Translations under genes and position numbers: made by a program | In this document: positions 1 through 64,000 of the stretch, piece after piece | How positions within the stretch are numbered: position 1 is the stretch's first letter | Layout of the letters: each line of letters starts with the position of its first letter | The notes under the pieces: generated by a model | Told to the model about the DNA's origin: nothing | Databases searched by the model: none | The model's input: the letters and a program-made list of their open reading frames with translations, nothing else | Origin: Peptococcaceae bacterium | GTDB lineage: Bacteria; Bacillota; Desulfitobacteriia; Desulfitobacteriales; Syntrophobotulaceae | Assembly (NCBI GenBank): GCA_012517475.1 | Contig: JAAYUV010000003.1 | Coordinates: 62,001-126,000, forward strand | DNA length: 64,000 nt | Direction of reading: 5' to 3'

Positions 1-101
1 GAAGTGAGAAGAAAGTGTCCCTGAAGCAGGGCTCCGGTATCCATAAACATTTCCAGGATCTCACTCTGATCCATTCTTTTTTCGTTGCAGCCACAAGACA
101 A
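1..101 (-). CDS. pyrE: Orotate phosphoribosyltransferase, N-terminal part (cut by window edge)
   Basis: Only the first 25-34 codons are inside the window. From the ATG at 74 the minus strand reads MDQSEILEMFMDTGALLQGH and then FLLTS, the typical start of PyrE, which joins orotate to PRPP to make OMP. A TTG at 101 is in frame nine codons upstream and has the better ribosome site (GGAAGGTG at 111-118), so the true start may be TTG with a short Cys-containing extension. PyrE normally follows pyrF in this kind of operon; here pyrF is about 12 kb away. The identity rests on a short stretch but the pattern is distinctive. Confidence 0.72.
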   Translation of the reverse strand, partial: MSCGCNEKRMDQSEILEMFMDTGALLQGHFLLT

Positions 102-282
102 TTGTAATTCCACCTTCCGTAAAATCCTAAGGTATATCGCATATTTTTATCGTTCTTGCATCATTTTACCATCTATCTTGAATATTTGAAAATATCTATC
201 ACTGTTTAAATTGCACAACCGTAACAATCTTAATCCATAAATTATTGCTTTTCATGATGATTATAGTATTCTGATAGGTTTC

Positions 283-993
283 TGTACGGTTGATTGCTGT
301 CCGATCCTAAGCCTTGACAGCACAAATATGCAGCCCGAGCATTGGTTAAAAATTGCCGGAACGATCGAAAAAAACTATTGTTCATATGACGGCTTCGTGA
401 TTACTCATGGTACGGATACCATGGCCTATACTGCGGCGATGCTGTTTTATATGCTTCAAGACAGCAGCAAGCCCATTGTAGTGACCGGATCTCAAAGACC
501 TATTGATGCGGAAGTGACAGACGGCCGGCGGAACCTGGCTGATACCCAGCCCAGAAAAGACAGGAATTTAAAGTTTTATCCCAACATTGCTTCAGATATT
601 ATCCTAATCAAGCTCATGCCAGGATTTGTCCCGGATATTTTTGATTATATCAAGGGAACTTACAGAGGAGTGATAATCGAAAGCTTTGGATCCGGCGGGG
701 TTCCCTTTCTTGGAGAAAGCAACGTACTCTCCAAGATTGAAGAATTAGCTAATTCCGGTGTAATCATAGTGATTACGACCCAGTGTTTACTGGAAGGCGG
801 TAATCTGGATCTTTATGAAGTGGGAAGAAAAATCTTACAAAATCGTATTTTACCCGCTTACGACATGACAACGGAAGCTGCCCTTACTAAACTGATGTGG
901 GTACTTGGGCAGTCCTCCGATTTTGAGGCCATTCAAGAATTATTCCTGACTCCTATTGATCATGATTTAACTCTGATTGACGCACCCCTTTGA
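283..993 (+). pseudogene. Type I L-asparaginase remnant (N-terminus and middle missing)
   Basis: The reading contains the asparaginase signatures LDSTNMQPEHW, YDGFVITHGTDTMAY and KPIVVTGSQRPIDAE, and a normal C-terminal half (IESFGSGGVPF, TTQCLLEGG). Homology begins near 283, upstream of the first ATG at 328, but the N-terminal catalytic TGGTI block is absent. After TDGRRNLADTQ the sequence jumps to LKFYPNIASDI, which removes about 60-70 residues usually present in the family (including the region with the GTRARK-like motif). About 235 codons remain against about 330 usual. It has no catalytic threonine block, so it should be inactive. It converges with the YgjP-like gene three bases away. 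Confidence 0.82.
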
Positions 994-996
994 TTT

Positions 997-1713
997 TTAA
1001 ACTCCTAAAACAATTTCATAATCCAACTGCTTTTTTCTTTCTTTCCAATCGGGCATATGAATTGTAATAAATTCATAAAAATCTTTGTTATGATGCGGAT
1101 ATAGAAAATGTGTTAGCTCGTGTAATATGACATATTCTACGCATGGAACAGGTGCCTTGTACAGGTAGTAGTTTAGATTAATATTTCTATGAGTCCTGCT
1201 GCAGCTTCCCCAAAGAGTTTGCATTTTTTTTACAACAATCTTCGGTTTGGAAATCCCGTGTTTTCCAATGATGGGATACAACTTTTCCATAATTAAAGTG
1301 TAGTATTGTTTGGCGCTTTTCTGCCACCAATTATCGAACTGCTTATCTATACCTTCTTGATTTTCCAGACTATTCGTATACATCAACAATTCTGCATCAC
1401 TTTTTACAATCTTCTTTTGATCGGCATACAGTACTCGTATTGTCAATTGTCTTCCGAGTATTCTTGTAGATACTCCTGACCTTATATGTGTTTCCTTTTC
1501 AATTGCTTTCGTCTTTTCAAAGAGTACTAGCTTATGTTCCATCCATTTTCGCTTGTCTTCCAGAAATTTTTCAATCCAGATATCAGGAGTATCAATTGGA
1601 ACAGAGAGTTTGACTTCTTGATTTGGAAATACTTTCAAACGAACACTTTTTATGTCTTTATAGGTTACAACAATATCAACTGGTTTGTTAGATAACACTA
1701 CGGTGTATTTCAT
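997..1713 (-). CDS. YgjP-like (DUF45/WLM-type) zinc metallopeptidase
   Basis: A 238-residue cytoplasmic protein with the zinc motif HELTHFLYPHH near residue 197 (HExxH plus a downstream His) and a conserved TLWGSC block just before it. This is the arrangement of the YgjP/DUF45 family found next to many type I restriction loci. Its ATG lies one base after the hsdR stop codon, so it is probably translationally coupled to hsdR and is the last gene of the operon. The substrate is not known for this family. It may process a restriction subunit, but that is inference from position only. Confidence 0.8.
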   Translation of the reverse strand: MKYTVVLSNKPVDIVVTYKDIKSVRLKVFPNQEVKLSVPIDTPDIWIEKFLEDKRKWMEHKLVLFEKTKAIEKETHIRSGVSTRILGRQLTIRVLYADQKKIVKSDAELLMYTNSLENQEGIDKQFDNWWQKSAKQYYTLIMEKLYPIIGKHGISKPKIVVKKMQTLWGSCSRTHRNINLNYYLYKAPVPCVEYVILHELTHFLYPHHNKDFYEFITIHMPDWKERKKQLDYEIVLGV

Positions 1714-1714
1714 A

Positions 1715-4700
1715 TCAGTATCTGCTCATTGCTGTTTTCTTAATACTTTCCAAAATCATGTCGATATCCTCTTCGGACAAATCAAGACCAAATTCATCGG
1801 AAAAATCCCAGATCAAATCATCCAAAGCCTGATTCATGTTTTTATGAATTGCATTATTATACCGCCAATCGACTCTGGCCAAGGACCTGATTGCTTGATT
1901 GATGTTTTTCGATAAGCCCCCTACTTCTTCTTCAAAGGCTTCGTCCGGATTAGGGCAATACTTTCCGATCCCTTCAGAAACAATTCCATAGAAAGCCTTG
2001 GCATCGTTATCATCATCAATATTACTTGGATAAGTATAGCCGGTAAAACCTTCCCGAAAATCATCAGCAAGTTTTTGCATACGGGCAAAGTATATATTCT
2101 CATCCCGTAATTTCCGATATTCTTCCAACGTGTCTTTGATTCGCTCGGAAAACTTTTTATAAAGCATCGGATCTTCATACCTTTTAGCCTCTAATTCCGA
2201 GACTAATCGGGTACGGATATAAGCAGCTTTTGTCTTTTTGCCGTCGATTTCCTCCATCTGCTTATCCATTGCTGTTTTATCGTGGATTGCAACAGGCTCC
2301 ACAATAATCTCAACCGGTTGGGATGTTATAAAATTATTCAGCAGGCTGCGGATTCCGTTTTCATATTTGCTGAAATCAATTTTTTCTGCATATACCTTCA
2401 TCAGCGTCGCCCTAAGTTTTTGAAAGAAAAGTAAATCCTTTTTATAGACTTGCATCTGATCAAGCCCTATTGCAGAATGCAACGAATAACTGCCCATGGT
2501 AAGCTCCATCAATTTGGAAAAAGCAGAGAGCTTATCGTAAAATACTTTGCGTTTTTCCTTTCCCTCATTGTCGTTTTCATCCTCAAAGAATGCTTGCCAG
2601 GCTCTCGGATTATCCATGTCAAACTCTGTACCGTCAAACACTTTACATAATTCTGAGTGTGATTTTTTGAGCGCCTCTTTTTGCTCATTCGCTGTGAAAA
2701 TGGAAGCTTCCAGATCTCCGCTATCATAACCGGAAAAACCAGACTGATCGTCACTGTAGAGTTCCATGGCAGTGTTAAGATTAGCAAACAGTCCCCAGTA
2801 ATCTACTATTAGGCCAAAATCCTTACCCGGATAAATACGGTTTACTCTTGCAATCGCCTGCAGAAGCGTATGTTCCTTCATGGATTTATCCACATAGAGA
2901 ACTCCCAGAGGCGGCGCATCAAAGCCTGTCAGAAGCATATCCTTAACAATGACAATATCCAAATCCTCACCGCCAATGATATTGTTTTTGATGAACTCTT
3001 CATAATCATCATAATTCTGGCCAAAGCGAGGCTCGACTTCATTTTTAAAGAAATCGTGAATCTTCTTTTTATCCTGTGTTGTCATAGTCTGGTCGTCATT
3101 TTCGCTAACATTTTCAGAACAGATTAAGACAGCTGCTTTCACTCCGCCGATCTGATTGATGGCATGCTGGAGATCAATTGCCGTTGCGCGGGAAGAGGCT
3201 GCAACCATAGCCTTATATCCTCTTGGCTTGCAGTAGGTGGTAAAATGTTCATGGATATCAAAGGCAATCATGTCAATTCTTTGTCTGGTCTGAGCCAAAG
3301 GAACAAACCGACTCCATTTTTGCCGCATATCTTCCCGGTCCTCTTCGTTTAGCGGCTCTAATATGTACTTGAGATAATCATTGATTTTTTCATTGGATAC
3401 TCCCAGCGGAATTATTCTTCCCTCATATACTAAAGGTACTATTACGCCATCACGGATACCATCTTCAAATTTGTAAGCCTTACCGATTAACGGCCCAAAC
3501 TTTTTATAAGTATTATTCTTATCCTTCTTCAAAAGCGGAGTTCCGGTAAACCCGATTTTCACTGCATTGGGCAAAACTTCATTCATCATATTATGAAACT
3601 CGCCGGTATGGGAACGATGACTCTCATCAATCAGTAAAAAGATTTTATCATCAGTAATTTTTGTCCTGCTTCTGGCCGCATTTTCAAATTTATTTACCGT
3701 TGTGGTAATAATGGTTTCTCCCTGATTTTTCAGAAGCGATATCAAACCCTTTCCTGTGCTGGCATGGCTTGGGTTCATTCCGGTATGAACAAAATTGTCT
3801 TTGAGCTGTTTGACAAGATTGATCCTGTCACAGACCAATACAAAACGTGGATTAGGAATATCTTTGTCTGCCATAACACGTTTGGTCAGCATGACCATGG
3901 TAAGAGACTTGCCACTGCCCTGCGTGTGCCAGATAACGCCATTGCGGGTGTTCTGATTATCTTCTCCTTTGATACGGCGCATGGTATTCTCGACCCCAAA
4001 AAACTGCTGATAACGGGCAATTTTTTTAATGTTATTGTCGTATAGAATAAAATATCGAATCAGCTTGAGCAGACGCTCTTTAGAGAGCAGAGACACAATT
4101 ACCTTATCCTGTTCCGTAATCAGGTTATCACCAATATAGCGTTTTGCAGCATCCTCCTGCCATCTTTTGTCTTCTTCAACCCACTTACAGAAGAACTCCT
4201 GCGGTGTACCAGTGGTAGCATATTTCACCTCGTTGGGACTCATGGCAACGACTATTTGCACAAATTTAAATAATTGTGGAATATACTCCGGCTGCCAGTT
4301 GCGGATATTCTGCCTGACACCTTCATCCACATCCACACTGGATTTTTTGCATTCAATAACCACCAAAGGAATACCGTTGATCAGAATCACAATATCCGGG
4401 CGGACATATTTGCCATTATTCCGTTCCACAGAAAATTCATCGGTAACTTGCCAGATATTCTTGTAAGGTTCTCCCCAATTAATGTAACTCAAATCAAAAG
4501 ACTGCCTGCCGCCGTCAAATAGTTCCTCTTCACAGCTTTTTCCGTAAAGCAAACTATCATAGATGTTTTTGCTTGCTGTCATAAGCCCGCTGACTAGAGG
4601 AAAATCCAGATCACGAATAGCAGTACCGATAGAACGCTCCGAAAAAGGAGTCATTTTCTCCCGGTAACGGTAAGACTGTGAAGAAAGAAAATCCCTCATT

Positions 4701-4846
4701 ACGTCCGGAAAAAGTACATTGTTGAGCCGTCCCCGCTTCTGCTCGGCTTCTGCTCGCGGAATGTACTGGTATCCCATTTTCACAAGCTGTTGAATGGCTC
4801 TGTCCTGTGATTCAGGCCGTTCATCAAAGATAGTATAATCCGGCAT
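1715..4846 (-). CDS. hsdR: Type I restriction enzyme, R subunit (translocase/endonuclease)
   Basis: A 1043-residue HsdR. The N-terminal nuclease domain has the PD-(D/E)xK pattern VRPDIVILINGIPLVVIECK (about residues 147-166). A superfamily 2 motor follows: Walker A WHTQGSGKSLT (about 306), DEAD-type LLIDESHRSH (about 405) and motif III GFTGTPL (about 433), with a second RecA-like domain containing DMLLTGFDAPPL and IARVNR. Length is normal for the family. HsdR pumps DNA past the bound M2S complex and cuts unmethylated DNA at a distance. The start follows AGGAGAAGTAAG. It is the sixth gene of the locus and appears intact. Confidence 0.96.
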   Translation of the reverse strand: MPDYTIFDERPESQDRAIQQLVKMGYQYIPRAEAEQKRGRLNNVLFPDVMRDFLSSQSYRYREKMTPFSERSIGTAIRDLDFPLVSGLMTASKNIYDSLLYGKSCEEELFDGGRQSFDLSYINWGEPYKNIWQVTDEFSVERNNGKYVRPDIVILINGIPLVVIECKKSSVDVDEGVRQNIRNWQPEYIPQLFKFVQIVVAMSPNEVKYATTGTPQEFFCKWVEEDKRWQEDAAKRYIGDNLITEQDKVIVSLLSKERLLKLIRYFILYDNNIKKIARYQQFFGVENTMRRIKGEDNQNTRNGVIWHTQGSGKSLTMVMLTKRVMADKDIPNPRFVLVCDRINLVKQLKDNFVHTGMNPSHASTGKGLISLLKNQGETIITTTVNKFENAARSRTKITDDKIFLLIDESHRSHTGEFHNMMNEVLPNAVKIGFTGTPLLKKDKNNTYKKFGPLIGKAYKFEDGIRDGVIVPLVYEGRIIPLGVSNEKINDYLKYILEPLNEEDREDMRQKWSRFVPLAQTRQRIDMIAFDIHEHFTTYCKPRGYKAMVAASSRATAIDLQHAINQIGGVKAAVLICSENVSENDDQTMTTQDKKKIHDFFKNEVEPRFGQNYDDYEEFIKNNIIGGEDLDIVIVKDMLLTGFDAPPLGVLYVDKSMKEHTLLQAIARVNRIYPGKDFGLIVDYWGLFANLNTAMELYSDDQSGFSGYDSGDLEASIFTANEQKEALKKSHSELCKVFDGTEFDMDNPRAWQAFFEDENDNEGKEKRKVFYDKLSAFSKLMELTMGSYSLHSAIGLDQMQVYKKDLLFFQKLRATLMKVYAEKIDFSKYENGIRSLLNNFITSQPVEIIVEPVAIHDKTAMDKQMEEIDGKKTKAAYIRTRLVSELEAKRYEDPMLYKKFSERIKDTLEEYRKLRDENIYFARMQKLADDFREGFTGYTYPSNIDDDNDAKAFYGIVSEGIGKYCPNPDEAFEEEVGGLSKNINQAIRSLARVDWRYNNAIHKNMNQALDDLIWDFSDEFGLDLSEEDIDMILESIKKTAMSRY

Positions 4847-4912
4847 CTTACTTCTCCTAATTCAAAACTTATCTATGTAAAAATAATTTCTTATTATAGT
4901 CTTCACATTAAG

Positions 4913-4950
4913 CAGATACAGCAGGGCCGAAAATCAGCCCTGCTGATCTG
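4913..4950 (-). other. Inverted repeat in the DUF3892-hsdR gap
   Basis: An imperfect stem of about 14 pairs (CAGATACAGCAGGGC at 4913-4927 with GCCCTGCTGATCTG at 4937-4950) sits in the 126-base gap before hsdR. No strong T-tract follows on the minus strand, so it is more likely an attenuating or RNA-stabilising hairpin that tunes hsdR expression than a full terminator. Confidence 0.4.
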
Positions 4951-4972
4951 ACAATTATTATTCAAATTCCAA

Positions 4973-5278
4973 TTAATATTCAGGCAGATTTCCAAGGTTG
5001 TCTTTCTTGATATTATTGCTGTCTGTACGAAGGTACTTATATCCCGAATCACCATTTACAACTCTGACATCTTCCCCTTCATGCCAAGTATTGTTTGACT
5101 TGTATTTCGTTTTGACTTTTTTCTTAAGACTTTCAATATCCGATACAACTTCAAATTTGGTTTTTTCATACGCCGTATTGATTTCTGTTGTTAAATTAAA
5201 GGTGATTTTAACTTTTGAAATGTACCTTTCATTATTAGCATTTTCATAATGAACCGCACAAATATAATAATCTGCCAT
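4973..5278 (-). CDS. DUF3892 family small protein
   Basis: A 101-residue protein with the DUF3892 pattern: N-terminal MADYYICAVHYE, central WHEGEDVRVVNG and C-terminal KYLRTDSNNIKKDNLGNLP. Members are short soluble proteins often found inside or beside type I restriction loci. No biochemical role is established that I know of. It lies between hsdS and hsdR on the same strand, so it is part of the operon or of a sub-operon with hsdR. It has no membrane segment or Cys/His metal site. Confidence 0.8.
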   Translation of the reverse strand: MADYYICAVHYENANNERYISKVKITFNLTTEINTAYEKTKFEVVSDIESLKKKVKTKYKSNNTWHEGEDVRVVNGDSGYKYLRTDSNNIKKDNLGNLPEY

Positions 5279-5356
5279 GTTACTAAAGCTCCTCCAAATT
5301 CTTGATTAATTTAATTTCTCATGATAGACTTCTTAAAAAGTATTATATTTTCTATT

Positions 5357-5391
5357 GAACAATTTTCCTTCCGGCCAGAAGGAGATTGTTC
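5357..5391. other. Hairpin with T-tract between hsdS and the DUF3892 gene
   Basis: GAACAAT...CCTTC pairs with GAAGG...ATTGTTC around the loop CGGCCA. The T-run (TTTTTCTTT) lies on the plus-strand side, so it resembles a plus-strand terminator, although no plus-strand gene lies here. On the minus strand it is followed by a TATAAT at about 5340, which could be a secondary start for the DUF3892-hsdR-YgjP transcript. The 194-base gap holds nothing else I recognise. Confidence 0.35.
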
Positions 5392-5472
5392 TTTTTCTTT
5401 ACCCTCATATATATATCGTCACCACCTTTCACTGTACGGATGATTATATTGACTCTTTGAAAAACAAAGAGG

Positions 5473-6780
5473 TCATACCGTTCTGACAATGCCTGTTAGT
5501 AATAGCTGCATGAGCGCTTTTTTCTTCTGGTTCCACTGCTCTAATTCCTGCTCAAGCAGTTCAATTTCTTTGTCGGCAGCGGAGAGGATATTGGCAATGG
5601 CTATTTGTTCTTCAGTTTTCGGATAATTAATACTCAATTTGGCAATGTTTGTTTTGCTAAGGCCAACTACTTTCGCTCCTGAAGCATAATACATTATCTG
5701 TTTTTTTACATAGCAACTTTGAAAGCAGTATTTTTTAAAATCAATATTCAGGACATCGTTTTTACTTCTAGCAACAATAGTATGTAATCCGGCAATAAAT
5801 GTAATATTTAGTTTATTTTCAACCACAACATATTTGCTGGCTCCTTCATAATCTTCAGATGCGTCAACAAAAACCACATCTCCATGTCTTAATAAAGAGG
5901 TTTGAGGAACTCCGTTTATTTTTAGTTTAGGGATGTTTTCAAAATCTTGCTCGACATTAATAAAAGTTCGAGTACTCTTGTGTATGTCACCATAGTGGAG
6001 ATAACAATATCCCTCTTTACCTAATTGTTCTCTAGATGCTGATACGGAAGGTAAAAGGTCAAATAAATCCCCCATATTTCGCTGTTTCCACTTTCCGTTA
6101 AATCCATGCAGCCTTACCCCACTGTTGGGATCAAGAAGATTCCACATCAGCCATTTCTTTGTTTTTCGTTTTTCCTCAATCAGCTGCTTTTTGAGATCAA
6201 TGACCTTATCGCAGTGGACAAGAATTTCAGCAATTTTATGTTGTTCCGACGCAGATGGAAACGGTAGCTGTTGCTTTAACCAATCATTAGTTTTAAATAA
6301 AAGTTTTTCAATGTGAACTCCAATACTCATTAAATAAAATAATCTTTTTGTTTTGGGTAGCTGCATGTAATAATTAAAATAGCAGATATCAGTTTGGGCG
6401 CGTGCAATAAAGACATTATACTCATTAGAGACTATTGACCCATCCGCTTGTTTATCAGCAATACCGCACGCCCCGTGTGATATTTGTCGCTTTGAGATAA
6501 TGAAGTCATGTTCTTTTACTAGAAATTGAGACTTTACAAGAATATTTTCTCCTTTAAATATTCCTCGAGTATCTATTCCACCAAAATTCCTTCTAACTGT
6601 AATCAGTTTATATAATCCATCGTCCTCCATAATGACAGGACGTTCAACTAATTCAATAGCTGTACCAATATTTGAGGCCTTCCAGTCAACCGGAGATACA
6701 CCTATGTTTGTTTTTTTATATCCCTTTGGAATTCTACCATGTCTTATCATGTCAATACGCTGTTTTATATCTGCTTTCAT
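5473..6780 (-). CDS. hsdS: Type I restriction-modification specificity subunit, two TRDs
   Basis: A 435-residue HsdS of normal length with two target-recognition domains, each followed by a helical spacer. The first TRD (about 20-190) ends in LPFPSASEQHKIAEILVHCD and a Lys/Glu-rich coil. The second (about 225-400) ends in INYPKTEEQIAIANILSAAD and a second coil. The repeated EQxxIAxIL motif is the hallmark of HsdS conserved regions. It bridges two HsdM subunits and sets the bipartite DNA target. It is downstream of dinD and upstream of the DUF3892 gene. Confidence 0.95.
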   Translation of the reverse strand: MKADIKQRIDMIRHGRIPKGYKKTNIGVSPVDWKASNIGTAIELVERPVIMEDDGLYKLITVRRNFGGIDTRGIFKGENILVKSQFLVKEHDFIISKRQISHGACGIADKQADGSIVSNEYNVFIARAQTDICYFNYYMQLPKTKRLFYLMSIGVHIEKLLFKTNDWLKQQLPFPSASEQHKIAEILVHCDKVIDLKKQLIEEKRKTKKWLMWNLLDPNSGVRLHGFNGKWKQRNMGDLFDLLPSVSASREQLGKEGYCYLHYGDIHKSTRTFINVEQDFENIPKLKINGVPQTSLLRHGDVVFVDASEDYEGASKYVVVENKLNITFIAGLHTIVARSKNDVLNIDFKKYCFQSCYVKKQIMYYASGAKVVGLSKTNIAKLSINYPKTEEQIAIANILSAADKEIELLEQELEQWNQKKKALMQLLLTGIVRTV

Positions 6781-6860
6781 CTTTTACTCCTGCTTGATTG
6801 CCAAAATTTAATTGGAGGAGAAAATATTTCCCCAACAGCCTTGTTTAAGTAAATGCTCTC

Positions 6861-7691
6861 TCATTTCAGCTTTCTTGTTTCCTGTTCCTTCTCTATCTGT
6901 CGGATACTTTTCTCCGGTGTCGGCAAATCTTCCGGCATTGTACCGCCAAGCTCCTTAATCGTTTGCCGCACTTTTTTGCCAACCTCATAATGGGTTTCGT
7001 TTGCCTTGTCTTTGCTGTGTATATTTTCACGGCGTAATTTTTCATCGGTTTGTGTAGCACGGAAAAGATTGGCTGCCAGTTCTGTACTGCCCATATGGTC
7101 CAGAATTTTTTGGTTCTTTTTTAATCCTTTACGAGCATGAATTTCCCTCATGCCCAATCCGCCATACAAGCCTTGGTATCCTTTGTCTTGGAAGATTGCG
7201 TAATCTTTTGGTTCAAGAACACCCGCCAATTGAGCCGCTTCCGCAAGAGACTTGTTGTGGGCAATCATTTCATTTCGAATAGCCAGCCGCTTTTGATCTT
7301 CGGTAAGTTGGTCATAGTCTTCAATCAATTCCTGTTGTCGGGTCTTTATTGCGAAATAGGTCTGCCCGAGCGCAATCACTTTTTTTCGGGCATCTCCATT
7401 TTGGACAATTAAATAACAAGCATACCGTGAAAGCATAATGTCTTCGATTTTCCGCTCAGCACCTGAACCGATATCAACCATTTTGCCAACGTTGGCAAAA
7501 TGGTCTGACACAACATTTTCACTATTTTCACATGCGATTTTTGCACGGTTAATTACTTCATCAAATCTTCGCCATTGTTTATACTCCAAAACATTTTGTA
7601 ATTCTCTGGCGTACCAAAATTCAATTCCTTCTTCAGTATAATGTTTAATATCTTCAAACGTCTTTTCTGAGTATTTGTCAAGTCCGTTCAT
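6861..7691 (-). CDS. dinD: DinD-like DNA-damage-inducible protein (BRO-N type)
   Basis: A 276-residue protein matching the DinD family: EFWYARELQNVLEYKQW near the N-terminus, then SRYACYLIVQNGDARK and TYFAIKTRQQE, with the C-terminal KGLKKNQKILDHMGSTELAAN block. E. coli DinD is LexA-controlled and inhibits RecA filament function. Here the gene overlaps the end of hsdM by four bases and lies before hsdS, so it is co-expressed with the modification genes. DinD-like genes are recurrent passengers of type I loci; they might dampen recombination during restriction, but that is inference. Confidence 0.88.
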   Translation of the reverse strand: MNGLDKYSEKTFEDIKHYTEEGIEFWYARELQNVLEYKQWRRFDEVINRAKIACENSENVVSDHFANVGKMVDIGSGAERKIEDIMLSRYACYLIVQNGDARKKVIALGQTYFAIKTRQQELIEDYDQLTEDQKRLAIRNEMIAHNKSLAEAAQLAGVLEPKDYAIFQDKGYQGLYGGLGMREIHARKGLKKNQKILDHMGSTELAANLFRATQTDEKLRRENIHSKDKANETHYEVGKKVRQTIKELGGTMPEDLPTPEKSIRQIEKEQETRKLK

Positions 7692-9259
7692 AACCCCAAC
7701 TCCTTCAAATACTGTTCCATCTTCACCTCAGCTTCTGCCAGTTCTTCCTTAATACGCGCAATATTCTCTTGCACTTCCGTTATATCGATCAATTCCTCTT
7801 CTTCAAAGGTATCCACATAGCCTGGAATATTCAGGTTAAAATCATTGGACTGAATTTCTTGAAAACTCGCTATATGAGCAAACTTTTCAATATCCTCCCG
7901 CCTAAAATAAGCATCCAGAATGTCCTGAATGTGCTTGGCAGTAAGCTTGTTTTGGTTCTTATCCTTGACATAACGGAAGTTGCCTTCGCTGTCCTTGCCG
8001 GAAGCGTCAATAAAGACTACATCATCTATTGCACGGTTCTTTTTAAACACCAGGATGCACGCCGGAATGCTTGTCCCGTAAAAGAGGTTGGCAGGTAAGC
8101 CGATTACCGCATCCAGCAGGTTTTTCTCAATTACTGTCTGTCGGATGCGTCCTTCCGAAGCTCCCCGGAACAGAACACCATGAGGTACAACTGCCGCCAT
8201 TCGTCCATTGCTTTTGAGACTATGAATCATATGCAGTAAAAATGCCCAGTCACCCTTGCTTGCGGGAGGAACTCCCCAGTCAAAACGGTGATGTTTGTCC
8301 ATGTTTGCAGTCATGGTAAATTTCTTATCCTTATCTTTATTGCCTTCCATCTCACCGCCAGGGTTAAACCCCTCCGCCCATTTATCCTGTGAGAATGGCA
8401 TGTTTGCTACAATGACATCAAATTGCTTTAGATTGCCGTCAGAATCAAGATGGATTGGATTAGAAAGAGAATCGCCCCAGGCAATATTGGCTCCATGAAC
8501 CTTATGGATAAACAAATTCATACGTGCCATAGACCACGAGGAACCATTCATTTCTTGGCCATAAATTGCAACCTTTTGAATACCCACTTGCTTAGCTACC
8601 CGAATAAGTAACGAAGCTGATCCACAAGTAGGATCATAGATTGCGTCATCATTTTGCGGAGTAGTCAAGCGTGCCATCAATTCTGACACCATCGTTGGGG
8701 TGAAGAATGAACCTGCTTTTTTACCTGCCTGTGAAGCAAACTCTCCAATCATGTACTCATAGGCATCGCCAATAATATCGGCCGGATCCTGTCCAACCGC
8801 AGTTTCAATTTTTGAAGGACGAAGATCCAAAGGTTTAAAATCTTCGAGTAATGTCCTGAGCTTTGTATTTTTTTGTTGGGGGTTACCAAGCATTGCTTCA
8901 CTATTAAAATTAATGCTTCTGAACACTCCGCGCAGCTCGTTATTTTCATCTTCAATCCCTTGCAAAGCTTCGTTGATCATCTCTCCAATTTTAGAATTAA
9001 AGCGATTCTCATATAGATATCTAAACCGTTGGTTGTCTTTTAAAGTAAACGGCAAATTTCTTTTGGCACGTTCAATGCGCACCGGATTAGCATATTTCTG
9101 ATTTAACTCTTCCTCATATTCCTCATAGGTATCATCCAAATATTTAATAAATAACATAGAAAGTACAAAGTCTTTATAGTTTGCAGCATCTATTGTGCCG
9201 CGGAATGTATCTGCAGCCTTCCAAAGTGCATTTTTAATATCTTCAAATCTAGTGCCCAT
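7688..9259 (-). CDS. hsdM: Type I restriction-modification methyltransferase subunit
   Basis: A 523-residue N6-adenine methyltransferase. The N-terminal HsdM bundle (about 1-130) is followed by the SAM-binding motif I YDPTCGSASLLIRVAKQ (about 210) and the catalytic motif IV VANMPFSQ (about 285), where the usual NPPF reads NMPF. The C-terminal coil (about 485-523) contacts HsdS. The start has the site GGAGGATATTAA. The Met in motif IV is a substitution I have seen in related HsdM proteins, so I do not read it as inactivating. It overlaps dinD and follows the single-TRD S-like gene by 13 bases. Confidence 0.95.
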   Translation of the reverse strand: MGTRFEDIKNALWKAADTFRGTIDAANYKDFVLSMLFIKYLDDTYEEYEEELNQKYANPVRIERAKRNLPFTLKDNQRFRYLYENRFNSKIGEMINEALQGIEDENNELRGVFRSINFNSEAMLGNPQQKNTKLRTLLEDFKPLDLRPSKIETAVGQDPADIIGDAYEYMIGEFASQAGKKAGSFFTPTMVSELMARLTTPQNDDAIYDPTCGSASLLIRVAKQVGIQKVAIYGQEMNGSSWSMARMNLFIHKVHGANIAWGDSLSNPIHLDSDGNLKQFDVIVANMPFSQDKWAEGFNPGGEMEGNKDKDKKFTMTANMDKHHRFDWGVPPASKGDWAFLLHMIHSLKSNGRMAAVVPHGVLFRGASEGRIRQTVIEKNLLDAVIGLPANLFYGTSIPACILVFKKNRAIDDVVFIDASGKDSEGNFRYVKDKNQNKLTAKHIQDILDAYFRREDIEKFAHIASFQEIQSNDFNLNIPGYVDTFEEEELIDITEVQENIARIKEELAEAEVKMEQYLKELGL

Positions 9260-9272
9260 TTAATATCCTCCT

Positions 9273-9848
9273 CTATTTTGACCCTGTTAGTTTTTCCACT
9301 ATCCCAGTAAGTAGTTGATCGTTTTTTTCGACGTACTCCAGCAAAAGGCGTTTTTTTCTTTTATTAAGTTTCCAGAGTTCACCCAAGATTATTTGCTTTT
9401 GAATGGAAACAACCGGGATCTTTATCTCAGCAAGTTTTTTTGCAGAAATCGCCTTGATTGCACTAGATGTCCCGGACAGATGTTCTATCTGCGACAGCAC
9501 ACTTGATTGCTCAAACAAGCACGCCAAGTATTCCGGTACCACATTTGTTTTTGGACGGATAATAAAAAGATTCTGTGATATTGCCGTTGGGTTTGTAATT
9601 TGCGGCGCAACAACTGAAAAATTTGGATTCAGTCTTTTTATTATGACGTCTCCGTTTTTCACAAGCTGGGAAGCCGGGATTTCCTCTTTTTTAAATATTT
9701 TCGAGACTTCTTTTATTTCTCCGCTTTCAGAAAAATTGTTGGGTTGAATATAACGATACTGGAATCCGGCAATCGAATGGTCAATAGAATCTTCAGATAT
9801 TCCGGTAAAAATACTGGCAACGCTGCTAAGCGTTACATTTATTTCCAT
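9273..9848 (-). CDS. Half-length HsdS-like protein (single TRD)
   Basis: A 191-residue protein shaped like one half of an HsdS: one target-recognition domain (about 1-145; note YRYIQPNNFSESGE and NGDVIIKRLNP), then IKIPVVSIQKQIILGELWKL and a basic helical tail. It is the first gene of the restriction operon, just after the promoter. Two such halves could form a symmetric HsdS-like dimer, as known for engineered half-S proteins, giving a second specificity with the same HsdM. It could instead be a regulator or an anti-restriction decoy. Its TRD does not obviously match either TRD of the full HsdS. Confidence 0.82.
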   Translation of the reverse strand: MEINVTLSSVASIFTGISEDSIDHSIAGFQYRYIQPNNFSESGEIKEVSKIFKKEEIPASQLVKNGDVIIKRLNPNFSVVAPQITNPTAISQNLFIIRPKTNVVPEYLACLFEQSSVLSQIEHLSGTSSAIKAISAKKLAEIKIPVVSIQKQIILGELWKLNKRKKRLLLEYVEKNDQLLTGIVEKLTGSK

Positions 9849-9885
9849 ATGGCACCTTCTTTACCATTCTTATACAAGCAAGAAT

Positions 9886-9914
9886 AGGATAACATATTTT
9901 TTTAAAATTGTTAA
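9886..9914 (-). promoter_or_regulatory. Promoter of the restriction-modification operon
   Basis: The minus strand shows TTAACA (9914-9909), a 17-base spacer, and TATCCT (9891-9886) preceded by TGT, an extended -10. The site AAGAAGGTG and the ATG of the half-S gene follow. The upstream DNA is very A+T-rich. Confidence 0.6.
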
Positions 9915-9982
9915 GCATTAACTTTGTTAAAAATTATGTTTTTTAGCGTTATTTATTTTTCTGCTTTATAACAATAACAAAT

Positions 9983-10018
9983 ATGCCGGTTAAATTTTTG
10001 TTCAAATTTAACCGGCAT
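9983..10018. terminator. Perfect 15-bp hairpin, likely bidirectional terminator
   Basis: ATGCCGGTTAAATTT (9983-9997), loop TTGTTC, then its exact complement (10004-10018), with T-rich flanks on both sides. It separates the PadR/hydrolase-remnant transcript from the restriction operon promoter. A closely related hairpin (ACCGGTTAAAG type) occurs at 11207-11240. Confidence 0.7.
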
Positions 10019-10059
10019 TTATTTTCAAATCCGTTTCTATTTCTTTTTGTATCACCTGC

Positions 10060-10206
10060 TCAACCTTCGGGTACTGCTCCATTTCCGCGTGCCGCTCCAT
10101 TTTCCAAAAAGTCATAGATCTTATCCCTTAGGTTAATAAGTGTATGCCCCGCCTCAGGCAGAACAATAATCCGGGCATGCGGCAATAATGCTGCTAACAG
10201 ACTTGA
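10060..10206 (-). pseudogene. C-terminal scrap of an alpha/beta hydrolase
   Basis: In a frame different from the PadR gene, the minus strand reads LLAALLPHARIIVLPEAGHT, then LINLRDKIYDFLENG and a stop at 10060-10062. This is the end of an alpha/beta hydrolase with the catalytic His in EAGHT. An in-frame stop lies immediately upstream (about 10207), so only about 48 codons remain. The PadR gene runs into it and ends inside it. A deletion probably fused the end of padR to the end of a former neighbouring hydrolase gene. Confidence 0.6.
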
Positions 10207-11113
10207 TCAGCCATTTTTCTGCCTCATCTTTCATGGTAAAGACCCTAAAATGATTTCCTTTATTGGTTTCTGCAATAAAATCTCTGAATTTTCCTCTAAT
10301 CATTAATTCGTCAGGGATTACCATTGCGGTCCTAACCTGATAGTTAACCAATTTTTGCAATATCTTACCGGCCAAGCCCGTTCGGAGTTTGAAGAAATCA
10401 TCTGAAAACACTTCAGCGTGGAGCATGAGAAGGTTTGTATCATTTTCCCCGCAAACGGCAATAAGATCCAGGGCATCCTGCTCCGTATCAAGCGGCACTT
10501 TTACAGAAAGACATTCAATATATTTTTGGGAATCTTTCACATTCACTTTGTAATTCATTTTCCGTGTCTCCTCTTTATGACCGATTAGAATTTCCGAGCG
10601 TATTTTTTCCAGCCATTTTAATTCCGTTTCATAAGAAGCAATGATATTTTCATAAATCATTTTCCAAATAAATTCTTCCCGTGGATTTCTCCCCGGGGAA
10701 AAAATCCCTCTCTGCTGCTTTTCTCTTTGCATGAGGATTTGCATTTGAATTTGGTTCTCATACTCAGATAACAAACTGTCAAGTTCCTCGGTTTTTAGTT
10801 GATCGGACCAGGCAAGCTGTATTAAAAATGTTTTTTTCAATTCCGGGGGTTCAGGAGCAGAAAGGACCCATTCTTTTAATTCAGCAAGGCCTTCCTGGGT
10901 GATGGTATAAACCTTTTTTGGGGGAGAGCTTTCCTGGTAATAGGTCTCACTGGTGACAAAACCTTCTTCAAGCAGCTCTACCAGAGCTTTATAAATTTGA
11001 TTATTGTTGCCCGACCAATGCATAAAAGGAGATTCCTGAATAATTTTTTTCAAATCATACCCGGTTAAAGATTTTGAACTTAAAATACCTAAGAGCGCAT
11101 GGTTGATAGACAT
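10154..11113 (-). CDS. PadR-family regulator with C-terminal DUF4180 domain
   Basis: A protein of about 319 residues. I place the start at the ATG at 11113 (MSINHALLGILSSKSLTGYD), with GGAGGG nine bases upstream, not at the ATG at 11155 inside a palindrome. Residues 1-85 are the PadR winged helix (NNQIYKALVELLEEGFV, KKVYTITQEG) and about 90-170 the PadR C-terminal helices. From about 185 a DUF4180-like domain follows (ECLSVKVPLDTEQDALDLI, GLAGKILQKLVNYQVRTAMV). The last 13-15 residues (SSIIAACPDYCSA) are encoded in DNA that in another frame is a hydrolase remnant, so the native C-terminus may have been replaced. It probably represses itself through the palindrome upstream. Confidence 0.85.
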   Translation of the reverse strand: MSINHALLGILSSKSLTGYDLKKIIQESPFMHWSGNNNQIYKALVELLEEGFVTSETYYQESSPPKKVYTITQEGLAELKEWVLSAPEPPELKKTFLIQLAWSDQLKTEELDSLLSEYENQIQMQILMQREKQQRGIFSPGRNPREEFIWKMIYENIIASYETELKWLEKIRSEILIGHKEETRKMNYKVNVKDSQKYIECLSVKVPLDTEQDALDLIAVCGENDTNLLMLHAEVFSDDFFKLRTGLAGKILQKLVNYQVRTAMVIPDELMIRGKFRDFIAETNKGNHFRVFTMKDEAEKWLIKSVSSIIAACPDYCSA

Positions 11114-11124
11114 TGCTTTTATCC

Positions 11125-11170
11125 CTCCACGGTTATCATATGTTATTAATAACATATGATAACCGTGGAG
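11125..11170. promoter_or_regulatory. 46-bp perfect palindrome, probable PadR operator
   Basis: Every base of 11125-11147 pairs with 11148-11170 (center between 11147 and 11148; core ATGTTATTAATAACAT; arms ending CTCCACGG and CCGTGGAG). It sits directly upstream of the padR start and overlaps its ribosome site region. PadR proteins bind AT-rich inverted repeats in their own promoters, so autoregulation is the simplest reading. Confidence 0.65.
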
Positions 11171-11202
11171 TCAATATCTGGGTTTATTTTATTTACATAT
11201 AC

Positions 11203-11240
11203 AAAAAGACCGGTTAAAGTTGCTGTACTTTAGCCGGTCT
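11203..11240 (-). terminator. Terminator after the pyrF-GGDEF pair
   Basis: On the minus strand AGACCGGCTAAAGT pairs with ACTTTAACCGGTCT around a 6-base loop, with one G-T pair, and is followed by TTTTTG. It lies just after the GGDEF stop codon and ends transcription coming from pyrF. Confidence 0.75.
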
Positions 11241-11243
11241 ATT

Positions 11244-12359
11244 CTACAAATCTGTTCTATTTTCATATTCAAACCTGTTTCTGCCGTTCTCTTTGGCCCT
11301 GTACAATTTGGCATCGACACTGCTGATCAGTTCTTCCGAGGATTCCTGGAGGAATTCAGTGATTCCGCCGCTAACTGTAACTTCAATCCCTTTAATGAAG
11401 TTAGTTTTTTCAATTGTGTTCCGTATTCTTTCGGCCAAAACCACTGCATCTTCAGATTTTGTGTCCGGCATAATAATTAAAAACTCGTCTCCTCCATACC
11501 GGCCGATTACATCAGTGGTTCTGCATGTTGAATTTAAGATTTGAGCCACTTTGATGATCACATCATCCCCTGCCTGGTGTCCAAACCGATCATTGATTTC
11601 TTTAAAATGATCAATATCAATCATGATCAATGACAATGGATAATGAATGCGCTTAGCCCTTTCTATTTCATCGGTTAACCGAAGAAATATATTTTCATGA
11701 TTTAATAATAAAGTCATGGAATCACGCATGACCAGGTCTTTCAATTCCAAATTTATTTCCTCAATAGTTTTTTTGTCCGTAAAGGACATGATTTTCATTC
11801 TATACACCATTCTGCTCATAATCCAGCCAAGGATATTCATAATCAATGCATTGATCCGCAGTATCTCGACCGCCTGAGGATTCGGTTGATAATAAGGCAA
11901 TGCCAGAAAGAAAACAAAATACACCGAAAAAAACAAAATGGAACTGACAACAGGCGGAGTATAGACAAAAACAGAAAGCCCAAATACGGCCATAATATAG
12001 GGGTTAATGGAAGCAAATTGGTTCTGGGGAAGAATGCTTAAGGCACATCCAAAAAGCATTACAGCCACTATGTAAATAAATTGAACACACCGCACGAAAT
12101 ATTTATGATATTTTTCCTGATTCCTATACGTCTTCCAAATAAGCGGAAAGTAAAGAATATTAAAGATAATAAAGGAAATAACAAGCGGACATGTGTTAAA
12201 AATTGAGCCGCGGAAAAAGACCAATAAAATACTTTCTGAAATCATTAAAATCAAAGAGATCATCACAAATCTGAATGAATTCTCTTGACAAACATTTCTT
12301 GAAAATTCTTCTTTCATTTCCTTTGGCACGCGTGTAATCAGATCAATAACGTTTTTCAC
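11244..12359 (-). CDS. Membrane-anchored GGDEF protein (probable diguanylate cyclase)
   Basis: About 371 residues from a GTG at 12359 preceded by GGGGA; an ATG at 12428 would overlap pyrF and lacks a clear ribosome site. The N-terminal half has about five to six hydrophobic segments (for example PLVISFIIFNILYFPLIW and VVSSILFFSVYFVFFLALPY). The C-terminal half is a GGDEF domain with an intact active site, GRYGGDEFLI, preceded by MIDIDHFKEINDRFGHQAGD. It should make cyclic di-GMP from GTP at the membrane. I do not see the RxxD inhibitory site clearly. It follows pyrF by 49 bases on the same strand and shares its terminator. Confidence 0.9.
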   Translation of the reverse strand: MKNVIDLITRVPKEMKEEFSRNVCQENSFRFVMISLILMISESILLVFFRGSIFNTCPLVISFIIFNILYFPLIWKTYRNQEKYHKYFVRCVQFIYIVAVMLFGCALSILPQNQFASINPYIMAVFGLSVFVYTPPVVSSILFFSVYFVFFLALPYYQPNPQAVEILRINALIMNILGWIMSRMVYRMKIMSFTDKKTIEEINLELKDLVMRDSMTLLLNHENIFLRLTDEIERAKRIHYPLSLIMIDIDHFKEINDRFGHQAGDDVIIKVAQILNSTCRTTDVIGRYGGDEFLIIMPDTKSEDAVVLAERIRNTIEKTNFIKGIEVTVSGGITEFLQESSEELISSVDAKLYRAKENGRNRFEYENRTDL

Positions 12360-12408
12360 AATTATTCCCCACTTATTACAGGTCAAGTAAGAGGACATAC
12401 CGCTATAT

Positions 12409-13101
12409 CTAATCCCATAGCCTATCAAGAGCTTCCCTGGGGCTCTCGGCCATTGTAATCGGCCTGCCTACAACCAGATAGGAACTGCCTGCCTCCAGAG
12501 CTTTACGGGGAGTAAGAACACGGACCTGATCATTTTTTTCGCTCCATTCCGGACGGATTCCGGGAGTTACCAGAAGAAATTCCGAACCGCATTCCTGACG
12601 CAGGATTTTTGCTTCCTGGGCAGATGCCACCACTCCATCCAAAGCCGCTTTCCGGGCAAGCTTGGCCAGTCTTACGACCTGCTGCTCTGTACCGTTCTGA
12701 ACGCCGATTGCAGAAAGTTCCTGTTCTCCCATACTGGTTAATACCGTAACCCCGATGATTTTCTTTCCTGCCCTGTGGCAGACTTCTGCAGACCTGGCCA
12801 TCATTTCATAACCGCCGCTGCAGTGAACATTGATCATATCTACCCCGGAAGCTGTGAGGACTCTCATGGTCTTCTCCACCGTAGTCGGGATATCATGCAG
12901 TTTCAGATCCAAGAAGATTTGAAAACCCAGTTTCTTGAACTCTTCGATCAGGTTGAGCCCGGACAGGGCATACAGCTCCAGCCCCACCTTCAGCCAGCAA
13001 CCGCTTCCAGCCAGTTCTTGAGCAAGCCCAAGCGCCTTTTCCCTGGAATCGACATCTAAAGCTACGATGACTTTCTCATTTAGTTTTAAAGATTCTGTCA
13101 T
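12409..13101 (-). CDS. pyrF: Orotidine 5'-phosphate decarboxylase
   Basis: A 230-residue enzyme, the last step of de novo UMP synthesis. It contains the N-terminal VALDVDSREKALGLAQ, the catalytic LDLKLHDIPTTVEKT (DxKxxDI) near residue 65, TPGIRPEW, and YLVVGRPIT at the phosphate loop. The length is typical. It belongs to the pyr operon but is separated from pyrD by an AlbA_2-type gene and a palindromic repeat, so its expression may no longer depend fully on the upstream attenuators. Confidence 0.97.
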   Translation of the reverse strand: MTESLKLNEKVIVALDVDSREKALGLAQELAGSGCWLKVGLELYALSGLNLIEEFKKLGFQIFLDLKLHDIPTTVEKTMRVLTASGVDMINVHCSGGYEMMARSAEVCHRAGKKIIGVTVLTSMGEQELSAIGVQNGTEQQVVRLAKLARKAALDGVVASAQEAKILRQECGSEFLLVTPGIRPEWSEKNDQVRVLTPRKALEAGSSYLVVGRPITMAESPREALDRLWD

Positions 13102-13206
13102 AGTTTTGTTTTCCTTTCATCAATACAAAGTAGAATAGGAACGGCCTTAAGCATGTTATTAGCGAGTAATAGCAAAAAATGCACCGATATAATTTAGAGC
13201 CTATTC

Positions 13207-13431
13207 CTAGTAGATCGATTCGTAAATCGTGTTAATATATTGACATCAATTCGTTTTATCCGGGCAGGTCTCTGTAATGGATAGACGCTTTCGGCAGATT
13301 GCGCCGTCCGTGGCGCAAACAGCCGCGCTCCGCATCCGTGCTCCGCTTGACGCTATCCATCCATTACAGAGACTAATCTGGGGTTAGTGAAAGTTTTTTT
13401 AGTTATCACTACTTTGGAATCGATCTACTAG
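13207..13431. repeat. 15-bp inverted repeats bracketing palindromic element A
   Basis: CTAGTAGATCGATTC at 13207-13221 is exactly inverted as GAATCGATCTACTAG at 13417-13431. Together they enclose 195 bases containing element A (13266-13376). The layout resembles a 225-bp MITE-like insertion with terminal inverted repeats, but I see no clear target duplication. The rest of the gap upstream of pyrF (13102-13206) is A+T-rich and holds no gene. Confidence 0.55.
13266..13376 (+). repeat. Nested-palindrome element, copy A
   Basis: The outer stem GTCTCTGTAATGG (13268-13280) pairs with CCATTACAGAGAC (13361-13373). Inside is the family core: ACGCTTTCGGCAGATTGCG..., an inner hairpin TTGCGCC/GGCGCAA with loop GTCCGT, then AGCCGCGCTCCGCATCC and TGCTCCGCTTGACGCT. 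Taken as the reference orientation. It lies between pyrF and the AlbA_2-type gene. Confidence 0.8.
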
Positions 13432-13469
13432 TTAATAAAAGTAGTTATATACCGAAGTTAAAAGTAGTA

Positions 13470-14861
13470 TTACTCTTGGAACTGATTATAAAACTGTGCT
13501 CCTGGTAGATAGAATGCTTTAGTATTAAGCACACCACCGCCAGGCATACCCCTACGTAAACGTTCTTGCCGCACCCAACGTTTTAATAATGCTGATGCCT
13601 TTACGGCATCTAGAATTCCTGTAACTTCCCTAAGCTCTTTGTTAGTTATTTGGCCATTTCTAATTATATATTCTTTCGTCATAACCCAAAGGTCTCCTCT
13701 AGGTTCATGAACTAAACGAACACTAACACGATTTCTATCATTTTCAAATTCAGGATCTTTTAGAAAAGCTCTTTCCATACTGGTGTAAATAGTTCTTATA
13801 CCATCACCTAAATCTCGGTTATATGTTTTTGGATATCTTGCTAACATACGCACAATATTTGGATTTCTACTATGTCTACTTGTCTTCATTTCCTCAATTG
13901 TCATATTACCTGGTAGAGGTCCTGGACTAATAATTTCTAGCTTTCTGTCGAAAATTCTCACTTGTATATCATCAGACACTGAATAATCTCTATGAATTAC
14001 TGCATTTACTAAAGCTTCTTTTAAGGCTGTTTCAGGATATTTTGCTTTCTGCGCCTGAAGTGAATCTTGAAGAAAACTTATTGTTTGATCTATTTGCATG
14101 TCTAGGGAACCTTCTATTGAAACAGGTCTATTCACCAAGTTTTCTCCAATTGGCTCTGAATCACCTTTATAATGTGAGACTCTTACAGAACATTTTCTTC
14201 CTAGTGCTACTGGCGGATTTTCATGGAAAAGTAAGATAGCACAGCGTCTTAATACTAGCCTTCCGTCTTTAATGACTGCAAGTCCATTTTTTAGCATAAA
14301 ATCATTCGCAGAACCCAATACTTTTAAGTGATCCATAATTTGAGTAACTTTTTGTTGGTCTAAATCCTGTAATGCTATCCAGTCTATTAGATCAGCTTCG
14401 GCAGAAGCAGCCCCTCTTCTATACTGTAAATTGCGAATTTCTTCCGCAGACAGTATTCGATTACTACTTCCCACACGTTGATATGTGCCTCTATCTATAA
14501 CAGTGTGAACTTCTAAACTTGGCCTTATGTGTAAAACTAGTAAGAAATCGTTAATATTATTAATATTTCGAATCCTAACCTGTTCTATTGTGTAGTATTC
14601 TTCTCTCAAGGGAGGCATAAGCCTAGATTTTAGTAAGGCTAATACCTCATCAACGTTTTGTTTATTTTCGGATACCCCATATAAACGATTTGGTCCTTGT
14701 GCCTTTTTCTCGTCCTCCAGTCCATATACAAATTTACCTCCATCAGTATTTGCAAAAGCCGATAGGGTCACCAATACTTCTGAAGGATTCTTAAGAACGC
14801 GTTTGGCTTCAAAAAAGTCACCCTCTTTCTCTAAAAGAAGTGATTCTACAGAGGTTCCCAT
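13470..14861 (-). CDS. AlbA_2 / HATPase_c_4 domain protein inserted in the pyr operon
   Basis: A 463-residue protein. Residues about 10-130 form an AlbA_2 (Schlafen-type) domain: EGDFFEAKRVLKNPSEVL, LSAFANTDGGKFVYGLED, and GTYQRVGSSNR. About 270-370 form a GHKL ATP-binding domain: ALKEALVNAVIHRDYS and LEIISPGPLPGNMT. A winged helix follows. Such proteins are predicted transcription regulators or defence-related ATPases; no substrate is known. The start has GGAAGGGGGGAG. Its DNA is visibly richer in A+T than the pyr genes on either side, and it interrupts the pyrD-pyrF order, both suggesting acquisition. It appears intact. Confidence 0.87.
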   Translation of the reverse strand: MGTSVESLLLEKEGDFFEAKRVLKNPSEVLVTLSAFANTDGGKFVYGLEDEKKAQGPNRLYGVSENKQNVDEVLALLKSRLMPPLREEYYTIEQVRIRNINNINDFLLVLHIRPSLEVHTVIDRGTYQRVGSSNRILSAEEIRNLQYRRGAASAEADLIDWIALQDLDQQKVTQIMDHLKVLGSANDFMLKNGLAVIKDGRLVLRRCAILLFHENPPVALGRKCSVRVSHYKGDSEPIGENLVNRPVSIEGSLDMQIDQTISFLQDSLQAQKAKYPETALKEALVNAVIHRDYSVSDDIQVRIFDRKLEIISPGPLPGNMTIEEMKTSRHSRNPNIVRMLARYPKTYNRDLGDGIRTIYTSMERAFLKDPEFENDRNRVSVRLVHEPRGDLWVMTKEYIIRNGQITNKELREVTGILDAVKASALLKRWVRQERLRRGMPGGGVLNTKAFYLPGAQFYNQFQE

Positions 14862-14923
14862 ACTTACTCCCCCCTTCCAACTATTAGTACAACATCTTTC
14901 TATTAATAAGATTTCTCAGTTTA

Positions 14924-15838
14924 TTAATGTGCCAGTCCGACCAGTTCCCTCACCGAACCATAGCCCTTTTTCAGGCAATACTCTTCCATGCCGCTCAGAA
15001 TATCGACCGGTGCCATGGGATTTACAAAGTTGACTGTACCCAGACTCACCGCACTTGCTCCTGCCAGCATGAATTCTATGGCATCCTGCCAGGTTGAGAT
15101 CCCGCCCATCCCAATGATGGGAAGGTTTACCGCTTCGTAAACCTGGTAAACCATCCGAACCGCGACCGGCCGGATTGCAGGTCCCGACAAGCCGCCCATT
15201 TTATTGGCCAGAAGTGGTTTTTGCGTGTGGATATCAATGCTCATACCCAAGAGGGTATTAATAAGGGATATACCGTCTGCCCCGCCGCTTTCCACCGCTC
15301 TGGCCATCTCTCCGATATCCGTAACATTTGGAGAAAGCTTGGCGATAACCGGTAAGTTTGTGTTCTTCCTCACTACGGTGATGACCTCTTCCGCACTTTT
15401 AGGATTCGTACCAAATGCCATACCCCCATGTTTGATATTGGGGCAGGAGATATTTACTTCCAAAGCGGCTATACAGGAATCCTTCTGGAATGCGGCTGCC
15501 ATAAGAGCATAATCATCCAGAGAGAACCCGGAAATATTAACGATTACTGCCGTATCAAGGGATTCCAGCTTAGGCAGATAGGATTTTTTGAATTCCTCCA
15601 ACCCGGGGTTTTCTAACCCTACTGAATTTAAGAGACCGGATGGGGTTTCCGCTAATCTTGGGACCGGATTTCCAAGTCTGGGCAGGGGAGTTATTCCTTT
15701 GACGGTAATTCCGCCGAGGAAAGAAACCGGACAATAGGGTGCATATTCCTCACCAAAACCGTAGGTTCCGGAAGAAGTCAGGATCGGGTTCCTTAGTTTC
15801 ATCCCCGCCAGTTCTGTTGTCATATCAACTTTTTGCAT
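14924..15838 (-). CDS. pyrD: Dihydroorotate dehydrogenase class 1B, catalytic subunit
   Basis: A 304-residue FMN enzyme oxidising dihydroorotate to orotate. It shows SSGTYGFGEEYAPYC, GLLNSVGLENPG, the active-site loop NISCPNIKHGG (Cys base, class 1B type), and FMN phosphate residues in GMGGISTWQDAIEFMLAGA. It overlaps pyrK by 14 bases and starts after GGAGGTGGTCTGGG. Together they form the NAD-linked PyrD-PyrK complex typical of Firmicutes. Confidence 0.97.
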   Translation of the reverse strand: MQKVDMTTELAGMKLRNPILTSSGTYGFGEEYAPYCPVSFLGGITVKGITPLPRLGNPVPRLAETPSGLLNSVGLENPGLEEFKKSYLPKLESLDTAVIVNISGFSLDDYALMAAAFQKDSCIAALEVNISCPNIKHGGMAFGTNPKSAEEVITVVRKNTNLPVIAKLSPNVTDIGEMARAVESGGADGISLINTLLGMSIDIHTQKPLLANKMGGLSGPAIRPVAVRMVYQVYEAVNLPIIGMGGISTWQDAIEFMLAGASAVSLGTVNFVNPMAPVDILSGMEEYCLKKGYGSVRELVGLAH

Positions 15839-16652
15839 CCCAGACCACCTCCTCGGCTTTTAAAACAGGCCCCTCTTTGCAGACTCTTTTTCTTTTTAGA
15901 TTCCCGTCCTCTCCCTTTACCGTACAGACACATCCTAAACAGGCCCCGATACCGCAAGCCATTCGTTCCTCAAGCGATACTTCCAGGGGGATATTATTCT
16001 TCAGGCAGATTTCCGCCGCTGCTTTTAACATCCCTTTGGGACCACAGGCTGCGGCCGCAAGAAGATGGTTATGATTCAAATCTGCAAATCCGGAATCCCG
16101 GATACCCGCCTGCAAAAGATCCGTCACCAATCCCTGATGTCCCAGGCTTCCGTCCATCGTGGAAATCTTCAAATTTACACCCGTATTCAGGATGTATTTC
16201 AGATCTGCGCTTTCCAGGAAATCAATATTCTCGCCACCCCAAAAGAGATGGATTTTGACCTGCTCCCGGTCTACAGCCTGGATGAGCGAGTAAAGCGGGA
16301 ACACTCCAATCCCTCCGGCAATAAGCAACAATTCTCCTTTTTGAGGAATGGTAAATCCCGTACCTAATGGTCCAAGCACACTTATATAGTCATTCTCTTT
16401 AAACCGGGTTAAAAGATCAGTCCCTCTTCCCACTACTTTATAGTAGATCGTGACCTCCTCTTTTACCCTGTTGATTCCCGCAATACTTAACGGCCTCCTG
16501 AGAAGGGGGTCCTGGGTTGCCGATACTTGGATATGAAGAAATTGGCCAGGTTGTGCGGTTTTGGAAATCTGACCGCTTAATACGAGCTTATAGATTCCCT
16601 GAGAGGGATGCCCAATAAGCCTGTTTTCGACGACTCTTTGTTTCAGGTACAT
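15825..16652 (-). CDS. pyrK: Dihydroorotate dehydrogenase electron transfer subunit
   Basis: A 275-residue FAD and [2Fe-2S] protein. The FAD site has DPLLRRPLSIAG, the NAD-binding region has LLIAGGIGVFPLYSL, and the cluster ligands lie in ERMACGIGACLGCVC with a fourth Cys in KRKRVCKEGP. It passes electrons from PyrD FMN to NAD+. It is 23 bases downstream of carB and overlaps pyrD. Confidence 0.96.
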   Translation of the reverse strand: MYLKQRVVENRLIGHPSQGIYKLVLSGQISKTAQPGQFLHIQVSATQDPLLRRPLSIAGINRVKEEVTIYYKVVGRGTDLLTRFKENDYISVLGPLGTGFTIPQKGELLLIAGGIGVFPLYSLIQAVDREQVKIHLFWGGENIDFLESADLKYILNTGVNLKISTMDGSLGHQGLVTDLLQAGIRDSGFADLNHNHLLAAAACGPKGMLKAAAEICLKNNIPLEVSLEERMACGIGACLGCVCTVKGEDGNLKRKRVCKEGPVLKAEEVVWDAKS

Positions 16653-16675
16653 AACTTGACCGCCCTTCTTTGTTA

Positions 16676-19600
16676 TTAGCTCAGAGGGATAAGACTAGGG
16701 GAATTGACCTCCAGGACCTGAAGCCAGGCCTGTGCCGTATCGAGGCTGGTAAAGCAGGGGATACCCTGTTCCACAGCCGTCCTTCTGATGGCAAATCCGT
16801 CACTGGCAATTTTCTTTCCGTGAGTGGTCGTATTTAAGACACACTGAACCTGACCTTTTCGGATTTTTTCCGTAATTTCATCAGAGCCTGTATGCAATTT
16901 CCCGACTGTTGCTACTTCAATTCCCGCTTCCCGCATGGCCTTTGCAGTTCCCTGGGTAGCTACGATTCGGAACCCCAGGTGATAAAACCTTTGCACCAGT
17001 TTGATCCCCTCTTCCTTATCTCTGTCAGCCAGTGTAGCCAGTAGCGTCCCATGAGCCGACATGTGCATCCCGGCTGCCAGCAGCGCTTTATACAGGGCTT
17101 TTTCATACTTGCGGTCAATCCCCATGACTTCACCGGTAGACTTCATTTCAGGACCTAAAGAAGGTTCTACCAAGAGAAGCTTGGAAAATGAGAAAACCGG
17201 CGCTTTCACTGCAACTTCATCTCCGACAGACCAAAGTCCGGACTTTATTCCCATATCTGCCAGCGTTTCTCCTAAAATCACTCTGGTAGCAAGTTCCACG
17301 ATAGGTACCCCTGTCACTTTGCTGAGAAATGGCACTGTTCGGCTGGAACGGGGGTTGACTTCAAGAACATAGACTTCGTTTTTATAGATGACATATTGAA
17401 TATTCAATAGCCCTTTAATATTTAAGCTTCGGGCAATGGATATGGTAAGATCGGAGATGGTATTCTGAATTTCCGCGCTGACCATTTGCGGGGGGTAAAC
17501 AGCAATGGAGTCGCCGGAATGAATCCCCGCCCTTTCCAAATGCTCCATAATTCCCGGAATACAAACGGATTCTCCATCCGATATGGCATCAACTTCAACC
17601 TCTTTGCCAAGAAGGTATTGGTCCATCCAAATTTGCTGTCCGGGAAATTCCCGGAGTGCTTTGGTAAATACACTAACAAGTTCCTGGGGTTCATAAACGA
17701 TCTGCATGGCACGTCCCCCCAGGACATAAGAAGGACGAACAATCAGCGGAAAACCGATTTCTCCTGCAAGTTTTTCGGCTTCTTCCATGCTGGAGATGCA
17801 GCCTCCCCTTGGCCTCCGTGCCCCAAGCTCCTGCAGGACATCATCAAAAATTCCTCTTTCCTCTGCCCTGTCCGTATCTTCCACGGTTGTGCCAAGAATT
17901 TGATAGCCGCGAGCCGAGAGTCCCTTGCATAACCCGATCGCCGTCTGCCCGCCAAATTGAACAACCACACCTTCGGGTTTTTCCTTTTCCAAAACAGCGG
18001 TGACATCCTCAATGGTTAAAGGTTCAAAATAAAGCCTGTCAGCCGTATCAAAATCCGTGGAAACCGTTTCCGGATTGTTATTGATAATAATGCTTTCAAC
18101 TCCTGATTTACGCAAAGCCTTTACAGCATGTACCGAACAATAATCGAACTCGATTCCCTGACCGATGCGGATCGGTCCCGATCCGAGGACAACCACTTTT
18201 CTCCGGTTTGAAACCATCCCTTCATCTTCCTGGTCATAGCTGGAGTAAAAATAGGGGGTAGTGGCTTCAAATTCCCCTGCGCAGGTATCTACCATTTTAA
18301 AAACAGGCCTGATTCTATGCTTCATTCTGAATTCGTAGATCTCTTCTTCGGTCGTATTCCATAAGCGCGCCAGTTCTTTGTCCGAGTAACCGATCCGTTT
18401 GGCCTTAACCAAGGCATCAGGATTCCAGGGGTTATTCCGTATTTGTTCGGCATGTTGAACGATGGTCTGAATCTTCTTTAGGAAATAGGGATTCCACTGA
18501 TTCAATTCTGTAATGGATTCTACTGTCCACCCCCGGCGAAAAGCTTCCGCCATTGCGAACAAAAGAAGATCATCCGGCTTCCCGCATTTTGCTTTCAGTT
18601 CTTTGTCACTTAGTTTTTCCATTTCTTCCGAAAAGAGACCATAAGACTTGGTTTCCAGAGACCGAACGGCTTTGAGCAGGGCCGTTTCCAGATTGCGCCC
18701 CAAACCCATCACTTCACCGGTAGCTTTCATCTGGGTGCCAATCGTCCTGTCGGCATCGGAAAATTTGTCAAAAGGCCAACGGGGTATCTTTACTACAACA
18801 TAATCCAAAGCAGGTTCAAAACAGGCAGAGGTTTTACCTGTTACGGTATTGGTAAGTTCATCCATGGTATAACCTATGGCAATTTTTGCCGCCACCTTGG
18901 CAATGGGATAACCGGTCGCTTTGGAGGCCAGCGCGCTGGACCTGCTCAAGCGGGGATTTACTTCTATTACCACATACTCCAGCTTTTCCGGATGAAGAGC
19001 AAACTGAACGTTGCAGCCGCCTTCGATCCCCAAAGCAGCAACAATCTTCAAAGCGGAAGTTCTTAATGTTTGTACTTCCTTGTCCGTTAACGTCTGGCAG
19101 GGCGCTACGACAATACTGTCTCCGGTATGGATGCCAACCGGGTCCATATTCTCCATATGGCAGACTGTAATGGAATTCCCGTTGCTGTCCCGCAAAACTT
19201 CATATTCGACTTCTTTCCAGCCGGCAACACTTTTCTCAATAAGGATCTGCCCGATCATGCTTGCTTTAATGCCGCTTAAAGCGATCAGCTCAAGATTATC
19301 GGCATCATGGGCAATGCCTCCGCCCGTGCCCCCCAGGGTAAAGGCGGGACGGACGATGACAGGATATCCAATTTCTTCGGCAAATGTTAATGCTTCTTCT
19401 ACATCCGATACGATAGCGCTGGCGGGAATTGGTTCTCCAATTTCCTGCATCAGATTGCGAAAATGTTCCCTGTCCTCTGCTTTACTGATACTTTCCAACG
19501 GGGTTCCCAACAAGGTCACACCGCAGCGCTTAAGAATCCCTGCTTTGGAAAGTTGAAAAGCGAGATTTAAACCGGTTTGTCCGCCCATGGTTGGGAGCAG

Positions 19601-19852
19601 TCCGTCCGGCCTTTCTTTTTCGATAATTCTCTCTAAAAACTCGAGAGTAAGTGGTTCAATATATACTTTATCCGCAATTTCCCTGTCGGTCATAATGGTC
19701 GCAGGGTTGGAATTGACCAGTACGGTCTCGACTCCTTCTTCACGTAACGCCCTGCAGGCTTGGGTACCCGCATAGTCAAATTCGGCCGCCTGGCCGATGA
19801 CAATTGGGCCTGACCCGATAACCATAACTTTTTGCCAGTTTTGTTTCGGCAT
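16676..19852 (-). CDS. carB: Carbamoyl-phosphate synthase large subunit
   Basis: A 1058-residue enzyme with the two tandem ATP-grasp halves expected of CarB. The first half starts [20 protein letters not shown] (about 10-29), and the second repeats the pattern in [20 protein letters not shown] (about 555-574). An MGS-like allosteric domain ends the protein (about 930-1050; [17 protein letters not shown]). With CarA it makes carbamoyl phosphate from glutamine, bicarbonate and 2 ATP. Ends and length are normal. Confidence 0.98.
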
Positions 19853-19866
19853 TTTTTTCCCTCCGC

Positions 19867-20946
19867 CTATTCCTTCAACATTTCAGCAAATAAATCAAAA
19901 AGTTCTCCGTTTTCCTCCGGACCCGGTGCTGCCTCAGGATGATACTGTACTGTCAGGACCGGATATTTCTCATGTTTCATTCCTTCAACGGTGCCATCAT
20001 TCAGATTTGTATAAAGTACCGCCAGTCCCGTTCCCTTCAGAGACGATTCACTCACCGCATAACCATGATTCTGAGAAGTCATTGTCACTTTCCTTGTGAC
20101 TTTGTTCTGGACAGGATGGTTCCCGCCCCTGTGGCCGAACGAAAGCTTATATGTGGAAGCCCCTGCAGCCATCGCCATAATCTGATGACCCATGCAGATT
20201 CCCAAAATAGGCAATCTCGAAATCAACTTTTCCATATTCTCGGCTATCTCAGGCAACCTGCTGGGGTCACCAGGGCCATTGCTTAGTACAAGTCCGCTTG
20301 GTTTAATGTCCAGGATTTCTTCAGCAGGAGTTCCCGCAGGAAAAACATGAAGCCGGTATCCTCTTTTTTGGAGACAACGGAGTATATTTCTTTTGGCCCC
20401 AAGGTCCAGAACTGCAACAACCGGACCGTTTCCCGGTATTTCATATTCCTCTGCTACGGTAGCCTGGTAAACCCAGTGTAAATCAGGCTCAATCTCTTCT
20501 GGGGTATACTGCTGCCAAAAGGCAATTCCCTTCTCTATTTGTTCTACAATAACTCCGGGCATTGTCCCGTTATTACGGATATAACGCGTTAATGCTCTTG
20601 TATCTACCCCTTTTAATCCTGGAATTCCTTGTTTCTTGCAATAGTTTTCCAGACTTCTGTCAGCGTGAAAGCTCCCTTCCCCAGCAGAAAGTTCCCGGAC
20701 TATGATTCCATGCAATAAAACCTTGCTTGCCTCACTTTCTTCGTGATGCCAGCCATAATTTCCGATTTGCGGGTGAGTAAAAGTCAAGATCTGACCTGCA
20801 TAAGACAGATCGGTAATCATCTCCTGGTAGCCGCACATCGAAGTATTAAATACTACCTCTCCCTTGACCGCACTGTCTTGACCGGGCCATCCGCCAAAAG
20901 CTTCGCCCTCAAACGCTTTGCCGTCACCTAAAACCAGCCACGCCAT
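19867..20946 (-). CDS. carA: Carbamoyl-phosphate synthase small subunit (glutaminase)
   Basis: A 359-residue class I glutamine amidotransferase. The N-terminal CarA domain has the conserved [20 protein letters not shown] stretch. The catalytic triad is visible: nucleophile Cys in [11 protein letters not shown] (about 245), and His and Glu in [13 protein letters not shown] (about 325). It hydrolyses glutamine and channels ammonia to CarB. It lies 14 bases upstream of carB and starts after AAAAAGGAGG. Confidence 0.98.
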
Positions 20947-21020
20947 CCTGCTGCCTCCTTTTTCTTATAAGCTTTCCGATTTTGTATTTCTATCAAGTGA
21001 TTCCAGCATATACAGTTTAA

Positions 21021-22349
21021 TCATTTTCGGTCTAAGATCTTTCTGTTTTCCATAAGCAGCTCGCCGTTGACCCAGGTCATAACCGGGAACCCCTGCATTT
21101 CTTTCCCCAAAAAAGGAGTATTTTGCGCTTTGGATTCGAGCGATTCGGCGGTAATCATCTCCTTATACAGCGGATCGAATAAAACCATATCCGCTGCCGA
21201 ACCAACCTGAATTGTTCCTCCGGCTAACCCGAAACGACGGGCAGGGTTTAAAGACCATAGTTTCACGACTTGCTCCGGTGAAAGCAGGCCTTTAACCACC
21301 AGACCCTGCCAGACAGCTGCCAAAGCCGTTTCCAACGCGTTGATTCCAAAAGGGGCTTCGGCAAACGGTTTCGCTTTTTCTTCCCAGGTATGGGGAGCAT
21401 GATCTGTTGCCAGCATATCAATCGTACCGTCTGCCAAACCTTGCAGTAATGCTTCCTGGTCTTCCATGGAAGGAAGAGGGGGATTTACTTTAAAAGATGT
21501 TCCGGTTAAGGTCACATCCTTATCGGTCAACAGCAAATGGTGAGGATTTACTTCTGCTGTCACATCAATACCGATATTCTTAGCCGCTCTAATAATCTGT
21601 ACACTTTCTTTGGTTGAAACATGGGCGATATGAATTTTTCCTCCTGTTTCTCCAGCCAACAGGACATCCCTTGCCACCATTACACTTTCAGCACTGGCAG
21701 GGATTCCTCTTAACCCCAGCCTGGCACTTTCTTCTCCCCTGCGCATGACTCCATTCCCGGCAAGGTCATTGTCTTCACAGTGGCTGATGATGGGGCATCC
21801 GGTTAATTTGGCATACTCCAGGGCAAGTCTCATCATTTCGGCATTTTGTATTCCTTTTCCGTCGTCGGAAAAACCAACAGCCCCGCCATCCCTCATATCC
21901 ATCATTTCTACCAGTTCCAGTCCTTTAAATCCTTTGGTCACAGCGGCAATCGGATATACTCTTGCCATCCCGGCCCTTTGTCCCTGTATGCGGACAAATT
22001 CCACCAAGGCTCTTTGATCAATGACCGGGGATGTATTGGCCATAGCCAATATGGACGTAAAGCCTCCCCGCACCGCAGCCCGGGAACCGCTTCGAATATC
22101 TTCTTTGTCTTCCTGACCGGGTTCCCTAAGATGAACATGGACATCGATCAATCCGGAAAACAAATATTTTCCGCTTCCGTCTATTTGCTGGACCTCTTCA
22201 ATCCGCGCTGTTCCTAAAACAGCAAGGACATCCTGCTCCTGTAATCTTTCTTGAATCGCTGATATGATCCCATCACGTACCACAACATCTCTGACTCCGG
22301 ATAATCCCTGCGTGGGATCAACCAGATTTACATTTTTAATCCACAACAT
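21021..22349 (-). CDS. pyrC: Dihydroorotase
   Basis: A 442-residue zinc amidohydrolase of the class I (PyrC/PyrX) type. It has the metal motif GLIDVHVHLREPGQEDKEDI (HxH about residue 68), metal-binding His in SHCEDN and IAHVSTKES, and the catalytic Asp in LATDHAPHTWEEK. It cyclises N-carbamoyl-aspartate. It overlaps the end of pyrB by 14 bases, with a strong GGAGGAGGG before its ATG, indicating coupled translation. Confidence 0.97.
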   Translation of the reverse strand: MLWIKNVNLVDPTQGLSGVRDVVVRDGIISAIQERLQEQDVLAVLGTARIEEVQQIDGSGKYLFSGLIDVHVHLREPGQEDKEDIRSGSRAAVRGGFTSILAMANTSPVIDQRALVEFVRIQGQRAGMARVYPIAAVTKGFKGLELVEMMDMRDGGAVGFSDDGKGIQNAEMMRLALEYAKLTGCPIISHCEDNDLAGNGVMRRGEESARLGLRGIPASAESVMVARDVLLAGETGGKIHIAHVSTKESVQIIRAAKNIGIDVTAEVNPHHLLLTDKDVTLTGTSFKVNPPLPSMEDQEALLQGLADGTIDMLATDHAPHTWEEKAKPFAEAPFGINALETALAAVWQGLVVKGLLSPEQVVKLWSLNPARRFGLAGGTIQVGSAADMVLFDPLYKEMITAESLESKAQNTPFLGKEMQGFPVMTWVNGELLMENRKILDRK

Positions 22350-23274
22350 TTACTGTCCCTCCTCCGATTAAGAGGTAGATCAAAGCCATCCTGACCGCTA
22401 CCCCGTTTGTAACCTGCTCTTCGATCACGGACTGAACACTGTCCGCCAGGTCACTCGCAATCTCCACCCCTCTGTTCATGGGGCCCGGATGCATGACTAT
22501 GGTATCTTTCCCGGTAAGTTTGATCCTTTCTTTATTTAATCCATAGAGCTTGCTGTATTCACGAATAGAAGGAAACAGACCGCTCTGCTGTCTTTCCAGC
22601 TGCAATCGCAAAGCCATCACCGCATCCGCACCGGGCAATTCCTGATCAAGATGATGAGATATCTTTACCCCAAGGTATTTCATTTCGGGAGGCAATAAAG
22701 TTGGCGGACCAACCAAAGTAACTTCTGCACCCAGTTTTTTAAGACCGACCACATTGCTTCTGGCAACCCGGGAATGAAGGATGTCACCAACAATAACCAC
22801 TTTCTTTCCTTCGAAACCTCCAAGATGATCCTGAATCGTAAAATAATCCAGCAAGGCCTGTGTTGGATGGGCATGCTGCCCATCTCCCCCGTTAATTACC
22901 CCTGCATTTAAAATATCTGCCAGAAATTCGGCCGATCCAGAACTGGAATGCCGTACGATGACAAGATCTACGTTCATGGCCTGAAGCGTTTTCGCTGTGT
23001 CCAACAGGCTTTCGCCTTTATTGACACTGCTTTGGGCAACTGAAAAATTCGTTGTATCCGCGCCGAGTATCTTCGCTGCATTCTCAAAAGAAGTCCGTGT
23101 TCTGGTGCTGGACTCATAAAACAGCAGAACTACCGATTTTCCTCTTAGGGTAGGCAATTTTTTGATCGGACGTCCTAATATCTCTTTCATGGGAATGGCA
23201 GTATGCAAAATATGCTTGATTTCTTCGGCTGTTAAGTTTTCAAGATCCAGAAGATCCTTGCGCTTCCATTTCAT
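22336..23274 (-). CDS. pyrB: Aspartate carbamoyltransferase
   Basis: I place the start at the ATG at 23274 (MKWKRKDLLDLENLTAEEI) with AGGAGG eight bases before, giving 312 residues; the in-frame ATG at 23334 lies inside the attenuator region and is less likely. Signature motifs are FYESSTRTRTSFENAAK (carbamoyl-phosphate site, about residue 53), HPTQALLD, and MHPGPMNRGVEI. It is the first committed step of the pathway. The 122-base gap to pyrR carries a PyrR-type attenuator. Confidence 0.97.
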   Translation of the reverse strand: MKWKRKDLLDLENLTAEEIKHILHTAIPMKEILGRPIKKLPTLRGKSVVLLFYESSTRTRTSFENAAKILGADTTNFSVAQSSVNKGESLLDTAKTLQAMNVDLVIVRHSSSGSAEFLADILNAGVINGGDGQHAHPTQALLDYFTIQDHLGGFEGKKVVIVGDILHSRVARSNVVGLKKLGAEVTLVGPPTLLPPEMKYLGVKISHHLDQELPGADAVMALRLQLERQQSGLFPSIREYSKLYGLNKERIKLTGKDTIVMHPGPMNRGVEIASDLADSVQSVIEEQVTNGVAVRMALIYLLIGGGTVNVVD

Positions 23275-23297
23275 TGATGGAGCCTCCTCATCATATA

Positions 23298-23376
23298 ATA
23301 ACCTCCTGCCGAAGGGCAGGAGGTTATGAAGCAATTTCTCTTACCCTTGGATATCTCACAGGACACTTTTAAAGGG
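23298..23376 (-). promoter_or_regulatory. PyrR-dependent attenuator in the pyrR-pyrB gap
   Basis: On the minus strand CCCTT (23376-23372) and AAGGG (23348-23344) close a stem whose loop side contains GTGTCCTGTGAGATAT, matching the PyrR RNA-binding core UCCNGNGAG. A 13-bp hairpin with loop CTTC follows (23327-23298), then pyrB. The hairpin has only a weak T-tract, so it may attenuate by termination or by masking translation. Classical PyrR action is inferred from the family. Confidence 0.68.
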
Positions 23377-23395
23377 ATCGCTTTAATCTTATTTT

Positions 23396-24097
<702 letters not shown>

Positions 24098-24174
24098 TCC
24101 AAACATATACCGCTATGGATAGATCACTGTATTCGTTTCGATAAAAAATAAAATTTTCCCTATCACAAAATTCT

Positions 24175-24204
24175 TTGAAAAATTTTTATGTCTTGGCGTA
24201 ATAT
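24175..24204 (+). promoter_or_regulatory. Promoter of the lipoprotein-VanW pair
   Basis: TTGAAA (24175-24180), an 18-base spacer and TAATAT (24199-24204), divergent from the pyr promoter and about 60 bases upstream of the lipoprotein start. Confidence 0.5.
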
Positions 24205-24267
24205 TTACAGTCCATGCATAGTCTATTAATACAAAATGAGATGTAATATTTTATGGAGGAGTATCAC

Positions 24268-24966
24268 TTGTCCAGAATCTTTATTTGTTTTTTTATTCTC
24301 ATAAGCCTATTATGCTTGCCTGCCTGCGGCAGTACAATCACGGAAAGCATCCCTGTGATTCAAAAAGAAAGCAGCCCTGTTTTAAACAACATCATTGCTA
24401 ACTCCAAAACCATAGAAGAATTATATTATGAAGAAAAACCGGTTTATTCTTATTATTCAGGCGGGATAAAAATAGTGAATACTTCCCAGGTATGGCTCAA
24501 AGACAATGTTCTCAAAACAGAGCAAATCACGGACTTTTACAAAAACGATACATTAATCGACCGGGAGATCAGCGGTCGGATTTTTGATTACAAGACGCTG
24601 AACAAGAAACATTATTGTCTTGGCAAATATGCGGAACAAAAAAACTTGAAAGAAAGTCTGCCGAAGGATACCCTGATCGTACCCCGGGATCAAACCATCC
24701 TTTGGTATCTTGACAGGGTGATTCCGGATCTGAGTATTATCGGTGAAGCAGACTATGAAGGAGAAAAATGCCTGGTTGTAGAAATACTGAAAAATAATCT
24801 GGGCAGCACCAAATTGTGGATCAGCAAAAAGAGAGAATTACCTGTCAAAGTCGAAAACAACTACAATGGAAATATCTCCGTGCGGGAATACTGTAATTTT
24901 AAAGTTGGAAAGGATTCGGTTTCCAATAACGCCCTGGAGATTCCTAAAGGTGCTGTACAATTCTAG
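24268..24966 (+). CDS. Secreted lipoprotein, LolA/sortin-like fold suspected
   Basis: About 232 residues from the TTG at 24268; GGAGGAG lies six bases before it, inside the alternative ATG reading from 24253. The signal peptide SRIFICFFILISLLCLPACG ends in the lipobox LPAC, so the protein should be lipid-anchored outside the membrane. The remainder (TSQVWLKDNVLKTEQITDFY, YEGEKCLVVEI, LWISKKRELPVKVE) resembles the LolA/RseB-like outer-membrane-lipoprotein-sorting fold found in secreted Gram-positive lipoproteins. The ligand is unknown. It precedes a VanW-family gene by 18 bases. Confidence 0.68.
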   Translation: MSRIFICFFILISLLCLPACGSTITESIPVIQKESSPVLNNIIANSKTIEELYYEEKPVYSYYSGGIKIVNTSQVWLKDNVLKTEQITDFYKNDTLIDREISGRIFDYKTLNKKHYCLGKYAEQKNLKESLPKDTLIVPRDQTILWYLDRVIPDLSIIGEADYEGEKCLVVEILKNNLGSTKLWISKKRELPVKVENNYNGNISVREYCNFKVGKDSVSNNALEIPKGAVQF

Positions 24967-24984
24967 CTTGAAAGGATTCTCTTC

Positions 24985-25812
24985 ATGCCTTCTTTTTCTC
25001 ATTCTTCACAATTCGTTTCCCGTCCAAAAATGCGAAGCGCTTTTCGTATGGCAATCGGAAAAAGCCTTTTTACTTTAAAACGTTATTTGCATTGGGCAAA
25101 AAACTGGAAAAATTATGCAAGGGAGCATTCTTCTTATCTTCTTCCTCATATCGTAAGCACCCATAAAACTCCCCTTATACGAAATCTCGGAAAAGACAGC
25201 ATGCCCTTACAGCGTAATAAAATAACCAATTTCAGCCTGGCCTTACCTCATTTAAACAAGATTGTCCTTCATCCCGGCGAAACGTTCTCATTCTGGCTGC
25301 TGGTAGGCAAGCCAACGAAAAAAAAAGGGTATATTGAGGGAATGGTCTTACATAACGGGGAATGCCGCCCCGGAATCGGTGGAGGCCTTTGCCAGATTTC
25401 CAATCTTATCTACTGGATGACACTGCATGCCCCTTTGACTGTCACAGAACGGTGGCGTCATAACTACGATGTTTTTCCGGATTCCGAACGTTCGCAGCCT
25501 TTCGGGAGCGGTGCCACCGTTGTTTATAACTACGTTGATCTTCAAATCAGGAATAATACTCAGGATAAATATCAGCTGGTACTTGAAATGGATGAAACTT
25601 TTCTTTCCGGACAATGGAGAAGCAGCAGTGAGCAACATTTTCTCTATGAAATATACGAGTGTGAACACCAGATTCTCAGCCATTGGTGGGGCGGCTACAC
25701 CAGAAAAAATACCTTGCGAAGAAAAATCACCGATCCGGACGGAAATCCTGTCGGTGACGAATTTGTCTGTGCCAATGAAGCAATCATGATGTATGAGCCG
25801 TTATTAACTTAG
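24985..25812 (+). CDS. VanW family protein
   Basis: A 275-residue protein with the VanW core: LHPGETFSFWLLVGKPTKKK, the signature RPGIGGGLCQISNLIYW, and HNYDVFPDSERSQPFGSGAT. VanW was named from a vanB-type resistance cluster but its reaction is unknown; solitary copies are common in Clostridia and do not indicate vancomycin resistance. No vanHAX genes are present. No signal peptide is evident. It probably shares a transcript with the preceding lipoprotein, and it converges with rluD, overlapping its end by four bases. Confidence 0.9.
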   Translation: MPSFSHSSQFVSRPKMRSAFRMAIGKSLFTLKRYLHWAKNWKNYAREHSSYLLPHIVSTHKTPLIRNLGKDSMPLQRNKITNFSLALPHLNKIVLHPGETFSFWLLVGKPTKKKGYIEGMVLHNGECRPGIGGGLCQISNLIYWMTLHAPLTVTERWRHNYDVFPDSERSQPFGSGATVVYNYVDLQIRNNTQDKYQLVLEMDETFLSGQWRSSSEQHFLYEIYECEHQILSHWWGGYTRKNTLRRKITDPDGNPVGDEFVCANEAIMMYEPLLT

Positions 25813-26771
25813 GATTCTAAATCTTTCTCCGTGAACTGTTTTAATTGATTCGTAATTTCCACAAAGGATGGTGGCGGATCGGATTGAAACTCCATCTTTT
25901 CTCCCGAGCGAGGATGAATAAACCGCAAGGTTTCTGCATGTAATACCTGCCCTATGATACCGAAAGGATTTTTGCGGGGACCATAAAGAGGGTCACCTAA
26001 TACCGGATGTTTGATATAAGCCATATGAACTCGGATTTGGTGTGTTCTCCCTGTTTCCAGGAAAGCACCGATCTCTGTAAACTGAAAATACCTGTCCCAA
26101 ACCTGATAATGGGTTACCGCATGTTTGGAATTCTTAAAGCTGACAGCCATTTTTTTTCTATCTTTAGGATCCCTGCCGATCGGAACGTCAATCGTCCCGG
26201 AGGGTTCGGATAAAACCCCGTGGACTATCGCCCGGTAACTTCTCTTCATACTATGCTCTTTAATCTGCTGGGCCAAATGGTGATGTGCCTCGTCATTTTT
26301 GGCAACAACGAGCAGCCCCGAAGTGTCTTTATCGATTCGATGAACGATTCCGGGCCGAATGATGCCATTAATTCCTGAAAGACTCTTGCAATGATAGAGC
26401 AGGGCATTAACAAGAGTTCCGCTCCAAGATCCGGGAGCCGGATGCACAACCATTCCTTGTGGTTTATTGACCACCAAAAGGTCTTTATCCTCGTAAATGA
26501 TCTCCAGATCTAAATTTTCCGGCTGAACATCAAGTTCTTTGGGCTCGGGGATATTAACCTCTACCTTATCATTTTTTTGAATTTTATAATTGGCTTTTCT
26601 CACCCTGCCATTCACAAGTACTCTTTCTTCCTGGATCAAGTTCTGGATAAAACTTCGGCTCTTACCGGTCTTTTCGACCAATGCCACATCCAATCTGACA
26701 TCTTCAGACAGGTCTTGTATAAGCAGCCATTCCTCATAATCCATTTCATCTGAAATATGATTCTCAATCAT
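25809..26771 (-). CDS. rluD: Ribosomal large-subunit pseudouridine synthase, RluA family
   Basis: A 320-residue enzyme. An S4 RNA-binding domain (about 18-75; RLDVALVEKTGKSRSFIQNL) precedes the catalytic domain with the Asp motif GIVHRIDKDTSGLLVVAKND (about 135-155). It also has the C-terminal TGRTHQIRVHMAYI motif. It converts uridines in 23S rRNA; the exact site (RluD-like, helix 69) is inferred. The lspA-rluD-pyrR order is the conserved Firmicute arrangement, here interrupted by two plus-strand genes. Confidence 0.93.
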   Translation of the reverse strand: MIENHISDEMDYEEWLLIQDLSEDVRLDVALVEKTGKSRSFIQNLIQEERVLVNGRVRKANYKIQKNDKVEVNIPEPKELDVQPENLDLEIIYEDKDLLVVNKPQGMVVHPAPGSWSGTLVNALLYHCKSLSGINGIIRPGIVHRIDKDTSGLLVVAKNDEAHHHLAQQIKEHSMKRSYRAIVHGVLSEPSGTIDVPIGRDPKDRKKMAVSFKNSKHAVTHYQVWDRYFQFTEIGAFLETGRTHQIRVHMAYIKHPVLGDPLYGPRKNPFGIIGQVLHAETLRFIHPRSGEKMEFQSDPPPSFVEITNQLKQFTEKDLES

Positions 26772-26799
26772 CGGGAAATGATCAACCTTCCTTTTGGTA

Positions 26800-27249
26800 C
26801 TATTCTTCCATACTCTTTTCCATTCTATATATCATGATGACCAGTAAAAATCCGCCAATAACAACCATACTGTCGGCAAAGTTAAAAATATAAGACCACA
26901 CTTTAAAATCCAGGAAATCAACTACTTTCCCGATAAAAAGCCGGTCATAGAGGTTCCCCAGAGCACCTCCGCCGATCATTCCCATACATACTCTCATCAC
27001 TTTTTGTTCTTTGGGTACGCTTCTTTGATAATAAAAGATTACTGCGAGGACAACGAGGGCAATAATCACAAAGAACCATCTTTTACCGGAAAGCATCCCG
27101 AAAGCAGCACCCGGATTTAGGATATATGTAAGATGAAAGAAACCGGGAATAACCCCTACGGATTCTCCAAGCTGCATCGAGTGTTGGATCATGACCTTGC
27201 TCAGCCGGTCCACGATTACCACAAATACAAGAGTGAGCCAAATATACAA
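26800..27249 (-). CDS. lspA: Lipoprotein signal peptidase (signal peptidase II)
   Basis: A 149-residue membrane protein with four hydrophobic segments. The two catalytic Asp motifs are GGALGNLYDRLFIGKVVDF and IFNFADSMVVIGG. It cleaves prolipoproteins before the lipid-modified Cys. The start is a TTG at 27249, eight bases after GGAGG (TTG TAT ATT TGG); no ATG fits. Confidence 0.96.
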   Translation of the reverse strand: MYIWLTLVFVVIVDRLSKVMIQHSMQLGESVGVIPGFFHLTYILNPGAAFGMLSGKRWFFVIIALVVLAVIFYYQRSVPKEQKVMRVCMGMIGGGALGNLYDRLFIGKVVDFLDFKVWSYIFNFADSMVVIGGFLLVIMIYRMEKSMEE

Positions 27250-27284
27250 CCAAAAAACCTCCTAAATCCCGGTACCCTAAGGGC

Positions 27285-27345
27285 AAAAATAAAAAGCGGG
27301 TATCTCTTTGTGTTTCTATCCCATCTTACCACAAGGAAATACCCG
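27285..27345 (-). terminator. Terminator after the pduL-like gene
   Basis: On the minus strand CGGGTATTTCCTTGTG pairs with CACAAAGAGATACCCG (two G-T pairs, 17-base loop), followed by CTTTTTATTTTT. It lies before lspA, so lspA needs read-through or a promoter hidden in the 35 bases that follow. Confidence 0.7.
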
Positions 27346-27372
27346 GTACAATGTACAGGAAGGTTAAATCGG

Positions 27373-27954
27373 CTAGCCTTCCAGAATAACAGTTACCAGA
27401 TCCCCATTATTCAGTCCAAAAGCGTTCGCCTCATCTGTATCAATATGAAAATCTAAGGCATAGGTTTTTTTCACCCGAACCAGGACATTGTGAAATTCTC
27501 CTCCGCGGGGACCTTCTACCCTTACTTTAACCAGATCATTGTCCTTTAAACCATAGCGAAGAGCATCCTCTTCCGTTGCGTGGATATGTCTCATCGCTAC
27601 AATGACTCCTCTTTCCAACTTAATCTTCCGATCCCCGCTCACAACTTCAATGGCAGGGGTATCTTCCAGATTTCCGGAATCCCTCACCGGAGCTTTAATT
27701 CCCAATTTAACCGCATCTGTAGCGGATAACTCGACTTGTGATTCTCCCCGGGCGGGACCCAAAACCCTTACTCCTGCCAGTTCACCTTTAGGACCGATTA
27801 ATGTGACTGTCTCTTCACAGGCAAATTGTCCGGGCTGACTGAGATCTTTCTTGAAGGTAAGTCCATGCCCCTCTCCAAAAAGAGCCGCAATGTCTTTTTC
27901 AGATAGATGAAGATGTCTGTTGGAAACTCCTACTGATACTTGGAATGTACGCAT
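27373..27954 (-). CDS. pduL: PduL-type phosphate acyltransferase
   Basis: A 193-residue enzyme of the PduL family, with the two tandem barrel halves: VGVSNRHLHLSEKDI near the N-terminus, GVIVAMRHIHATEEDALRYG in the middle, and ALDFHIDTDEANAFGL near the end. The conserved His residues bind two zinc ions. Members interconvert acyl-CoA and acyl phosphate. No N-terminal microcompartment-targeting extension and no shell genes nearby, so it is likely the housekeeping phosphotransacetylase used with acetate kinase. Confidence 0.93.
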   Translation of the reverse strand: MRTFQVSVGVSNRHLHLSEKDIAALFGEGHGLTFKKDLSQPGQFACEETVTLIGPKGELAGVRVLGPARGESQVELSATDAVKLGIKAPVRDSGNLEDTPAIEVVSGDRKIKLERGVIVAMRHIHATEEDALRYGLKDNDLVKVRVEGPRGGEFHNVLVRVKKTYALDFHIDTDEANAFGLNNGDLVTVILEG

Positions 27955-28076
27955 TTGTATCCTCTCCTTGCTTTTCTGACTTCCTCATCTCATCTCTTCC
28001 TCAATACACTTCTATCTAGAATTATTTCTTGATATTTCAGTATTACTGGCAATACTCAAATATCGCAAAAGCTAAA

Positions 28077-28625
28077 TTATACCGGTTTGCATATGATCTC
28101 ATGAACCCGGGTGGAAAAAAACTGGTTGGAATGGTTCGGCGTAACAACAATTGCACTGTCGGCTCCCCTTCCGGTACCGCCAATAGCGACAATTTTCTTT
28201 CCATAATCGATCAGTCCGGCATCAAGAGCCATGACGGAAATCTCGATTCCAACCTTAACCCCTTGTCCAAATATTCTAAGCGTATTCGCCGCGATCTCCG
28301 ACGAATACACTCCGCCCGATTGAATTCGGAGCGCTCTGTCGATCCCGGCAAATAGATGTGTTCCTGTCAAAACATTAATTCCTTTTTTGGCGAGCTCAAG
28401 ACGCATACTTTTTTCCATCTGGTCGATTCCCGGTCCGGCGAAACCCACATGGTGTGTTACACAAACTACCTCTAATCCGCAGTCAACACACTGTAAAGCT
28501 GTCTCTCCGCTATGAGAAGCCACTACCAAGGTGTTAATTGACAGTTCCCTGGCTCGTTCAACCGCCAGCTCAATAGTTTTGACGGTATTCTCCTTTCCAG
28601 GCTTTTCAAACAACACACATTCCAT
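28077..28625 (-). CDS. Pyruvate kinase alpha/beta-domain-like protein
   Basis: A 182-residue stand-alone protein matching the C-terminal (allosteric) domain fold of pyruvate kinase: LSINTLVVASHSGETALQ and VVCVTHHVGFAGPG, then AGLIDYGKKIVAIGGTGRGA. It has no catalytic TIM barrel, so it is not a pyruvate kinase. The role is unknown. It lies 11 bases after comB on the same strand, so the two are probably co-transcribed. Confidence 0.8.
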   Translation of the reverse strand: MECVLFEKPGKENTVKTIELAVERARELSINTLVVASHSGETALQCVDCGLEVVCVTHHVGFAGPGIDQMEKSMRLELAKKGINVLTGTHLFAGIDRALRIQSGGVYSSEIAANTLRIFGQGVKVGIEISVMALDAGLIDYGKKIVAIGGTGRGADSAIVVTPNHSNQFFSTRVHEIICKPV

Positions 28626-28636
28626 TCAAGTTCCCC

Positions 28637-29368
28637 CTAACAATCCGTTTTCCATATAATTTCCCCGTTATCCAAAACCGGGACGATGGGTAAAATATTC
28701 GATGTTGAGCAATAGACGAGATCTTTATCAAACCCTAAGGATAACAGCAAGCGTCCGTGCTCGGTCTGCTTTAATGTTTCCAGCAGATCCGCTTTAGTCA
28801 TATTGTACAACATTTGAGCAGCTCGTCCAAGGTCATTAACCTGAGTTTCTTTGCCCAGTGCCTCGATGAGCATTCCGGCACATAACGTATCGGGAATGTC
28901 AAACCGGTCCTCACTGCCCGAACATATAATCACTACTCCTTCAATATCTTTTTGTACCTCTATATGTCTGTAAATAGCATGGGCAATGCTTTCAACATTT
29001 AAAAAAGATGCGATAAAAATATGACGGGCCCCGGCAACTGCCTGGATCGCCCTGGTTCCATTGGTCGTTGTCATAATAACCTTTTTACCGCCGACTTTTT
29101 CAGGCGAATATTCAAAAGGAGAATTCCCCAAATCGAAACCTTCAATGCGCAGGGCTTTCCTCTCACCGCCAAGAAGTGATCCCGGTTCCGTAACTCTTCT
29201 TTCTATAGCCTCTTCGGTAGTAAGAACAGGAATAATGGCGAGGCATCCGTTTGCCAATGCGGTGACCATGGTACTGGTTGCGCGGAAAACATCGATCACG
29301 ACTGCTATTTTGTCCGTTAAAAGGGGTATCCAGGGAGAGCCTGCGCTGGGCAAAACTTCAACTAGCAA
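28637..29368 (-). CDS. comB: 2-phosphosulfolactate phosphatase family (ComB)
   Basis: A 243-residue protein of the ComB family: AVVIDVFRATSTMVTALANG near residue 22, GGERKALRIEGFDLGNSP, and MTTTNGTRAI. In methanogens ComB removes phosphate from 2-phosphosulfolactate in coenzyme M synthesis; in bacteria the family is common without that pathway. The start is a TTG at 29368 after GGAGGTGGAG. No comA or comC is visible here, so the substrate should be treated as open. Confidence 0.88.
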   Translation of the reverse strand: MLVEVLPSAGSPWIPLLTDKIAVVIDVFRATSTMVTALANGCLAIIPVLTTEEAIERRVTEPGSLLGGERKALRIEGFDLGNSPFEYSPEKVGGKKVIMTTTNGTRAIQAVAGARHIFIASFLNVESIAHAIYRHIEVQKDIEGVVIICSGSEDRFDIPDTLCAGMLIEALGKETQVNDLGRAAQMLYNMTKADLLETLKQTEHGRLLLSLGFDKDLVYCSTSNILPIVPVLDNGEIIWKTDC

Positions 29369-29430
29369 AAAACTCCACCTCCTCGTGAATATATTATACT
29401 AATATTGTTGGAAAAACTGAACAAAAGTCG

Positions 29431-29474
29431 AAAAAGAAAAAGTCCTGTTTTTTTAAAAACAGGGCCAAGGACTT
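29431..29474 (-). terminator. Hairpin with T-tract, second of a tandem pair
   Basis: On the minus strand AAGTCC...CCTGTTTTT folds with AAAACAGG...ACTT and is followed by TTTTTCTTTTTC. It lies between the chemoreceptor gene and comB, downstream of the terminator at 29507-29540. Confidence 0.55.
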
Positions 29475-29506
29475 ACCCAAGCACCTCTGTAATTGTTGTG
29501 TAAGAT

Positions 29507-29540
29507 AGAAAAATAAATACACCTTCATGTAAGGTGTATT
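29507..29540 (-). terminator. Terminator after the chemoreceptor gene
   Basis: Perfect 10-bp stem AATACACCTT/AAGGTGTATT, 5-base loop, then TTATTTTTC on the minus strand, 16 bases after the stop codon. Confidence 0.75.
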
Positions 29541-29555
29541 GAAATTTATGTTTTA

Positions 29556-30413
29556 TTATAATTGAGTGGTTAATCCGTTAAGCTCAAACCCTACCTGCTG
29601 AACAGTTTGTACGATTCCGGTGATATCCTGTGTCGCTCTGGCCTGTTCATGGATGATTAGATTATTCTGGCGAACCCCGTCGCTGATCTTGGAAATGACC
29701 TCTTCAAATTGGGATAAAATCTGGTTGATCTCATCGGTGGAACGGTTACTGTCCACAGCCAGTTTCCGTACTTCGTCGGCAACCACGGAGAAACCTCTTC
29801 CGTATTCTCCTGCCCTGGCAGCCTCAATGGCGGCATTTAATCCGAGTAAATTGGTCTGAACCGCGACTCTCCGGATAAAATCAATAATATTGGATGTTTG
29901 CTTAACCTGCTCCTGGCCTTCAACTACGGCATCCGCAACTGTCTGGCTGATCGCTGCCACTTCCTGGGAAGAAGCTGCAACTTCCTCCACAGCACTTGCT
30001 GCAATTTCAATTGACTGGTTGAGCTTTTCAACCAGGCTGCGAAGAATTTCTTTCAGTTCTTCATCGCGAACCATGGTAACAACCATCCCGGCTGCTACCT
30101 TGGCAATTGGTTTCACAATATCAACCGGACCGGCCAACCCAAAACAGCCAATTTTCTCACCCTGTGCCGTAATGGCGAGGTTGAATCCTTCTCTTTGGTT
30201 ACCACCGGAAGCAATCTCATCTTCCTTCGACACTTCTATTTCCATAATATTTGTAGTCATAATACGCTGATGACCCTTGTGAAAAACTCCTATTCTCTTC
30301 CCTGCTGAATCAGCTATAATGGTTCCCGTAGGGTCGCTTACAATCCCATGGTAGGAACTATTGTCGTAGATAAAACTGACGATCCGTTGAGCTATTTCTT
30401 TATTCAGCTTCAT
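29556..30413 (-). CDS. Soluble methyl-accepting chemotaxis-type receptor with diacid-recognition domain
   Basis: A 285-residue protein without membrane segments. Residues about 1-120 resemble the sugar-diacid recognition domain of CdaR regulators ([54 protein letters not shown]). About 130-280 form a short MCP signalling hairpin with the conserved tip [20 protein letters not shown] and [18 protein letters not shown]. It should sense a cytoplasmic ligand and signal to CheA/CheW. The signalling region is short relative to transmembrane MCPs. It is a single-gene unit bounded by terminators. Confidence 0.88.
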
Positions 30414-30651
30414 GGATTCCCCTCCAGAGAGTAGAATATTAAAAAATATTAATAAATATTGATAGAAATAAATAAATATTAATATGTTTTGTAATATAAT
30501 ATTACCGCGAAATCAAAACTCTGTCTACTTAATTTTGTATTAATAGGTATTTATACTCTAAAACAAAGGATCCCGCTCCAGATGGAAAGGGATCAAAAAA
30601 TTTTTAATAAAGAAAATTTACGCCTTTGGTTCATAAACCTTTATAGGGTAT

Positions 30652-30757
30652 GGCTATGTAATGTATAGCCGCTTTCGGCAGATTGCGCCCTCCGTGGCGC
30701 AATCTGCCGCGCTTCGCATCCTGCTTCGCTTGACGCTGGCTTATACAGTACATAGCC
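30652..30757 (+). repeat. Nested-palindrome element, copy B
   Basis: The outer stem GGCTATGTAATGTATA (30652-30667) pairs with TATACAGTACATAGCC (30742-30757), one mismatch. Inside is the core with a perfect 14-bp inner hairpin CGGCAGATTGCGCC/GGCGCAATCTGCCG, loop CTCCGT, then GCGCTTCGCATCCTGCTTCG. Same orientation as copy A. It lies in the 767-base gap 30414-31180 upstream of the chemoreceptor gene; the remainder of the gap is A+T-rich and holds no gene I can support. Confidence 0.85.
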
Positions 30758-31005
30758 TGGTCTCTGGTTTTATGCAGTCCATTTTTTTAGTTTATATTTT
30801 TGCAAGTATTAGTCCAGAGTCTTTCCTGTGAATCCAAATACCAAAATTGGTGAGGTTTTGAGGTTTTTTCTTTTCTGCAGCACTATAGTTAAAGCCCGAG
30901 TGTCTCTATTTAAGAATTTCCTCATAAGTATGCATTAGTTCGTCTTCATCGGCCTACTCCGTTTTAGGAATACCCAAAAGAAACGTATTCCTTTGCCTAA
31001 TATTA

Positions 31006-31109
31006 ACGTAATGTGCTCTAACCGCTGCAAGCGGAGCAAGGATTGCGAAGCGCGGCTGTTAGCGTCAGGAGGACGCTATCTGCCGAAAAGCGGTTTGAGT
31101 ACATTACGT
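31006..31109 (-). repeat. Nested-palindrome element, copy C (inverted relative to B)
   Basis: Outer arms ACGTAATGTGCTCTAACCGC and GCGGTTTGAGTACATTACGT pair over about 21 positions with one G-T pair and one mismatch. The inner hairpin is TAGCGTC/GACGCTA with loop AGGAG. The core (AAGCGGAGCAAGGATTGCGA, AGCGCGGCTGTT, TATCTGCCGAAAAGCGG) is the reverse complement of copies A and B. It lies 248 bases from copy B and about 70 bases downstream of ylmH. Confidence 0.85.
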
Positions 31110-31180
31110 AACCCAATCAGAAAAGAAATAATTCTATTCATTTTAAACAAACTACCTTTTTTGAAAAGTATTAAATTGGT

Positions 31181-31969
31181 TTATCTGTCTTTATAAATAA
31201 AAATCCGCCAGGCATATTTGCCTTTTTTCGTTTTGGAATCTTCCTCAATGATCTTGATTTTACCTTTCCCTCTGCAGGAAATGGTGTCTCCCGTTTTCAA
31301 TTCCGTCTCCTGTTTGAGGCATTCCAGATCATTCTTTTTCACTTTGCCCTGTCGAATGAACTCTTGAACCTCCGATCTGGAAACACCGAATCCGGCCGCG
31401 GTCAAAGCATCCAGCCGTGATGAAGAGGTAACGATTCTCTTCTCAAGGCCCGCTACGGGAAGAACCTTACTTGAACCGGCATGGGAAGCTTGAATATTTT
31501 CCCGGCCTACACCGGTCCAGTTTTGAATGATATAGGACCCCATCTGCAGGGTCGAGGCGATCACCACACCTTGTTCCCCCTGCCGGATATCCCCCAGTAC
31601 TTCCCTCTCCAACCCTAACCCCAGCAAAGATCCCAGTATATCACGGTGACCCAGAATAACGTCTTTTTTATTGGGAACGGCCTTAATCAAAGCTATTTCC
31701 GCATCCCCGGTTCCGGGTTGGTTTCCACAGCCGTCAAGGACAAATCTCACTCTTTCAGCATCTTCAAATCCACCCCAAGACAAATAACAAAGACCGGTAC
31801 CCCTAAGAACCAGGCTGAACCAATTGGCCATAGCCGGACCTAAGAATGGTGTTACCAGTCTTTCCTTATGACGTAAAACCATATCACAAAGATCGAGAAG
31901 ATGCGCTGCCTCCAGTTTTTTTTCTTTTTCGCTCCAGAAGCTTAAGACATTTCTGCTTATTTCTTTCAT
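31181..31969 (-). CDS. ylmH: S4-domain RNA-binding protein YlmH
   Basis: A 262-residue YlmH. The N-terminal region (about 25-170; LVTPFLGPAMANWFSLVLRG) is family-specific, and a C-terminal S4 domain (about 180-250; SSRLDALTAAGFGVSRSEVQ, KVKKNDLECLKQETELKTGD) binds RNA. YlmH homologues bind stalled 50S-peptidyl-tRNA complexes in ribosome rescue. It follows yggT by four bases in the ylm cluster. No divIVA gene follows it, as would be usual; the chemoreceptor gene and repeats are there instead. Confidence 0.93.
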   Translation of the reverse strand: MKEISRNVLSFWSEKEKKLEAAHLLDLCDMVLRHKERLVTPFLGPAMANWFSLVLRGTGLCYLSWGGFEDAERVRFVLDGCGNQPGTGDAEIALIKAVPNKKDVILGHRDILGSLLGLGLEREVLGDIRQGEQGVVIASTLQMGSYIIQNWTGVGRENIQASHAGSSKVLPVAGLEKRIVTSSSRLDALTAAGFGVSRSEVQEFIRQGKVKKNDLECLKQETELKTGDTISCRGKGKIKIIEEDSKTKKGKYAWRIFIYKDR

Positions 31970-31972
31970 ATA

Positions 31973-32266
31973 TCAGAATCTGGCGATCAGATTAAAAATT
32001 GGTGCCAGTACAAAAGAGCGGATAAGCATCAAAGCCAGAACAGCAAATATCGGCGAAAAATCAATCATCCCGCCCGCACCGCCGATTCTGATTGCACGAA
32101 AAGGCTTAAGAATGGGTTCCGTCACATCATAGACAACCCTGATCAGCGGATTTTGAGGGGAGTGAGGTATCCAGGAAAGAAAACACCTGATAATAATCGC
32201 CCATTCCAATATCGAAAAAACCATATCTGTTACACGATAAATCCAAAAAAGAGTAGAAATCTTCAT
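31973..32266 (-). CDS. yggT: YggT family membrane protein (YlmG)
   Basis: A 97-residue protein with two membrane segments: FSILEWAIIIRCFLSWIP and MIDFSPIFAVLALMLIRSFV. It has the conserved VYDVTEPILKPFRAI between them. It belongs to the sepF-ylmG-ylmH group linked to division and membrane organisation. The ATG at 32266 is only two bases from AGGAGG, so an internal start at the second Met is possible. Confidence 0.9.
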   Translation of the reverse strand: MKISTLFWIYRVTDMVFSILEWAIIIRCFLSWIPHSPQNPLIRVVYDVTEPILKPFRAIRIGGAGGMIDFSPIFAVLALMLIRSFVLAPIFNLIARF

Positions 32267-32288
32267 TACCTCCTTAATAACAGGGAGA

Positions 32289-32828
32289 TCAGTTATTTAT
32301 TTTTGGCCAAAGGAGTTCCCTGTCACCGGTCTTGAAACTAAGCTCTCCGCTAATATCCACATTGTTTGGAACAAAAAGAAATATTCCATTCCCAACTTTT
32401 TGCATATTTCCGCCTAACGCATAGGTGGTTCCGCTGATAAAATCTACTATTCTCTGGGAAAGATGAACATCCGTCCTTTCCAAATTAAGAATAACAGATT
32501 TTCTGGCTTTTAAATGCTCAGCAATTGCCTGCGCTTCTTCAAAAGAGACAGGTTCAGCTACCATGACCCTTACCTGTTTTTGCGTATGGATACTTACAAC
32601 GGAAGCAGGTTTTTTCTTGGAAACGCCATCCCTGGCAGAAAAGTCACGGGAGAAAGGTTCTTTAGGCATCGGATCTCTGACGATGTTCTCACGGGAATTT
32701 AAATTTCTGAATCTATTTTCACCTCTGCCCGAATACTCTTCTTCCCTTTCTTCTGAAGCAAAATCATCTTCCGGTTCATCATCTCCAAATCCCATAATTC
32801 CAATAAACTTGTCAAAAATGTTCGCCAC
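32289..32828 (-). CDS. sepF: Cell division protein SepF
   Basis: A 179-residue SepF. The N-terminal amphipathic helix MANIFDKFIGIMGFGDDE anchors it to membrane, a charged linker follows (about 20-85), and the C-terminal SepF domain (about 88-170) has RVMVAEPVSFEEAQAIAEHL, SVILNLERTD and RIVDFISGTTYALGGNMQKV. It bundles FtsZ filaments at the septum. The start is GTG at 32828 after GGGGGGATAAGA. Consistent with ftsZ elsewhere in the window. Confidence 0.95.
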   Translation of the reverse strand: MANIFDKFIGIMGFGDDEPEDDFASEEREEEYSGRGENRFRNLNSRENIVRDPMPKEPFSRDFSARDGVSKKKPASVVSIHTQKQVRVMVAEPVSFEEAQAIAEHLKARKSVILNLERTDVHLSQRIVDFISGTTYALGGNMQKVGNGIFLFVPNNVDISGELSFKTGDRELLWPKINN

Positions 32829-32853
32829 TCTTATCCCCCCAAATTAATATTTT

Positions 32854-33579
32854 TTATTGTTCTAAGAAGTTTTCATTTGATTCGTCATTACTATTTCTTT
32901 GTCCGAAAATAATACTTCCTATACGTATCATGGTAGCCCCTTCCTCAATTGCCAGCAGGTAATCTTGGCTCATTCCCATAGAAAGCTCCCAAAAGTCCTC
33001 TCTTTTATAAATCCCCTTCCGGATTAATGTGTCCCGTATTTCCCTTAGTTTTCTAAAGAATCCTCTTGTCTCCTCCGGACCGGCATCCAATGCTCCAATC
33101 GTCATTAATCCTTTAATTTTCACATTGGAACAGCTTTTTGCCGTCTCCAGAAAGTCTTCAACTTCCTCGATTTCGAGCCCCGCTTTTGCTTCATCTTCGG
33201 CTACATTCACCTGAAGCAGGGTTTTCCATAATATATTTCTTTCTTTACCTTCCTGATCCAATTTCGTTAATAAATTGAGCCTGTCCAAAGAATGAATTAA
33301 AGCAACGTGTTGATCCAGGTATTTGACTTTATTGGTTTGAAGCCTTCCGATAATGTGCCATTCACAATCCGCCGGCAGAACCCGGTGTTTTCTGTCCCAT
33401 TCCTGAACCCTGTTTTCGCCGAAAATTCTTTGTCCAAGATGGTAAGTTTCCAAAATTCTTTCCTCGGAAACTGTTTTGGAAACGGCAACGATTTTAAGGG
33501 ATTCTTTGCTTCTTCCTGCCTTTTCCATTGCTTTTGTGATATTTTGCTGAATTTCTATAAGGTTTTTTTCAATGCTCAT
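32854..33579 (-). CDS. yggS: PLP homeostasis protein (YggS/YlmE family)
   Basis: A 241-residue PLP-binding protein. The PLP lysine is in KIVAVSKTVSEE (about residue 33), with FGENRVQEWDRKH, WHIIGRLQTNKVKYL and the phosphate-binding end MGMSQDYLLAIEEGATMIRI. It buffers pyridoxal phosphate and affects amino-acid metabolism; no enzymatic turnover is established. It sits between the HlyD-like gene and sepF, as in many ylm clusters. Confidence 0.95.
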   Translation of the reverse strand: MSIEKNLIEIQQNITKAMEKAGRSKESLKIVAVSKTVSEERILETYHLGQRIFGENRVQEWDRKHRVLPADCEWHIIGRLQTNKVKYLDQHVALIHSLDRLNLLTKLDQEGKERNILWKTLLQVNVAEDEAKAGLEIEEVEDFLETAKSCSNVKIKGLMTIGALDAGPEETRGFFRKLREIRDTLIRKGIYKREDFWELSMGMSQDYLLAIEEGATMIRIGSIIFGQRNSNDESNENFLEQ

Positions 33580-33661
33580 TGGATATTCCTGCCTATTTTT
33601 AAGACATTCTTATTAAATTCTACGTTTTCTCGAATTCCCCTGCTTTTTCTTGAAAAATGGC

Positions 33662-34597
33662 TTAAATCTTATTCTTGATTGCCAAACCCTCTATCCCTTT
33701 TCTGGGATTGGAAATCACTTCTACCCCTTCCGGAATTCCCTCTATGCAGGCCAAACTGTCGTTATTATCCAACACCTTGACATGGACAAAACGGATTAAC
33801 CCGTCATCTCCGACATACACCCCTCTTTCTTCACCAAACGTGCATAATGCTGTTAACGGGATTAGAATTCCTTTGGAAGCAGGTTTATAATTCCAGGTCA
33901 CATTCTGTACCCGGGTTTCTGTTGTCCCGTTAATATACTGGGTAAAGCGAACAACAGCCCCCTTTGGCTGCCCGGACACTTTCATTACGGTACCGGCATA
34001 TTCTTCACCCGAAATAACAAATTTTAATGTTTCCCCCTTGGTCACTTTGTCTTTTTCCTCAAGATATACAAACATCCAGCTCGGATATAAGTTGTTTACC
34101 ATCTTGCCTACAGGAGATAGTCTGCTTACGGCATCGCTGTTTTCCGCTGCAGAACCCTTCTGGTTCTGGACCTGTGAAAGCAAGGCATTTAAATCTAAAT
34201 TCATAAAATTTTCCGGTGTAATGACCTGTTCCAAACGATCGGTATTGCAATAAAAAAGGCCGGAAATAGGAGCTGCTACCGAAACCTCCCCGATCGATTG
34301 CCCGTAATCCACTCCGGAAGGAATAATCCGGGCGACGGTTTCTCCTTTTTTAAACCTTTTTCCTTCTGCTTGAACCGGAGTCACTTTCCCTTCAACAGGA
34401 GCTGTTAAGACAATCTCCGTATTGGCAAAAACAGCTTTTACCTCTTTTTGGTGCGTCACCCAACCTTGTCGTGCCGTCGTTAAAGTATACTGCCCGGATT
34501 GCCAATTAGTAAACAGACTCCATAAGGCTACTCCTGTCACAATCATAATGCTCAAAATAAGCAAATAATTGGGTTTTCTTCTTTGCCCCTTAGGCAT
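33662..34597 (-). CDS. HlyD-like membrane fusion/adaptor protein in the ylm cluster
   Basis: About 311 residues from the ATG at 34597 (GGAGGGG ten bases upstream). It has one N-terminal membrane anchor (YLLILSIMIVTGVALWSLF), then a biotinyl-lipoyl-like HlyD barrel: VLTAPVEGKVTPVQAEGKRF, KGETVARIIPSG, and SVAAPISGLFYCNTDRLEQV. The C-terminal part is a beta-barrel with KGILIPLTALCTFGEERGVY. No ABC or MFS partner gene lies beside it, so it may act in envelope architecture rather than export. It overlaps the end of phoR by eight bases. Confidence 0.8.
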   Translation of the reverse strand: MPKGQRRKPNYLLILSIMIVTGVALWSLFTNWQSGQYTLTTARQGWVTHQKEVKAVFANTEIVLTAPVEGKVTPVQAEGKRFKKGETVARIIPSGVDYGQSIGEVSVAAPISGLFYCNTDRLEQVITPENFMNLDLNALLSQVQNQKGSAAENSDAVSRLSPVGKMVNNLYPSWMFVYLEEKDKVTKGETLKFVISGEEYAGTVMKVSGQPKGAVVRFTQYINGTTETRVQNVTWNYKPASKGILIPLTALCTFGEERGVYVGDDGLIRFVHVKVLDNNDSLACIEGIPEGVEVISNPRKGIEGLAIKNKI

Positions 34598-35990
34598 TAT
34601 TTCTGTTCCCCTCCATGATGTCACTTGAAAAGCTGGGGAGGTAACAAGTAAAGGATGTACCCGTTCCCACTTCTGAAGAAACAGTTATCCTTCCCCCGCT
34701 GCCTTCCACAATGTGCTTGACGATACTTAACCCTAATCCCGTCCCGCCCATTTCCCTGGAACGGGCTTTATCAACCCTGTAAAATCTTTCAAATATCCGG
34801 GAGAGACTTTCTTGGGGGATACCGCAGCCCGTATCGCTTACGGTTACGATAATATACTTTTCTTCCGCCGAACAGCTTAAGGAAACTTGTCCTATGGAAG
34901 TATATTTTACCGCATTCTCCATGAGATTTAACAATACCTGGCTCAGGAGATCTTCGCCCATGAGAACGTAAGGCAGTTCCGGCGGAATCTTCGCATGTAT
35001 CTCCAATCCTTTGGCCCGGGCATAAGATTCAATAACCGGTTTGATTTTCTCATATGCATTTTGGACAAAACTGATTTTCGGTGCTGCATCGCCTCTGAGT
35101 CCCACTTGTTTATTTTCTATTCTGGAAAGAGTTAAAAGGTCATCAATAATACCTTTTAACCGCAAACTTTCAGACTGAATGATGCCCAAAAATCTTTCCC
35201 GCAGCTCCTTGTCTTCGGCTGCCCCATCCAGCAGCGTCTCCACAAAGCCATTAATCGAAGTTAACGGAGTTCTAAGTTCGTGAGATACGTTGGCAACAAA
35301 CTCCGTCCGCATCTTTTCCAATCTTCTCAGCTCTGTGATATCCCTGATAACAAGAACAAGACCCGCATTAATGTTTTCATCGGTCAATACTCTGGCCCAG
35401 ACGGTGTATGTACAGCCCCGTACCTGAAACTCCATGCTGCCTTCTTTTTTTTCATGGAGTATTTCCGAAACATATTCATCTAACGTATTATTCCGGAGAA
35501 GATACATTAAAGGTTTTCCTTGCAGGCTCTGAAGACTTCGGGCAAAGAACATTTCTTCAATAGCGGAGTTAGTCAGGACAATCTTTCCGGATGGATCAAG
35601 TATGACAACGCCTTCCTTCATTCCGGAAAGAATCGTCTGGATGGTATGAGCTTCTTTTTTTTCACTCCGGATAATTCCTATATTATGATGGGCAAGTTTG
35701 TCTAATTCTTCTTCCAGTTTTCCGATCTCATCCTGTTTGATGGTTAGGGATTCAAACTGGTATTTCCCTTGTATAATCAAACCCGTTTTGGCGACAATTC
35801 TTTCTATACGGTTGCCAAGCATATCGGCATAAAAATACATAACCAGCGCAGAGATAATCACGACAGGCAGGATCAACCGGTGATCAAATCCAAGCCCCTC
35901 AGGTTGGTATTTATCTATCCAAAAATAAATGAGAAAAGGAATTCCGGAAAGAAGTACAGCAAGACCCGTTAATTTCGTTCGGATATTCAT
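34590..35990 (-). CDS. phoR: PhoR-type sensor histidine kinase
   Basis: A 466-residue kinase. It has two N-terminal membrane segments (LTGLAVLLSGIPFLIYFWI, LILPVVIISALVMYFYA), a HAMP-like linker, a PAS domain (about 115-230; ILSGMKEGVVILDPSGKIVL), the phospho-acceptor His in FVANVSHELRTPLTSINGF (about 242), and N, G1 and G2 boxes (LLNLMENAVKYTS, VSDTGCGIP, GGTGLGLSIVKHI). The start overlaps the response-regulator stop (TAATG). The extracytoplasmic loop between the membrane helices is very short, so it probably senses within the membrane or cytoplasm. PhoR versus ResE/WalK type cannot be settled here. Confidence 0.9.
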   Translation of the reverse strand: MNIRTKLTGLAVLLSGIPFLIYFWIDKYQPEGLGFDHRLILPVVIISALVMYFYADMLGNRIERIVAKTGLIIQGKYQFESLTIKQDEIGKLEEELDKLAHHNIGIIRSEKKEAHTIQTILSGMKEGVVILDPSGKIVLTNSAIEEMFFARSLQSLQGKPLMYLLRNNTLDEYVSEILHEKKEGSMEFQVRGCTYTVWARVLTDENINAGLVLVIRDITELRRLEKMRTEFVANVSHELRTPLTSINGFVETLLDGAAEDKELRERFLGIIQSESLRLKGIIDDLLTLSRIENKQVGLRGDAAPKISFVQNAYEKIKPVIESYARAKGLEIHAKIPPELPYVLMGEDLLSQVLLNLMENAVKYTSIGQVSLSCSAEEKYIIVTVSDTGCGIPQESLSRIFERFYRVDKARSREMGGTGLGLSIVKHIVEGSGGRITVSSEVGTGTSFTCYLPSFSSDIMEGNRNNA

Positions 35991-36679
35991 TACGATTTCC
36001 CTTTAAAGCGATAGCCAATTCCTCTTACCGTTTCGATGTATTCGGGATTAGCCGGATCCTTTTCAACTTTCTGACGCACATGACGGATATGAACATCTAC
36101 CGTCCTTGTGTCCCCGGGATATTCATAACCCCAGATCTTTTCCAACAGTTCATCCCGGGTATATACTTTTCCCGGATGAGATACCAGTAACCGTAAAAGC
36201 TCAAATTCCTTCGGAGTAAAATCAATGGCCTCACCCCGAATTGTAACGGTAAATGAATTGAGCTCTATTTTGAGATCTCCTCTGGTAATGACTTCTTCAT
36301 CCTTTTCCAGGCTTGTCCTGCGTAATCGAACCTTAATTCTGGCCAAAAGTTCTCTGACTCCAAACGGTTTCGTGATATAATCATCTGCCCCCAATTCCAA
36401 TCCGAGTACCTTGTCAATTTCCTCTCCTTTTGCCGTCAGCATGATCACCGGAATATTGGCCAGCGTACGGTCTGAACGCATTTTTCTGCAAACCTCAAGA
36501 CCATTTACCCCAGGCAGCATCAAGTCCAGCAAAACCAAATCATATTTTGTATTATCCATGAAAGCAAGGGCTTCTTCGCCATCTGCTGCGCAGGTTACCC
36601 GGTATCCTTCTTTCTCCAAATTAAATTTCAACAATTCCCTTATTGTCATTTCATCATCCACGATCAGTATGTGTGCCAT
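35990..36679 (-). CDS. phoB: PhoB/OmpR-type response regulator
   Basis: About 229 residues from the ATG at 36679, which overlaps the pgeF stop (TGATG). Receiver domain (1-120): acidic pocket in ILIVDDEMTIRE, phospho-Asp in DLVLLDLMLPGVNG, MLTAKGEE, and DYITKPF. C-terminal winged helix (about 130-228): DFTPKEFELLRLLVSHPGKV and RTVDVHIRHVRQKVEKDP. It should regulate transcription after phosphorylation by the adjacent kinase. Confidence 0.93.
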   Translation of the reverse strand: MAHILIVDDEMTIRELLKFNLEKEGYRVTCAADGEEALAFMDNTKYDLVLLDLMLPGVNGLEVCRKMRSDRTLANIPVIMLTAKGEEIDKVLGLELGADDYITKPFGVRELLARIKVRLRRTSLEKDEEVITRGDLKIELNSFTVTIRGEAIDFTPKEFELLRLLVSHPGKVYTRDELLEKIWGYEYPGDTRTVDVHIRHVRQKVEKDPANPEYIETVRGIGYRFKGKS

Positions 36680-37485
36680 CAAATAACCCCTTTCCGCATT
36701 GTAATAAAAGCAGCCATCCTTCCGGTAATCCCCTCTCTCCGGTATGAATAAAACAGTTCGCTTTGACAGGATGTACAGAGATTTGCAATAGAAATATTCT
36801 CTGGTAAAATCCCTTCCTTGAGAAATAATTCCAGATTGGCTTTCACCAAATCTAACCTGTATTTACCGGAAGAGGTTTGGAAGATCACATTATGAAATTT
36901 TTCTCGAAAAATTTGAGCGACATCTTCACCAATTTCGTAACAGCAAGAACCAATACAAGGTCCGATTGCGGCAAAACAATCTTTCGCAGATCCGCCGGCA
37001 GCCGTTATCTTTTCCATAATTTTTGTCACAATATTGGAAGCTGTGCCCTTCCAACCGGCATGAGCCAGCCCGACCATATTTATTTGGGGATGATAAAAAT
37101 ATAATGGCACACAATCAGCAAAAAAGCCCATCAGTCCTATGTTATCCTGAGTAACCATTCCATCACATTCCGGTATTGCAGACTCCAGCTCAGACATTCC
37201 CCGTCCGAGATCTCTCTCCGAAACTGAGATCACATTGACCCCATGAACTTGTTGGGCGGCAACACATTTTTCCAATGGCTGCCCTAACCCGGCTAAGAAC
37301 ACCTTTCTGTTTTCCAGAACCTTCACCGGATCATCTGCAACGTGAAAAGCCAAATTCAAAGAGGAATAAGGATCATCACTTATTCCATCGTTCCTTGTCG
37401 AAAAGGCTGTTATAACTCCCATTTGAGACCAACCGGGAATCGTTAAAAACCGAAGATTTTTATCTTCTTTCCATTCCCATCCCAT
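36679..37485 (-). CDS. pgeF: Peptidoglycan editing factor / multicopper-like nucleoside phosphorylase (YfiH/YlmD)
   Basis: A 268-residue protein of the YfiH (formerly polyphenol oxidase) family: AAQQVHGVNVISV, FFADCVPLYFYHP, VGLAHAGWKGTASNIVTKIM, and GPCIGSCCYEIGEDV. The conserved His and Cys bind zinc. Members cleave purine nucleosides, and PgeF also removes incorrect UDP-MurNAc-L-Ser in E. coli. It is the usual ylmD position in the cluster. Start ATG at 37485 after GAGG. Confidence 0.93.
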   Translation of the reverse strand: MGWEWKEDKNLRFLTIPGWSQMGVITAFSTRNDGISDDPYSSLNLAFHVADDPVKVLENRKVFLAGLGQPLEKCVAAQQVHGVNVISVSERDLGRGMSELESAIPECDGMVTQDNIGLMGFFADCVPLYFYHPQINMVGLAHAGWKGTASNIVTKIMEKITAAGGSAKDCFAAIGPCIGSCCYEIGEDVAQIFREKFHNVIFQTSSGKYRLDLVKANLELFLKEGILPENISIANLCTSCQSELFYSYRREGITGRMAAFITMRKGVI

Positions 37486-37596
37486 TACGAATTACCTCAT
37501 ACCCATTTGCAATAGGATTGATCAACTATTTATTTTATCGAAAAATATTAAAAATTTCTTGAGTTTTACATAAAATTAATCATTTCCATTTACAAA

Positions 37597-37851
37597 TTAA
37601 TAATTGTTATTTACTAAATCCCTGCCGTCAACCAGGATGACATCAACACCGACTTTAATCACCTTTTCCCATGGGACAAAAATATCACCGCTGCGATTAC
37701 TGAAGAATCCCTTCCCGCGGGAAGATGTCAAAACAATAATTCCTTTGACAATCCCCTTTTCCAAATCCAAATCCAGATCAATGATAGGCCCCAGGCGACG
37801 TCCATCTTCTATGTTAATTATATCCAACAAGCGCATTTCCGAAACTCTCAA
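37597..37851 (-). CDS. ymxH: PRC-barrel sporulation-associated protein, YlmC/YmxH family
   Basis: About 84 residues from a TTG at 37851, seven bases after GAGGAGGGG; an ATG at 37902 would add a charged extension that family members lack. The PRC barrel is evident: IINIEDGRRLGPIIDLDLDL and GDIFVPWEKVIKVGVDVILV. The family length is about 84 residues, which supports this start. Role unknown, conserved near sigG and the ylm genes in spore formers. Confidence 0.87.
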   Translation of the reverse strand: MRVSEMRLLDIINIEDGRRLGPIIDLDLDLEKGIVKGIIVLTSSRGKGFFSNRSGDIFVPWEKVIKVGVDVILVDGRDLVNNNY

Positions 37852-38009
37852 CTGCAAACCCCTCCTCTCATCCTCGCCGGAATCTTCACGCAAGTCATGC
37901 AAAAGAAAAAATGCGCGAACTGCTCCAGGAAAAGCTAAACATCGTTTTCAAATCAACTTGTTTCACTTTATCATATGAGAAAGAGGTGTAATTGTATCCG
38001 TTCCGGATC

Positions 38010-38035
38010 AAAAATGATCCTCTTTTTTTGAGGAT
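38010..38035 (-). terminator. Terminator after sigG
   Basis: On the minus strand ATCCTC/GAGGAT with an A-rich loop is followed by CATTTTTG, 40 bases after the sigG stop. An overlapping alternative fold (GGATCA/TGATCC) reads on the plus strand. Confidence 0.5.
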
Positions 38036-38074
38036 TGGTATCTTCATTTTTCAAGGATCGGAAAATAGGGATCA

Positions 38075-38848
38075 CTATACATGTTTACGCATATGCTTTA
38101 AAGCAGCTTTTTCCAAACGGGAGACCTGTGCCTGAGAAATTCCGATCTCCTCCGCAACTTCCATTTGTGTTTTACCTTGAAAGAACCGGAGGGAAATAAT
38201 CTTCTTTTCTCTTTCTCCCAGCTTACCCATTCCTTCTTTTATGGCAATCGACTCCAACCATATCCTGTCGGATTGTTTATCATCACCGATTTGATCCATG
38301 ACAAAAATCGGATCACCGCCATCGTGGTAGATGGGTTCAAAAAGAGAGACCGGTTCCTGAATGGCATCTAAAGCAAAAATAACATCTTCCTGAGATATCT
38401 CCAGCTTATTGGCGATTTCGGGAATGGTCGGCTCCCTGGAACATTCCGTTGCCAGTTTGTCCCGGATCTGCAAGGCTTTATAAGCAATATCCCGCAGTGA
38501 CCGGCTTACCCGGATAGGATTATTATCTCTAAGATATCTTCTGATTTCACCGATAATCATCGGGACGGCATAGGTAGAAAACTTAACGTTTTGACTTAGA
38601 TCAAAATTATCAATCGCTTTCATTAATCCGATACATCCAACCTGAAAGAGATCATCCACATGTTCCCCCCGGTTGCTGAAACGCTGGATTACGCTGAGAA
38701 CAAGGCGGAGATTTCCCCGGATAAGCTGTTCACGGGCGGAATGATCTCCTTCCTGATATTTAACAAATAACTCCTTCATCTTGGAACCACTTAAGACGGG
38801 CAGCTTGGAAGTATTTACTCCGCAAATTTCTACTTTGTTCAATACCAT
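38075..38848 (-). CDS. sigG: Forespore sporulation sigma factor SigG
   Basis: A 257-residue sigma-70 factor. It has the SigG-specific N-terminus KVEICGVNTSKLPVLSG, region 2 (DLFQVGCIGLMKAIDNFDLS, VKFSTYAVPMIIGEIRRYLR), region 3 (SREPTIPEIANKLEISQEDV) and region 4 helix-turn-helix (TQMEVAEEIGISQAQVSRLE). It directs late forespore genes. It lies directly after sigE, the conserved order in spore formers. Confidence 0.97.
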   Translation of the reverse strand: MVLNKVEICGVNTSKLPVLSGSKMKELFVKYQEGDHSAREQLIRGNLRLVLSVIQRFSNRGEHVDDLFQVGCIGLMKAIDNFDLSQNVKFSTYAVPMIIGEIRRYLRDNNPIRVSRSLRDIAYKALQIRDKLATECSREPTIPEIANKLEISQEDVIFALDAIQEPVSLFEPIYHDGGDPIFVMDQIGDDKQSDRIWLESIAIKEGMGKLGEREKKIISLRFFQGKTQMEVAEEIGISQAQVSRLEKAALKHMRKHV

Positions 38849-38881
38849 TGACGAATACCCTCCATGTGGACTTCTTTGGAG

Positions 38882-38911
38882 AGTATTCCCTGACTCCGGT
38901 GAAGTTATTCC
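38882..38911 (-). promoter_or_regulatory. SigF/SigG-type promoter before sigG
   Basis: On the minus strand GGAATA and GGGAATACT are separated by about 15 bases in the 69-base gap between sigE and sigG. The -10 fits the forespore consensus GGnnAnAnT; the -35 (GAATA) is close to GywTA. This agrees with sigG being forespore-transcribed separately from sigE. Confidence 0.5.
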
Positions 38912-38917
38912 AAGAAT

Positions 38918-39643
38918 TTATTCCAGGCGAACGAATTCTTTTCTCAAACGCCTTATGATGCGTTTTTCCAGGCGGGAAATGTAAGATTGGGAAATCCCTA
39001 AACGATCTGCAACTTCTTTCTGGGTTTTTTCCTCAATCCCTCCCATTCCAAACCGGAGCTCCATAATCAGTTTTTCCCTTTCGGTTAAGCTGGACATAGC
39101 CTGGAATAATAGATGCCTGTCTACTTCCTCTTCGATCGGTCTGGAAATGATGTCATTATCCGTACCCAAAACATCAGAAAGTAAAAGCTCGTTTCCGTCC
39201 CAGTCGATATTTAAAGGCTCATCAAAAGACACTTCCGAACGAATTTTATTATTTCTTCTTAAGTACATGAGAATTTCATTTTCTATACAGCGGGAAGCAT
39301 ATGTTGCCAGTTTAATCTTTTTAGCAGGGTCAAATGTGTTGACAGCTTTAATCAGCCCTATGGTACCGATCGAGACCAGATCCTCAATTCCGATTCCGGT
39401 GTTTTCGAATTTTCGCGAGATATAAACGACCAGTCTGAGGTTCCGTTCGATTAAGGTATCTTTAACCGAATAATCACCATATTCAAGCCGGCTGATAAGA
39501 TCTTCTTCCTCATCGAGACTTAAGGGAGGAGGCAAAGCTTCACTGCTCCCGACGTAAAAGACTTCCCGGACCCTTTGCAGTTTCTGAATAAAATAGGTCC
39601 ACAACCATTTTATCTGAGAAATAAGTTTACTGATCTGACTCAT
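38918..39643 (-). CDS. sigE: Mother-cell sporulation sigma factor, pro-SigE
   Basis: About 241 residues from the ATG at 39643; its first base overlaps the spoIIGA stop and a TTG one codon upstream is also possible. The N-terminal pro-peptide, with hydrophobic KWLWTYFIQ, precedes the conserved cleavage region [14 protein letters not shown]. Regions 2 and 4 follow ([40 protein letters not shown]). SpoIIGA, encoded just upstream, removes the pro-peptide at the sporulation septum. Confidence 0.98.
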
Positions 39644-40545
39644 CAAGCAATTTCCTCCTTGCTGGCTGGCTTTTGAATATGGTCTGGATGAAGCAGCGCC
39701 TGAAACTTGCCTTCGGAATTAAGGACTTGTTGGACTAATGCAACTGTAACCGGCAGTTCCCATTTCATTTCTCCCTGTATGATCCTGACTTTGCCCAAAC
39801 GGATAGCCGGAAGCCACGTTTGACCGTTTATCCCTTTGGCAGAGATAAAAACCATTCGCTGTAAACCGTATTCGATGTCATTCCAAAGATAGGACCAGGG
39901 GTTCGAGTTTTCCCGCCAAGGGAGCCCGAGAAATTCCTGAATTTTTTCCGGCAATACATGCTGTACTGCTTCTTCCTCGACAATCATAACCGGCGCACCG
40001 GTCAGAGGATCCCTTAATTCATTGCCGGTGTCCAGTAACGCCTTGACCGACAGGCTTTTCCCGTTATCAAAGTTCAATTCCGCTTCATAAAGGATATTAT
40101 CAAGCAGCAGATTGGCTTTTTGCATTTTTTCCCAAACCTGATACCCCCCTCGCAGTATGAGTGCTGTCAAAGGCAGCATCCAGAGTTGTTGAAGGGAGAT
40201 AAACTCGCCATCACCTCCTGTCAGGCCGAACCATCCTGAGAGTGCAAAAAATATTCCCCCGCATACTGCCGAGAGCAGGCTGAAAAAGAGCAGTCCTTTG
40301 GCTAATTCACCAATTCGTTTGATTCTGAGTCCTATCCCGATCATCATGATTGGAACAATGATTCTGGAGATTGCAGTCAGTCCGGAAAACCCGAACAGTA
40401 CAAAGAAAATCGGAAGTTCCCCCAGGATAACCGCAGCCAAAAGGTACAACAAGTGAATTTGTTTCCGGAGCAAATAGGCTGTAAAAGCGATTAAAAAGGC
40501 ATCCATTGCCCCGTTAACCAGGAGTATGACATCCAGGTAAACCAT
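39643..40545 (-). CDS. spoIIGA: Pro-SigE processing protease SpoIIGA
   Basis: About 300 residues from the ATG at 40545 ([19 protein letters not shown]), with AAAGGA eight bases upstream. Five N-terminal membrane segments fill about 1-150. The C-terminal part holds a single aspartyl protease motif, [18 protein letters not shown] (about 175), which works as a dimer. It activates pro-SigE after SpoIIR signalling. Confidence 0.95.
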
Positions 40546-40586
40546 ACCGGAAATCCTTTCAGCGCTTTGCAATTTCTCATTAACAA

Positions 40587-40620
40587 ATTATACCTTGCCC
40601 CCTAAATAAATCCTGTCGGA
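40587..40620 (-). promoter_or_regulatory. spoIIG promoter with possible Spo0A box
   Basis: A perfect TATAAT (40592-40587, minus strand) lies 40 bases before spoIIGA. TCCGACA (40620-40614) is the complement of TGTCGGA, 6/7 to the Spo0A box TGTCGAA, about 21 bases from the -10. In B. subtilis spoIIG the -35/-10 spacing is also long and overlaps 0A boxes. Confidence 0.42.
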
Positions 40621-40690
40621 ATAGGTTGGCTCCAACTCCGATTTTTTTGGCTAACGGAAACCAGATTCTGTAGTATCCTTGTCTATTCTG

Positions 40691-40737
40691 GCAAAAAGAA
40701 AAGAACCCGACAGCTACCTAACGTAACTGCCGGGTTC
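40691..40737 (-). terminator. Repeated terminator-like hairpin, copy 1
   Basis: GAACCCG/CGGGTTC with an inner CAG/CTG stem and, on the minus strand, TTTTCTTTTTGC. It lies after the metallophosphoesterase remnant. About 43 of 47 bases recur in the same direction at 45223-45269, including a block of 29 or more identical bases from AGAACCCG to AACTGCC. Confidence 0.65.
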
Positions 40738-40799
40738 AATGCCATGATGAGTAAATAATCCTATGTTTTTTGAGAATAGTCAAAGAAACGTGGTCTTAG

Positions 40800-41710
40800 T
40801 TATTGTACGAAACGATCGATAATTTGTCCGTTAAGATTATATACAGTAACCAGAATATTGTCGCTATTTAAATCAATGACTGCAAAATGGTACTGCGGAA
40901 TAGGAGGTACGTCAACATTTTTCTTATCTGTATAGCTTAAATAAACGGGGGCTCCAAAAGTACCGATGGTAACCTGGTAAATAGATTGTGAGAATAAAAA
41001 AGTCTGCCCTGCAATTGTTTCATTAAAGTTGTGATCTATATGCCTGCGGCTGTAATTATGTTCATGACCACAAAAAACAATCGGATTTGGCGAACGGTCA
41101 ATAATTCCCCACAGCTTGTCCCGCTGCAATTTATTAACGTCTAAAGAACTGCTCACATGCGCCCCGGTAGGATAGGCAGGCTCATGAAAAAAATAAAAAG
41201 TATATCTCTTCTCCGAATTCATATTGGAATTAATCCAATTAATTTGGGTATCGGAAATTAAGTGCTCCTCGCCAGGGTAATTTGAGTTAAGCATATAGAA
41301 TCTGGTGTTGCCCTTATCAAAATAATAGACTGTCTTCTGGTATCCTTCTAGGAAATTGGCTTGAAATTCCGGAAACACTTCAGCAAAAGCACGTGTACCG
41401 CCTGCCCCTGCTGTGGATTCATGGTTTCCGAAGCCTGGGAAAAAGAAATCAATGGTGTCAATTTCTTAATATTCTCAAACGTTTGGTTTATCGCTTCAAC
41501 GTTAATTCCTCCGTTGGACCCTCGACAGTCAGCCATTACTACAAAACGAATAGAACCCTCTTTTTCCTGGAGATTATCAGATGGGGCTTGTGGAGTTAAA
41601 GGTATAGGAATTGTGTTCTGTTCATTACCCCTCAGGTTTGCGGCATTGCATGAAGTCAATAAAAATATAACAGTTAAAAGCAGGGTAACTTTAAGACTTT
41701 TATTCAGCAT
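40800..41710 (-). pseudogene. Secreted metallophosphoesterase, frameshifted with internal deletion
   Basis: The N-terminal frame starts with a lipoprotein signal (LLLTVIFLLTSCNAA) and the first metal motif in IRFVVMADCRG. After KKLTP the reading slips: the homologous text IDFFFPGFGNHEST continues in another frame and joins the downstream part (FPEFQANFLEGYQKTVYYF, FYFFHEPAYPTG, FCGHEHNYSRR). The GD motif normally found between DxR and GNHE, about 35-40 residues, is missing. The gene therefore has lost a stretch whose length is not a multiple of three. It should be inactive. Confidence 0.82.
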
Positions 41711-41758
41711 GATAAATCTCCAGAGTAATGATCATCTTCTTTTATTACTAATTTTATT

Positions 41759-42541
41759 TTATCGCAGAAAATAAAGGGCTATAACCAAGGCTCCCAGGAT
41801 AAACCTGTAAACGGCAAATAATCCGAAGCCTTTGTTCTTAATATAATTTAAAAGAAATTTTATACTTAAGGCCCCAACAACAGCTGCTGTGATCATAGCC
41901 GTCAGAAAAGGAGCCTTATCAATATGCGTGTGGAGCAATCCTTTGGCATGATAAAGACCATCTCCCAAAATGATAGGAGCCGACAATAAAAACGTAAACT
42001 TAGCTACGCTTTCTCTGGTCATTCCTAATAAACGACCTGCTGTTATTGTTATTCCGGAACGGGACACTCCGGGAATAACTGCAAAAACCTGAGCCAGACC
42101 TATAAGGATGCTCCTTTTGATTCCTGTTTCTCTTAGAACGATTTCTCTGGGACTAAACTTGTCTGCAGCATATAAAATAACCCCCATGATAATTAACATA
42201 ACCCCGATGAGTGCGGCATTCCGAAAATCCTCCATATATTTGTCCAGAAAAACTCCAAATAAAGCCCCAGGGATTGTCGCCAACACCAAAAGCCAAAAAA
42301 GTTGGCCGTCTTGCGTCCCAGGCTTGGTGAAACCTGCCTGGATTAAATTAAGCCAATCTTTCAGGAAAAAGATAATAACGGCTGCGGCCGTACCCAGGTG
42401 TAAGGCTACATCGAAAACAACACCAGGGTCTTCCCATCCAAAAAGCCAGGGTACGAGCACTAAATGTGCTGTACTGGATATAGGCAAGAACTCCGCGATG
42501 CCCTGAACAATTCCGTAAACTATTGCTTGTATGATGCTCAT
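41759..42541 (-). CDS. uppP: Undecaprenyl-diphosphatase UppP/BacA
   Basis: A 260-residue membrane phosphatase with about eight hydrophobic segments and the BacA signatures IAEFLPISSTAHLVLVPWLF (Glu and Ser-rich loop, about 17) and VIPGVSRSGITITAGRLLGM (Arg, about 165). It recycles undecaprenyl pyrophosphate to the monophosphate carrier and gives bacitracin tolerance when abundant. Start ATG at 42541 after GAGG. It lies downstream of the SigY-like operon on the same strand, with a 50-base gap. Confidence 0.96.
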   Translation of the reverse strand: MSIIQAIVYGIVQGIAEFLPISSTAHLVLVPWLFGWEDPGVVFDVALHLGTAAAVIIFFLKDWLNLIQAGFTKPGTQDGQLFWLLVLATIPGALFGVFLDKYMEDFRNAALIGVMLIIMGVILYAADKFSPREIVLRETGIKRSILIGLAQVFAVIPGVSRSGITITAGRLLGMTRESVAKFTFLLSAPIILGDGLYHAKGLLHTHIDKAPFLTAMITAAVVGALSIKFLLNYIKNKGFGLFAVYRFILGALVIALYFLR

Positions 42542-42591
42542 ATCTGCTTCCTCGTTTGTTTAATGTTACAGCTAAAGTTATCTTCTCGTAT

Positions 42592-43524
42592 TTAGTGATC
42601 GAGCTTTGCCCCGCAATGGACACAAAACGTGTCGTTCTTTGTGACAATTGTTCCGCATTTTTCACAGGATTTATTAATTCTGGTTCCGCAATAACTGCAA
42701 AAAGTATTATGCTTGTTTTGCAATGATTCGCATTTGTAACAAGTCTGGTTATTCTGCTTGTAAATAGTGTAAACGATCAGTCCCACGATATTCGTAATTA
42801 GAATAAGCAGCCCCCATAAAGGAGCGTTCAATTTTCTCCTGTTGGCATCTTTATAGACCCATAAGGCAACGAGTATCCAGTAAAGGCCAAATAACAGCAT
42901 GAGTAAAGCAGCCGAAAATCCGATAAAAACTTTTGCATAAGGTATTGGTTTTAAGTCATTGACAATAAATACTTTCATTCCATTTTTTCTGTCAGCAAAA
43001 TAATTCAAAAAATATATTTTTTGCGTGTTGTAGTTGGAATCATAAAAGAAGTCATTATCAAATTCTTTTTTGATATCTTTTGAATCTCTGTAAACATCTT
43101 TCGTTAACAGGACGTTTCTGGGCCCGATTACTTTAAAGTACGTATCGGGGATATTTACATCCTGGAAAAACTGCCTCTTGTCGTTGACTTTGGTCAATAC
43201 AAGCTTGTTATCTTTACCCAAACCTGAATTTTTGGCGCTATAAATAATGTTGTTATCCTTATCCAATAACAGGACATCTTTGATATCCGCAGAAGAATTG
43301 GCAAGATTACCCAGTTGTTCTTGTATGGACTTGTCAATTCCCTGTTTTTCAGCTTGTTCTTCAATGTTATGATAATTCATGGTTAAGGCTATTTTATCTT
43401 TGAAAATATAACCTCCCCAGGCTAAAGTCCCAATGACAAGACAAAGAGAGACAATAATATACCATTTACTTACTTTCCTAAAGTCAGTGGCATTGACAAA
43501 CTTATCCAATCCTTTGAACATCAT
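42592..43524 (-). CDS. Membrane protein with PLDc_N-like segment and C-terminal zinc ribbons
   Basis: About 310 residues from the ATG at 43524 (GGAGG five bases before). It has a membrane helix at about 20-40, an extracytoplasmic region (about 45-195) and two more helices (about 200-255). The stretch LWVYKDANRRKLNAPLWGLL then resembles the PLDc_N/YxlD membrane module. At the end are two C-x2-C...C-x2-C zinc ribbons (CYKCESLQNKHNTFCSYCG, CEKCGTIVTKNDTFCVHCG). Third gene of the sigma operon; probably part of its negative control, by analogy with B. subtilis YxlD. The sensing region has no family I recognise. Confidence 0.72.
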   Translation of the reverse strand: MMFKGLDKFVNATDFRKVSKWYIIVSLCLVIGTLAWGGYIFKDKIALTMNYHNIEEQAEKQGIDKSIQEQLGNLANSSADIKDVLLLDKDNNIIYSAKNSGLGKDNKLVLTKVNDKRQFFQDVNIPDTYFKVIGPRNVLLTKDVYRDSKDIKKEFDNDFFYDSNYNTQKIYFLNYFADRKNGMKVFIVNDLKPIPYAKVFIGFSAALLMLLFGLYWILVALWVYKDANRRKLNAPLWGLLILITNIVGLIVYTIYKQNNQTCYKCESLQNKHNTFCSYCGTRINKSCEKCGTIVTKNDTFCVHCGAKLDH

Positions 43525-43798
43525 TTTGTCCTCCATTCAAATTAATAATTATGGGAATTAAAAATATAAGGGATACACCTTGGAATAAAAAAAGATAAAT
43601 GAAAGTTCTGATATACTGAAACCCTGTAAAGGCATTGAATCCAAATATAACAGCCGCCGCCAGGCAGCCCAGAAAAAAAATACTCTTTAGAATGGTATGT
43701 TTTCTGTTTTCTTTTATTTCCAGACACTTCTGTTCTATTTCATTATCGAGGTTCTTAAGCAATTGATCTGTTTGCTTTATATCAAAATGATCCGTCAT
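43502..43798 (-). CDS. Small membrane protein, YxlC-like anti-sigma candidate
   Basis: About 98 residues from the ATG at 43798 with AAGGGGTG before it. A soluble charged N-terminal half (about 1-40; DQLLKNLDNEIEQKCLEIKE) precedes two membrane helices (SIFFLGCLAAAVIFGFNAF, FIYLFLFQGVSLIFLIPIII). Position, size and topology match YxlC, the SigY antagonist of B. subtilis. It overlaps the sigma gene by 17 bases and the zinc-ribbon gene by 23 bases, so the three are tightly coupled. Sequence similarity to YxlC is weak by eye. Confidence 0.6.
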   Translation of the reverse strand: MTDHFDIKQTDQLLKNLDNEIEQKCLEIKENRKHTILKSIFFLGCLAAAVIFGFNAFTGFQYIRTFIYLFLFQGVSLIFLIPIIINLNGGQNDVQRIG

Positions 43799-44345
43799 CT
43801 TTTTCACCCCTTATCAATATCTTCTTCAATTTGGCTATTCCGTTATGAATTCTACTCTTTACTGTCTTAGGCTCCACTTGGAGCATCTCGCCGATTTCCT
43901 TAAGTGTCAAGCCTTCGACATATTTGAGTTTAATGGCTGTCCGCTGCTCTTCCGTCAAATATTCAAATTGTTCCATAATATTTTGACTGTAAATCCTATC
44001 CACAGCAGAATCCTCAAAGCCGGAAATAATCTCGTCTTTTCTGAAAGCGTGTTCCAGCGGATCGAATACAGCCAACTTCTTTTCCTTCCTCAGATAGTCA
44101 ATATAGGTGTTTTTGGCTATCGTCATCAGATAGGTGGAAAACGTGGCTTTCCCCCCAATGTCAAATTTATCAATATTGCGAATAACCTTCAGGAAAACAT
44201 CCTGGGCAAGATCTTCACTAAGTTGATTACTCTCGGTAAGCTTTACCAAAAATCTGAATACAAAGGGGTGATATAGGCTAATAAGCTCTTGAAAAGCAGC
44301 CTTTTCTCCAAATTGACACCTGCGTATAAGCTCTTTATCCTCCAT
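43782..44345 (-). CDS. ECF-type RNA polymerase sigma factor (SigY-like)
   Basis: A 187-residue ECF sigma: region 2 (FQELISLYHPFVFRFLVKLT, QLSEDLAQDVFLKVIRNIDK, STYLMTIAKNTYIDYLRKEK) and region 4 (YLTEEQRTAIKLKYVEGLTL, PKTVKSRIHNGIAKLKKILI). Start ATG at 44345 after AAAGGTGGG. The operon sigma / small membrane protein / PLDc_N-like protein parallels B. subtilis sigY-yxlC-yxlD, hence SigY-like. It has a candidate self-recognised promoter. Confidence 0.92.
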   Translation of the reverse strand: MEDKELIRRCQFGEKAAFQELISLYHPFVFRFLVKLTESNQLSEDLAQDVFLKVIRNIDKFDIGGKATFSTYLMTIAKNTYIDYLRKEKKLAVFDPLEHAFRKDEIISGFEDSAVDRIYSQNIMEQFEYLTEEQRTAIKLKYVEGLTLKEIGEMLQVEPKTVKSRIHNGIAKLKKILIRGEKDDGSF

Positions 44346-44424
44346 AAGTTCCCACCTTTGATTTGCAATCAGTATAAGATAATGCTTCCTTTAAAAAGCT
44401 ACATTTTTACTGATTCTATTATTA

Positions 44425-44450
44425 CACGCTGAGAAATGAATTAGGTTGCA
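44425..44450 (-). promoter_or_regulatory. Probable ECF promoter of the sigma operon
   Basis: Minus strand: TGCAACCTAA from 44450, 16 bases between TGCAAC and CGTG (44428-44425), reading CGTGTAAT. It matches the divergent site at 44486-44512 and the general ECF layout, and lies about 80 bases before the sigma start. Autoregulation is inferred. Confidence 0.68.
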
Positions 44451-44485
44451 GATTTTTTTCTTTTTTAGAAAAAGCTTTATCAATA

Positions 44486-44512
44486 TGCAACCTAAATAAT
44501 ATATCCATCGTG
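44486..44512 (+). promoter_or_regulatory. Matching ECF promoter before the PAP2 gene
   Basis: Plus strand: TGCAACCTAA from 44486, 17 bases between TGCAAC and CGTG (44509-44512), again CGTGTAAT, about 40 bases before the PAP2 start. The two -35 motifs face away from each other and form an inverted repeat. Confidence 0.68.
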
Positions 44513-44550
44513 TAATTAATAAATGTAGTGGACATGAGGGTTGGTGTCAT

Positions 44551-45165
44551 ATGAAAAATTTAATACATAATAAGTTCCTACAAATTGATAACATTCTTCT
44601 TGATGTATTATCCATAAAAATAAAAAATACCTTCTTTGACAGGCTTATGCCTAAAATTACGCATTGGAACGACTATGGTCAGATTTATATCATCACTTCT
44701 ATTATCCTCTGGAAGGATAATCTTACAAATTTATTGAATATTTTCCTGGCTCTTACTTTAGGACTGCTAAGTGGTGAAGGATTCATAAAGTATTTGTTTA
44801 AGAGAGAAAGGCCGTTAGTAACACCGGATAATTATTGTTTTTTAATTAAATTCCCAAATTCCTCTTCTTTCCCATCAGGACACACAACCTCTTCTTTTGC
44901 CGTATTGGGTGTTACATGGTATATGGATTTACAATATAAATATGTAATATTGGTACTGGCTGTAGTCATTTCTTTTTCCAGAGTTTATCTGCATGTTCAT
45001 TACCCATCGGATATTATCGGGGGGATCCTTCTTGGTTTTATTTGTGCTATGATTACGATCAAAATGCCGGAATGTCTAGGTATGATTCAATCAATATTTT
45101 CGAATATTGCAGCAGTATTAAGTGCTTATGTTGCTAATTATCAATCACTTCAATTGTTTACTTAG
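44551..45165 (+). CDS. PAP2-family membrane phosphatase
   Basis: A 204-residue protein with about five hydrophobic segments and the three phosphatase motifs: KYLFKRERP (K-x6-RP), SFPSGHTTSSF (PSGH), and SRVYLHVHYPSD (SR-x5-H-x3-D). Such enzymes dephosphorylate lipid pyrophosphates; B. subtilis BcrC is a member and recycles undecaprenyl pyrophosphate. Divergent from the sigma operon and under a matching promoter, with uppP downstream of the sigma operon, so a role in envelope stress is plausible. The exact substrate is not shown by sequence. Confidence 0.9.
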   Translation: MKNLIHNKFLQIDNILLDVLSIKIKNTFFDRLMPKITHWNDYGQIYIITSIILWKDNLTNLLNIFLALTLGLLSGEGFIKYLFKRERPLVTPDNYCFLIKFPNSSSFPSGHTTSSFAVLGVTWYMDLQYKYVILVLAVVISFSRVYLHVHYPSDIIGGILLGFICAMITIKMPECLGMIQSIFSNIAAVLSAYVANYQSLQLFT

Positions 45166-45222
45166 TACTTATGAATTTATCTGGATATTAGGAGATATAA
45201 TGCATATGCAAGCGGAGCACAT

Positions 45223-45269
45223 GCAAAAATGAAAGAACCCGACAGCTACCTAACGTAACTGCCCGGTTC
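45223..45269 (-). terminator. Repeated terminator-like hairpin, copy 2
   Basis: Same orientation and almost the same sequence as 40691-40737. Stem GAACC.G/C.GGTTC is weaker here because of a C-C mismatch. The T-rich side is on the minus strand, so it serves the small minus-strand gene at 45414. Confidence 0.55.
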
Positions 45270-45413
45270 GTAATAGGAGAAGTATTCCAAGAAGCCGGAT
45301 TATCCGAACAAAAACTTAGTAATTTACATTGATAAAACGGCTCATAGCGCATTTGCCATAAGCCATTTATTCAATTTGACTGTTAATTGGTAATTCGAAT
45401 GGTATTAAAGATA

Positions 45414-45662
45414 CTATGCAATTAAGCATTTTTGAATATAATGATCCAAACGATATTGTTCAAAAAACTCAGTCTCCGATACGATCTTCTCATTTCCCTC
45501 TTCAATGATAAAATACTTAATTTTTTTCGGTTCGTAGCAGTAATAGGTGTAAGGGCTATCCGAAGAATTTGGTTTCGTTAATACTTTTGAAACGAATACT
45601 CCATCGTTCCTTGACGAATTTGCAAAAAACTCAACCTTTTGCAGCAGCATATTTATGCTCAT
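45414..45662 (-). CDS. Hypothetical small protein, about 82 residues
   Basis: Starting at the ATG at 45662 with GGGAGG eight bases upstream (MSINMLLQKVEFFANSSRND). The sequence is a plausible small globular protein with KPNSSDSPYTYYCYEPKKIK and a C-terminal acidic helix. It has no membrane segment. I do not recognise a family. A hairpin terminator follows (45223-45269), which supports real expression. Confidence 0.5.
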   Translation of the reverse strand: MSINMLLQKVEFFANSSRNDGVFVSKVLTKPNSSDSPYTYYCYEPKKIKYFIIEEGNEKIVSETEFFEQYRLDHYIQKCLIA

Positions 45663-45890
45663 TTCCTCTTCCCTCCCTTTCTTAACTTTGCCCATCTCAG
45701 GCTAATAAATTGATAAGATTTGATATGCCTATAATTTTCCTTGGTGCTTCTAATAATATTTTACATCCTAAATAAGAAAGATGGAATATGTATTTTGTAT
45801 AATGTATACATTTTTTTGAAAAAATTAGACCTTCCCATGCAAACATACAAATAGGCATCGCAAAACCACTTAAGCCTTTTATCCAGGTAT

Positions 45891-46066
45891 GTCTCCGCAA
45901 TGTATAGCCGCTTTCGGCAGATCGTAAAGGCCCGCTCGGCCTTAACGCCTCCATGGCCGACGCTCCTTGCCGTCCTGGGCATCGCGTCGCTAGGCCATCC
46001 ATGGCCGTCGAAACAGCCGCGCTCCGCATCCTGCTCCGCTTTACGCTGTCCATACATTGCGGAGAC
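45891..46066 (+). repeat. Nested-palindrome element, copy D (176 bp, with extra internal module)
   Basis: Perfect 15-bp outer stem GTCTCCGCAATGTAT (45891-45905) with ATACATTGCGGAGAC (46052-46066). It has the family core at both sides (AGCCGCTTTCGGCAGAT and AACAGCCGCGCTCCGCATCC). The inner hairpin is replaced by a longer module with AAGGCC/GGCCTT and GGCCATCCATGGCC hairpins; its CGCTCCTTGCC...GGCATCGCG...TAGGCCATCC series is shared with copy F. Confidence 0.85.
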
Positions 46067-46826
46067 TAGTTTGTGGTTAAAAATGTCTGTAGATTTTGCA
46101 AGTCAATACCTTTCAGAAAGTTCCTGTTCTGCAACTTTCTCTCGAAAAATACGGTTTTTAGGCTTTTTAAAAGGCCTTATAAAGGCCTCATTTTCGTTTT
46201 TAGCTACTATCCTCTTCCCAAAAATATTTTGGGTCTTACAGGGCAAATACGAAGGGGGTTTTTGGGCTTATTTAAGCCATTTTTCGCAAAACCAGCCCCA
46301 AACCTGTCAAATGAATTTTCTGAATTTGGAACCTTTCCTGAAACCCTTGATAATAGCGCCTTCAGCAACAACATTTGCTTATTTTTTGCTTAATAAGAAG
46401 TAAGCTTAGCGCAAAGAGCACCTTTCAATGCCCCCCAGAAGACAAAGGCCATATATGGAAAAAGGGATAAGCCGTTGCAACCCTTTATTTTCTTCGGGTA
46501 CCTTCAACTTGTAATTAACGCTAGTATTATATGGACAAGTCTCATCTTTACAATAACGTTCAACCATTCCCGAAGTGTCATTTTACATCCATATATTCTA
46601 TATTTCGAGAATGGAGTTAGCCGAAGTTTTCCCGCTACGGTGGAATACGGGGCAATGAAGCTACGAAGAAAATTTCCGAATTATTTCCTGGGTTTTGCCG
46701 ATTAATCTTCTCCAAATTATAGTAAGATAATATTACCAAATAATTTCCATAAACATATATTTCTATTTGGATATAAATTCTTATATAATAAATATGTAAA
46801 ATTTTGATCTAGCAGGACTTTTTGTT
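46067..46826. other. Non-coding or decayed stretch of 760 bases
   Basis: No reading frame here has a family signature, a good ribosome site or a likely protein composition. There are short hairpins near 46160-46190 (AAAAGGCC/GGCCTT) and a decaying frame at 46475-46705 with no recognisable domain. The stretch begins right after element D and ends before an inverted repeat at the GNAT module. It may be remnant mobile DNA. Confidence 0.4.
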
Positions 46827-46873
46827 AGTAATGGCGAATTAGTTAATAAATTACTAACTAATTCGCCATTACT
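46827..46873. repeat. 19-bp perfect inverted repeat upstream of the GNAT module
   Basis: AGTAATGGCGAATTAGTTA (46827-46845) is exactly inverted at 46855-46873 with a 9-base loop. It has no T-tract on the plus strand. It could be an operator, an end of a lost element, or a terminator with poor tails. Confidence 0.55.
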
Positions 46874-46901
46874 TGAAAATAACTTGAATATTTATCTTCT
46901 A

Positions 46902-46941
46902 AATTGGTAAATTTGATCATACTATTATTGAATTACCAGTT
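46902..46941 (+). promoter_or_regulatory. Imperfect inverted repeat before the two-gene GNAT module
   Basis: AATTGGTAAATT (46902-46913) and GAATTACCAGTT (46930-46941) are inverted with two mismatches, ending 17 bases before the first start codon. This is where a toxin-antitoxin autoregulator would be expected to bind. Confidence 0.35.
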
Positions 46942-46958
46942 AGAAGGTGATATTATAA

Positions 46959-47150
46959 ATGGACAAAGAATTCAAAAATAGTTTTAAGGAGGTGGACGTA
47001 TTGGCAGTTTCCATGAAACCATCCCCCATCATAAAAGGCGAAGTAGCAAAGAAATTGCTTCAACAAATGTCTACTCCGTCAAACAACACTGAGTTATTTA
47101 AAAGATGCAAAGAATCATCATCTGTCCTATTTAAACCTAAAACAAGATAG
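46959..47150 (+). CDS. 63-residue protein upstream of the GNAT gene, possible antitoxin
   Basis: Starts at the ATG at 46959 after AAGGTGA (nine bases). The sequence (MDKEFKNSFKEVDVLAVSMK ... KGEVAKKLLQQMSTPSNNTE) is short, charged and partly helical, with no clear ribbon-helix-helix signature. It is followed 17 bases later by a GNAT gene whose N-terminus looks like GNAT toxins. A small gene directly before a GNAT toxin is usually the antitoxin, so this is a candidate; no family identified. Confidence 0.55.
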   Translation: MDKEFKNSFKEVDVLAVSMKPSPIIKGEVAKKLLQQMSTPSNNTELFKRCKESSSVLFKPKTR

Positions 47151-47489
47151 TTTTGAGGTTATTTGTAATGCAATTTGAATATGAAACACTAAACATTAAT
47201 CATTTGCCACAGTTAAAGAAATTTAAATGTGGCAATTTATCTATGGATGGATTATACCGCACCCCGTTGTCAAGACACACTTTTAGAAATCTAAGTTATG
47301 TCCTTTCTGCCGAGAAGCCGGCGTTTTACTCTGGGGTAGACTTGACATGGGACCCTACGTCGAATGCTTCAACTGGGGCAGGCGCTGTGGCCTCAAAGCA
47401 GCTTTTCTTTTGGGTCAGGCCCCATCCCCTGATTTAGGGTAGCATTCGCCGCCCCCATGTAAAGTCTTTATCTGGGGTCTTTAAGACCT

Positions 47490-48269
47490 TTAAGCAGCTT
47501 TATCCGCTGCAGTGCCTTTATAGAAATTCATGGGGACATCGCCATTAAGTGAATCATGAGGCCGATAGGTATTGTACTTGATCATGTAGGCATTGATGCC
47601 GGTTCGAAGCTCTCGAGGCGAATTGTACTCGTTGATATAGATGTCATCATATTTAATGGTCCTGAAGAATCGTTCGGTTCTGACGTTATCCAATGCTTGT
47701 CCTTTGCCGTCCATTGAAATCCGGATGTTGTTGCTTTCAAGCAGTTCAATGTAAGTTGGGTTGGTAAAGTGACTCCCTTGATCGCTGTTCATGATCTCCG
47801 GTTTGCAGCGGCCAAATGCTCGCTTCAGGCAGGTCATGACAAATCCTTTTTCCAGTGTGCTGGACAGCTCATAATCGACGATGCATCGGCTATACCAGTC
47901 GATGATGACAAACAGATACATGAAGCCTTTTTGCATCTTTATATAGGTGATATCTACTCCCCAAACTTGATTTGGTCGAACGATATTCAAATTTCTTAAC
48001 AGGTACGGTTTGACGTATTGAGCATGATATCTTCTGCTGAGATTCGGTTTAGGATAAATGGCAATTATTCCCATTTCACGCATTAAACGCTGCACGCGTT
48101 TGCGGTTGATGACATATTTCTCTCTTAATTTATCAGTAATCTTCCGGTATCCGAAAGTCGGATTATCTGTATGAATTCTATCGATCTGATTCATGATTTC
48201 CAGGGTTTCCTCATCCACGGATTTTTCCGCAGGCTGATAATAGGCACTGCTGCGATTGATGTTTAACAA
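47490..48269 (-). CDS. IS3-family transposase, orfB (integrase catalytic domain)
   Basis: The open frame gives 259 residues from 48269; the frame continues upstream of this ATG (NCLTAKDRQEIIEHHHPKIT), so the real protein is probably made by frameshifting from orfA. The HTH_21 region is VDEETLEIMNQIDRIHTDNP. The rve domain follows with the DDE triad: WGVDITYIK, MNSDQGSHFTN, and NVRTERFFRTIKYDD. The end is YRPHDSLNGDVPMNFY, normal for the family. Confidence 0.93.
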   Translation of the reverse strand: MLNINRSSAYYQPAEKSVDEETLEIMNQIDRIHTDNPTFGYRKITDKLREKYVINRKRVQRLMREMGIIAIYPKPNLSRRYHAQYVKPYLLRNLNIVRPNQVWGVDITYIKMQKGFMYLFVIIDWYSRCIVDYELSSTLEKGFVMTCLKRAFGRCKPEIMNSDQGSHFTNPTYIELLESNNIRISMDGKGQALDNVRTERFFRTIKYDDIYINEYNSPRELRTGINAYMIKYNTYRPHDSLNGDVPMNFYKGTAADKAA

Positions 48270-48309
48270 CTCGCATTGCCGTTTAACTGTGATTTTGGGG
48301 TGATGATGT

Positions 48310-48636
48310 TCAATGATTTCCTGGCGGTCTTTTGCGGTTAAGCAGTTCGGAAGATTTTTTTTTCATCCAATCAACCTCAATGGTCAATTGGCCGACTTTC
48401 CGCTCTAAGTCTGCGATATGCTCATTTTTTTCTGCCAGCTCTTTTTCCGCCTCAGACGGCCCTTTCTTAAATACTTCGGCAGCGCGCTCCATGAACTCAG
48501 CTTTCCATCGACTGATCAGTACCGGACTGATTTGATGCTCGGCCGCAAGCTCATTCAAAGTCTTTTCTTCCCGCAGCAGTTCCATTACTACCTGGGCTTT
48601 GAATTCTGGTTGGTGATTTCTTCTTTTCTTACTCAT
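48310..48636 (-). CDS. IS3-family transposase, orfA (helix-turn-helix)
   Basis: 108 residues: an HTH_Tnp_1 domain (FKAQVVMELLREEKTLNELA, QISPVLISRWKAEFMERAAE) then a leucine-zipper-like coil (HIADLERKVGQLTIEVDWMK). Near the end is a run of nine A (MKKK), the likely slippage site. By my reading orfB lies in the +1 frame there (or -2), not the usual -1, so either slippage is unusual or the A-run has gained or lost a base. Confidence 0.88.
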   Translation of the reverse strand: MSKKRRNHQPEFKAQVVMELLREEKTLNELAAEHQISPVLISRWKAEFMERAAEVFKKGPSEAEKELAEKNEHIADLERKVGQLTIEVDWMKKKSSELLNRKRPPGNH

Positions 48637-49178
48637 GTCTTCATTATAACTTAGTTTTCAAATTTCGTGTTTAACTCATTGGGGTCATTATAGATTTCTC
48701 ATCAACGAAGCCTATAACCACCAAATAAATGGAGAAGGAATAACTACGGTAATCACCGAAATTAAAAGTAATGAAATAATTGCCTATTATACCCTTAAAT
48801 GTGATTCGCTCAAGATTGTTGATCCTGAAATGTTTCCTGAACCTAAATATATTCCGTCAATCGAAATCGCTCGTCTAGCAGTAAGTAGTAGTTGGCAAAA
48901 TGGACGTAAAGACAATTTACATTTAGGTACTGAGTTAATGAAGTACATAATTACTTTCATTAAAGAGGAAATCTCATCAAAGGTTGGATGCCGTTTTATT
49001 ACTCTTCATGCTTTGAATGATAAAGTAAGCTGGTACTCAAAAGAGTTCTGCTTTGAATCTCTAGCTGATGAGAAAGCTGAGAACCCAGATGAAGAGACCC
49101 AATATATGTGCCTTGATATTACAGATAATGCACAAAGAGAAGAGTATTACGAGTACGTTAGAAAAAACGGGAATAATT

Positions 49179-49205
49179 GACCTCCAAAATTGGAGGTCTT
49201 TCTCA
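49179..49205 (+). terminator. Terminator of the GNAT gene
   Basis: GACCTCCA/TGGAGGTC with a 4-base loop, then TTTCTCATTTTC, overlapping the GNAT stop codon. The following 190 bases to the transposase remnant hold nothing recognised. Confidence 0.7.
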
Positions 49206-49393
49206 TTTTCATTCTATAAAAGCCACACTTACAAAAGCTAAATAAAATAAATAGTTTAGGATAATAATTATGGGTCTTAACCCTAGCAACCGCCTACTTA
49301 ATATTAGAAAGTAATATGTCTGCTAGTGTACTATGTTGTATTCTATGTTTAACCTTTAATGTTTCAAGTTGCTGTTGTATACCTTCCGAATAG

Positions 49394-50092
49394 CCCATAA
49401 AGAGCATATTGGCTGCTATCTGCGGTTTCGAGGGTTCAACTCCTGGTATCGGTACTTTTTACGATTTGCTGACCCGGTTGTGGCTGGCTAATGCCCCGCA
49501 GAAAGCCATTCAAAAACCTAAGTCTAAAGGCCGTAAACGTCCCAAATCCGGCGAAAAACTTAAACCAAAACATCCTGGCATCGTCAAAAAACTGGTAGAC
49601 CAAGCCTTGAAGGGACGCATTATTGAGAAAAGACCGGAAAGAATTTTGCAGAGAATATTAAAAGAGTGTGCCGTTATTCCATCGTCCAAGCTTGGTCTGC
49701 TTGGTAATCCTGATAACCTGGCAGTTTCCGGTGACGGATCCCCACTCCTAACCGGCGCCAGTTCCCGTGGTAAAAAGCTCTGCAAATGCCCTGCTCAAGG
49801 CATCTACCACTGCCAGTGTGAGCGCTCTTTTACCGATCCAACTGCTAATTGGGGGTGGGATAGTTATCATGGAACAATGGTTTTATGGACACACCCTGTA
49901 CTCTATTACTTCGGCAGATAGTCCAAATGACCTGCCTATTTTTCTGCGTTTAGTACAGGGTTCCCGTCATGATAGTGTCACTTTTGTCTTTGCCTGGGTT
50001 GAACTGCTTAAACTCTATCCCGAATTTAAGTTCAGTAAGGCCCTTTTGGATTCGGCCCACGATGTCTATGACATTTATCGCTTGCTAAAGGT
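49394..50092 (+). pseudogene. DDE transposase remnant (IS4/IS1182-like), truncated and frameshifted
   Basis: The frame from about 49394 reads LAAICGFEGSTPGIGTFYDL and NLAVSGDGSPLLTG, with a Cys-rich block KLCKCPAQGIYHCQCERSFT and then NWGWDSYH. One extra G at about 49871 shifts the frame, and the homologous text EQWFYGHTLYSITSADSPND and ALLDSAHDVYDIYRLLK continues in the next frame. The N-terminus and the C-terminal catalytic part are missing; the remnant stops exactly where palindromic element E begins. Confidence 0.8.
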
Positions 50093-50196
50093 ACGTAACG
50101 TCCTCTAACCGCTGTAAGCGGAGCACGGATTGCGAAGCGCGGCTGTTTGTGCCAGGAGGGCGCAATCTGCCGAAAAGCGGTTGGAGGACGTTGCGT
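50093..50196 (-). repeat. Nested-palindrome element, copy E
   Basis: Outer arms of 21 positions (left starts ACGTAACGTCCTCTAACCGC, right ends GGTTGGAGGACGTTGCGT) pair completely with two G-T pairs. The inner hairpin is TTGTGCC/GGCGCAA with loop AGGAG. Same orientation as copy C, to which it is closest. It abuts the transposase remnant on one side and the ftsZ terminator on the other. Confidence 0.87.
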
Positions 50197-50210
50197 CAAC
50201 ATGCAAAATA

Positions 50211-50240
50211 TATAAAAAGGATGCTGTTTTCAGCATCCTT
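50211..50240 (-). terminator. Terminator of ftsZ
   Basis: AAGGATGCTG/CAGCATCCTT, 4-base loop, followed on the minus strand by TTTTTATATA. It lies 28 bases after the ftsZ stop and ends the dcw transcript. Confidence 0.85.
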
Positions 50241-50268
50241 CCTTTTACATATTCTCAACTTTTTTAAA

Positions 50269-51336
50269 TTACCTTCTGTACTTCAGGAAATTCGGCAAAT
50301 CCACGTTGTCCTTGAACGGATTATGGTTTTCCATTTTCCCGGAATATTCCTGACCGGGCTTCGGTTTTTTGATAGCACTTGCCCTTTGGTCAAACCCGGT
50401 AGCAATAACGGTTACTCTTAGATCATCTTTCAAACTTTCATCAATAACCGCACCAAAGATGATGTTGGCTTCCTGGTCTGCCGCTTCACCCACGATTTCC
50501 GAAGCTTCATTGACTTCCAGCAGGGTTAGATTCGGTCCGCCGGTAATGTTCAACAGAACACCTTTGGCGCCTTCAATGGATGTCTCCAAAAGCGGGCTGG
50601 AGATCGCCTTGCGGGCTGCATCAACCGCCCTGTTTTCCCCGGAGGCCTGTCCGATCCCCATAAGGGCAGATCCTGTATCCTGCATAATTGTCTTGACATC
50701 GGCAAAATCCAGGTTAATTAAACCTGGAATGGTAATCAGGTTGGATATTCCTTGAACACCCTGTAATAAAACATCATCCGCAATGCCAAAAGCCGCCTGT
50801 ACCGTAGTATGTTTATCCACTACCTGAAGCAAACGATCATTCGGAATCGTAATCAAAGTGTCTACCTTGTCCCGAAGTTCCATGATCCCTCTTTCGGCCT
50901 GCATGGCTCTTTTGCGTCCCTCAAACGAGAAAGGCCTGGTTACAACACCAACCGTCAAGGCCCCAACTTCCCTGGCAATCTCAGCGACTACCGGTGCGGC
51001 ACCGGTTCCTGTGCCTCCGCCCATTCCGGCTGCCACGAAAACCATATCCGCCCCGAGTAATGACTTGGCTATCTCATCACGGCTTTCTTCCGCAGCACTA
51101 TGCCCGATTTCCGGATTGGCTCCGGCACCAAGTCCCTTTGTCAGCTTAATCCCAATCTGTATCTTTTCAGCTGCTCTGGACATCTGAAGAGCCTGAGCAT
51201 CCGTATTGATCCCAATAAATTCTACGCCTTTGAGTCCGGCGGAAATCATTCTGTTTACTGCATTATTGCCCCCGCCGCCTACGCCAATGACCTTGATTCG
51301 CGCAAATTGGATATCATCATGATCGAATTCCAGCAT
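50269..51336 (-). CDS. ftsZ: Cell division GTPase FtsZ
   Basis: A 355-residue tubulin homologue: [20 protein letters not shown], the GTP loop [20 protein letters not shown], the T7 loop in [12 protein letters not shown], and a C-terminal tail [17 protein letters not shown] that binds partners such as SepF and FtsA. Length normal. Start after GGAGGCAGGAGAAAAGG. It assembles the septal ring. Confidence 0.98.
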
Positions 51337-51473
51337 CCTTTTCTCCTGCCTCCTTTAATTACATCTTCTATCAAAATAGCGTATATTTCAAAAACCTTAA
51401 TAACCAACTATATAAATTCTAGCTAATACCCAATTACTCCTCTTTTTTGCTATATTAATATTTTTGTTTAGTG

Positions 51474-51815
51474 TTATCCTTTATGAAGCCTATTAATAAT
51501 GTGCCTCCGGATAATGCTGATATTTTGGAACAACCGCGTGCCGAAAGCTACAACCGCAGCCAGATACAAATCGACACCAATACGGTCACCGATAAAAGCA
51601 AGGAGACTTGCCATAATGATATTAACAAAAAATCCGCTCAAAAAAATCGTATTATCAAAATGATCTTCCTGGTAAGCTCTTATACCCCCCATGACAGAGT
51701 CAAAAGCCACAAGAATCGCCACAGAAAAATATTTGGCATATTCCACAGGAATATTAAAGGGACTCAAATAACCAATCATAAGTCCAAGTATTAAGCCAAA
51801 GATAGGTAACCACAT
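51474..51815 (-). CDS. sbp: Small basic protein Sbp (DUF1290)
   Basis: A 113-residue membrane protein with three hydrophobic segments (LPIFGLILGLMIGYLSPF; YFSVAILVAFDSVMGGIRAY; LYLAAVVAFGTRLFQNISII). This is the conserved small gene between ftsQ/divIB and ftsA/ftsZ in Firmicutes. Function unknown. It follows ftsQ by 15 bases. No ftsA is found between sbp and ftsZ. Confidence 0.9.
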   Translation of the reverse strand: MWLPIFGLILGLMIGYLSPFNIPVEYAKYFSVAILVAFDSVMGGIRAYQEDHFDNTIFLSGFFVNIIMASLLAFIGDRIGVDLYLAAVVAFGTRLFQNISIIRRHIINRLHKG

Positions 51816-51830
51816 GTTTAATTCCTCCGC

Positions 51831-52556
51831 CTAGCGTCCTAATACAGGCTTGCCTGCTGTAAGATCGATATATTTAATTGCTTTTTCCACGGATTTATAC
51901 TCTTTGCTGTCCAACAATTCTTTCAACAGCCTCAACTTCTCGGTGAATTGATCACCGTACCCTAGTTTAACCTGAGTTCCCGATGTCAGATAAAGATTAA
52001 CCTGTCCGTCAGAATTCATATGAATTTCACCAACAAGTGGTGATAAGCCTTCAGGGGCTTGTCTTATCAGAAGAAGGGCTTTATCCAGTTGAGGATACCC
52101 CAGCTTCTGACCCGGTCCTATGGTTTCCGGCACTTGTATGCCGGTGATTACCGGTTGGTCTTTTTGGGGCCAAGTTTCATAAAATCTCAGAATTGTCCCC
52201 TGGGAATCCACCTCCACCATTCCGTCATTACTAAGGATCAAGGCAACCGGAACACGTTCCTGAATCTTCAGAATCAATGTTCCAGGCAATGCTTTTTTTA
52301 TTTCAACTTTGTCAATTAAAGGATGAAGCCTCACCTTTTTCGCGATAGCCTCTGTATCTGTAAGAAAGATGTTTTCTCCCTTCACGGCTCCCATCAGCTT
52401 TATTACTTCATCCTCGGAAACATTCGTTAACCCTGTAGTCTTAATATCTTTTACCGAAAAAAAGTTGGACTTTGAAAACATGAATAATCCTACTGCCAAG
52501 AGGCAAATCATCGCTGCAATATATAGAAGAACCGTATTGGGCTTTTTTTGCGGCAA
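51831..52556 (-). CDS. ftsQ: Division protein FtsQ/DivIB
   Basis: A 241-residue single-pass membrane protein: helix VLLYIAAMICLLAVGLFMFS, POTRA domain (about 33-105; NFFSVKDIKTTGLTNVSEDE, LIDKVEIKKALPGTLILKIQ) and the FtsQ beta domain. Start is TTG at 52556 after AGGAGA (eight bases). It recruits FtsB/FtsL to the septum. Confidence 0.93.
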   Translation of the reverse strand: MPQKKPNTVLLYIAAMICLLAVGLFMFSKSNFFSVKDIKTTGLTNVSEDEVIKLMGAVKGENIFLTDTEAIAKKVRLHPLIDKVEIKKALPGTLILKIQERVPVALILSNDGMVEVDSQGTILRFYETWPQKDQPVITGIQVPETIGPGQKLGYPQLDKALLLIRQAPEGLSPLVGEIHMNSDGQVNLYLTSGTQVKLGYGDQFTEKLRLLKELLDSKEYKSVEKAIKYIDLTAGKPVLGR

Positions 52557-52628
52557 TCGTACTCTCTCCTACCCCTTGTCATTTTTGTTTATTTTACAAT
52601 AAGAGCCTAAGATGGTGCAAACATTATT

Positions 52629-53894
52629 TTATGGCTGTTTTACTACCCTTTGCAATTTGGCCCCTAAGGCGCGATATTTTTCTTCCAGGTTTTCATATCC
52701 GCGATCGATATGATCTACTCCTTCCAGGACCGTTCCCTCTTCCGCGGCCAAAGCGGAAAGAAACAGAGCAGCTCCCGCACGCAAATCCGTAGCTTCTACA
52801 AAGGCCCCTTCTAATGTCGGGACTCCACAGATAATTGCGGCACGGCCTTCAATCGTAATTTTCGCTCCCATCCGGGTCAATTCCGCAACATGTTGAAAAC
52901 GGTTTTCAAATATTGTCTCTGTAACAATACTCGTACCTTCTGCCATTGTCAGCAATGCCATAAATTGCGGCTGCATATCCGTGGGAAAACCGGGATAGGG
53001 TAATGTCTTAATATCAAATGCCTTTAATTTTCCTTTATGTCTTACCCTTGCACTTTCCCCGTTGACGGTTACTTCAGCTCCGCCCTGACGTAGTTTTGCT
53101 ATCACCGGGCTAATATGTTCGGGAATTACATTTTCAACAGTAATATCTCCGCCCGTCATTACTGCTGCGATTAAATGGGTTCCGGCCTCAATTCTGTCAG
53201 GGATCACTGCATGCTCCGTTCCGTTTAATTTTTTAACGCCATCAATCCGGATAATATGTGTTCCTGCCCCTCTGACTTTGGCTCCCATTTTATTGAGAAG
53301 ATTCTGCAAGTCGACGATTTCCGGTTCCCGGGCAGCATTGCGGATCATGGTGGTTCCCTCGGCTAATACTGCTGCGGTCATTATGTTTTCCGTGGCCCCT
53401 ACACTGGGAATGTCCAGGTAGATTTCTCCGCCTTTTAGCTTTTTCGCCGCTGCTTCAATATAACCATGTCTTTCCTGGATCGTTACTCCTAATTCTTTTA
53501 ACCCTTTAAAATGTTGATCCATTGGACGGGTGCCGATCGCGCAGCCGCCGGGCCTGGATATTTTTACCCTGCCGTTTCTGGCAATCATGGGGCCAAGGAC
53601 CAGATTCGAACCCCTCATTTTCCTCATGAGTTCTTCGTCAACAGTTGATCCATTAAGCGTTGAACTATCTATCACTAACTCATTATCCTTAAATTCGGTT
53701 TGACAACCCAGTTTGTTTAATACCCCGATCATATGCATGATATCTGAAAGTCTTGGTACTCCCTGCAGGACAGTTTTCCCTTCACTCAGGATTGTTGCCG
53801 CCATTAATGGAAGAGCAGCATTTTTTGCTCCGCTCGTTCTCACACGCCCTTCCAGTCTTTGTTTTCCCGTAATGACATAACGATCCATCGTCAT
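52629..53894 (-). CDS. murA: UDP-N-acetylglucosamine 1-carboxyvinyltransferase MurA
   Basis: About 421 residues from the ATG at 53894 (MTMDRYVITGKQ), seven bases after AAAGGAGG; an ATG two codons later also fits. Motifs: LEGRVRTSGAKNAALPLMAA (Lys22/Asn23 site) and GGCAIGTRPMDQHFKGLKEL (catalytic Cys, the fosfomycin target, about 117). First committed step of peptidoglycan synthesis. Confidence 0.97.
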   Translation of the reverse strand: MTMDRYVITGKQRLEGRVRTSGAKNAALPLMAATILSEGKTVLQGVPRLSDIMHMIGVLNKLGCQTEFKDNELVIDSSTLNGSTVDEELMRKMRGSNLVLGPMIARNGRVKISRPGGCAIGTRPMDQHFKGLKELGVTIQERHGYIEAAAKKLKGGEIYLDIPSVGATENIMTAAVLAEGTTMIRNAAREPEIVDLQNLLNKMGAKVRGAGTHIIRIDGVKKLNGTEHAVIPDRIEAGTHLIAAVMTGGDITVENVIPEHISPVIAKLRQGGAEVTVNGESARVRHKGKLKAFDIKTLPYPGFPTDMQPQFMALLTMAEGTSIVTETIFENRFQHVAELTRMGAKITIEGRAAIICGVPTLEGAFVEATDLRAGAALFLSALAAEEGTVLEGVDHIDRGYENLEEKYRALGAKLQRVVKQP

Positions 53895-53914
53895 GTCTCC
53901 TCCTCCTTTTGGCA

Positions 53915-54799
53915 TCAGCCAGTAATCACTTTTATCTCGGTTTCGAGTTTTACACCGAATTTAATCAGAATATCCGCTTGTATATCTTGGATAAGCTTGA
54001 GAATATCCTCAGACCGCGCATTCCCTTTATTCACGATAAAGTTGGCATGTTTTTCTGAAACCTGAGCGTCCCCTACGCATTTTCCTTTCCACCCTGCCTG
54101 TTCGATAAGCCGGCCGGCCGAGTCCCCGGGGGGATTACGAAATACACTTCCCGCATTGGGATATTCCAAAGGCTGCGTCCGCTTTCTTTTCTCCATTAAA
54201 TCTTTGATTTTCTCCTTCATGAGACCGCCTTCTCCTCCGGGCTTAAGCAGGAACGAACTTTCCAACACAATATATTTTTTATCCTGAAGAGAACTCTTCC
54301 GATAACCGAAACTGATATCGTTCCGGTTAAACATCCTGATCTCGCCTTCCGGAGTAAGCACCTTGACATCCTGTACCCAATTTCCGATCTCTTCCCCATA
54401 AGCTCCGGCATTGATTGCGATAGCAGCTCCCACCGTTCCGGGTATCCCGCAGGCAAACTCAAGGCCGTTTAACCCTCTTTCTGCAGCTTCCCGGGCAAGA
54501 CGCATGAGGGAATACCCGGCCTCGGTCCGGACAGATTCTTTTTCCCAGCGAATTTTATCTAATTGAGTATTCACAATTACCATACCCTGAAATCCCTGGT
54601 CCGGAAGAAGAACATTGGACCCGTGACCCAGAAAAAGCAAAGGCTTTCTATAGGTTTTACACCAGCTAAACATTTCTGCCAATTCATTCAGGTTTTCAGG
54701 CCAAAAAACCATTTCCGCCTGTCCGCCGGTTTTCCAGGTATTCAGTTTTTTTAACGGATAATTTTTTTCTAGTCTGCCTTTAACATCCGGTAAATCCAT
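53915..54799 (-). CDS. murB: UDP-N-acetylenolpyruvoylglucosamine reductase MurB
   Basis: About 294 residues from the ATG at 54799 (GGAG eight bases upstream); an in-frame GTG at 54808 lies too close to the same site. FAD-binding motifs FLGHGSNVLLPDQGFQGMVI and GIPGTVGAAIAINAGAYGEE, and the catalytic Ser in AGSVFRNPPGDSAGRLIEQA. It reduces the MurA product to UDP-MurNAc. The 175-base gap to murG is where murC is often found; it holds no gene. Confidence 0.97.
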   Translation of the reverse strand: MDLPDVKGRLEKNYPLKKLNTWKTGGQAEMVFWPENLNELAEMFSWCKTYRKPLLFLGHGSNVLLPDQGFQGMVIVNTQLDKIRWEKESVRTEAGYSLMRLAREAAERGLNGLEFACGIPGTVGAAIAINAGAYGEEIGNWVQDVKVLTPEGEIRMFNRNDISFGYRKSSLQDKKYIVLESSFLLKPGGEGGLMKEKIKDLMEKRKRTQPLEYPNAGSVFRNPPGDSAGRLIEQAGWKGKCVGDAQVSEKHANFIVNKGNARSEDILKLIQDIQADILIKFGVKLETEIKVITG

Positions 54800-54974
54800 T
54801 ACGTTCACTCCAGGTAATCATTCCGTAATGAGGTTCTGCTCCAGCTAACGATTTGATATGTAAAAGCCCCTGTCTTCCCCCTTTCTCCTACTGCATATGT
54901 TATGCAATAAGAGAAAACAGTGTGCACCGCGGTTTTAGTCCAGTGGGCTTGTCCGCACTATCGTTACAGTAGGG

Positions 54975-56084
54975 CTATCTCCAAGCCGTCTGAAGACATA
55001 GGGTGACAATTCTATCTAAAGCGCCGGGAGAAAATATCTCTTTTGCTTTGGCGCCCATTTTTTCCAATTTTATTTTATCAAAAACAATTTTTTCGATGGA
55101 TTGCCATAATATCGTTCCATTCAGTTCGCTGTCCAAAATCATGAAAGCAGCCCCTTCGTCCTTGAAGGCTTTCGCATTGTATTCCTGATGATTTTCTGCC
55201 GCATAGGGATAGGGAATAAGAATACTGGCTTTACCGGCTGCCGAAAGTTCCGCCAGGGTGGTAGCTCCCGCCCTGCAAATACAAAGATCCGCACAGGCAA
55301 GCGCCTGCGGCATATTTTCGATATATTCCCTGATTTTCCAGTTCTCTTTCCGCCAGTTTATTTTTCTGGATTTCATTTCTTCAAGAATCGTCTGAAAAGT
55401 AGCTGATCCGGTAGCCCAAATGATTTGGATCTGAGGATGGTCTTCGAGTTTTTGAAGGACATCGAGCCATGCCTTATTGATACTCAAAGCCCCTCTGCTT
55501 CCGCCCGTAACCAGGATCGTCCTTTTTTCCGGGTCAAGCTCAAATTCAGCAGCGGCTTCTTTTCTGTTGATCTTCCCTATTTCCTCTCTGACCGGCAACC
55601 CTACCACTTTTATCTTTTCTTTTACGGGGAAATGTTCCACACTCTCCGGGAAGCTCAACATCACGGCCTTCACTACCCTTGACAAAAGCTTATTTGTTTT
55701 TCCCGGTAGTGCATTTTGTTCATGCAGAAGGGTAGGAATACCAAACAGTGCGGCAGTAAGGACCACCGGCCCCGACACATATCCTCCCGTTCCCACGACA
55801 AGATCCGGCCGAAATTCTTTAAATACCTGTTTTGCCTCCCAAAGTGCCTTGAAATTGAGACCGGCCGTTTTCAGCGTATCAAAACTAAATGAACGGGGGA
55901 GACCTTTACCCGAAATTCCTTTAAAGGGAAGACCGCTCTCAGGTACCAACCTGGCTTCCATCCCTTCCCTTGTCCCTACATAAAGCACTTCCGTATCGTT
56001 GTGTTTGTCAATTAATCCCTTGGCAATAGCCAGAGCCGGGTATATATGCCCGCCGGTTCCGCCCCCTGTAACAATCACCCGCAA
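54975..56084 (-). CDS. murG: Lipid II synthase MurG
   Basis: About 369 residues from a TTG at 56084 with GAGGGGG nine bases before; an ATG at 56111 would extend into ftsW. The glycosyltransferase motif RVIVTGGGTGGHIYPALAIA starts the protein, with LLHEQNALPGKTNKLLSR and ICRAGATTLAELSAAGKASI for donor binding. It adds GlcNAc to lipid I at the inner membrane face. It follows ftsW by four bases. Confidence 0.96.
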   Translation of the reverse strand: MRVIVTGGGTGGHIYPALAIAKGLIDKHNDTEVLYVGTREGMEARLVPESGLPFKGISGKGLPRSFSFDTLKTAGLNFKALWEAKQVFKEFRPDLVVGTGGYVSGPVVLTAALFGIPTLLHEQNALPGKTNKLLSRVVKAVMLSFPESVEHFPVKEKIKVVGLPVREEIGKINRKEAAAEFELDPEKRTILVTGGSRGALSINKAWLDVLQKLEDHPQIQIIWATGSATFQTILEEMKSRKINWRKENWKIREYIENMPQALACADLCICRAGATTLAELSAAGKASILIPYPYAAENHQEYNAKAFKDEGAAFMILDSELNGTILWQSIEKIVFDKIKLEKMGAKAKEIFSPGALDRIVTLCLQTAWR

Positions 56085-56088
56085 TTGT

Positions 56089-57198
56089 TTAAACCCCCTC
56101 AGAATTATCACTTGCCGAGATATTTAGCAGCAATCCCGCCCCAGCCATGGTAAATAAAAGAGATGTTCCGCCATAACTTAAGAAAGGAAGAGTTATTCCC
56201 GTAACAGGGAGTACCCCGGTTACCACACCCATATTGATCATGGCTTGAATTCCAATGAGTGATGTAAGGCCTACCGCCAACAAACCCAAAAAATTATTGG
56301 ATGCCTTCATGGCCGTTCTAAATCCACGCCATATGAAAAGGAAAAACAGCAGTACAACCAACGTTGCTCCAATAAAGCCCAGTTCCTCACCTATCATGGC
56401 AAAAATAAAATCCGTATGATTTTCCGGCAGGTAGAGAAATTTTTGCCTGCTTTGTCCAAGTCCCAATCCAAACAGCCCTCCCGGACCAAGCGCCAGCAAT
56501 GATTGAATGGTCTGATATCCTTTGCCGGAAGGATCTGCCCAGGGATCCAAAAAAGCAAATATTCTGCGCATGCGGTAGGGAGCTGCAATAATCGCTGCCA
56601 CTACCAATCCAACCCCTGCAAAGCCCAAGCCCGCCATATGCCACATATTGGCCCCCACCGCCAAGAGCATAAAGAATACTGTGGCGGCGATAACCAATGT
56701 CGTTCCGAGGTCCGGCTGCAGCATAATAAGAGCACATACAACCCCCAGTAACCCCAGAGAAGGAATAATCCCTTTCCGGAAGGATTTAATATGATGAGGA
56801 TTTGCGGAAAGAAACTTGGCCATGACCAGAACCATTGCCAATTTAATCACTTCAGACGGCTGTATGGAAAGAATCCCGACTCCTATCCATCTTGTTGCAC
56901 CATTTACGGTCTTGCCTATTCCCGGTATTTTCACTAAGACCAACAGCAAAAGGGCAAAGAGGAAAATCGGTTTGGCCCATGTATAGAGAAATCTCCAGTC
57001 AATCATGAGCGCAACGGTCATGGCGGCCAGCCCTAACCCAACCCATATTAAATCTGCTTTAAAATAATGGTAAGGATCCTCATAATAAAGATAACCTTTA
57101 ACTGCACTCGAGCTGTAAGTCATGATGATCCCAATGAGAAGAAGGATGAGAATTACCCCTAAAAGTACGGTATCCACTTTACGGTATCTGGCGAACAC
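56089..57198 (-). CDS. ftsW: SEDS-family polymerase FtsW/SpoVE
   Basis: About 369 residues from a GTG at 57198, seven bases after GGGGG; the longer reading overlaps murD and is not membrane-like. It has about ten membrane segments and SEDS motifs NGATRWIGVGILSIQPSEVI, YLPENHTDFIFAMIGEELGF, and TGITLPFLSYGGTSLLFTMA. It polymerises lipid II with a class B PBP (SpoVD here). SpoVE and FtsW cannot be told apart by sequence alone. Confidence 0.95.
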   Translation of the reverse strand: MFARYRKVDTVLLGVILILLLIGIIMTYSSSAVKGYLYYEDPYHYFKADLIWVGLGLAAMTVALMIDWRFLYTWAKPIFLFALLLLVLVKIPGIGKTVNGATRWIGVGILSIQPSEVIKLAMVLVMAKFLSANPHHIKSFRKGIIPSLGLLGVVCALIMLQPDLGTTLVIAATVFFMLLAVGANMWHMAGLGFAGVGLVVAAIIAAPYRMRRIFAFLDPWADPSGKGYQTIQSLLALGPGGLFGLGLGQSRQKFLYLPENHTDFIFAMIGEELGFIGATLVVLLFFLFIWRGFRTAMKASNNFLGLLAVGLTSLIGIQAMINMGVVTGVLPVTGITLPFLSYGGTSLLFTMAGAGLLLNISASDNSEGV

Positions 57199-57220
57199 AT
57201 AGCTACCCCCTTTTAAAAAA

Positions 57221-58582
57221 TCAATCGGGTTCGCTATAATGCTTACGCACCAAATCCTTAAACAATTCCCCTCTTTCCTCATAACTTTTAAACATATCCC
57301 AACTTGTACAGGCTGGGGAAAGCAAAACCACATCCCCCGGCTCCGCCTCTCCGATAGCCTTTTGTACGCAATCTTCAAACCCTGTTGACCGGATAATTCT
57401 TTTTATTCCCAGGTTCTTGGCTATAATTTCCATTTCCTCCGCGGCTTGCCCTACAAGCACAAGGCTTTTTACTTTTTTAGCTTCTGTCAGGAATTCCGTC
57501 ATGTCGAGTCCCTTATTTTTCCCTCCGGCGATCAGCACGATGGGCTCTTCATAGGACTGGAGAGCTTTGATGGATGAGTCCGGATTGGTCCCCTTGGAAT
57601 CGTTGATGAACAGGATGCCATTAAATTTTCCTACGATTTCCTGCCGGTGTTTGACCGGTTCAAACTTGCGGAGAACCTTGGCGATCTGATCAATCCCCAA
57701 ACCCATTTCCAAAGCTGCCGCTACGGATGCCATTGTATTTTCAATATTGTGTTTCCCGCGTATTAACAGTTCTTTGCCGCAAATGATTTTTGTGGACTGC
57801 TTAGCGGCTTTTAAAACAATATCCTCACCATCCAGGCAAATTCCGTCATCAAGCTGTTCTTTCAGGCTGATATAGACTACCCTTGCTTTGGTTAACCGGG
57901 CAAAATCTCTGACTGCGGTATCATCCCAGTTTAAGATGGCAAGATCCTCTTCCTTTTGATTCTCAAGGATTCTCGCTTTAGCCGAAGCATAATTCTCCAT
58001 CGTTCCGTGACGGTCCAAATGATCAGGGGTTAAGTTTAATACAATTGCGATATGGACTCTTAATTGTTCGATAAATTCCAGCTGAAAACTGGATAATTCC
58101 GCTACAATAATTCCCCCGTCTCCCACCTGGTCAACCTGACTGCTTAGCGCGATCCCGATATTCCCCGCAACAACCGTATCTTTACCCGTTTCTTTGGCCA
58201 GTTCTCCTACCAGGGTCGTGGTTGTTGTTTTTCCGTTGCTTCCGGTCACAGCGGCAATCAATGCCTTTGAATCCCTCAGGGCGAGTTCCACCTCGCTCCA
58301 AAGGGGCACTCCTTGATGTGCTGCCTCCTGGATATAGGCCAGTTTCGGAGATACCCCCGGAGAAAGGACAACCAGATCGGGTTGAATCAAGTTGATATCC
58401 GGTTCTTTTTCCAGAACAAGATGTTCATCATCCAAACCGACTTCCGCTAAGCCGTTCAATTTCTCCTTGGGCTGCATATCGGTAAGGAATACTTCCGCAC
58501 CCATGCCCAGAAGCTTCCCGGCAGCGGCTATCCCGCTTTTGCCCCCGCCTACAACGAGTACTCTTTTACCCTTATAATCCAT
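57221..58582 (-). CDS. murD: UDP-MurNAc-L-alanine:D-glutamate ligase MurD
   Basis: About 453 residues from the ATG at 58582 (MDYKGKRVLVVGGGKSGIAA). Mur-ligase motifs: ATP loop AAVTGSNGKTTTTTLVGELA (about 110), NLTPDHLDRHGTMENYASAK, and LFINDSKGTNPDSSIKALQS. It adds D-Glu to the stem. Its upstream gap (58583-58874) is filled by palindromic element F. Confidence 0.97.
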   Translation of the reverse strand: MDYKGKRVLVVGGGKSGIAAAGKLLGMGAEVFLTDMQPKEKLNGLAEVGLDDEHLVLEKEPDINLIQPDLVVLSPGVSPKLAYIQEAAHQGVPLWSEVELALRDSKALIAAVTGSNGKTTTTTLVGELAKETGKDTVVAGNIGIALSSQVDQVGDGGIIVAELSSFQLEFIEQLRVHIAIVLNLTPDHLDRHGTMENYASAKARILENQKEEDLAILNWDDTAVRDFARLTKARVVYISLKEQLDDGICLDGEDIVLKAAKQSTKIICGKELLIRGKHNIENTMASVAAALEMGLGIDQIAKVLRKFEPVKHRQEIVGKFNGILFINDSKGTNPDSSIKALQSYEEPIVLIAGGKNKGLDMTEFLTEAKKVKSLVLVGQAAEEMEIIAKNLGIKRIIRSTGFEDCVQKAIGEAEPGDVVLLSPACTSWDMFKSYEERGELFKDLVRKHYSEPD

Positions 58583-58637
58583 TGATCCATTCCCCCAGGA
58601 AATCAAGTTATTTTTTGCCCAGATATTTTTTTCACGC

Positions 58638-58870
58638 TTATCTATTTGGGCAATTACTTAGCGAACCGTGGAGCAGAGAAGCGTCGAGAGTGCAGTTGAT
58701 TTTGCGTTAAGCTGCGCAACGGTTGACGGCCACGGATGGCCTAATGTCGCGATGCCATGGATGGCAAGGAGCGACGACATCAGGTATTACCCTGAGGTTT
58801 TGCGCAGTAGCAAAATTAACAAACGAACAGCTTCGGCCCGTGGTGAGCGGGTAATTGCCCAAATAGATAA
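58638..58870 (-). repeat. Nested-palindrome element, copy F (233 bp)
   Basis: 20-bp perfect outer stem TTATCTATTTGGGCAATTAC (58638-58657) with its complement at 58851-58870. An inner palindrome pairs GTTGATTTTGC...GCTGCGCAA with TTGCGCAGTAGCAAAATTAAC. The center has GGCCACGGATGGCC and TGCCATGGATGGCA hairpins. In reverse it carries the same CGCTCCTTGCC...GGCATCGCG...TAGGCCATCC module as copy D. It fills the mraY-murD gap. Confidence 0.85.
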
Positions 58871-58874
58871 TTAC

Positions 58875-59888
58875 CTAACCAATCATCAGGAAAAACGAAT
58901 ATACTCCCAATACGGCAAATAAAGCCGCAGCTGTCCAGAAAACCGTTACAACTTTATTTTCACTCCAGCCCCCCAGTTCGAAGTGATGGTGAACAGGGCT
59001 CATCCTGAATACTCTTTTACCCCTGGTTTGGAACGATATCACTTGAATGGCAACTGATAATGTCTCAAGAACATAAACCCCGCCAAGGATGATCAGGACC
59101 AGCTCGCTTTTACTGAGGATTGCCAGTCCGGCCAGCGCCCCGCCCAAAGCCAGGGAACCACAATCCCCCATAAAAACCCTGGCAGGATGCAGGTTAAATC
59201 GTAAGAATCCAAGGCACCCTCCGGTTAATGCAGCTGCAAAAACGGCAAGATCACTGGAATGAACGGCAACCCCTTTGAGAAGTCCGGTTTTATACGCAAG
59301 AACTGAAATCATGATATAGCCAATGGCGGCAAATACTGTACATCCTGCCGCCAGTCCGTCCAGCCCGTCCGTGAGATTTACCGCATTGGTCGCACTGACC
59401 ACGACCAATGCCACAAGGGGATAATAGTAAAAGCCTAAATCGATTTGAATCGTTGTAAAGGGAATTCCGATTACTGTTCCCCTTCCTAGAAACACAGCCG
59501 AGACACCCGCAAGGATCAGTGCCAGAAGAAATTCAGCAGCAAGTTTTTGTTTAGCCCTTAAGCCCAGGTTTTTTTTCCTCACGACTTTCAGAAAATCATC
59601 AAGAAAACCCACAAGTCCAAAGCCGAATGTAATTCCCAAGAGTGTTACAATTCCAAGGGAATAAGGACGTTCTGCCATGAAAAGAACAGCTGCAAGAATT
59701 CCGATGAGGAAAATTAACCCTCCGATTGTCGGTGTTCCGGCTTTGGCTAAATGCCTTTGCGGTCCTTCATCCCGGATACTCTGGCCAAATTTCAGGACTC
59801 TGAGGACGGGGATGAGAAACGGCCCCACCAAAAGACTGACTAAAAGTGCAATTCCAATCGTAAAAAAGATCATTTCCGTCACTGCCAT
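58875..59888 (-). CDS. mraY: Phospho-MurNAc-pentapeptide transferase MraY
   Basis: About 337 residues from the ATG at 59888 ([12 protein letters not shown]), close to AAAGGA. It has about ten membrane helices and MraY motifs [40 protein letters not shown] (catalytic DDxxK), [20 protein letters not shown], and [15 protein letters not shown]. It transfers the precursor to undecaprenyl phosphate, giving lipid I. Confidence 0.97.
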
Positions 59889-60008
59889 AATTCCTTTCTT
59901 CACAGGTTTATCTCTGCCGCAATGGCTGTTTCAGCTTTTCCCTTATTTCACAAATCGTCCGGAAAGTCTGTTTTCTTTTATTCTTTCCGGTCAATCGTTT
60001 ATCCAAAC

Positions 60009-61415
60009 TTACTTTTCACATAAAAGTTCACTAATTCTCTCCATCCGCATACCCCTTGACCCTTTAATCAGCACGGTTGCGGAAGGTCCGATTTCCTTTA
60101 TTTTTTCACGGGCTACCCCTGCTGCCTGAGGACAATCATCGCATGGATGGATTTTTTCTTTAGACATTCCTGCCTGCTCAGCCCCTAAAGCTATATCCCC
60201 GGCCATTTTGCCCACTGTAATCAGTTCACTTATTCCTAATTGGGCGACAACCTCGCCGACTCCCCGATGTCCCGCAGCGGAAACCTCTCCAAGTTCATAC
60301 ATTTCGCCCAAGACAGCAATGGTTTTGGACCCCCCTCTTTCAGCCAAAACTTGAAGAGAAGCCTTCATAGAAGCCGGGTTGGCATTATAGACATCATTAA
60401 TCAGGATACTGCCACCAACCCCTTTAAGTACTTCCAGTCTCATTTTAGATAACTCGAAATTTTCCAAAGCCAAAGCTCCCTTTTCCAGGGGGACTTCGCA
60501 GCTAAACCCTGCTGCCAAGGCCGCCAGTGCATCCAGTACATGATGTTCTCCCGGCAAAGGAATCTGCACAGTGGCTTCTTCATTTGGGATGGTAACTTTA
60601 AATTGCGTCCCCATTGTTCCCCGGGGCTCCATATCCGTCCCCTGTATAGATGGTTTTACGTAGCTCCCGTTTATTCCGTAAAATATCTTCTTTAGACAGG
60701 AGGTATCTGATTTCAGGACACTAAAACGGTCCTCCGCATTGAGAACAGCAATCCCGTCTTCCGGCAAACTATCAATGAGTTCCCATTTGGCTTCTGTGAT
60801 TTTTTCCTGAGAACCTAATAATTCCATATGCGTTGTTCCAATATTGGTGATTACTCCAATTGAAGGCCTGCAAATATCACAAAGGGTTTTGATTTGCCCA
60901 AGCCCCCGCATCCCCATCTCTAAAACCATAATCTCAGTTCCATAAGAGGCGCCTAAAATCGTCAAGGGCAGCCCGATCTCATTGTTATGATTCTCCATAT
61001 TCTTATGTACCCGGTATTTTTGGGCAAGAACAGCCGCAACCATATCTTTGGTTGTCGTTTTCCCGCTGCTTCCGGTGATCCCTACTACTTTCGGATTGAG
61101 TTCCTGCCGCCAGGCTTTGGCCAACACCTGCAAGGCCTGTATAGAGTCTCTGACCGCAATGATTGCTTTATTTTCCGGAATACACGGCAGCCCAATTTCG
61201 TCCAGCCGTTCTTTCTCAGCAAGAACCACAGCTGCCCCTGCTTGAAAGGCATCGCCGATATAGTGATGCCCATCGGTCTTTTCTCCCCGTATAGCTACGA
61301 AAACTTCTCCCTGGCCGACTTTCCGGCTGTCAATGGAGACTCCGGCATAGGGCACCTCTTTGGAACCATATAGCTCACCCTGAAGTATTTCGGTGATTCG
61401 TGCACTATCCCACAT
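60009..61415 (-). CDS. murF: UDP-MurNAc-tripeptide:D-alanyl-D-alanine ligase MurF
   Basis: A 468-residue Mur ligase: KVVGITGSSGKTTTKDMVAA (ATP loop, about 115), KNMENHNNEIGLPLTILGAS and VLINDVYNANPASMKASLQV. It completes the pentapeptide. Its start overlaps the murE stop region by 11 bases. A 120-base gap of no recognised content follows before mraY. Confidence 0.97.
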   Translation of the reverse strand: MWDSARITEILQGELYGSKEVPYAGVSIDSRKVGQGEVFVAIRGEKTDGHHYIGDAFQAGAAVVLAEKERLDEIGLPCIPENKAIIAVRDSIQALQVLAKAWRQELNPKVVGITGSSGKTTTKDMVAAVLAQKYRVHKNMENHNNEIGLPLTILGASYGTEIMVLEMGMRGLGQIKTLCDICRPSIGVITNIGTTHMELLGSQEKITEAKWELIDSLPEDGIAVLNAEDRFSVLKSDTSCLKKIFYGINGSYVKPSIQGTDMEPRGTMGTQFKVTIPNEEATVQIPLPGEHHVLDALAALAAGFSCEVPLEKGALALENFELSKMRLEVLKGVGGSILINDVYNANPASMKASLQVLAERGGSKTIAVLGEMYELGEVSAAGHRGVGEVVAQLGISELITVGKMAGDIALGAEQAGMSKEKIHPCDDCPQAAGVAREKIKEIGPSATVLIKGSRGMRMERISELLCEK

Positions 61416-62880
61416 AGCCGATTCCCCTTAAAGCCAATTCTACTTCTTCCCTGTCATCGAAGTGAATTTTTTTTGTTCCGATGATCTGATAATCTTCATG
61501 CCCTTTCCCTGCAATCACTATGGTATCACCCGGCAACGCCATGGAACAGGCAAAGTGAATTGCTTTTTTCCGGTCCTCCAGAACAGTATGTTTTGTTCCT
61601 ACGACACCGGGAAGAATGTCCTCAATAATTTTCGAAGGTTCTTCTGTTCTGGGGTTATCTGAAGTAACCACGACAAAATCGCTTAAACGGCTTGCTGCCT
61701 CTCCCATGAGCGGTCGCTTTTTCCTGTCCCTGTCTCCCCCACATCCAAATACCGCAATCAGTTTCCCGGACGTAATTTCTCTGGCTGTGGCCAGGACATT
61801 CTCCAAACCGTCAGGAGTATGGGCATAGTCTACAATAACCAGAAAAGGCTGTCCTTTACGGATACTCTGGAATCTTCCCGGAACACCCTGAACATCTTGC
61901 AAGGCTTGAATCACCGCTTCCACCGGATATCCGGCTTCAATTCCCCAGCTGAAAGCAGCCAGCGCATTATATACGCTGAATTTTCCCGGGGTCGGGTAAA
62001 ACACCTCAGCTTTTACACCTTTAAAATTTACTTCAAAGGTCACTCCTTTGTCTGAAAGACGGATACGATCAGCCCAAAAATCAGCTCCGGATTCCAAACC
62101 ATAAGTAACTACCCTGCAAGCACTCTTGTTTTTCAGGAAATCACAGGCTTTATCATCGTGATTGAGTATTGCGAACTGATGATCATATTCACCCATCCCG
62201 CTAAAAAGAAGGGATTTTGCCTTCAGATAATTTTCCATATTCTGATGATAATCCAAATGATCTTGTGTCAGGTTGGTAAATACGCCGGCGCGAAAGGTAC
62301 ACCCGTTTACCCTTCCAAGATCCAAGGCATGAGAAGATACCTCCATTACGGCCAAATCCACACCAGAGCCAACCATTTCGGAAAGCAATTGCTGCACATC
62401 GGTTGATTCCGGCGTCGTATGGTTTCCCGGAAGCTCTTTGTCCCCAATCCTGGCTCCCAAAGTACCAATGAGACCGGTTTTCTTTCCTCCGCTTTGGGCG
62501 ATTTTTTCTATGAGGTGAGTAACTGTAGTCTTCCCATTTGTTCCGGTTACTCCCACCAGTTCCAATTTCTGCGATGGATTCCCGTATACTTCGGCAGCCA
62601 AAAAACCAATGGCTTGCCGGGGATCCCTTACTTTTATCTGAGGAATATTGATGTCCAAATAGTGATCCACTACCAGAGCAGCAGCCCCGGCCTGAACGGC
62701 AGCCTCGGCAAAATCATGTCCATCAAGCTTAAATCCCCTGATACACACATAGATGTCGCCTGACGAAACTTTCCTGGAATCATGCGTAATCCCCGAAACC
62801 ATGACTTGCGTTTCTCCCAGAACTTCCGCTCCTGTAATTTTTTTGGCAATGTCCGCCAGCGTTTTCCTATCTGTAGACAT
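61405..62880 (-). CDS. murE: UDP-MurNAc-tripeptide synthetase MurE
   Basis: About 491 residues from the ATG at 62880 (GGGTGG nine bases upstream). Mur-ligase motifs LELVGVTGTNGKTTVTHLIE (about 113), GRVNGCTFRAGVFTNLTQDH and FLVIVDYAHTPDGLENVLAT. The amino-acid pocket reads SDNPRTEEPSKI; the DNPR form is associated with meso-diaminopimelate addition. Confidence 0.96.
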   Translation of the reverse strand: MSTDRKTLADIAKKITGAEVLGETQVMVSGITHDSRKVSSGDIYVCIRGFKLDGHDFAEAAVQAGAAALVVDHYLDINIPQIKVRDPRQAIGFLAAEVYGNPSQKLELVGVTGTNGKTTVTHLIEKIAQSGGKKTGLIGTLGARIGDKELPGNHTTPESTDVQQLLSEMVGSGVDLAVMEVSSHALDLGRVNGCTFRAGVFTNLTQDHLDYHQNMENYLKAKSLLFSGMGEYDHQFAILNHDDKACDFLKNKSACRVVTYGLESGADFWADRIRLSDKGVTFEVNFKGVKAEVFYPTPGKFSVYNALAAFSWGIEAGYPVEAVIQALQDVQGVPGRFQSIRKGQPFLVIVDYAHTPDGLENVLATAREITSGKLIAVFGCGGDRDRKKRPLMGEAASRLSDFVVVTSDNPRTEEPSKIIEDILPGVVGTKHTVLEDRKKAIHFACSMALPGDTIVIAGKGHEDYQIIGTKKIHFDDREEVELALRGIGYVG

Positions 62881-62964
62881 ACAATACACCCACCCTTTAC
62901 CTCTATTATAAACAGTAATCAGGGTCTGCAGACTTATTAGTACATATAATATTCTTTATTTGAT

Positions 62965-64000
62965 TTATTCCAGCAAGGCCGGGTTCATGCTGATCGGTAC
63001 CCTGGAACCAAAGTTTTCAATTGCTTCCACGTCAGGATCATCTTCTTCCATCCAAGGCGCTAACGTGCGCTGCCCGGCTTCCGAGCCAAGATAAAGCAAA
63101 ACGGTTGAACCCTGTTCTACTTTGGCATCCCCATGAGGAATTTGATCAACGACATTTGACCCCTTGCCTTCCATGATGACTTTAAATCCTGCTTTCTTCA
63201 GCGATGCTTCTGCTTCTGCAGGGGTGTACCCAAGTACCGAAGGAACAACGGCGGCTTTTTTGACCGGCGGGAATTCCACACCGTACATCGGTTTACCGGG
63301 GGCAAGCGGCGCATTCTGGTCGGGTTTTACGCCCAGATATTTTAAGGAGTCAAGCATAACTGACTGGACGATCGGAGCGGCTACAACACCGCCATAGAAA
63401 GGAACACCATCCACAACCGCCAATACTGCCAGACGTGGATTATTGGCAGGGGCAAAAGCGATAAAGGACGCAACATATTCCCCTTGAATATAGCCGCCGT
63501 TTCCAACTTTTTGTGCTGTCCCCGTCTTACCGGCTACCCTGTATCCCGGCAGGAAGCTTCTCCTTCCGGTCCCGTTTGTGACGACCGATTCGAGGATTTC
63601 ACGGGCCAATTTCGCCGTATCTTCGCGAATAACTCTACCCACCGCTTCTTTTTTGAAAGGTACGATCACTTCTCCGGTGGGTGAGGTAATTTCCTGAACA
63701 AGCTGCGGTTTCAGCAGGGTACCTCCGTTTGCCACTGCGGATACTGCAGTAAGCAGCTGGATGGGTGTTACATTGTTGGTCTGTCCGATGGACATGGTAG
63801 CCAGATCCAGAGCAGTTGCCCTTTTCTTATTGGCAAGTATTCCTTTGGCTTCTCCCGACATCTCAATACCGGTTTTTTTGCCGAATCCAAACCCCGTAAG
63901 GTACTTATAAAACCGATCCATACCAAGACGTTGACCCATTTCAATAAAACCGGGGTTACAGGAATTTTCAACAACCTGCACCATGGTCTGGGTTCCATGT
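62965..64000 (-). CDS. spoVD: Class B penicillin-binding protein with PASTA domain, C-terminal part (cut by window end)
   Basis: The last 345 or so residues of a transpeptidase. The SxN motif is in VVENSCNPGFIEMG and the KTG motif in YRVAGKTGTAQKVGNGGYIQ; the Ser-x-x-Lys site lies beyond the window. A PASTA domain follows (VVPSVLGYTPAEAEASLKKA), then an acidic C-terminal tail of about 40 residues. Its place just before murE and the PASTA domain suit SpoVD or PbpB-like FtsI. A 84-base gap separates it from murE. Confidence 0.9.
   Translation of the reverse strand, partial: HGTQTMVQVVENSCNPGFIEMGQRLGMDRFYKYLTGFGFGKKTGIEMSGEAKGILANKKRATALDLATMSIGQTNNVTPIQLLTAVSAVANGGTLLKPQLVQEITSPTGEVIVPFKKEAVGRVIREDTAKLAREILESVVTNGTGRRSFLPGYRVAGKTGTAQKVGNGGYIQGEYVASFIAFAPANNPRLAVLAVVDGVPFYGGVVAAPIVQSVMLDSLKYLGVKPDQNAPLAPGKPMYGVEFPPVKKAAVVPSVLGYTPAEAEASLKKAGFKVIMEGKGSNVVDQIPHGDAKVEQGSTVLLYLGSEAGQRTLAPWMEEDDPDVEAIENFGSRVPISMNPALLE

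Follow-up and report, generated by a model that had tools for sequence, protein, structure and literature searches.

Five of six palindromes in the 64,000-nucleotide stretch of DNA analysed here (the window; positions 62001-126000 of contig C88 in a 3.68 Mb assembly of 115 contigs) are in our judgment probably MITE-like elements of the RF01731 (TwoAYGGAY) type, some of them moved by IS1182 transposases, whose GGA loops may have been kept as RNA hairpins. These copies, A to E, would represent non-autonomous palindromic DNA elements; the sixth, F, would be a separate palindrome that contains a module of this kind. In this DNA, a known but unexplained family with an annotation as regulatory RNA presents itself as a repeat borne by transposons. 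This view builds on the observed position of the core in the neighbourhood of RF01731, its copy number, insertion polymorphism between related genomes, ends shared with an IS1182-family transposon, and pairing that is kept alongside conserved loops.

The window copies and the TwoAYGGAY family

The sequence-only reading had placed nested palindromes at six positions, and all six are as it described them (Table 1). Its proposal that five copies share a core and that F shares an internal module with D is borne out as well: a covariance model of the core, built from 17 copies, recovers copies A-E of the window with E values from 1.3e-36 to 1.8e-22 but does not recover F; F has an inner module of 52-54 bp in common with D, and the F module is 100% identical over 53 bp to copies in a Dehalobacter genome. 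The seventh outer pair is T-A in C and C-G in E, as had been reported, and the inner stems of these two copies with their AGGAG loop were likewise read correctly, except that the E stem contains one T.G wobble. The palindrome of copy A is present, yet the element is longer than had been supposed; its end sequence was found at C88 75207(+) and 75411(-), corresponding to window positions 13207 and 13411, in an end-sequence search. The statement that all copies lie between genes needs a qualification: E abuts a decayed transposase-like frame that is open to 50108, and counts as intergenic only because the interrupted gene is dead. This frame had no match in a Pfam search, and no further copies of it were found in six genomes.

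Table 1. Palindromic elements and their parts in the window (window coordinates; GGA strand, the strand carrying the GGA loops)
Feature	Position	Strand	Outer arms, located independently	Remarks
Copy A, full element (X shell)	13207..13431	(-) = GGA strand		Outer inverted repeats CTAGTAGATCGATTCGTAAAT, 21 nt, flank the core; found by inverted-repeat search
Copy A core: P1 outer stem, P2 and P3 hairpins	13266..13375	(-)	13268-13285/13356-13373	Own covariance model 127.6 bits; RF01731 match 13386-13253
P2 hairpin of A	13299..13318	(-)		TTGCGCC[GTCCGT]GGCGCAA; minus-strand loop ACGGAC (ANGGAN); sequence and fold
P3 hairpin of A	13325..13346	(-)		GCG-CTCC-GCA-TCCG-TGC-TC-CGC; minus-strand loop ACGGAT; GA/GGAG internal loop (tandem-GA type)
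Copy B core	30650..30759	(-)	30652-30667/30742-30757	Covariance model 116.7 bits; subterminal right flank of Z type
Copy C core (C/E subfamily)	31004..31111	(+) = GGA strand	31006-31026/31089-31109	Covariance model 86.3 bits; subfamily alignment
Copy D core, P2 branch enlarged	45889..46068	(-)		Covariance model 86.1 bits
Nested double-hairpin module in D, two GGA tips	45958..46009	(-)		84.6% over 52 bp vs F module
Decayed transposase-like reading frame(s), interrupted by E	49409..50108	(+)		Frame ...SAHDVYDIYRLLK, then element sequence; named by eye
Copy E core (C/E subfamily)	50089..50208	(+) = GGA strand	50093-50113/50176-50196	Covariance model 82.0 bits at 50089-50199; relatives align to 50208
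F: larger, different nested palindrome	58638..58870	(+)	58638-58657/58851-58870 (20/20)	Fold -106.9 kcal/mol; loops ACGGAT and ATGGAT
Nested double-hairpin module of F	58723..58776	(+)		Common to D and >20 other loci; 100% over 53 bp vs L233, L235, L236

When the core is oriented so that CTTTCGGCAG lies on the plus strand, it consists of the outer stem P1, followed by P2 (GCGCC-NTCCNT-GGCGC and variants) and P3 (GCG-CTCC-GCA-TCCN-TGC-TC-CGC). The opposite strand presents ANGGAN at both hairpin tips, and its P3 contains a GA/GGAG internal loop. The core is predicted to fold as P1 around P2 and P3, with the ANGGAN tips on one strand, and its copies are lodged inside different transposon ends. 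Among 179 distinct copies, A(N)GGAN tips occur on 264 of the 401 hairpins predicted for the GGA strand and on 5 of the 438 predicted for the opposite strand; at least one such tip is found in 167 copies and two or more in 91. Since the ANGGAN tips sit on at least 29 different 5-nt stems, the tips have been kept while the stems change.

The family had been taken to be unrecognised, a view that we have to correct, as the core falls in Rfam family RF01731. In a permissive search this family matched on the GGA strand at the core, and two of the matches, 46.6 bits at locus L068 and 45.2 bits at L018 of this genome, pass its gathering score of 43 bits; others follow with 42.9 (L071), 41.5 (L013) and 41.5 bits (copy A; E = 0.0032, 1.5 bits under gathering). 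At the gathering threshold the window gives no match, a result that by itself would have pointed falsely to a new family, and copies B-F are absent from its RF01731 matches at E<=10. In the alignment of copy A, CACGGAUG falls on the AYGGAY loop of P3, and the family's trait of two AYGGAY loops on one strand is found in the predicted tips. The core resembles RF01731 (clan CL00106) in its outer stem, its two hairpins with A[Y/N]GGA[Y/N] tips and its scores at or just below gathering; it differs in that the P1 arms and lengths of the window's lineage are others, P3 is short and most copies score below gathering. The core is a divergent branch of RF01731.

A report of 2010 described the family as a probable RNA without an assigned role (PMC2864571); in 2014 two CsrA-motif matches led to the proposal of a CsrA-binding sRNA of Clostridia (PMC4333381), which would be the first CsrA sponge outside the Gammaproteobacteria. 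In these papers the family figures as an RNA of unknown function or as a candidate CsrA sRNA, and not among the mobile repeats (PMC2864571, PMC4333381). A search of 399 Bacillota genomes gave RF01731 matches in 51, many with at least six candidates. In four of these 51 genomes, the 20 canonical copies examined have long outer palindromes that exceed the Rfam model and covary between copies, and the copies are repeated within their genome; in this small sample the repeat character extends beyond the window's lineage. A large branch of RF01731 and the canonical members examined behave as multi-copy nested palindromes, and the branch studied here has transposon ends and empty sites in addition.

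Copy number, transposon ends and gene context

This genome contains about 50 copies (47 BLAST matches with copy A and 56 with the covariance model, a few of them partial), and the core pattern gives 12 matches compared with 0 in the reversed control; the repeat number is far above chance. The scan of related genomes with a covariance model, which the sequence-only reading had proposed, revealed further copies in abundance in this genome and in Dehalobacter. Core matches occur in 16 of 61 genomes, the window genome included. Five of the genomes used below (G002, G012, G017, G021 and G023) form one genus, which we take to be Dehalobacter; Dehalobacter genomes carry at least 48-63 core copies each by the covariance model, and the complete ones at least 53-55. 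A second family of the order holds weak, distant copies, and in the search across the class a fourth family yielded none. No match to the core pattern or the module turned up in phage, plasmid and viral collections. One element copy is found both in G001, of the same genus as the window genome, and in LNDB01000025 (Candidatus Dichloromethanomonas elyunquensis). Abundant as these repeats are in dechlorinating Dehalobacter genomes, no earlier description of them was found in the literature searched.

The copies lie within several kinds of ends. Those of the Y type (~150-235 bp) end in GGGGCTGTTGCAAAAC, identical at many unrelated loci (61 matches vs 0 in the reversed control), and the X and W types are 225 bp long with CTAGTA ends. 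At locus L113, G002 contains a 225-bp W-type insertion with TA at both ends and CTAGTACAA ends; G012 and G023, with flanks that are 98-99% identical, lack the insertion, and G017 has at this locus a copy that has lost the core from between its P1 arms. At locus L104, the empty sites are those of G012 and G017. The empty orthologous sites that one had been advised to look for thus exist, and the earlier suggestion of mobile palindromes is sustained by them together with terminal inverted repeats, a nested module and an IS1182 transposon that contains the core. The elements have the traits of MITEs: they are short, non-coding and multi-copy, with terminal inverted repeats and precise empty sites in relatives. 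An apparent target duplication, TA, is seen at one well-aligned W-type site (its right flank diverged), and none is evident for the Y type.

In G002 an IS1182-family transposon of 2.04 kb (NF033551, 327.8 bits) is present twice, the copies being 99.85% identical; its ends are AAAGGCGGTGTTGCAAAAC / AAAAGGGGCTGTTGCACAAC. Here the core occupies the 3' UTR, between the stop codon of the transposase and the end of the transposon, with the GGA strand in sense. Because the same junction of core and transposase, the latter decayed, occurs at L061 of G021 and at L041 of this genome, the association of IS1182 with the core is an old one. Y- and Z-type ends are common to the IS1182-family transposon, and we infer that Y-type elements are mobilised in trans: copies with IS1182-type ends (AAGGGGCTGTTGCAAAAC) would probably owe their movement to transposases of the IS1182 family, of which one is itself accompanied by the core. 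The CTAGTA-type ends and their apparent TA target duplication would imply a different transposase; no autonomous transposon with CTAGTA ends was found in a search within 3 mismatches. The elements are like IS1182-derived MITEs in being short and non-coding, with terminal inverted repeats that they share with an IS1182-family transposon of a related genome; unlike these, the core also occurs in CTAGTA-ended shells and in copies without a shell, and is thus not tied to one transposon family. Many copies additionally contain, in their P2 arm, a double hairpin of 51-54 bp that is also found in F, D and other palindromes, and in two cases (L146 vs L139; L073 vs L062) this nested module is present in one species and absent from another at the same site.

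According to a simple ORF caller, whose gene calls are crude, the GGA strand is in tandem sense with its neighbours 24 times and in tandem antisense 31 times, 26 elements lie in convergent gaps, and divergent gaps, which hold promoters, are avoided (8 elements). There is no strand preference relative to the neighbouring genes in these counts, a context that agrees with a tolerated mobile element and argues against an RNA acting in cis with one fixed orientation. The suggestion of a termination signal is not supported, given this lack of a fixed orientation and the fact that no T-run follows the outer stem in the copies inspected; an intrinsic terminator was rejected on the latter ground.

Paired changes in the stems

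The arms differ between copies and still pair, as the sequence-only reading had maintained. In 107 distinct copies, 95.9% of the cells are paired and 26 of 29 pairs vary on both sides; covariation is very strong, with a score of 0.473. Shuffled data give 0.120 +- 0.005 (0/500), and slid partners give no more than 0.092. Such shuffles ignore the relatedness of the copies, and orthologous copies were therefore compared too; 60 comparisons cover 27 sites that Dehalobacter genomes have in common, where the mean flank identity is 93.6%. In P1, 30 double Watson-Crick changes stand beside 21 one-sided and 5 double unpaired ones; the corresponding numbers for P2 are 42, 16 and 1. If the arms changed independently, almost no doubles would be expected, unlike what is seen at these sites. 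Many copies occupy conserved orthologous places (these 27 sites), so that not all of them are recent insertions.

At one site with the same surroundings in four genomes, P2 reads GCGCC/GGCGC, GTGCC/GGCAC or GCGTC/GACGC; in G023, the differences in the P1 stem are compensated pairs that stand in isolation. Whole inner arms are swapped at orthologous sites, and because the P2 variants recur at other sites, an exchange of whole arms between copies is suggested. After insertion, the elements would accordingly evolve by paired changes, by whole-arm exchange and by nested insertion of the double hairpin. The conclusion that maintained pairing betrays selection on a fold stands only in part: the pairing is kept, but hairpin-templated repair or arm exchange between copies can also change both arms together. 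Covariation in families of this kind needs rereading, as mobile DNA can yield paired change as well.

Alternative readings and a possible role as RNA

The earlier idea of REP- or REPIN-like elements moved by an HUH (RAYT) transposase has in its favour that such elements too are intergenic palindromes, here sometimes in inverted pairs ~100-250 bp apart. We nevertheless consider it extremely improbable: no Y1_Tnp match is found in G012, G017 or G023, each of which has about 60 copies, the ends are of IS1182 or CTAGTA type, and nested elements of 110-240 bp with their internal anatomy are unlike REPs of 20-40 bp and have no association with an HUH transposase. Another alternative holds that the palindromes are neutral and without function, their pairing being kept by hairpin-templated repair and by gene conversion between copies. 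It would account for the excess of paired over one-sided changes at orthologous sites, for the exchange of P2 arms as blocks and for the scarcity of non-Watson-Crick pairs (G.T makes up 1.1% of cells on the modelled strand). It leaves unexplained why loops are conserved across many different stems, why the tandem-GA loop is conserved and why RF01731 members of distant Bacillota share the same architecture; we deem it quite improbable.

A further alternative is a host-serving CsrA sponge: transcribed, paired ANGGAN hairpins would titrate CsrA as CsrB and RsmZ do, and the host would select their copy number. The tips match the CsrA hairpin consensus and persist while stems change, and a CsrA-binding sRNA of Clostridia has already been proposed for RF01731 (PMC4333381). 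Clustered events of the G.U type number 62 for the GGA strand and 40 for the other strand, an excess that is a weak tilt at best. CsrA was found in 50 of 61 genomes; it is equally frequent in relatives without elements, so that its co-occurrence does not discriminate, and it was not found in two incomplete, many-copy carriers, G041 (91% complete) and G015 (84% complete). The anatomy of a mobile element, the empty sites and the balance between sense and antisense placements weigh against a sponge as well. Paired GGA hairpin tips are a likeness to CsrB, CsrC, RsmY and RsmZ; these, in contrast, are single-copy sRNA genes with promoters, while the elements here are palindromic DNA repeats in dozens of copies with no fixed strand. 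A sponge in the service of the host is accordingly unlikely. Within the preferred reading of MITE-like elements, the GGA loops may have been retained for being read as RNA hairpins, with CsrA as the candidate reader, when the source element is transcribed; taken alone, this step is in our view clearly less likely than not.

These findings open a direct question: do transposons carry CsrA-type hairpins? More broadly, RF01731 in general might be a transposable palindrome, with IS1182 and other transposons bearing pairs of CsrA-type decoy hairpins at the 3' ends of their mRNA, regulating by these either the transposase they encode or the CsrA of the host, and spreading the decoys as MITEs through Bacillota genomes; we offer this as a speculation that is rather unlikely to hold. 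By architecture alone, the elements can also be likened to pneumococcal BOX elements and to the double-hairpin elements of fungal mitochondria, which are built of modular, nested or repeated hairpins.

Sites shared by different element types and paired elements

One intergenic site (L100) is differently occupied in genomes of a single genus, taken here as Dehalobacter: G002 carries an X-type copy, G012 and G023 carry a W-type copy, and the site is empty in G021. At several Dehalobacter loci (L057, L058, L062, L073, L105, L107), elements from two subfamilies form inverted pairs spaced approximately 100–250 bp apart, an arrangement in which they resemble BIME pairs.

Ends, cores and framing arms

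The two Y-type ends, which are of the IS1182 type, also occur without the element core: the 45-bp palindrome at positions 260–304 of locus L127 consists of nothing but these ends and is a Y-type element that has lost its core. About ten solitary IS1182-type ends (GGGGCTGTTGCACAAC), L122 and L125 being among the sites, are present in the window's genome without a nearby partner end, and some of them make palindromes of about 50 bp. Nesting is found among the canonical RF01731 copies of genome G316 (L269–L272) as well, since some of these lie inside GAGTCACGGGGACGG-type framing arms, another outer palindrome. Several contigs of the window's assembly stop a few bases past Y-type elements (L002–L005), and the element copies in this assembly are therefore probably undercounted.

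Gene neighborhood of copy A

The palindromic element copy A lies between the orotidine decarboxylase gene and the adjoining ATPase gene. Two leaders resembling the PyrR binding site are present upstream of pyrimidine genes in the window.

Genes and leader candidates in the window
Feature	Position	Strand	Score
Orotidine decarboxylase gene	12409-13101		
Schlafen AlbA_2 / RecG C-terminal-type ATPase gene	13470-14861	minus	
PyrR-binding-site-like leader	23292-23379	minus	44.0 bits (below gathering threshold, 54)
PyrR-binding-site-like leader	23963-24056	minus	42.8 bits (below gathering threshold, 54)

Follow-up and report, generated by a model that had tools for sequence, protein, structure and literature searches.

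A predicted ECF sigma factor regulon for undecaprenyl phosphate recycling in anaerobic Bacillota

Introduction

In Bacillus subtilis, the ECF sigma factor SigM and its membrane-bound regulators YhdLK form a system that responds to a shortage of undecaprenyl phosphate (UndP) and controls both bcrC, encoding a PAP2-type undecaprenyl diphosphate (UndPP) phosphatase, and uptA, encoding a DedA-family UndP flippase (PMC11081497). BacA and PAP2 phosphatases, together with DedA flippases, constitute the carrier recycling pathway (PMC12826051), and the BcrC/UppP pair of B. subtilis comprises two non-homologous UndPP phosphatases, of PAP2 and BacA type, tied to envelope stress (PMC5723303). Roney and Rudner considered the SigM pathway to be limited to B. 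subtilis and its close relatives, with analogous pathways elsewhere that ‘await discovery’ (PMC11081497).

Here we describe a locus within a 64,000 nucleotide stretch of DNA (the window) in which an ECF sigma factor operon and a PAP2-superfamily phosphatase gene diverge from a pair of predicted promoters (Table 1). As in SigM-YhdLK, an ECF sigma factor is combined with putative membrane-bound regulators; the promoter motif precedes PAP2, UppP and DedA genes in relatives. Here, however, the exact-motif regulon in its own genome consists of two transcripts, uppP included, and the regulators would be a Cache/zinc-ribbon protein and a small transmembrane (TM) protein. The system is best read as an analogue of Bacillus SigM rather than its orthologue. 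Whereas the likeness to BcrC/UppP lies in the two phosphatase types, both are found here in one locus with twin divergent promoters, beside a presumed dedicated sigma factor. The B. subtilis sigY operon, in which the sigma gene is followed by a small membrane-protein gene and which includes the ABC transporter genes yxlFG, has a similar start, and SigY is the best NCBIfam match of the window sigma, though under its cut-off, but the window unit has no ABC transporter genes. A search of the open-access literature on SigY/YxlC, on clostridial ECF factors with UPP phosphatases and on ECF factors with DedA and BcrC returned no description of the system.

Table 1 Features of the sigma/PAP2 locus in the window.
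Feature	Coordinates	Strand	Evidence
uppP (BacA), undecaprenyl-diphosphate phosphatase	41759..42541	-	PF02673, 256.6 bits
Cache-like/zinc-ribbon membrane protein	42592..43536	-	Pfam DZR (double zinc ribbon)
Small two-TM protein (gene 2), 101 aa, start codon uncertain	43502..43807	-	Hydrophobic segments; overlaps sigma gene
ECF sigma factor, 187 aa	43782..44345	-	Pfam Sigma70_r2/r4_2 and TIGR02937 over cut-off
Sigma-operon promoter, ECF-type (predicted)	44421..44450	-	-35 TGCAAC, N16, -10 CGTGTAAT; 44450-44421 reads TGCAACCTAATTCATTTCTCAGCGTGTAAT
PAP2 promoter, ECF-type (predicted)	44486..44516	+	-35 TGCAAC, N17, -10 CGTGTAAT; reads TGCAACCTAAATAATATATCCATCGTGTAAT
PAP2-superfamily phosphatase, divergent	44551..45165	+	PF01569, 79.4 bits, over cut-off

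Results

The sigma protein contains region 2 and region 4 only (PF04542 and PF08281, both over cut-off; TIGR02937 at 107.8 bits vs. 42.9), which places it among the ECF (sigma-70 group IV) factors, and it shares 49–58% identity with the close orthologues found. It falls below the cut-offs of both the SigY equivalog NF007216 (140.6 vs. 194 bits) and the SigM family TIGR02950 (102.9 vs. 147.95 bits). Pfam assignments of Sigma70_r2/r4, PAP2, BacA and a double zinc ribbon bear out the gene content proposed in an earlier, sequence-only reading of the locus (ECF sigma, PAP2, uppP and zinc ribbon).

The uppP gene is probably the last gene of the sigma operon: it runs in the same direction, begins 50 bp past the zinc-ribbon gene with its own ribosome-binding site, and the gap between the two holds no minus-strand terminator-like site. 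UppP has the BacA domain and intact catalytic motifs, QGIAE ((E/Q)xxxE, here QxxxE) and PGVSRSGIT (PGxSRSxxT), and scores slightly under the TIGR00753 cut-off (214.9 vs. 217.5); as a second uppP is found elsewhere in the genome, this is an additional copy. The divergent PAP2 protein likewise retains the motifs of its superfamily (KxxxxxxRP, PSGH and SRxxxxxHxxxD), and is well under the cut-offs of named UPP phosphatases of the SepP/YbjG type (NF047884, 67.3 vs. 250 bits; NF008813, 63.9 vs. 229 bits). PAP2 enzymes are often promiscuous, and this one could act on lipid phosphates other than UndPP.

Gene 2, which is kept in the sigma triads described below, yielded no Pfam or NCBIfam family above cut-off; the description ‘YxlC-like’ given in the sequence-only reading fits its position and size and finds no counterpart among the profiles. 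It is probably the anti-sigma factor, a role that carries no profile support. The class I anti-sigma (ASDI) motif Hx3Cx2C, as in RsiW (PMC7406223), occurs before the TM region in gene 2 of a distant module relative (genome G229, locus L027) but is absent from the N-terminal domain of the window gene 2, where ~38 residues precede the first TM segment; since the ASDI class includes zinc-free members, this leaves the class as a whole open to gene 2.

The Cache/zinc-ribbon protein, probably a sensor or co-regulator, is predicted to comprise a TM segment, a Cache-like extracytoplasmic domain, two further TM segments and the double zinc ribbon, whose eight cysteines are invariant across 13 homologues. 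In the AF2 model (mean pLDDT 67) the Cache-like region had the WalK sensor domain 7dud_A as its top Foldseek match, with a probability of 0.99 but an E-value of 4e-3 and a TM-score of 0.41 by target, and a PDB sequence search with the protein gave weak zinc-ribbon matches only. Hydropathy and charge would place the ribbons outside, which is unusual for a sigma-binding part and so counts against the explanation that we favour.

Both divergent promoters consist of TGCAACCTAA, an AT/T-rich spacer and CGTGTAAT, and end 75 nt (sigma) and 34 nt (PAP2) before the respective ATG. The common motifs reported in the sequence-only reading were thus recovered, and its spacings of 16 and 17 are correct when counted from TGCAAC to CGTGTAAT (12 and 13 between the full TGCAACCTAA and CGTGTAAT). 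A chance motif was ruled out: none of 100 dinucleotide-shuffled versions of the window gave a match, and the whole genome (3.68 Mb) has exactly two GCAACCTN14-15CGTGT sites, both at the sigma/PAP2 locus; the reversed pattern had no sites genome-wide. The motif is specific enough for a direct regulon read-out. Two other candidates were rejected: an ordinary sigma-70 promoter, as the sigma-70 scan score barely exceeds that of its shuffles, and a simple palindromic operator, as the inverted arrangement of the two sites comes from the divergence of the promoters, and relatives carry single sites. The motif is conserved 5′ of orthologous sigma operons, where it or a near variant is found in nearly every lineage, and the same motif precedes the PAP2 genes of relatives.

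We compared 310 genomes, 83 of the class Desulfitobacteriia and 227 of the order Clostridiales, for the triad of sigma, small TM protein and Cache/zinc-ribbon membrane protein. Intact triads were patchy, in 3 of 83 and 8 of 227 genomes respectively. The exact motif was present in 10 of 11 triad genomes vs. 6 of the 299 without a triad, with 24 sites vs. 2 for the reversed pattern. The association held within the Desulfitobacteriia (3/3 triad genomes vs. 2/80 others, Fisher p 1.1e-4) and within the Clostridiales (7/8 vs. 4/219, p 4.6e-10, reversed-pattern control 0); sequence comparison shows that promoter and three-gene module occur together across genomes. In the eighth Clostridiales triad genome (G502) the same divergent arrangement is seen, but DedA takes the place of PAP2, and CGTGTAAT promoters with an altered -35 flank this DedA/sigma pair. 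Among motif-bearing genomes without a triad, G056 holds a module remnant (zinc-ribbon fragment and PAP2), in G029 the site lies inside an open-reading frame, and G515, G534 and G668 have genuine-looking sites with no triad detected; in these three, either the triad escaped detection or has disappeared, or the sites are recognised by a different sigma factor. G056 was rejected as a triad genome, since tblastn gave a zinc-ribbon fragment only, as it did in G008.

Most sites stand before the sigma operon or before a gene encoding PAP2, UppP or the UndP flippase DedA, and these same three families repeatedly adjoin the triads. Sites distal from the sigma locus lie before PAP2 in G515, G579, G668 and G688 and before DedA-uppP in G668; the G688 triad itself has no adjoining PAP2, UppP or DedA gene. 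Fonticella has two genomic sites only, the sigma promoter and one preceding a decayed triad plus uppP. UppP occurs with the unit in the window, G579, G610 and the Fonticella relic, and DedA or DedA-PAP2 in at least six lineages, while the window unit has PAP2 and UppP and no DedA. Relatives also have DedA flippases, DedA-PAP2 fusions and glycolipid-type glycosyltransferases under this promoter or at the locus, and in two genomes (G031 and G579) an MGDG_synth-like glycosyltransferase comes after a PAP2 gene that has the promoter. A few other sites lie before genes not clearly involved in UndP recycling: an MFS gene (G610), UbiA (G534) and a Wzx-like flippase (G475).

Discussion

The locus quite probably represents a self-amplifying ECF sigma regulon devoted to the recycling of UndP, the lipid carrier, and the genes that the motif would place under its control, besides the sigma operon, are mostly UndPP phosphatases (PAP2, UppP) and DedA-type UndP flippases. 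The encoded sigma would read the TGCAACCTAA/CGTGTAAT promoter and, in unstressed cells, would be held by the membrane proteins, with gene 2 (a short cytoplasmic N-terminus and a TM hairpin) as anti-sigma and the Cache/zinc-ribbon protein in a sensory or co-regulatory role. Stalled carrier recycling, signalled at the outer membrane face, would release the sigma, which would amplify its own operon and raise the levels of UppP and PAP2; the two phosphatases would then convert UndPP to UndP, returning the carrier to peptidoglycan synthesis. Comparative evidence lends strong support to the core of the sequence-only reading, a compact self-regulated envelope unit of an ECF sigma and two non-homologous carrier phosphatases: the motif co-occurs with the triad in two lineages and marks PAP2, UppP and DedA genes far from the sigma locus.

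Bacitracin resistance is known to be conferred by UppP/BacA and by PAP2 phosphatases of the BcrC type, and the unit might instead be a resistance module, in which the sigma answers UndPP-binding antibiotics and the two phosphatases are raised mainly for resistance rather than homeostasis. The patchy, accessory distribution of the triad and the other uppP in the genome are consistent with this, but the DedA flippases, DedA-PAP2 fusions and glycolipid-type glycosyltransferases of relatives suit carrier and lipid homeostasis better, and the bacitracin-type role suggested earlier is weakened by the open-reading frames around the unit, among which we saw no BceAB-type transporter or two-component system; we regard this explanation as unlikely. 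The glycosyltransferases, together with the frequent promiscuity of PAP2 enzymes, speak for a membrane-lipid regulon, where PAP2 would dephosphorylate phosphatidic acid or PGP and feed diacylglycerol to the neighbouring MGDG/UgtP-type enzyme, with UppP a bystander. This is improbable, given that the glycosyltransferase arrangement was noted in two genomes, whereas UppP recurs with the unit and also under the distal site in G668, and DedA or DedA-PAP2 is present in at least six lineages.

Bacillus ECF promoters overlap, and another ECF sigma of the cell could in principle read these promoters while the target of the local sigma lies elsewhere, as the three motif-bearing genomes with no detected triad might suggest. 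Against this, motif presence follows the triad over the 310 genomes, though non-triad genomes also have sigma-like genes (first-look candidates), and the motif or a near variant stands 5′ of the sigma operon itself in nearly every lineage, making such a reading very improbable.

Under the UndP recycling regulon that we prefer, a broader proposal is possible but tentative: that anaerobic Bacillota have a hitherto undescribed pathway of UndP/UndPP homeostasis, with regulators unrelated to SigM-YhdLK, in which the carrier-lipid state would be sensed at the outer face by a membrane protein combining zinc ribbons with an extracytoplasmic domain like that of WalK, paired with a minimal TM anti-sigma, and whose promoter-defined regulon could cover the whole return route of the carrier, from dephosphorylation by PAP2 and UppP to flipping by DedA. 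The unit may include a new type of carrier-lipid sensor. Read out through the motif, the regulon ties together UndPP phosphatases, DedA flippases and perhaps glycolipid or prenyl enzymes, and the locus with its relatives offers a concrete, testable candidate for the kind of pathway anticipated by Roney and Rudner, in genomes of the order Clostridiales and the class Desulfitobacteriia. The recurrence of this switch and its DNA signal in distant relatives, mostly near recycling genes, suggests an undescribed counterpart of the Bacillus control system.

Promoters and layout of the sigma-PAP2 locus

The gap between the ECF sigma and PAP2 genes contains two divergent copies of TGCAACCTAA...CGTGTAAT, whose TGCAAC boxes are 35 bp apart and whose -10 elements lie 75 nt (sigma) and 34 nt (PAP2) from the start codons. 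The spacings of 16 (sigma) and 17 (PAP2) given by the sequence-only reading are correct when measured from TGCAAC, and the genome-wide motif search it called for returned only these two sites in 3.68 Mb; shuffled window sequence gave no matches. Ribosome-binding sites in the unit, and a 50-bp gap preceding uppP with no minus-strand terminator-like site, indicate that uppP is probably the final gene of the sigma operon, and as another uppP lies on a different contig of this genome, the one in the operon appears to be an additional, inducible copy. Downstream of uppP, a metallophosphoesterase-like gene (identified by eye; no Pfam match) is broken into two overlapping frames, which suggests a frameshift or sequencing error. 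A sporulation cluster adjoins the sigma unit, and an IS3-type transposase pair lies near the locus.

Coordinates of features in the window (no prefix) and in stretches of relatives' DNA (L-numbers)
Feature	Position	Strand	Basis or context
ECF sigma gene	43782-44345	-	window ORFs, Pfam
Gene 2, small membrane protein	43502-43807	-	window ORFs
Zinc-ribbon membrane-protein gene	42592-43536	-	window ORFs, Pfam
uppP	41759-42541	-	window ORFs, Pfam
PAP2 gene	44551-45165	+	window ORFs, Pfam
Metallophosphoesterase-like gene	40800-41710	-	frames 41348-41710, 40800-41378
YlmD-like, YlmC-like, SigG, SigE, SpoIIGA	36679-40572	-	ORF reading
IS3-type transposase, two ORFs	47490-48636	-	ORFs read by eye
Inverted repeat at promoter	L039:6631 and 8555	-
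Inverted repeat at promoter	L041:6023 and 8080	+
Inverted repeat at promoter	L040:4830	+
Inverted repeat at promoter	L029:7001	-
Inverted repeat at promoter	L079:1501	+
Inverted repeat at promoter	L081:1501	+
Inverted repeat at promoter	L089:1528	-
Zinc-ribbon C-terminal remnant	L007:1501-1728	-	G008, same genus as window
Zinc-ribbon C-terminal remnant	L030:5247-5554	+	G056
Decayed triad (sigma N-terminus fused to zinc-ribbon-protein fragment), then broken uppP	L045:4638-5311		Fonticella, second motif site
DedA (VTT)-PAP2 fusion	L039:3858-5150	-	beside sigma unit or its promoter
DedA (VTT)-PAP2 fusion	L078:178-1470	+	beside sigma unit or its promoter
Distant triad	L026:4840-6646
Distant triad	L027:4939-6823

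Promoter sites in related genomes

Whole genomes were scanned with TGCAACCTN14-15CGTGTA, the reversed pattern serving as control. The Desulfitobacteriia gave 6 sites in 5 genomes (control 2 sites): all three genomes with the triad (sigma, gene 2 and zinc-ribbon protein), the remnant genome G056, and G029 (one site, within an ORF). The Clostridiales gave 18 sites in 11 genomes (control 0), including seven of the eight with the triad. Fisher p values for this association, 1.1e-4 (class) and 4.6e-10 (order), are guides only, because the genomes are related. Alignment of 23 sites chosen on TGCAAC and CGTG[TC]A showed that CGTGTA is followed, at positions outside the selection, by A (23/23) and T (21/23), a feature missing from both intragenic chance matches.

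At triad loci exact sites stand before the sigma operon, or before a PAP2 gene 3' of the triad (G031, G046, G532, G579), and a one-mismatch site in G610 precedes PAP2-uppP-sigma, a single operon. Distal sites precede PAP2 (G515, G579, G688, G668), DedA-uppP (G668), deacetylase-DedA-PAP2 ~6 kb from the triad (G579), UbiA adjoining a DedA-PAP2 fusion (G534) and an MFS gene (G610); that of G590 is intragenic. At loci with no exact site upstream of sigma one to three mismatches were allowed, three-mismatch matches being weaker evidence than exact ones, and CGTGTAAT promoters appeared immediately upstream of sigma (G475), ~260 bp upstream of it (G031), upstream of a DedA-PAP2 gene preceding sigma (G046), and flanking both sides of a divergent DedA/sigma pair (G502), the window's layout with DedA replacing PAP2. 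In the DedA-PAP2 fusions a single polypeptide would act both as flippase for undecaprenyl phosphate (UndP) and as phosphatase. Fonticella tunisiensis has just two sites, its own sigma promoter and one preceding a decayed triad with broken uppP, in the window's sigma-uppP order, a relic duplicate of the sigma operon.

Many sites have a T-rich spacer 3' of the -35; a passage of PMC6056542, citing other work, says that activation by several ECF sigmas of B. subtilis depends in part on a spacer T-tract. In several relatives the -35 and spacer double as the 3' arm of an inverted repeat, 12-19 bp long and bordered by runs of A and of T; shuffled-upstream controls seldom match it, and its arms vary between sites with complementarity kept (e.g. 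AATAATCAGG/CCTGATTATT and AAGTTAGGTT/AACCTAACTT). It looks like the upstream gene's intrinsic terminator, overlapping the ECF promoter; the window's copy is without it.

Distribution and probable membrane regulators

The triad is rare and patchy, intact in 3/83 Desulfitobacteriia (G000, G031, G046) and 8/227 Clostridiales, to which Fonticella belongs; phylum samples of 399 genomes, drawn around G000 and Fonticella, added only distant relatives. Close members share 49-58% (sigma), 29-37% (gene 2) and 37-44% (zinc-ribbon protein) identity with the window's proteins, and the eight zinc-ribbon cysteines are invariant. The sole module remnant in G008 and G056 is a zinc-ribbon C-terminal fragment, with neither sigma nor gene 2 found beside it, which points to the unit being lost in some lineages. 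In the two distant triads the promoter motif is absent, as are PAP2, UppP and DedA alongside within the stretch read, so the sensor module seems to have a wider range than the motif-marked regulon.

In the zinc-ribbon protein a TM segment is followed by ~160 residues, then by two more TM segments and a double zinc ribbon. Charge and the number of TM segments would place the ribbons outside, except if TM3 is re-entrant. AlphaFold2 models its middle part as helices then beta sheet (mean pLDDT 67), and since the best structural match, the WalK extracytoplasmic sensor domain, has probability 0.99 yet E 4e-3, a Cache-like domain is likely, not proven. Gene 2 has a short cytoplasmic segment and a TM hairpin; its distant L027 relative has the Hx3Cx2C zinc motif known from class I anti-sigma factors, and only a sub-threshold match to zf-HC2. 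We therefore favour gene 2 as anti-sigma, a fairly probable assignment; for the zinc-ribbon protein we propose a sensor or co-regulator role, with somewhat better than even confidence.

A probable carrier-lipid recycling unit

Undecaprenyl pyrophosphate is dephosphorylated on the outer leaflet by BacA and PAP2 enzymes, and UndP is flipped back by DedA (PMC12826051). In B. subtilis, bcrC (PAP2) and uptA (DedA) are under the control of SigM, which responds when UndP runs short (PMC11081497); the motif-marked regulon has the same enzyme types, with UppP in addition. The window's sigma falls below curated cut-offs for both SigM and SigY, and the literature searched contained no description of such an ECF unit. 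Comparative genomics strongly supports a regulatory link between the sigma and its predicted promoters, and the unit is real and conserved. It is probably an autoregulated ECF unit for carrier-lipid recycling, which would resemble SigM in function while lying outside the SigM family.
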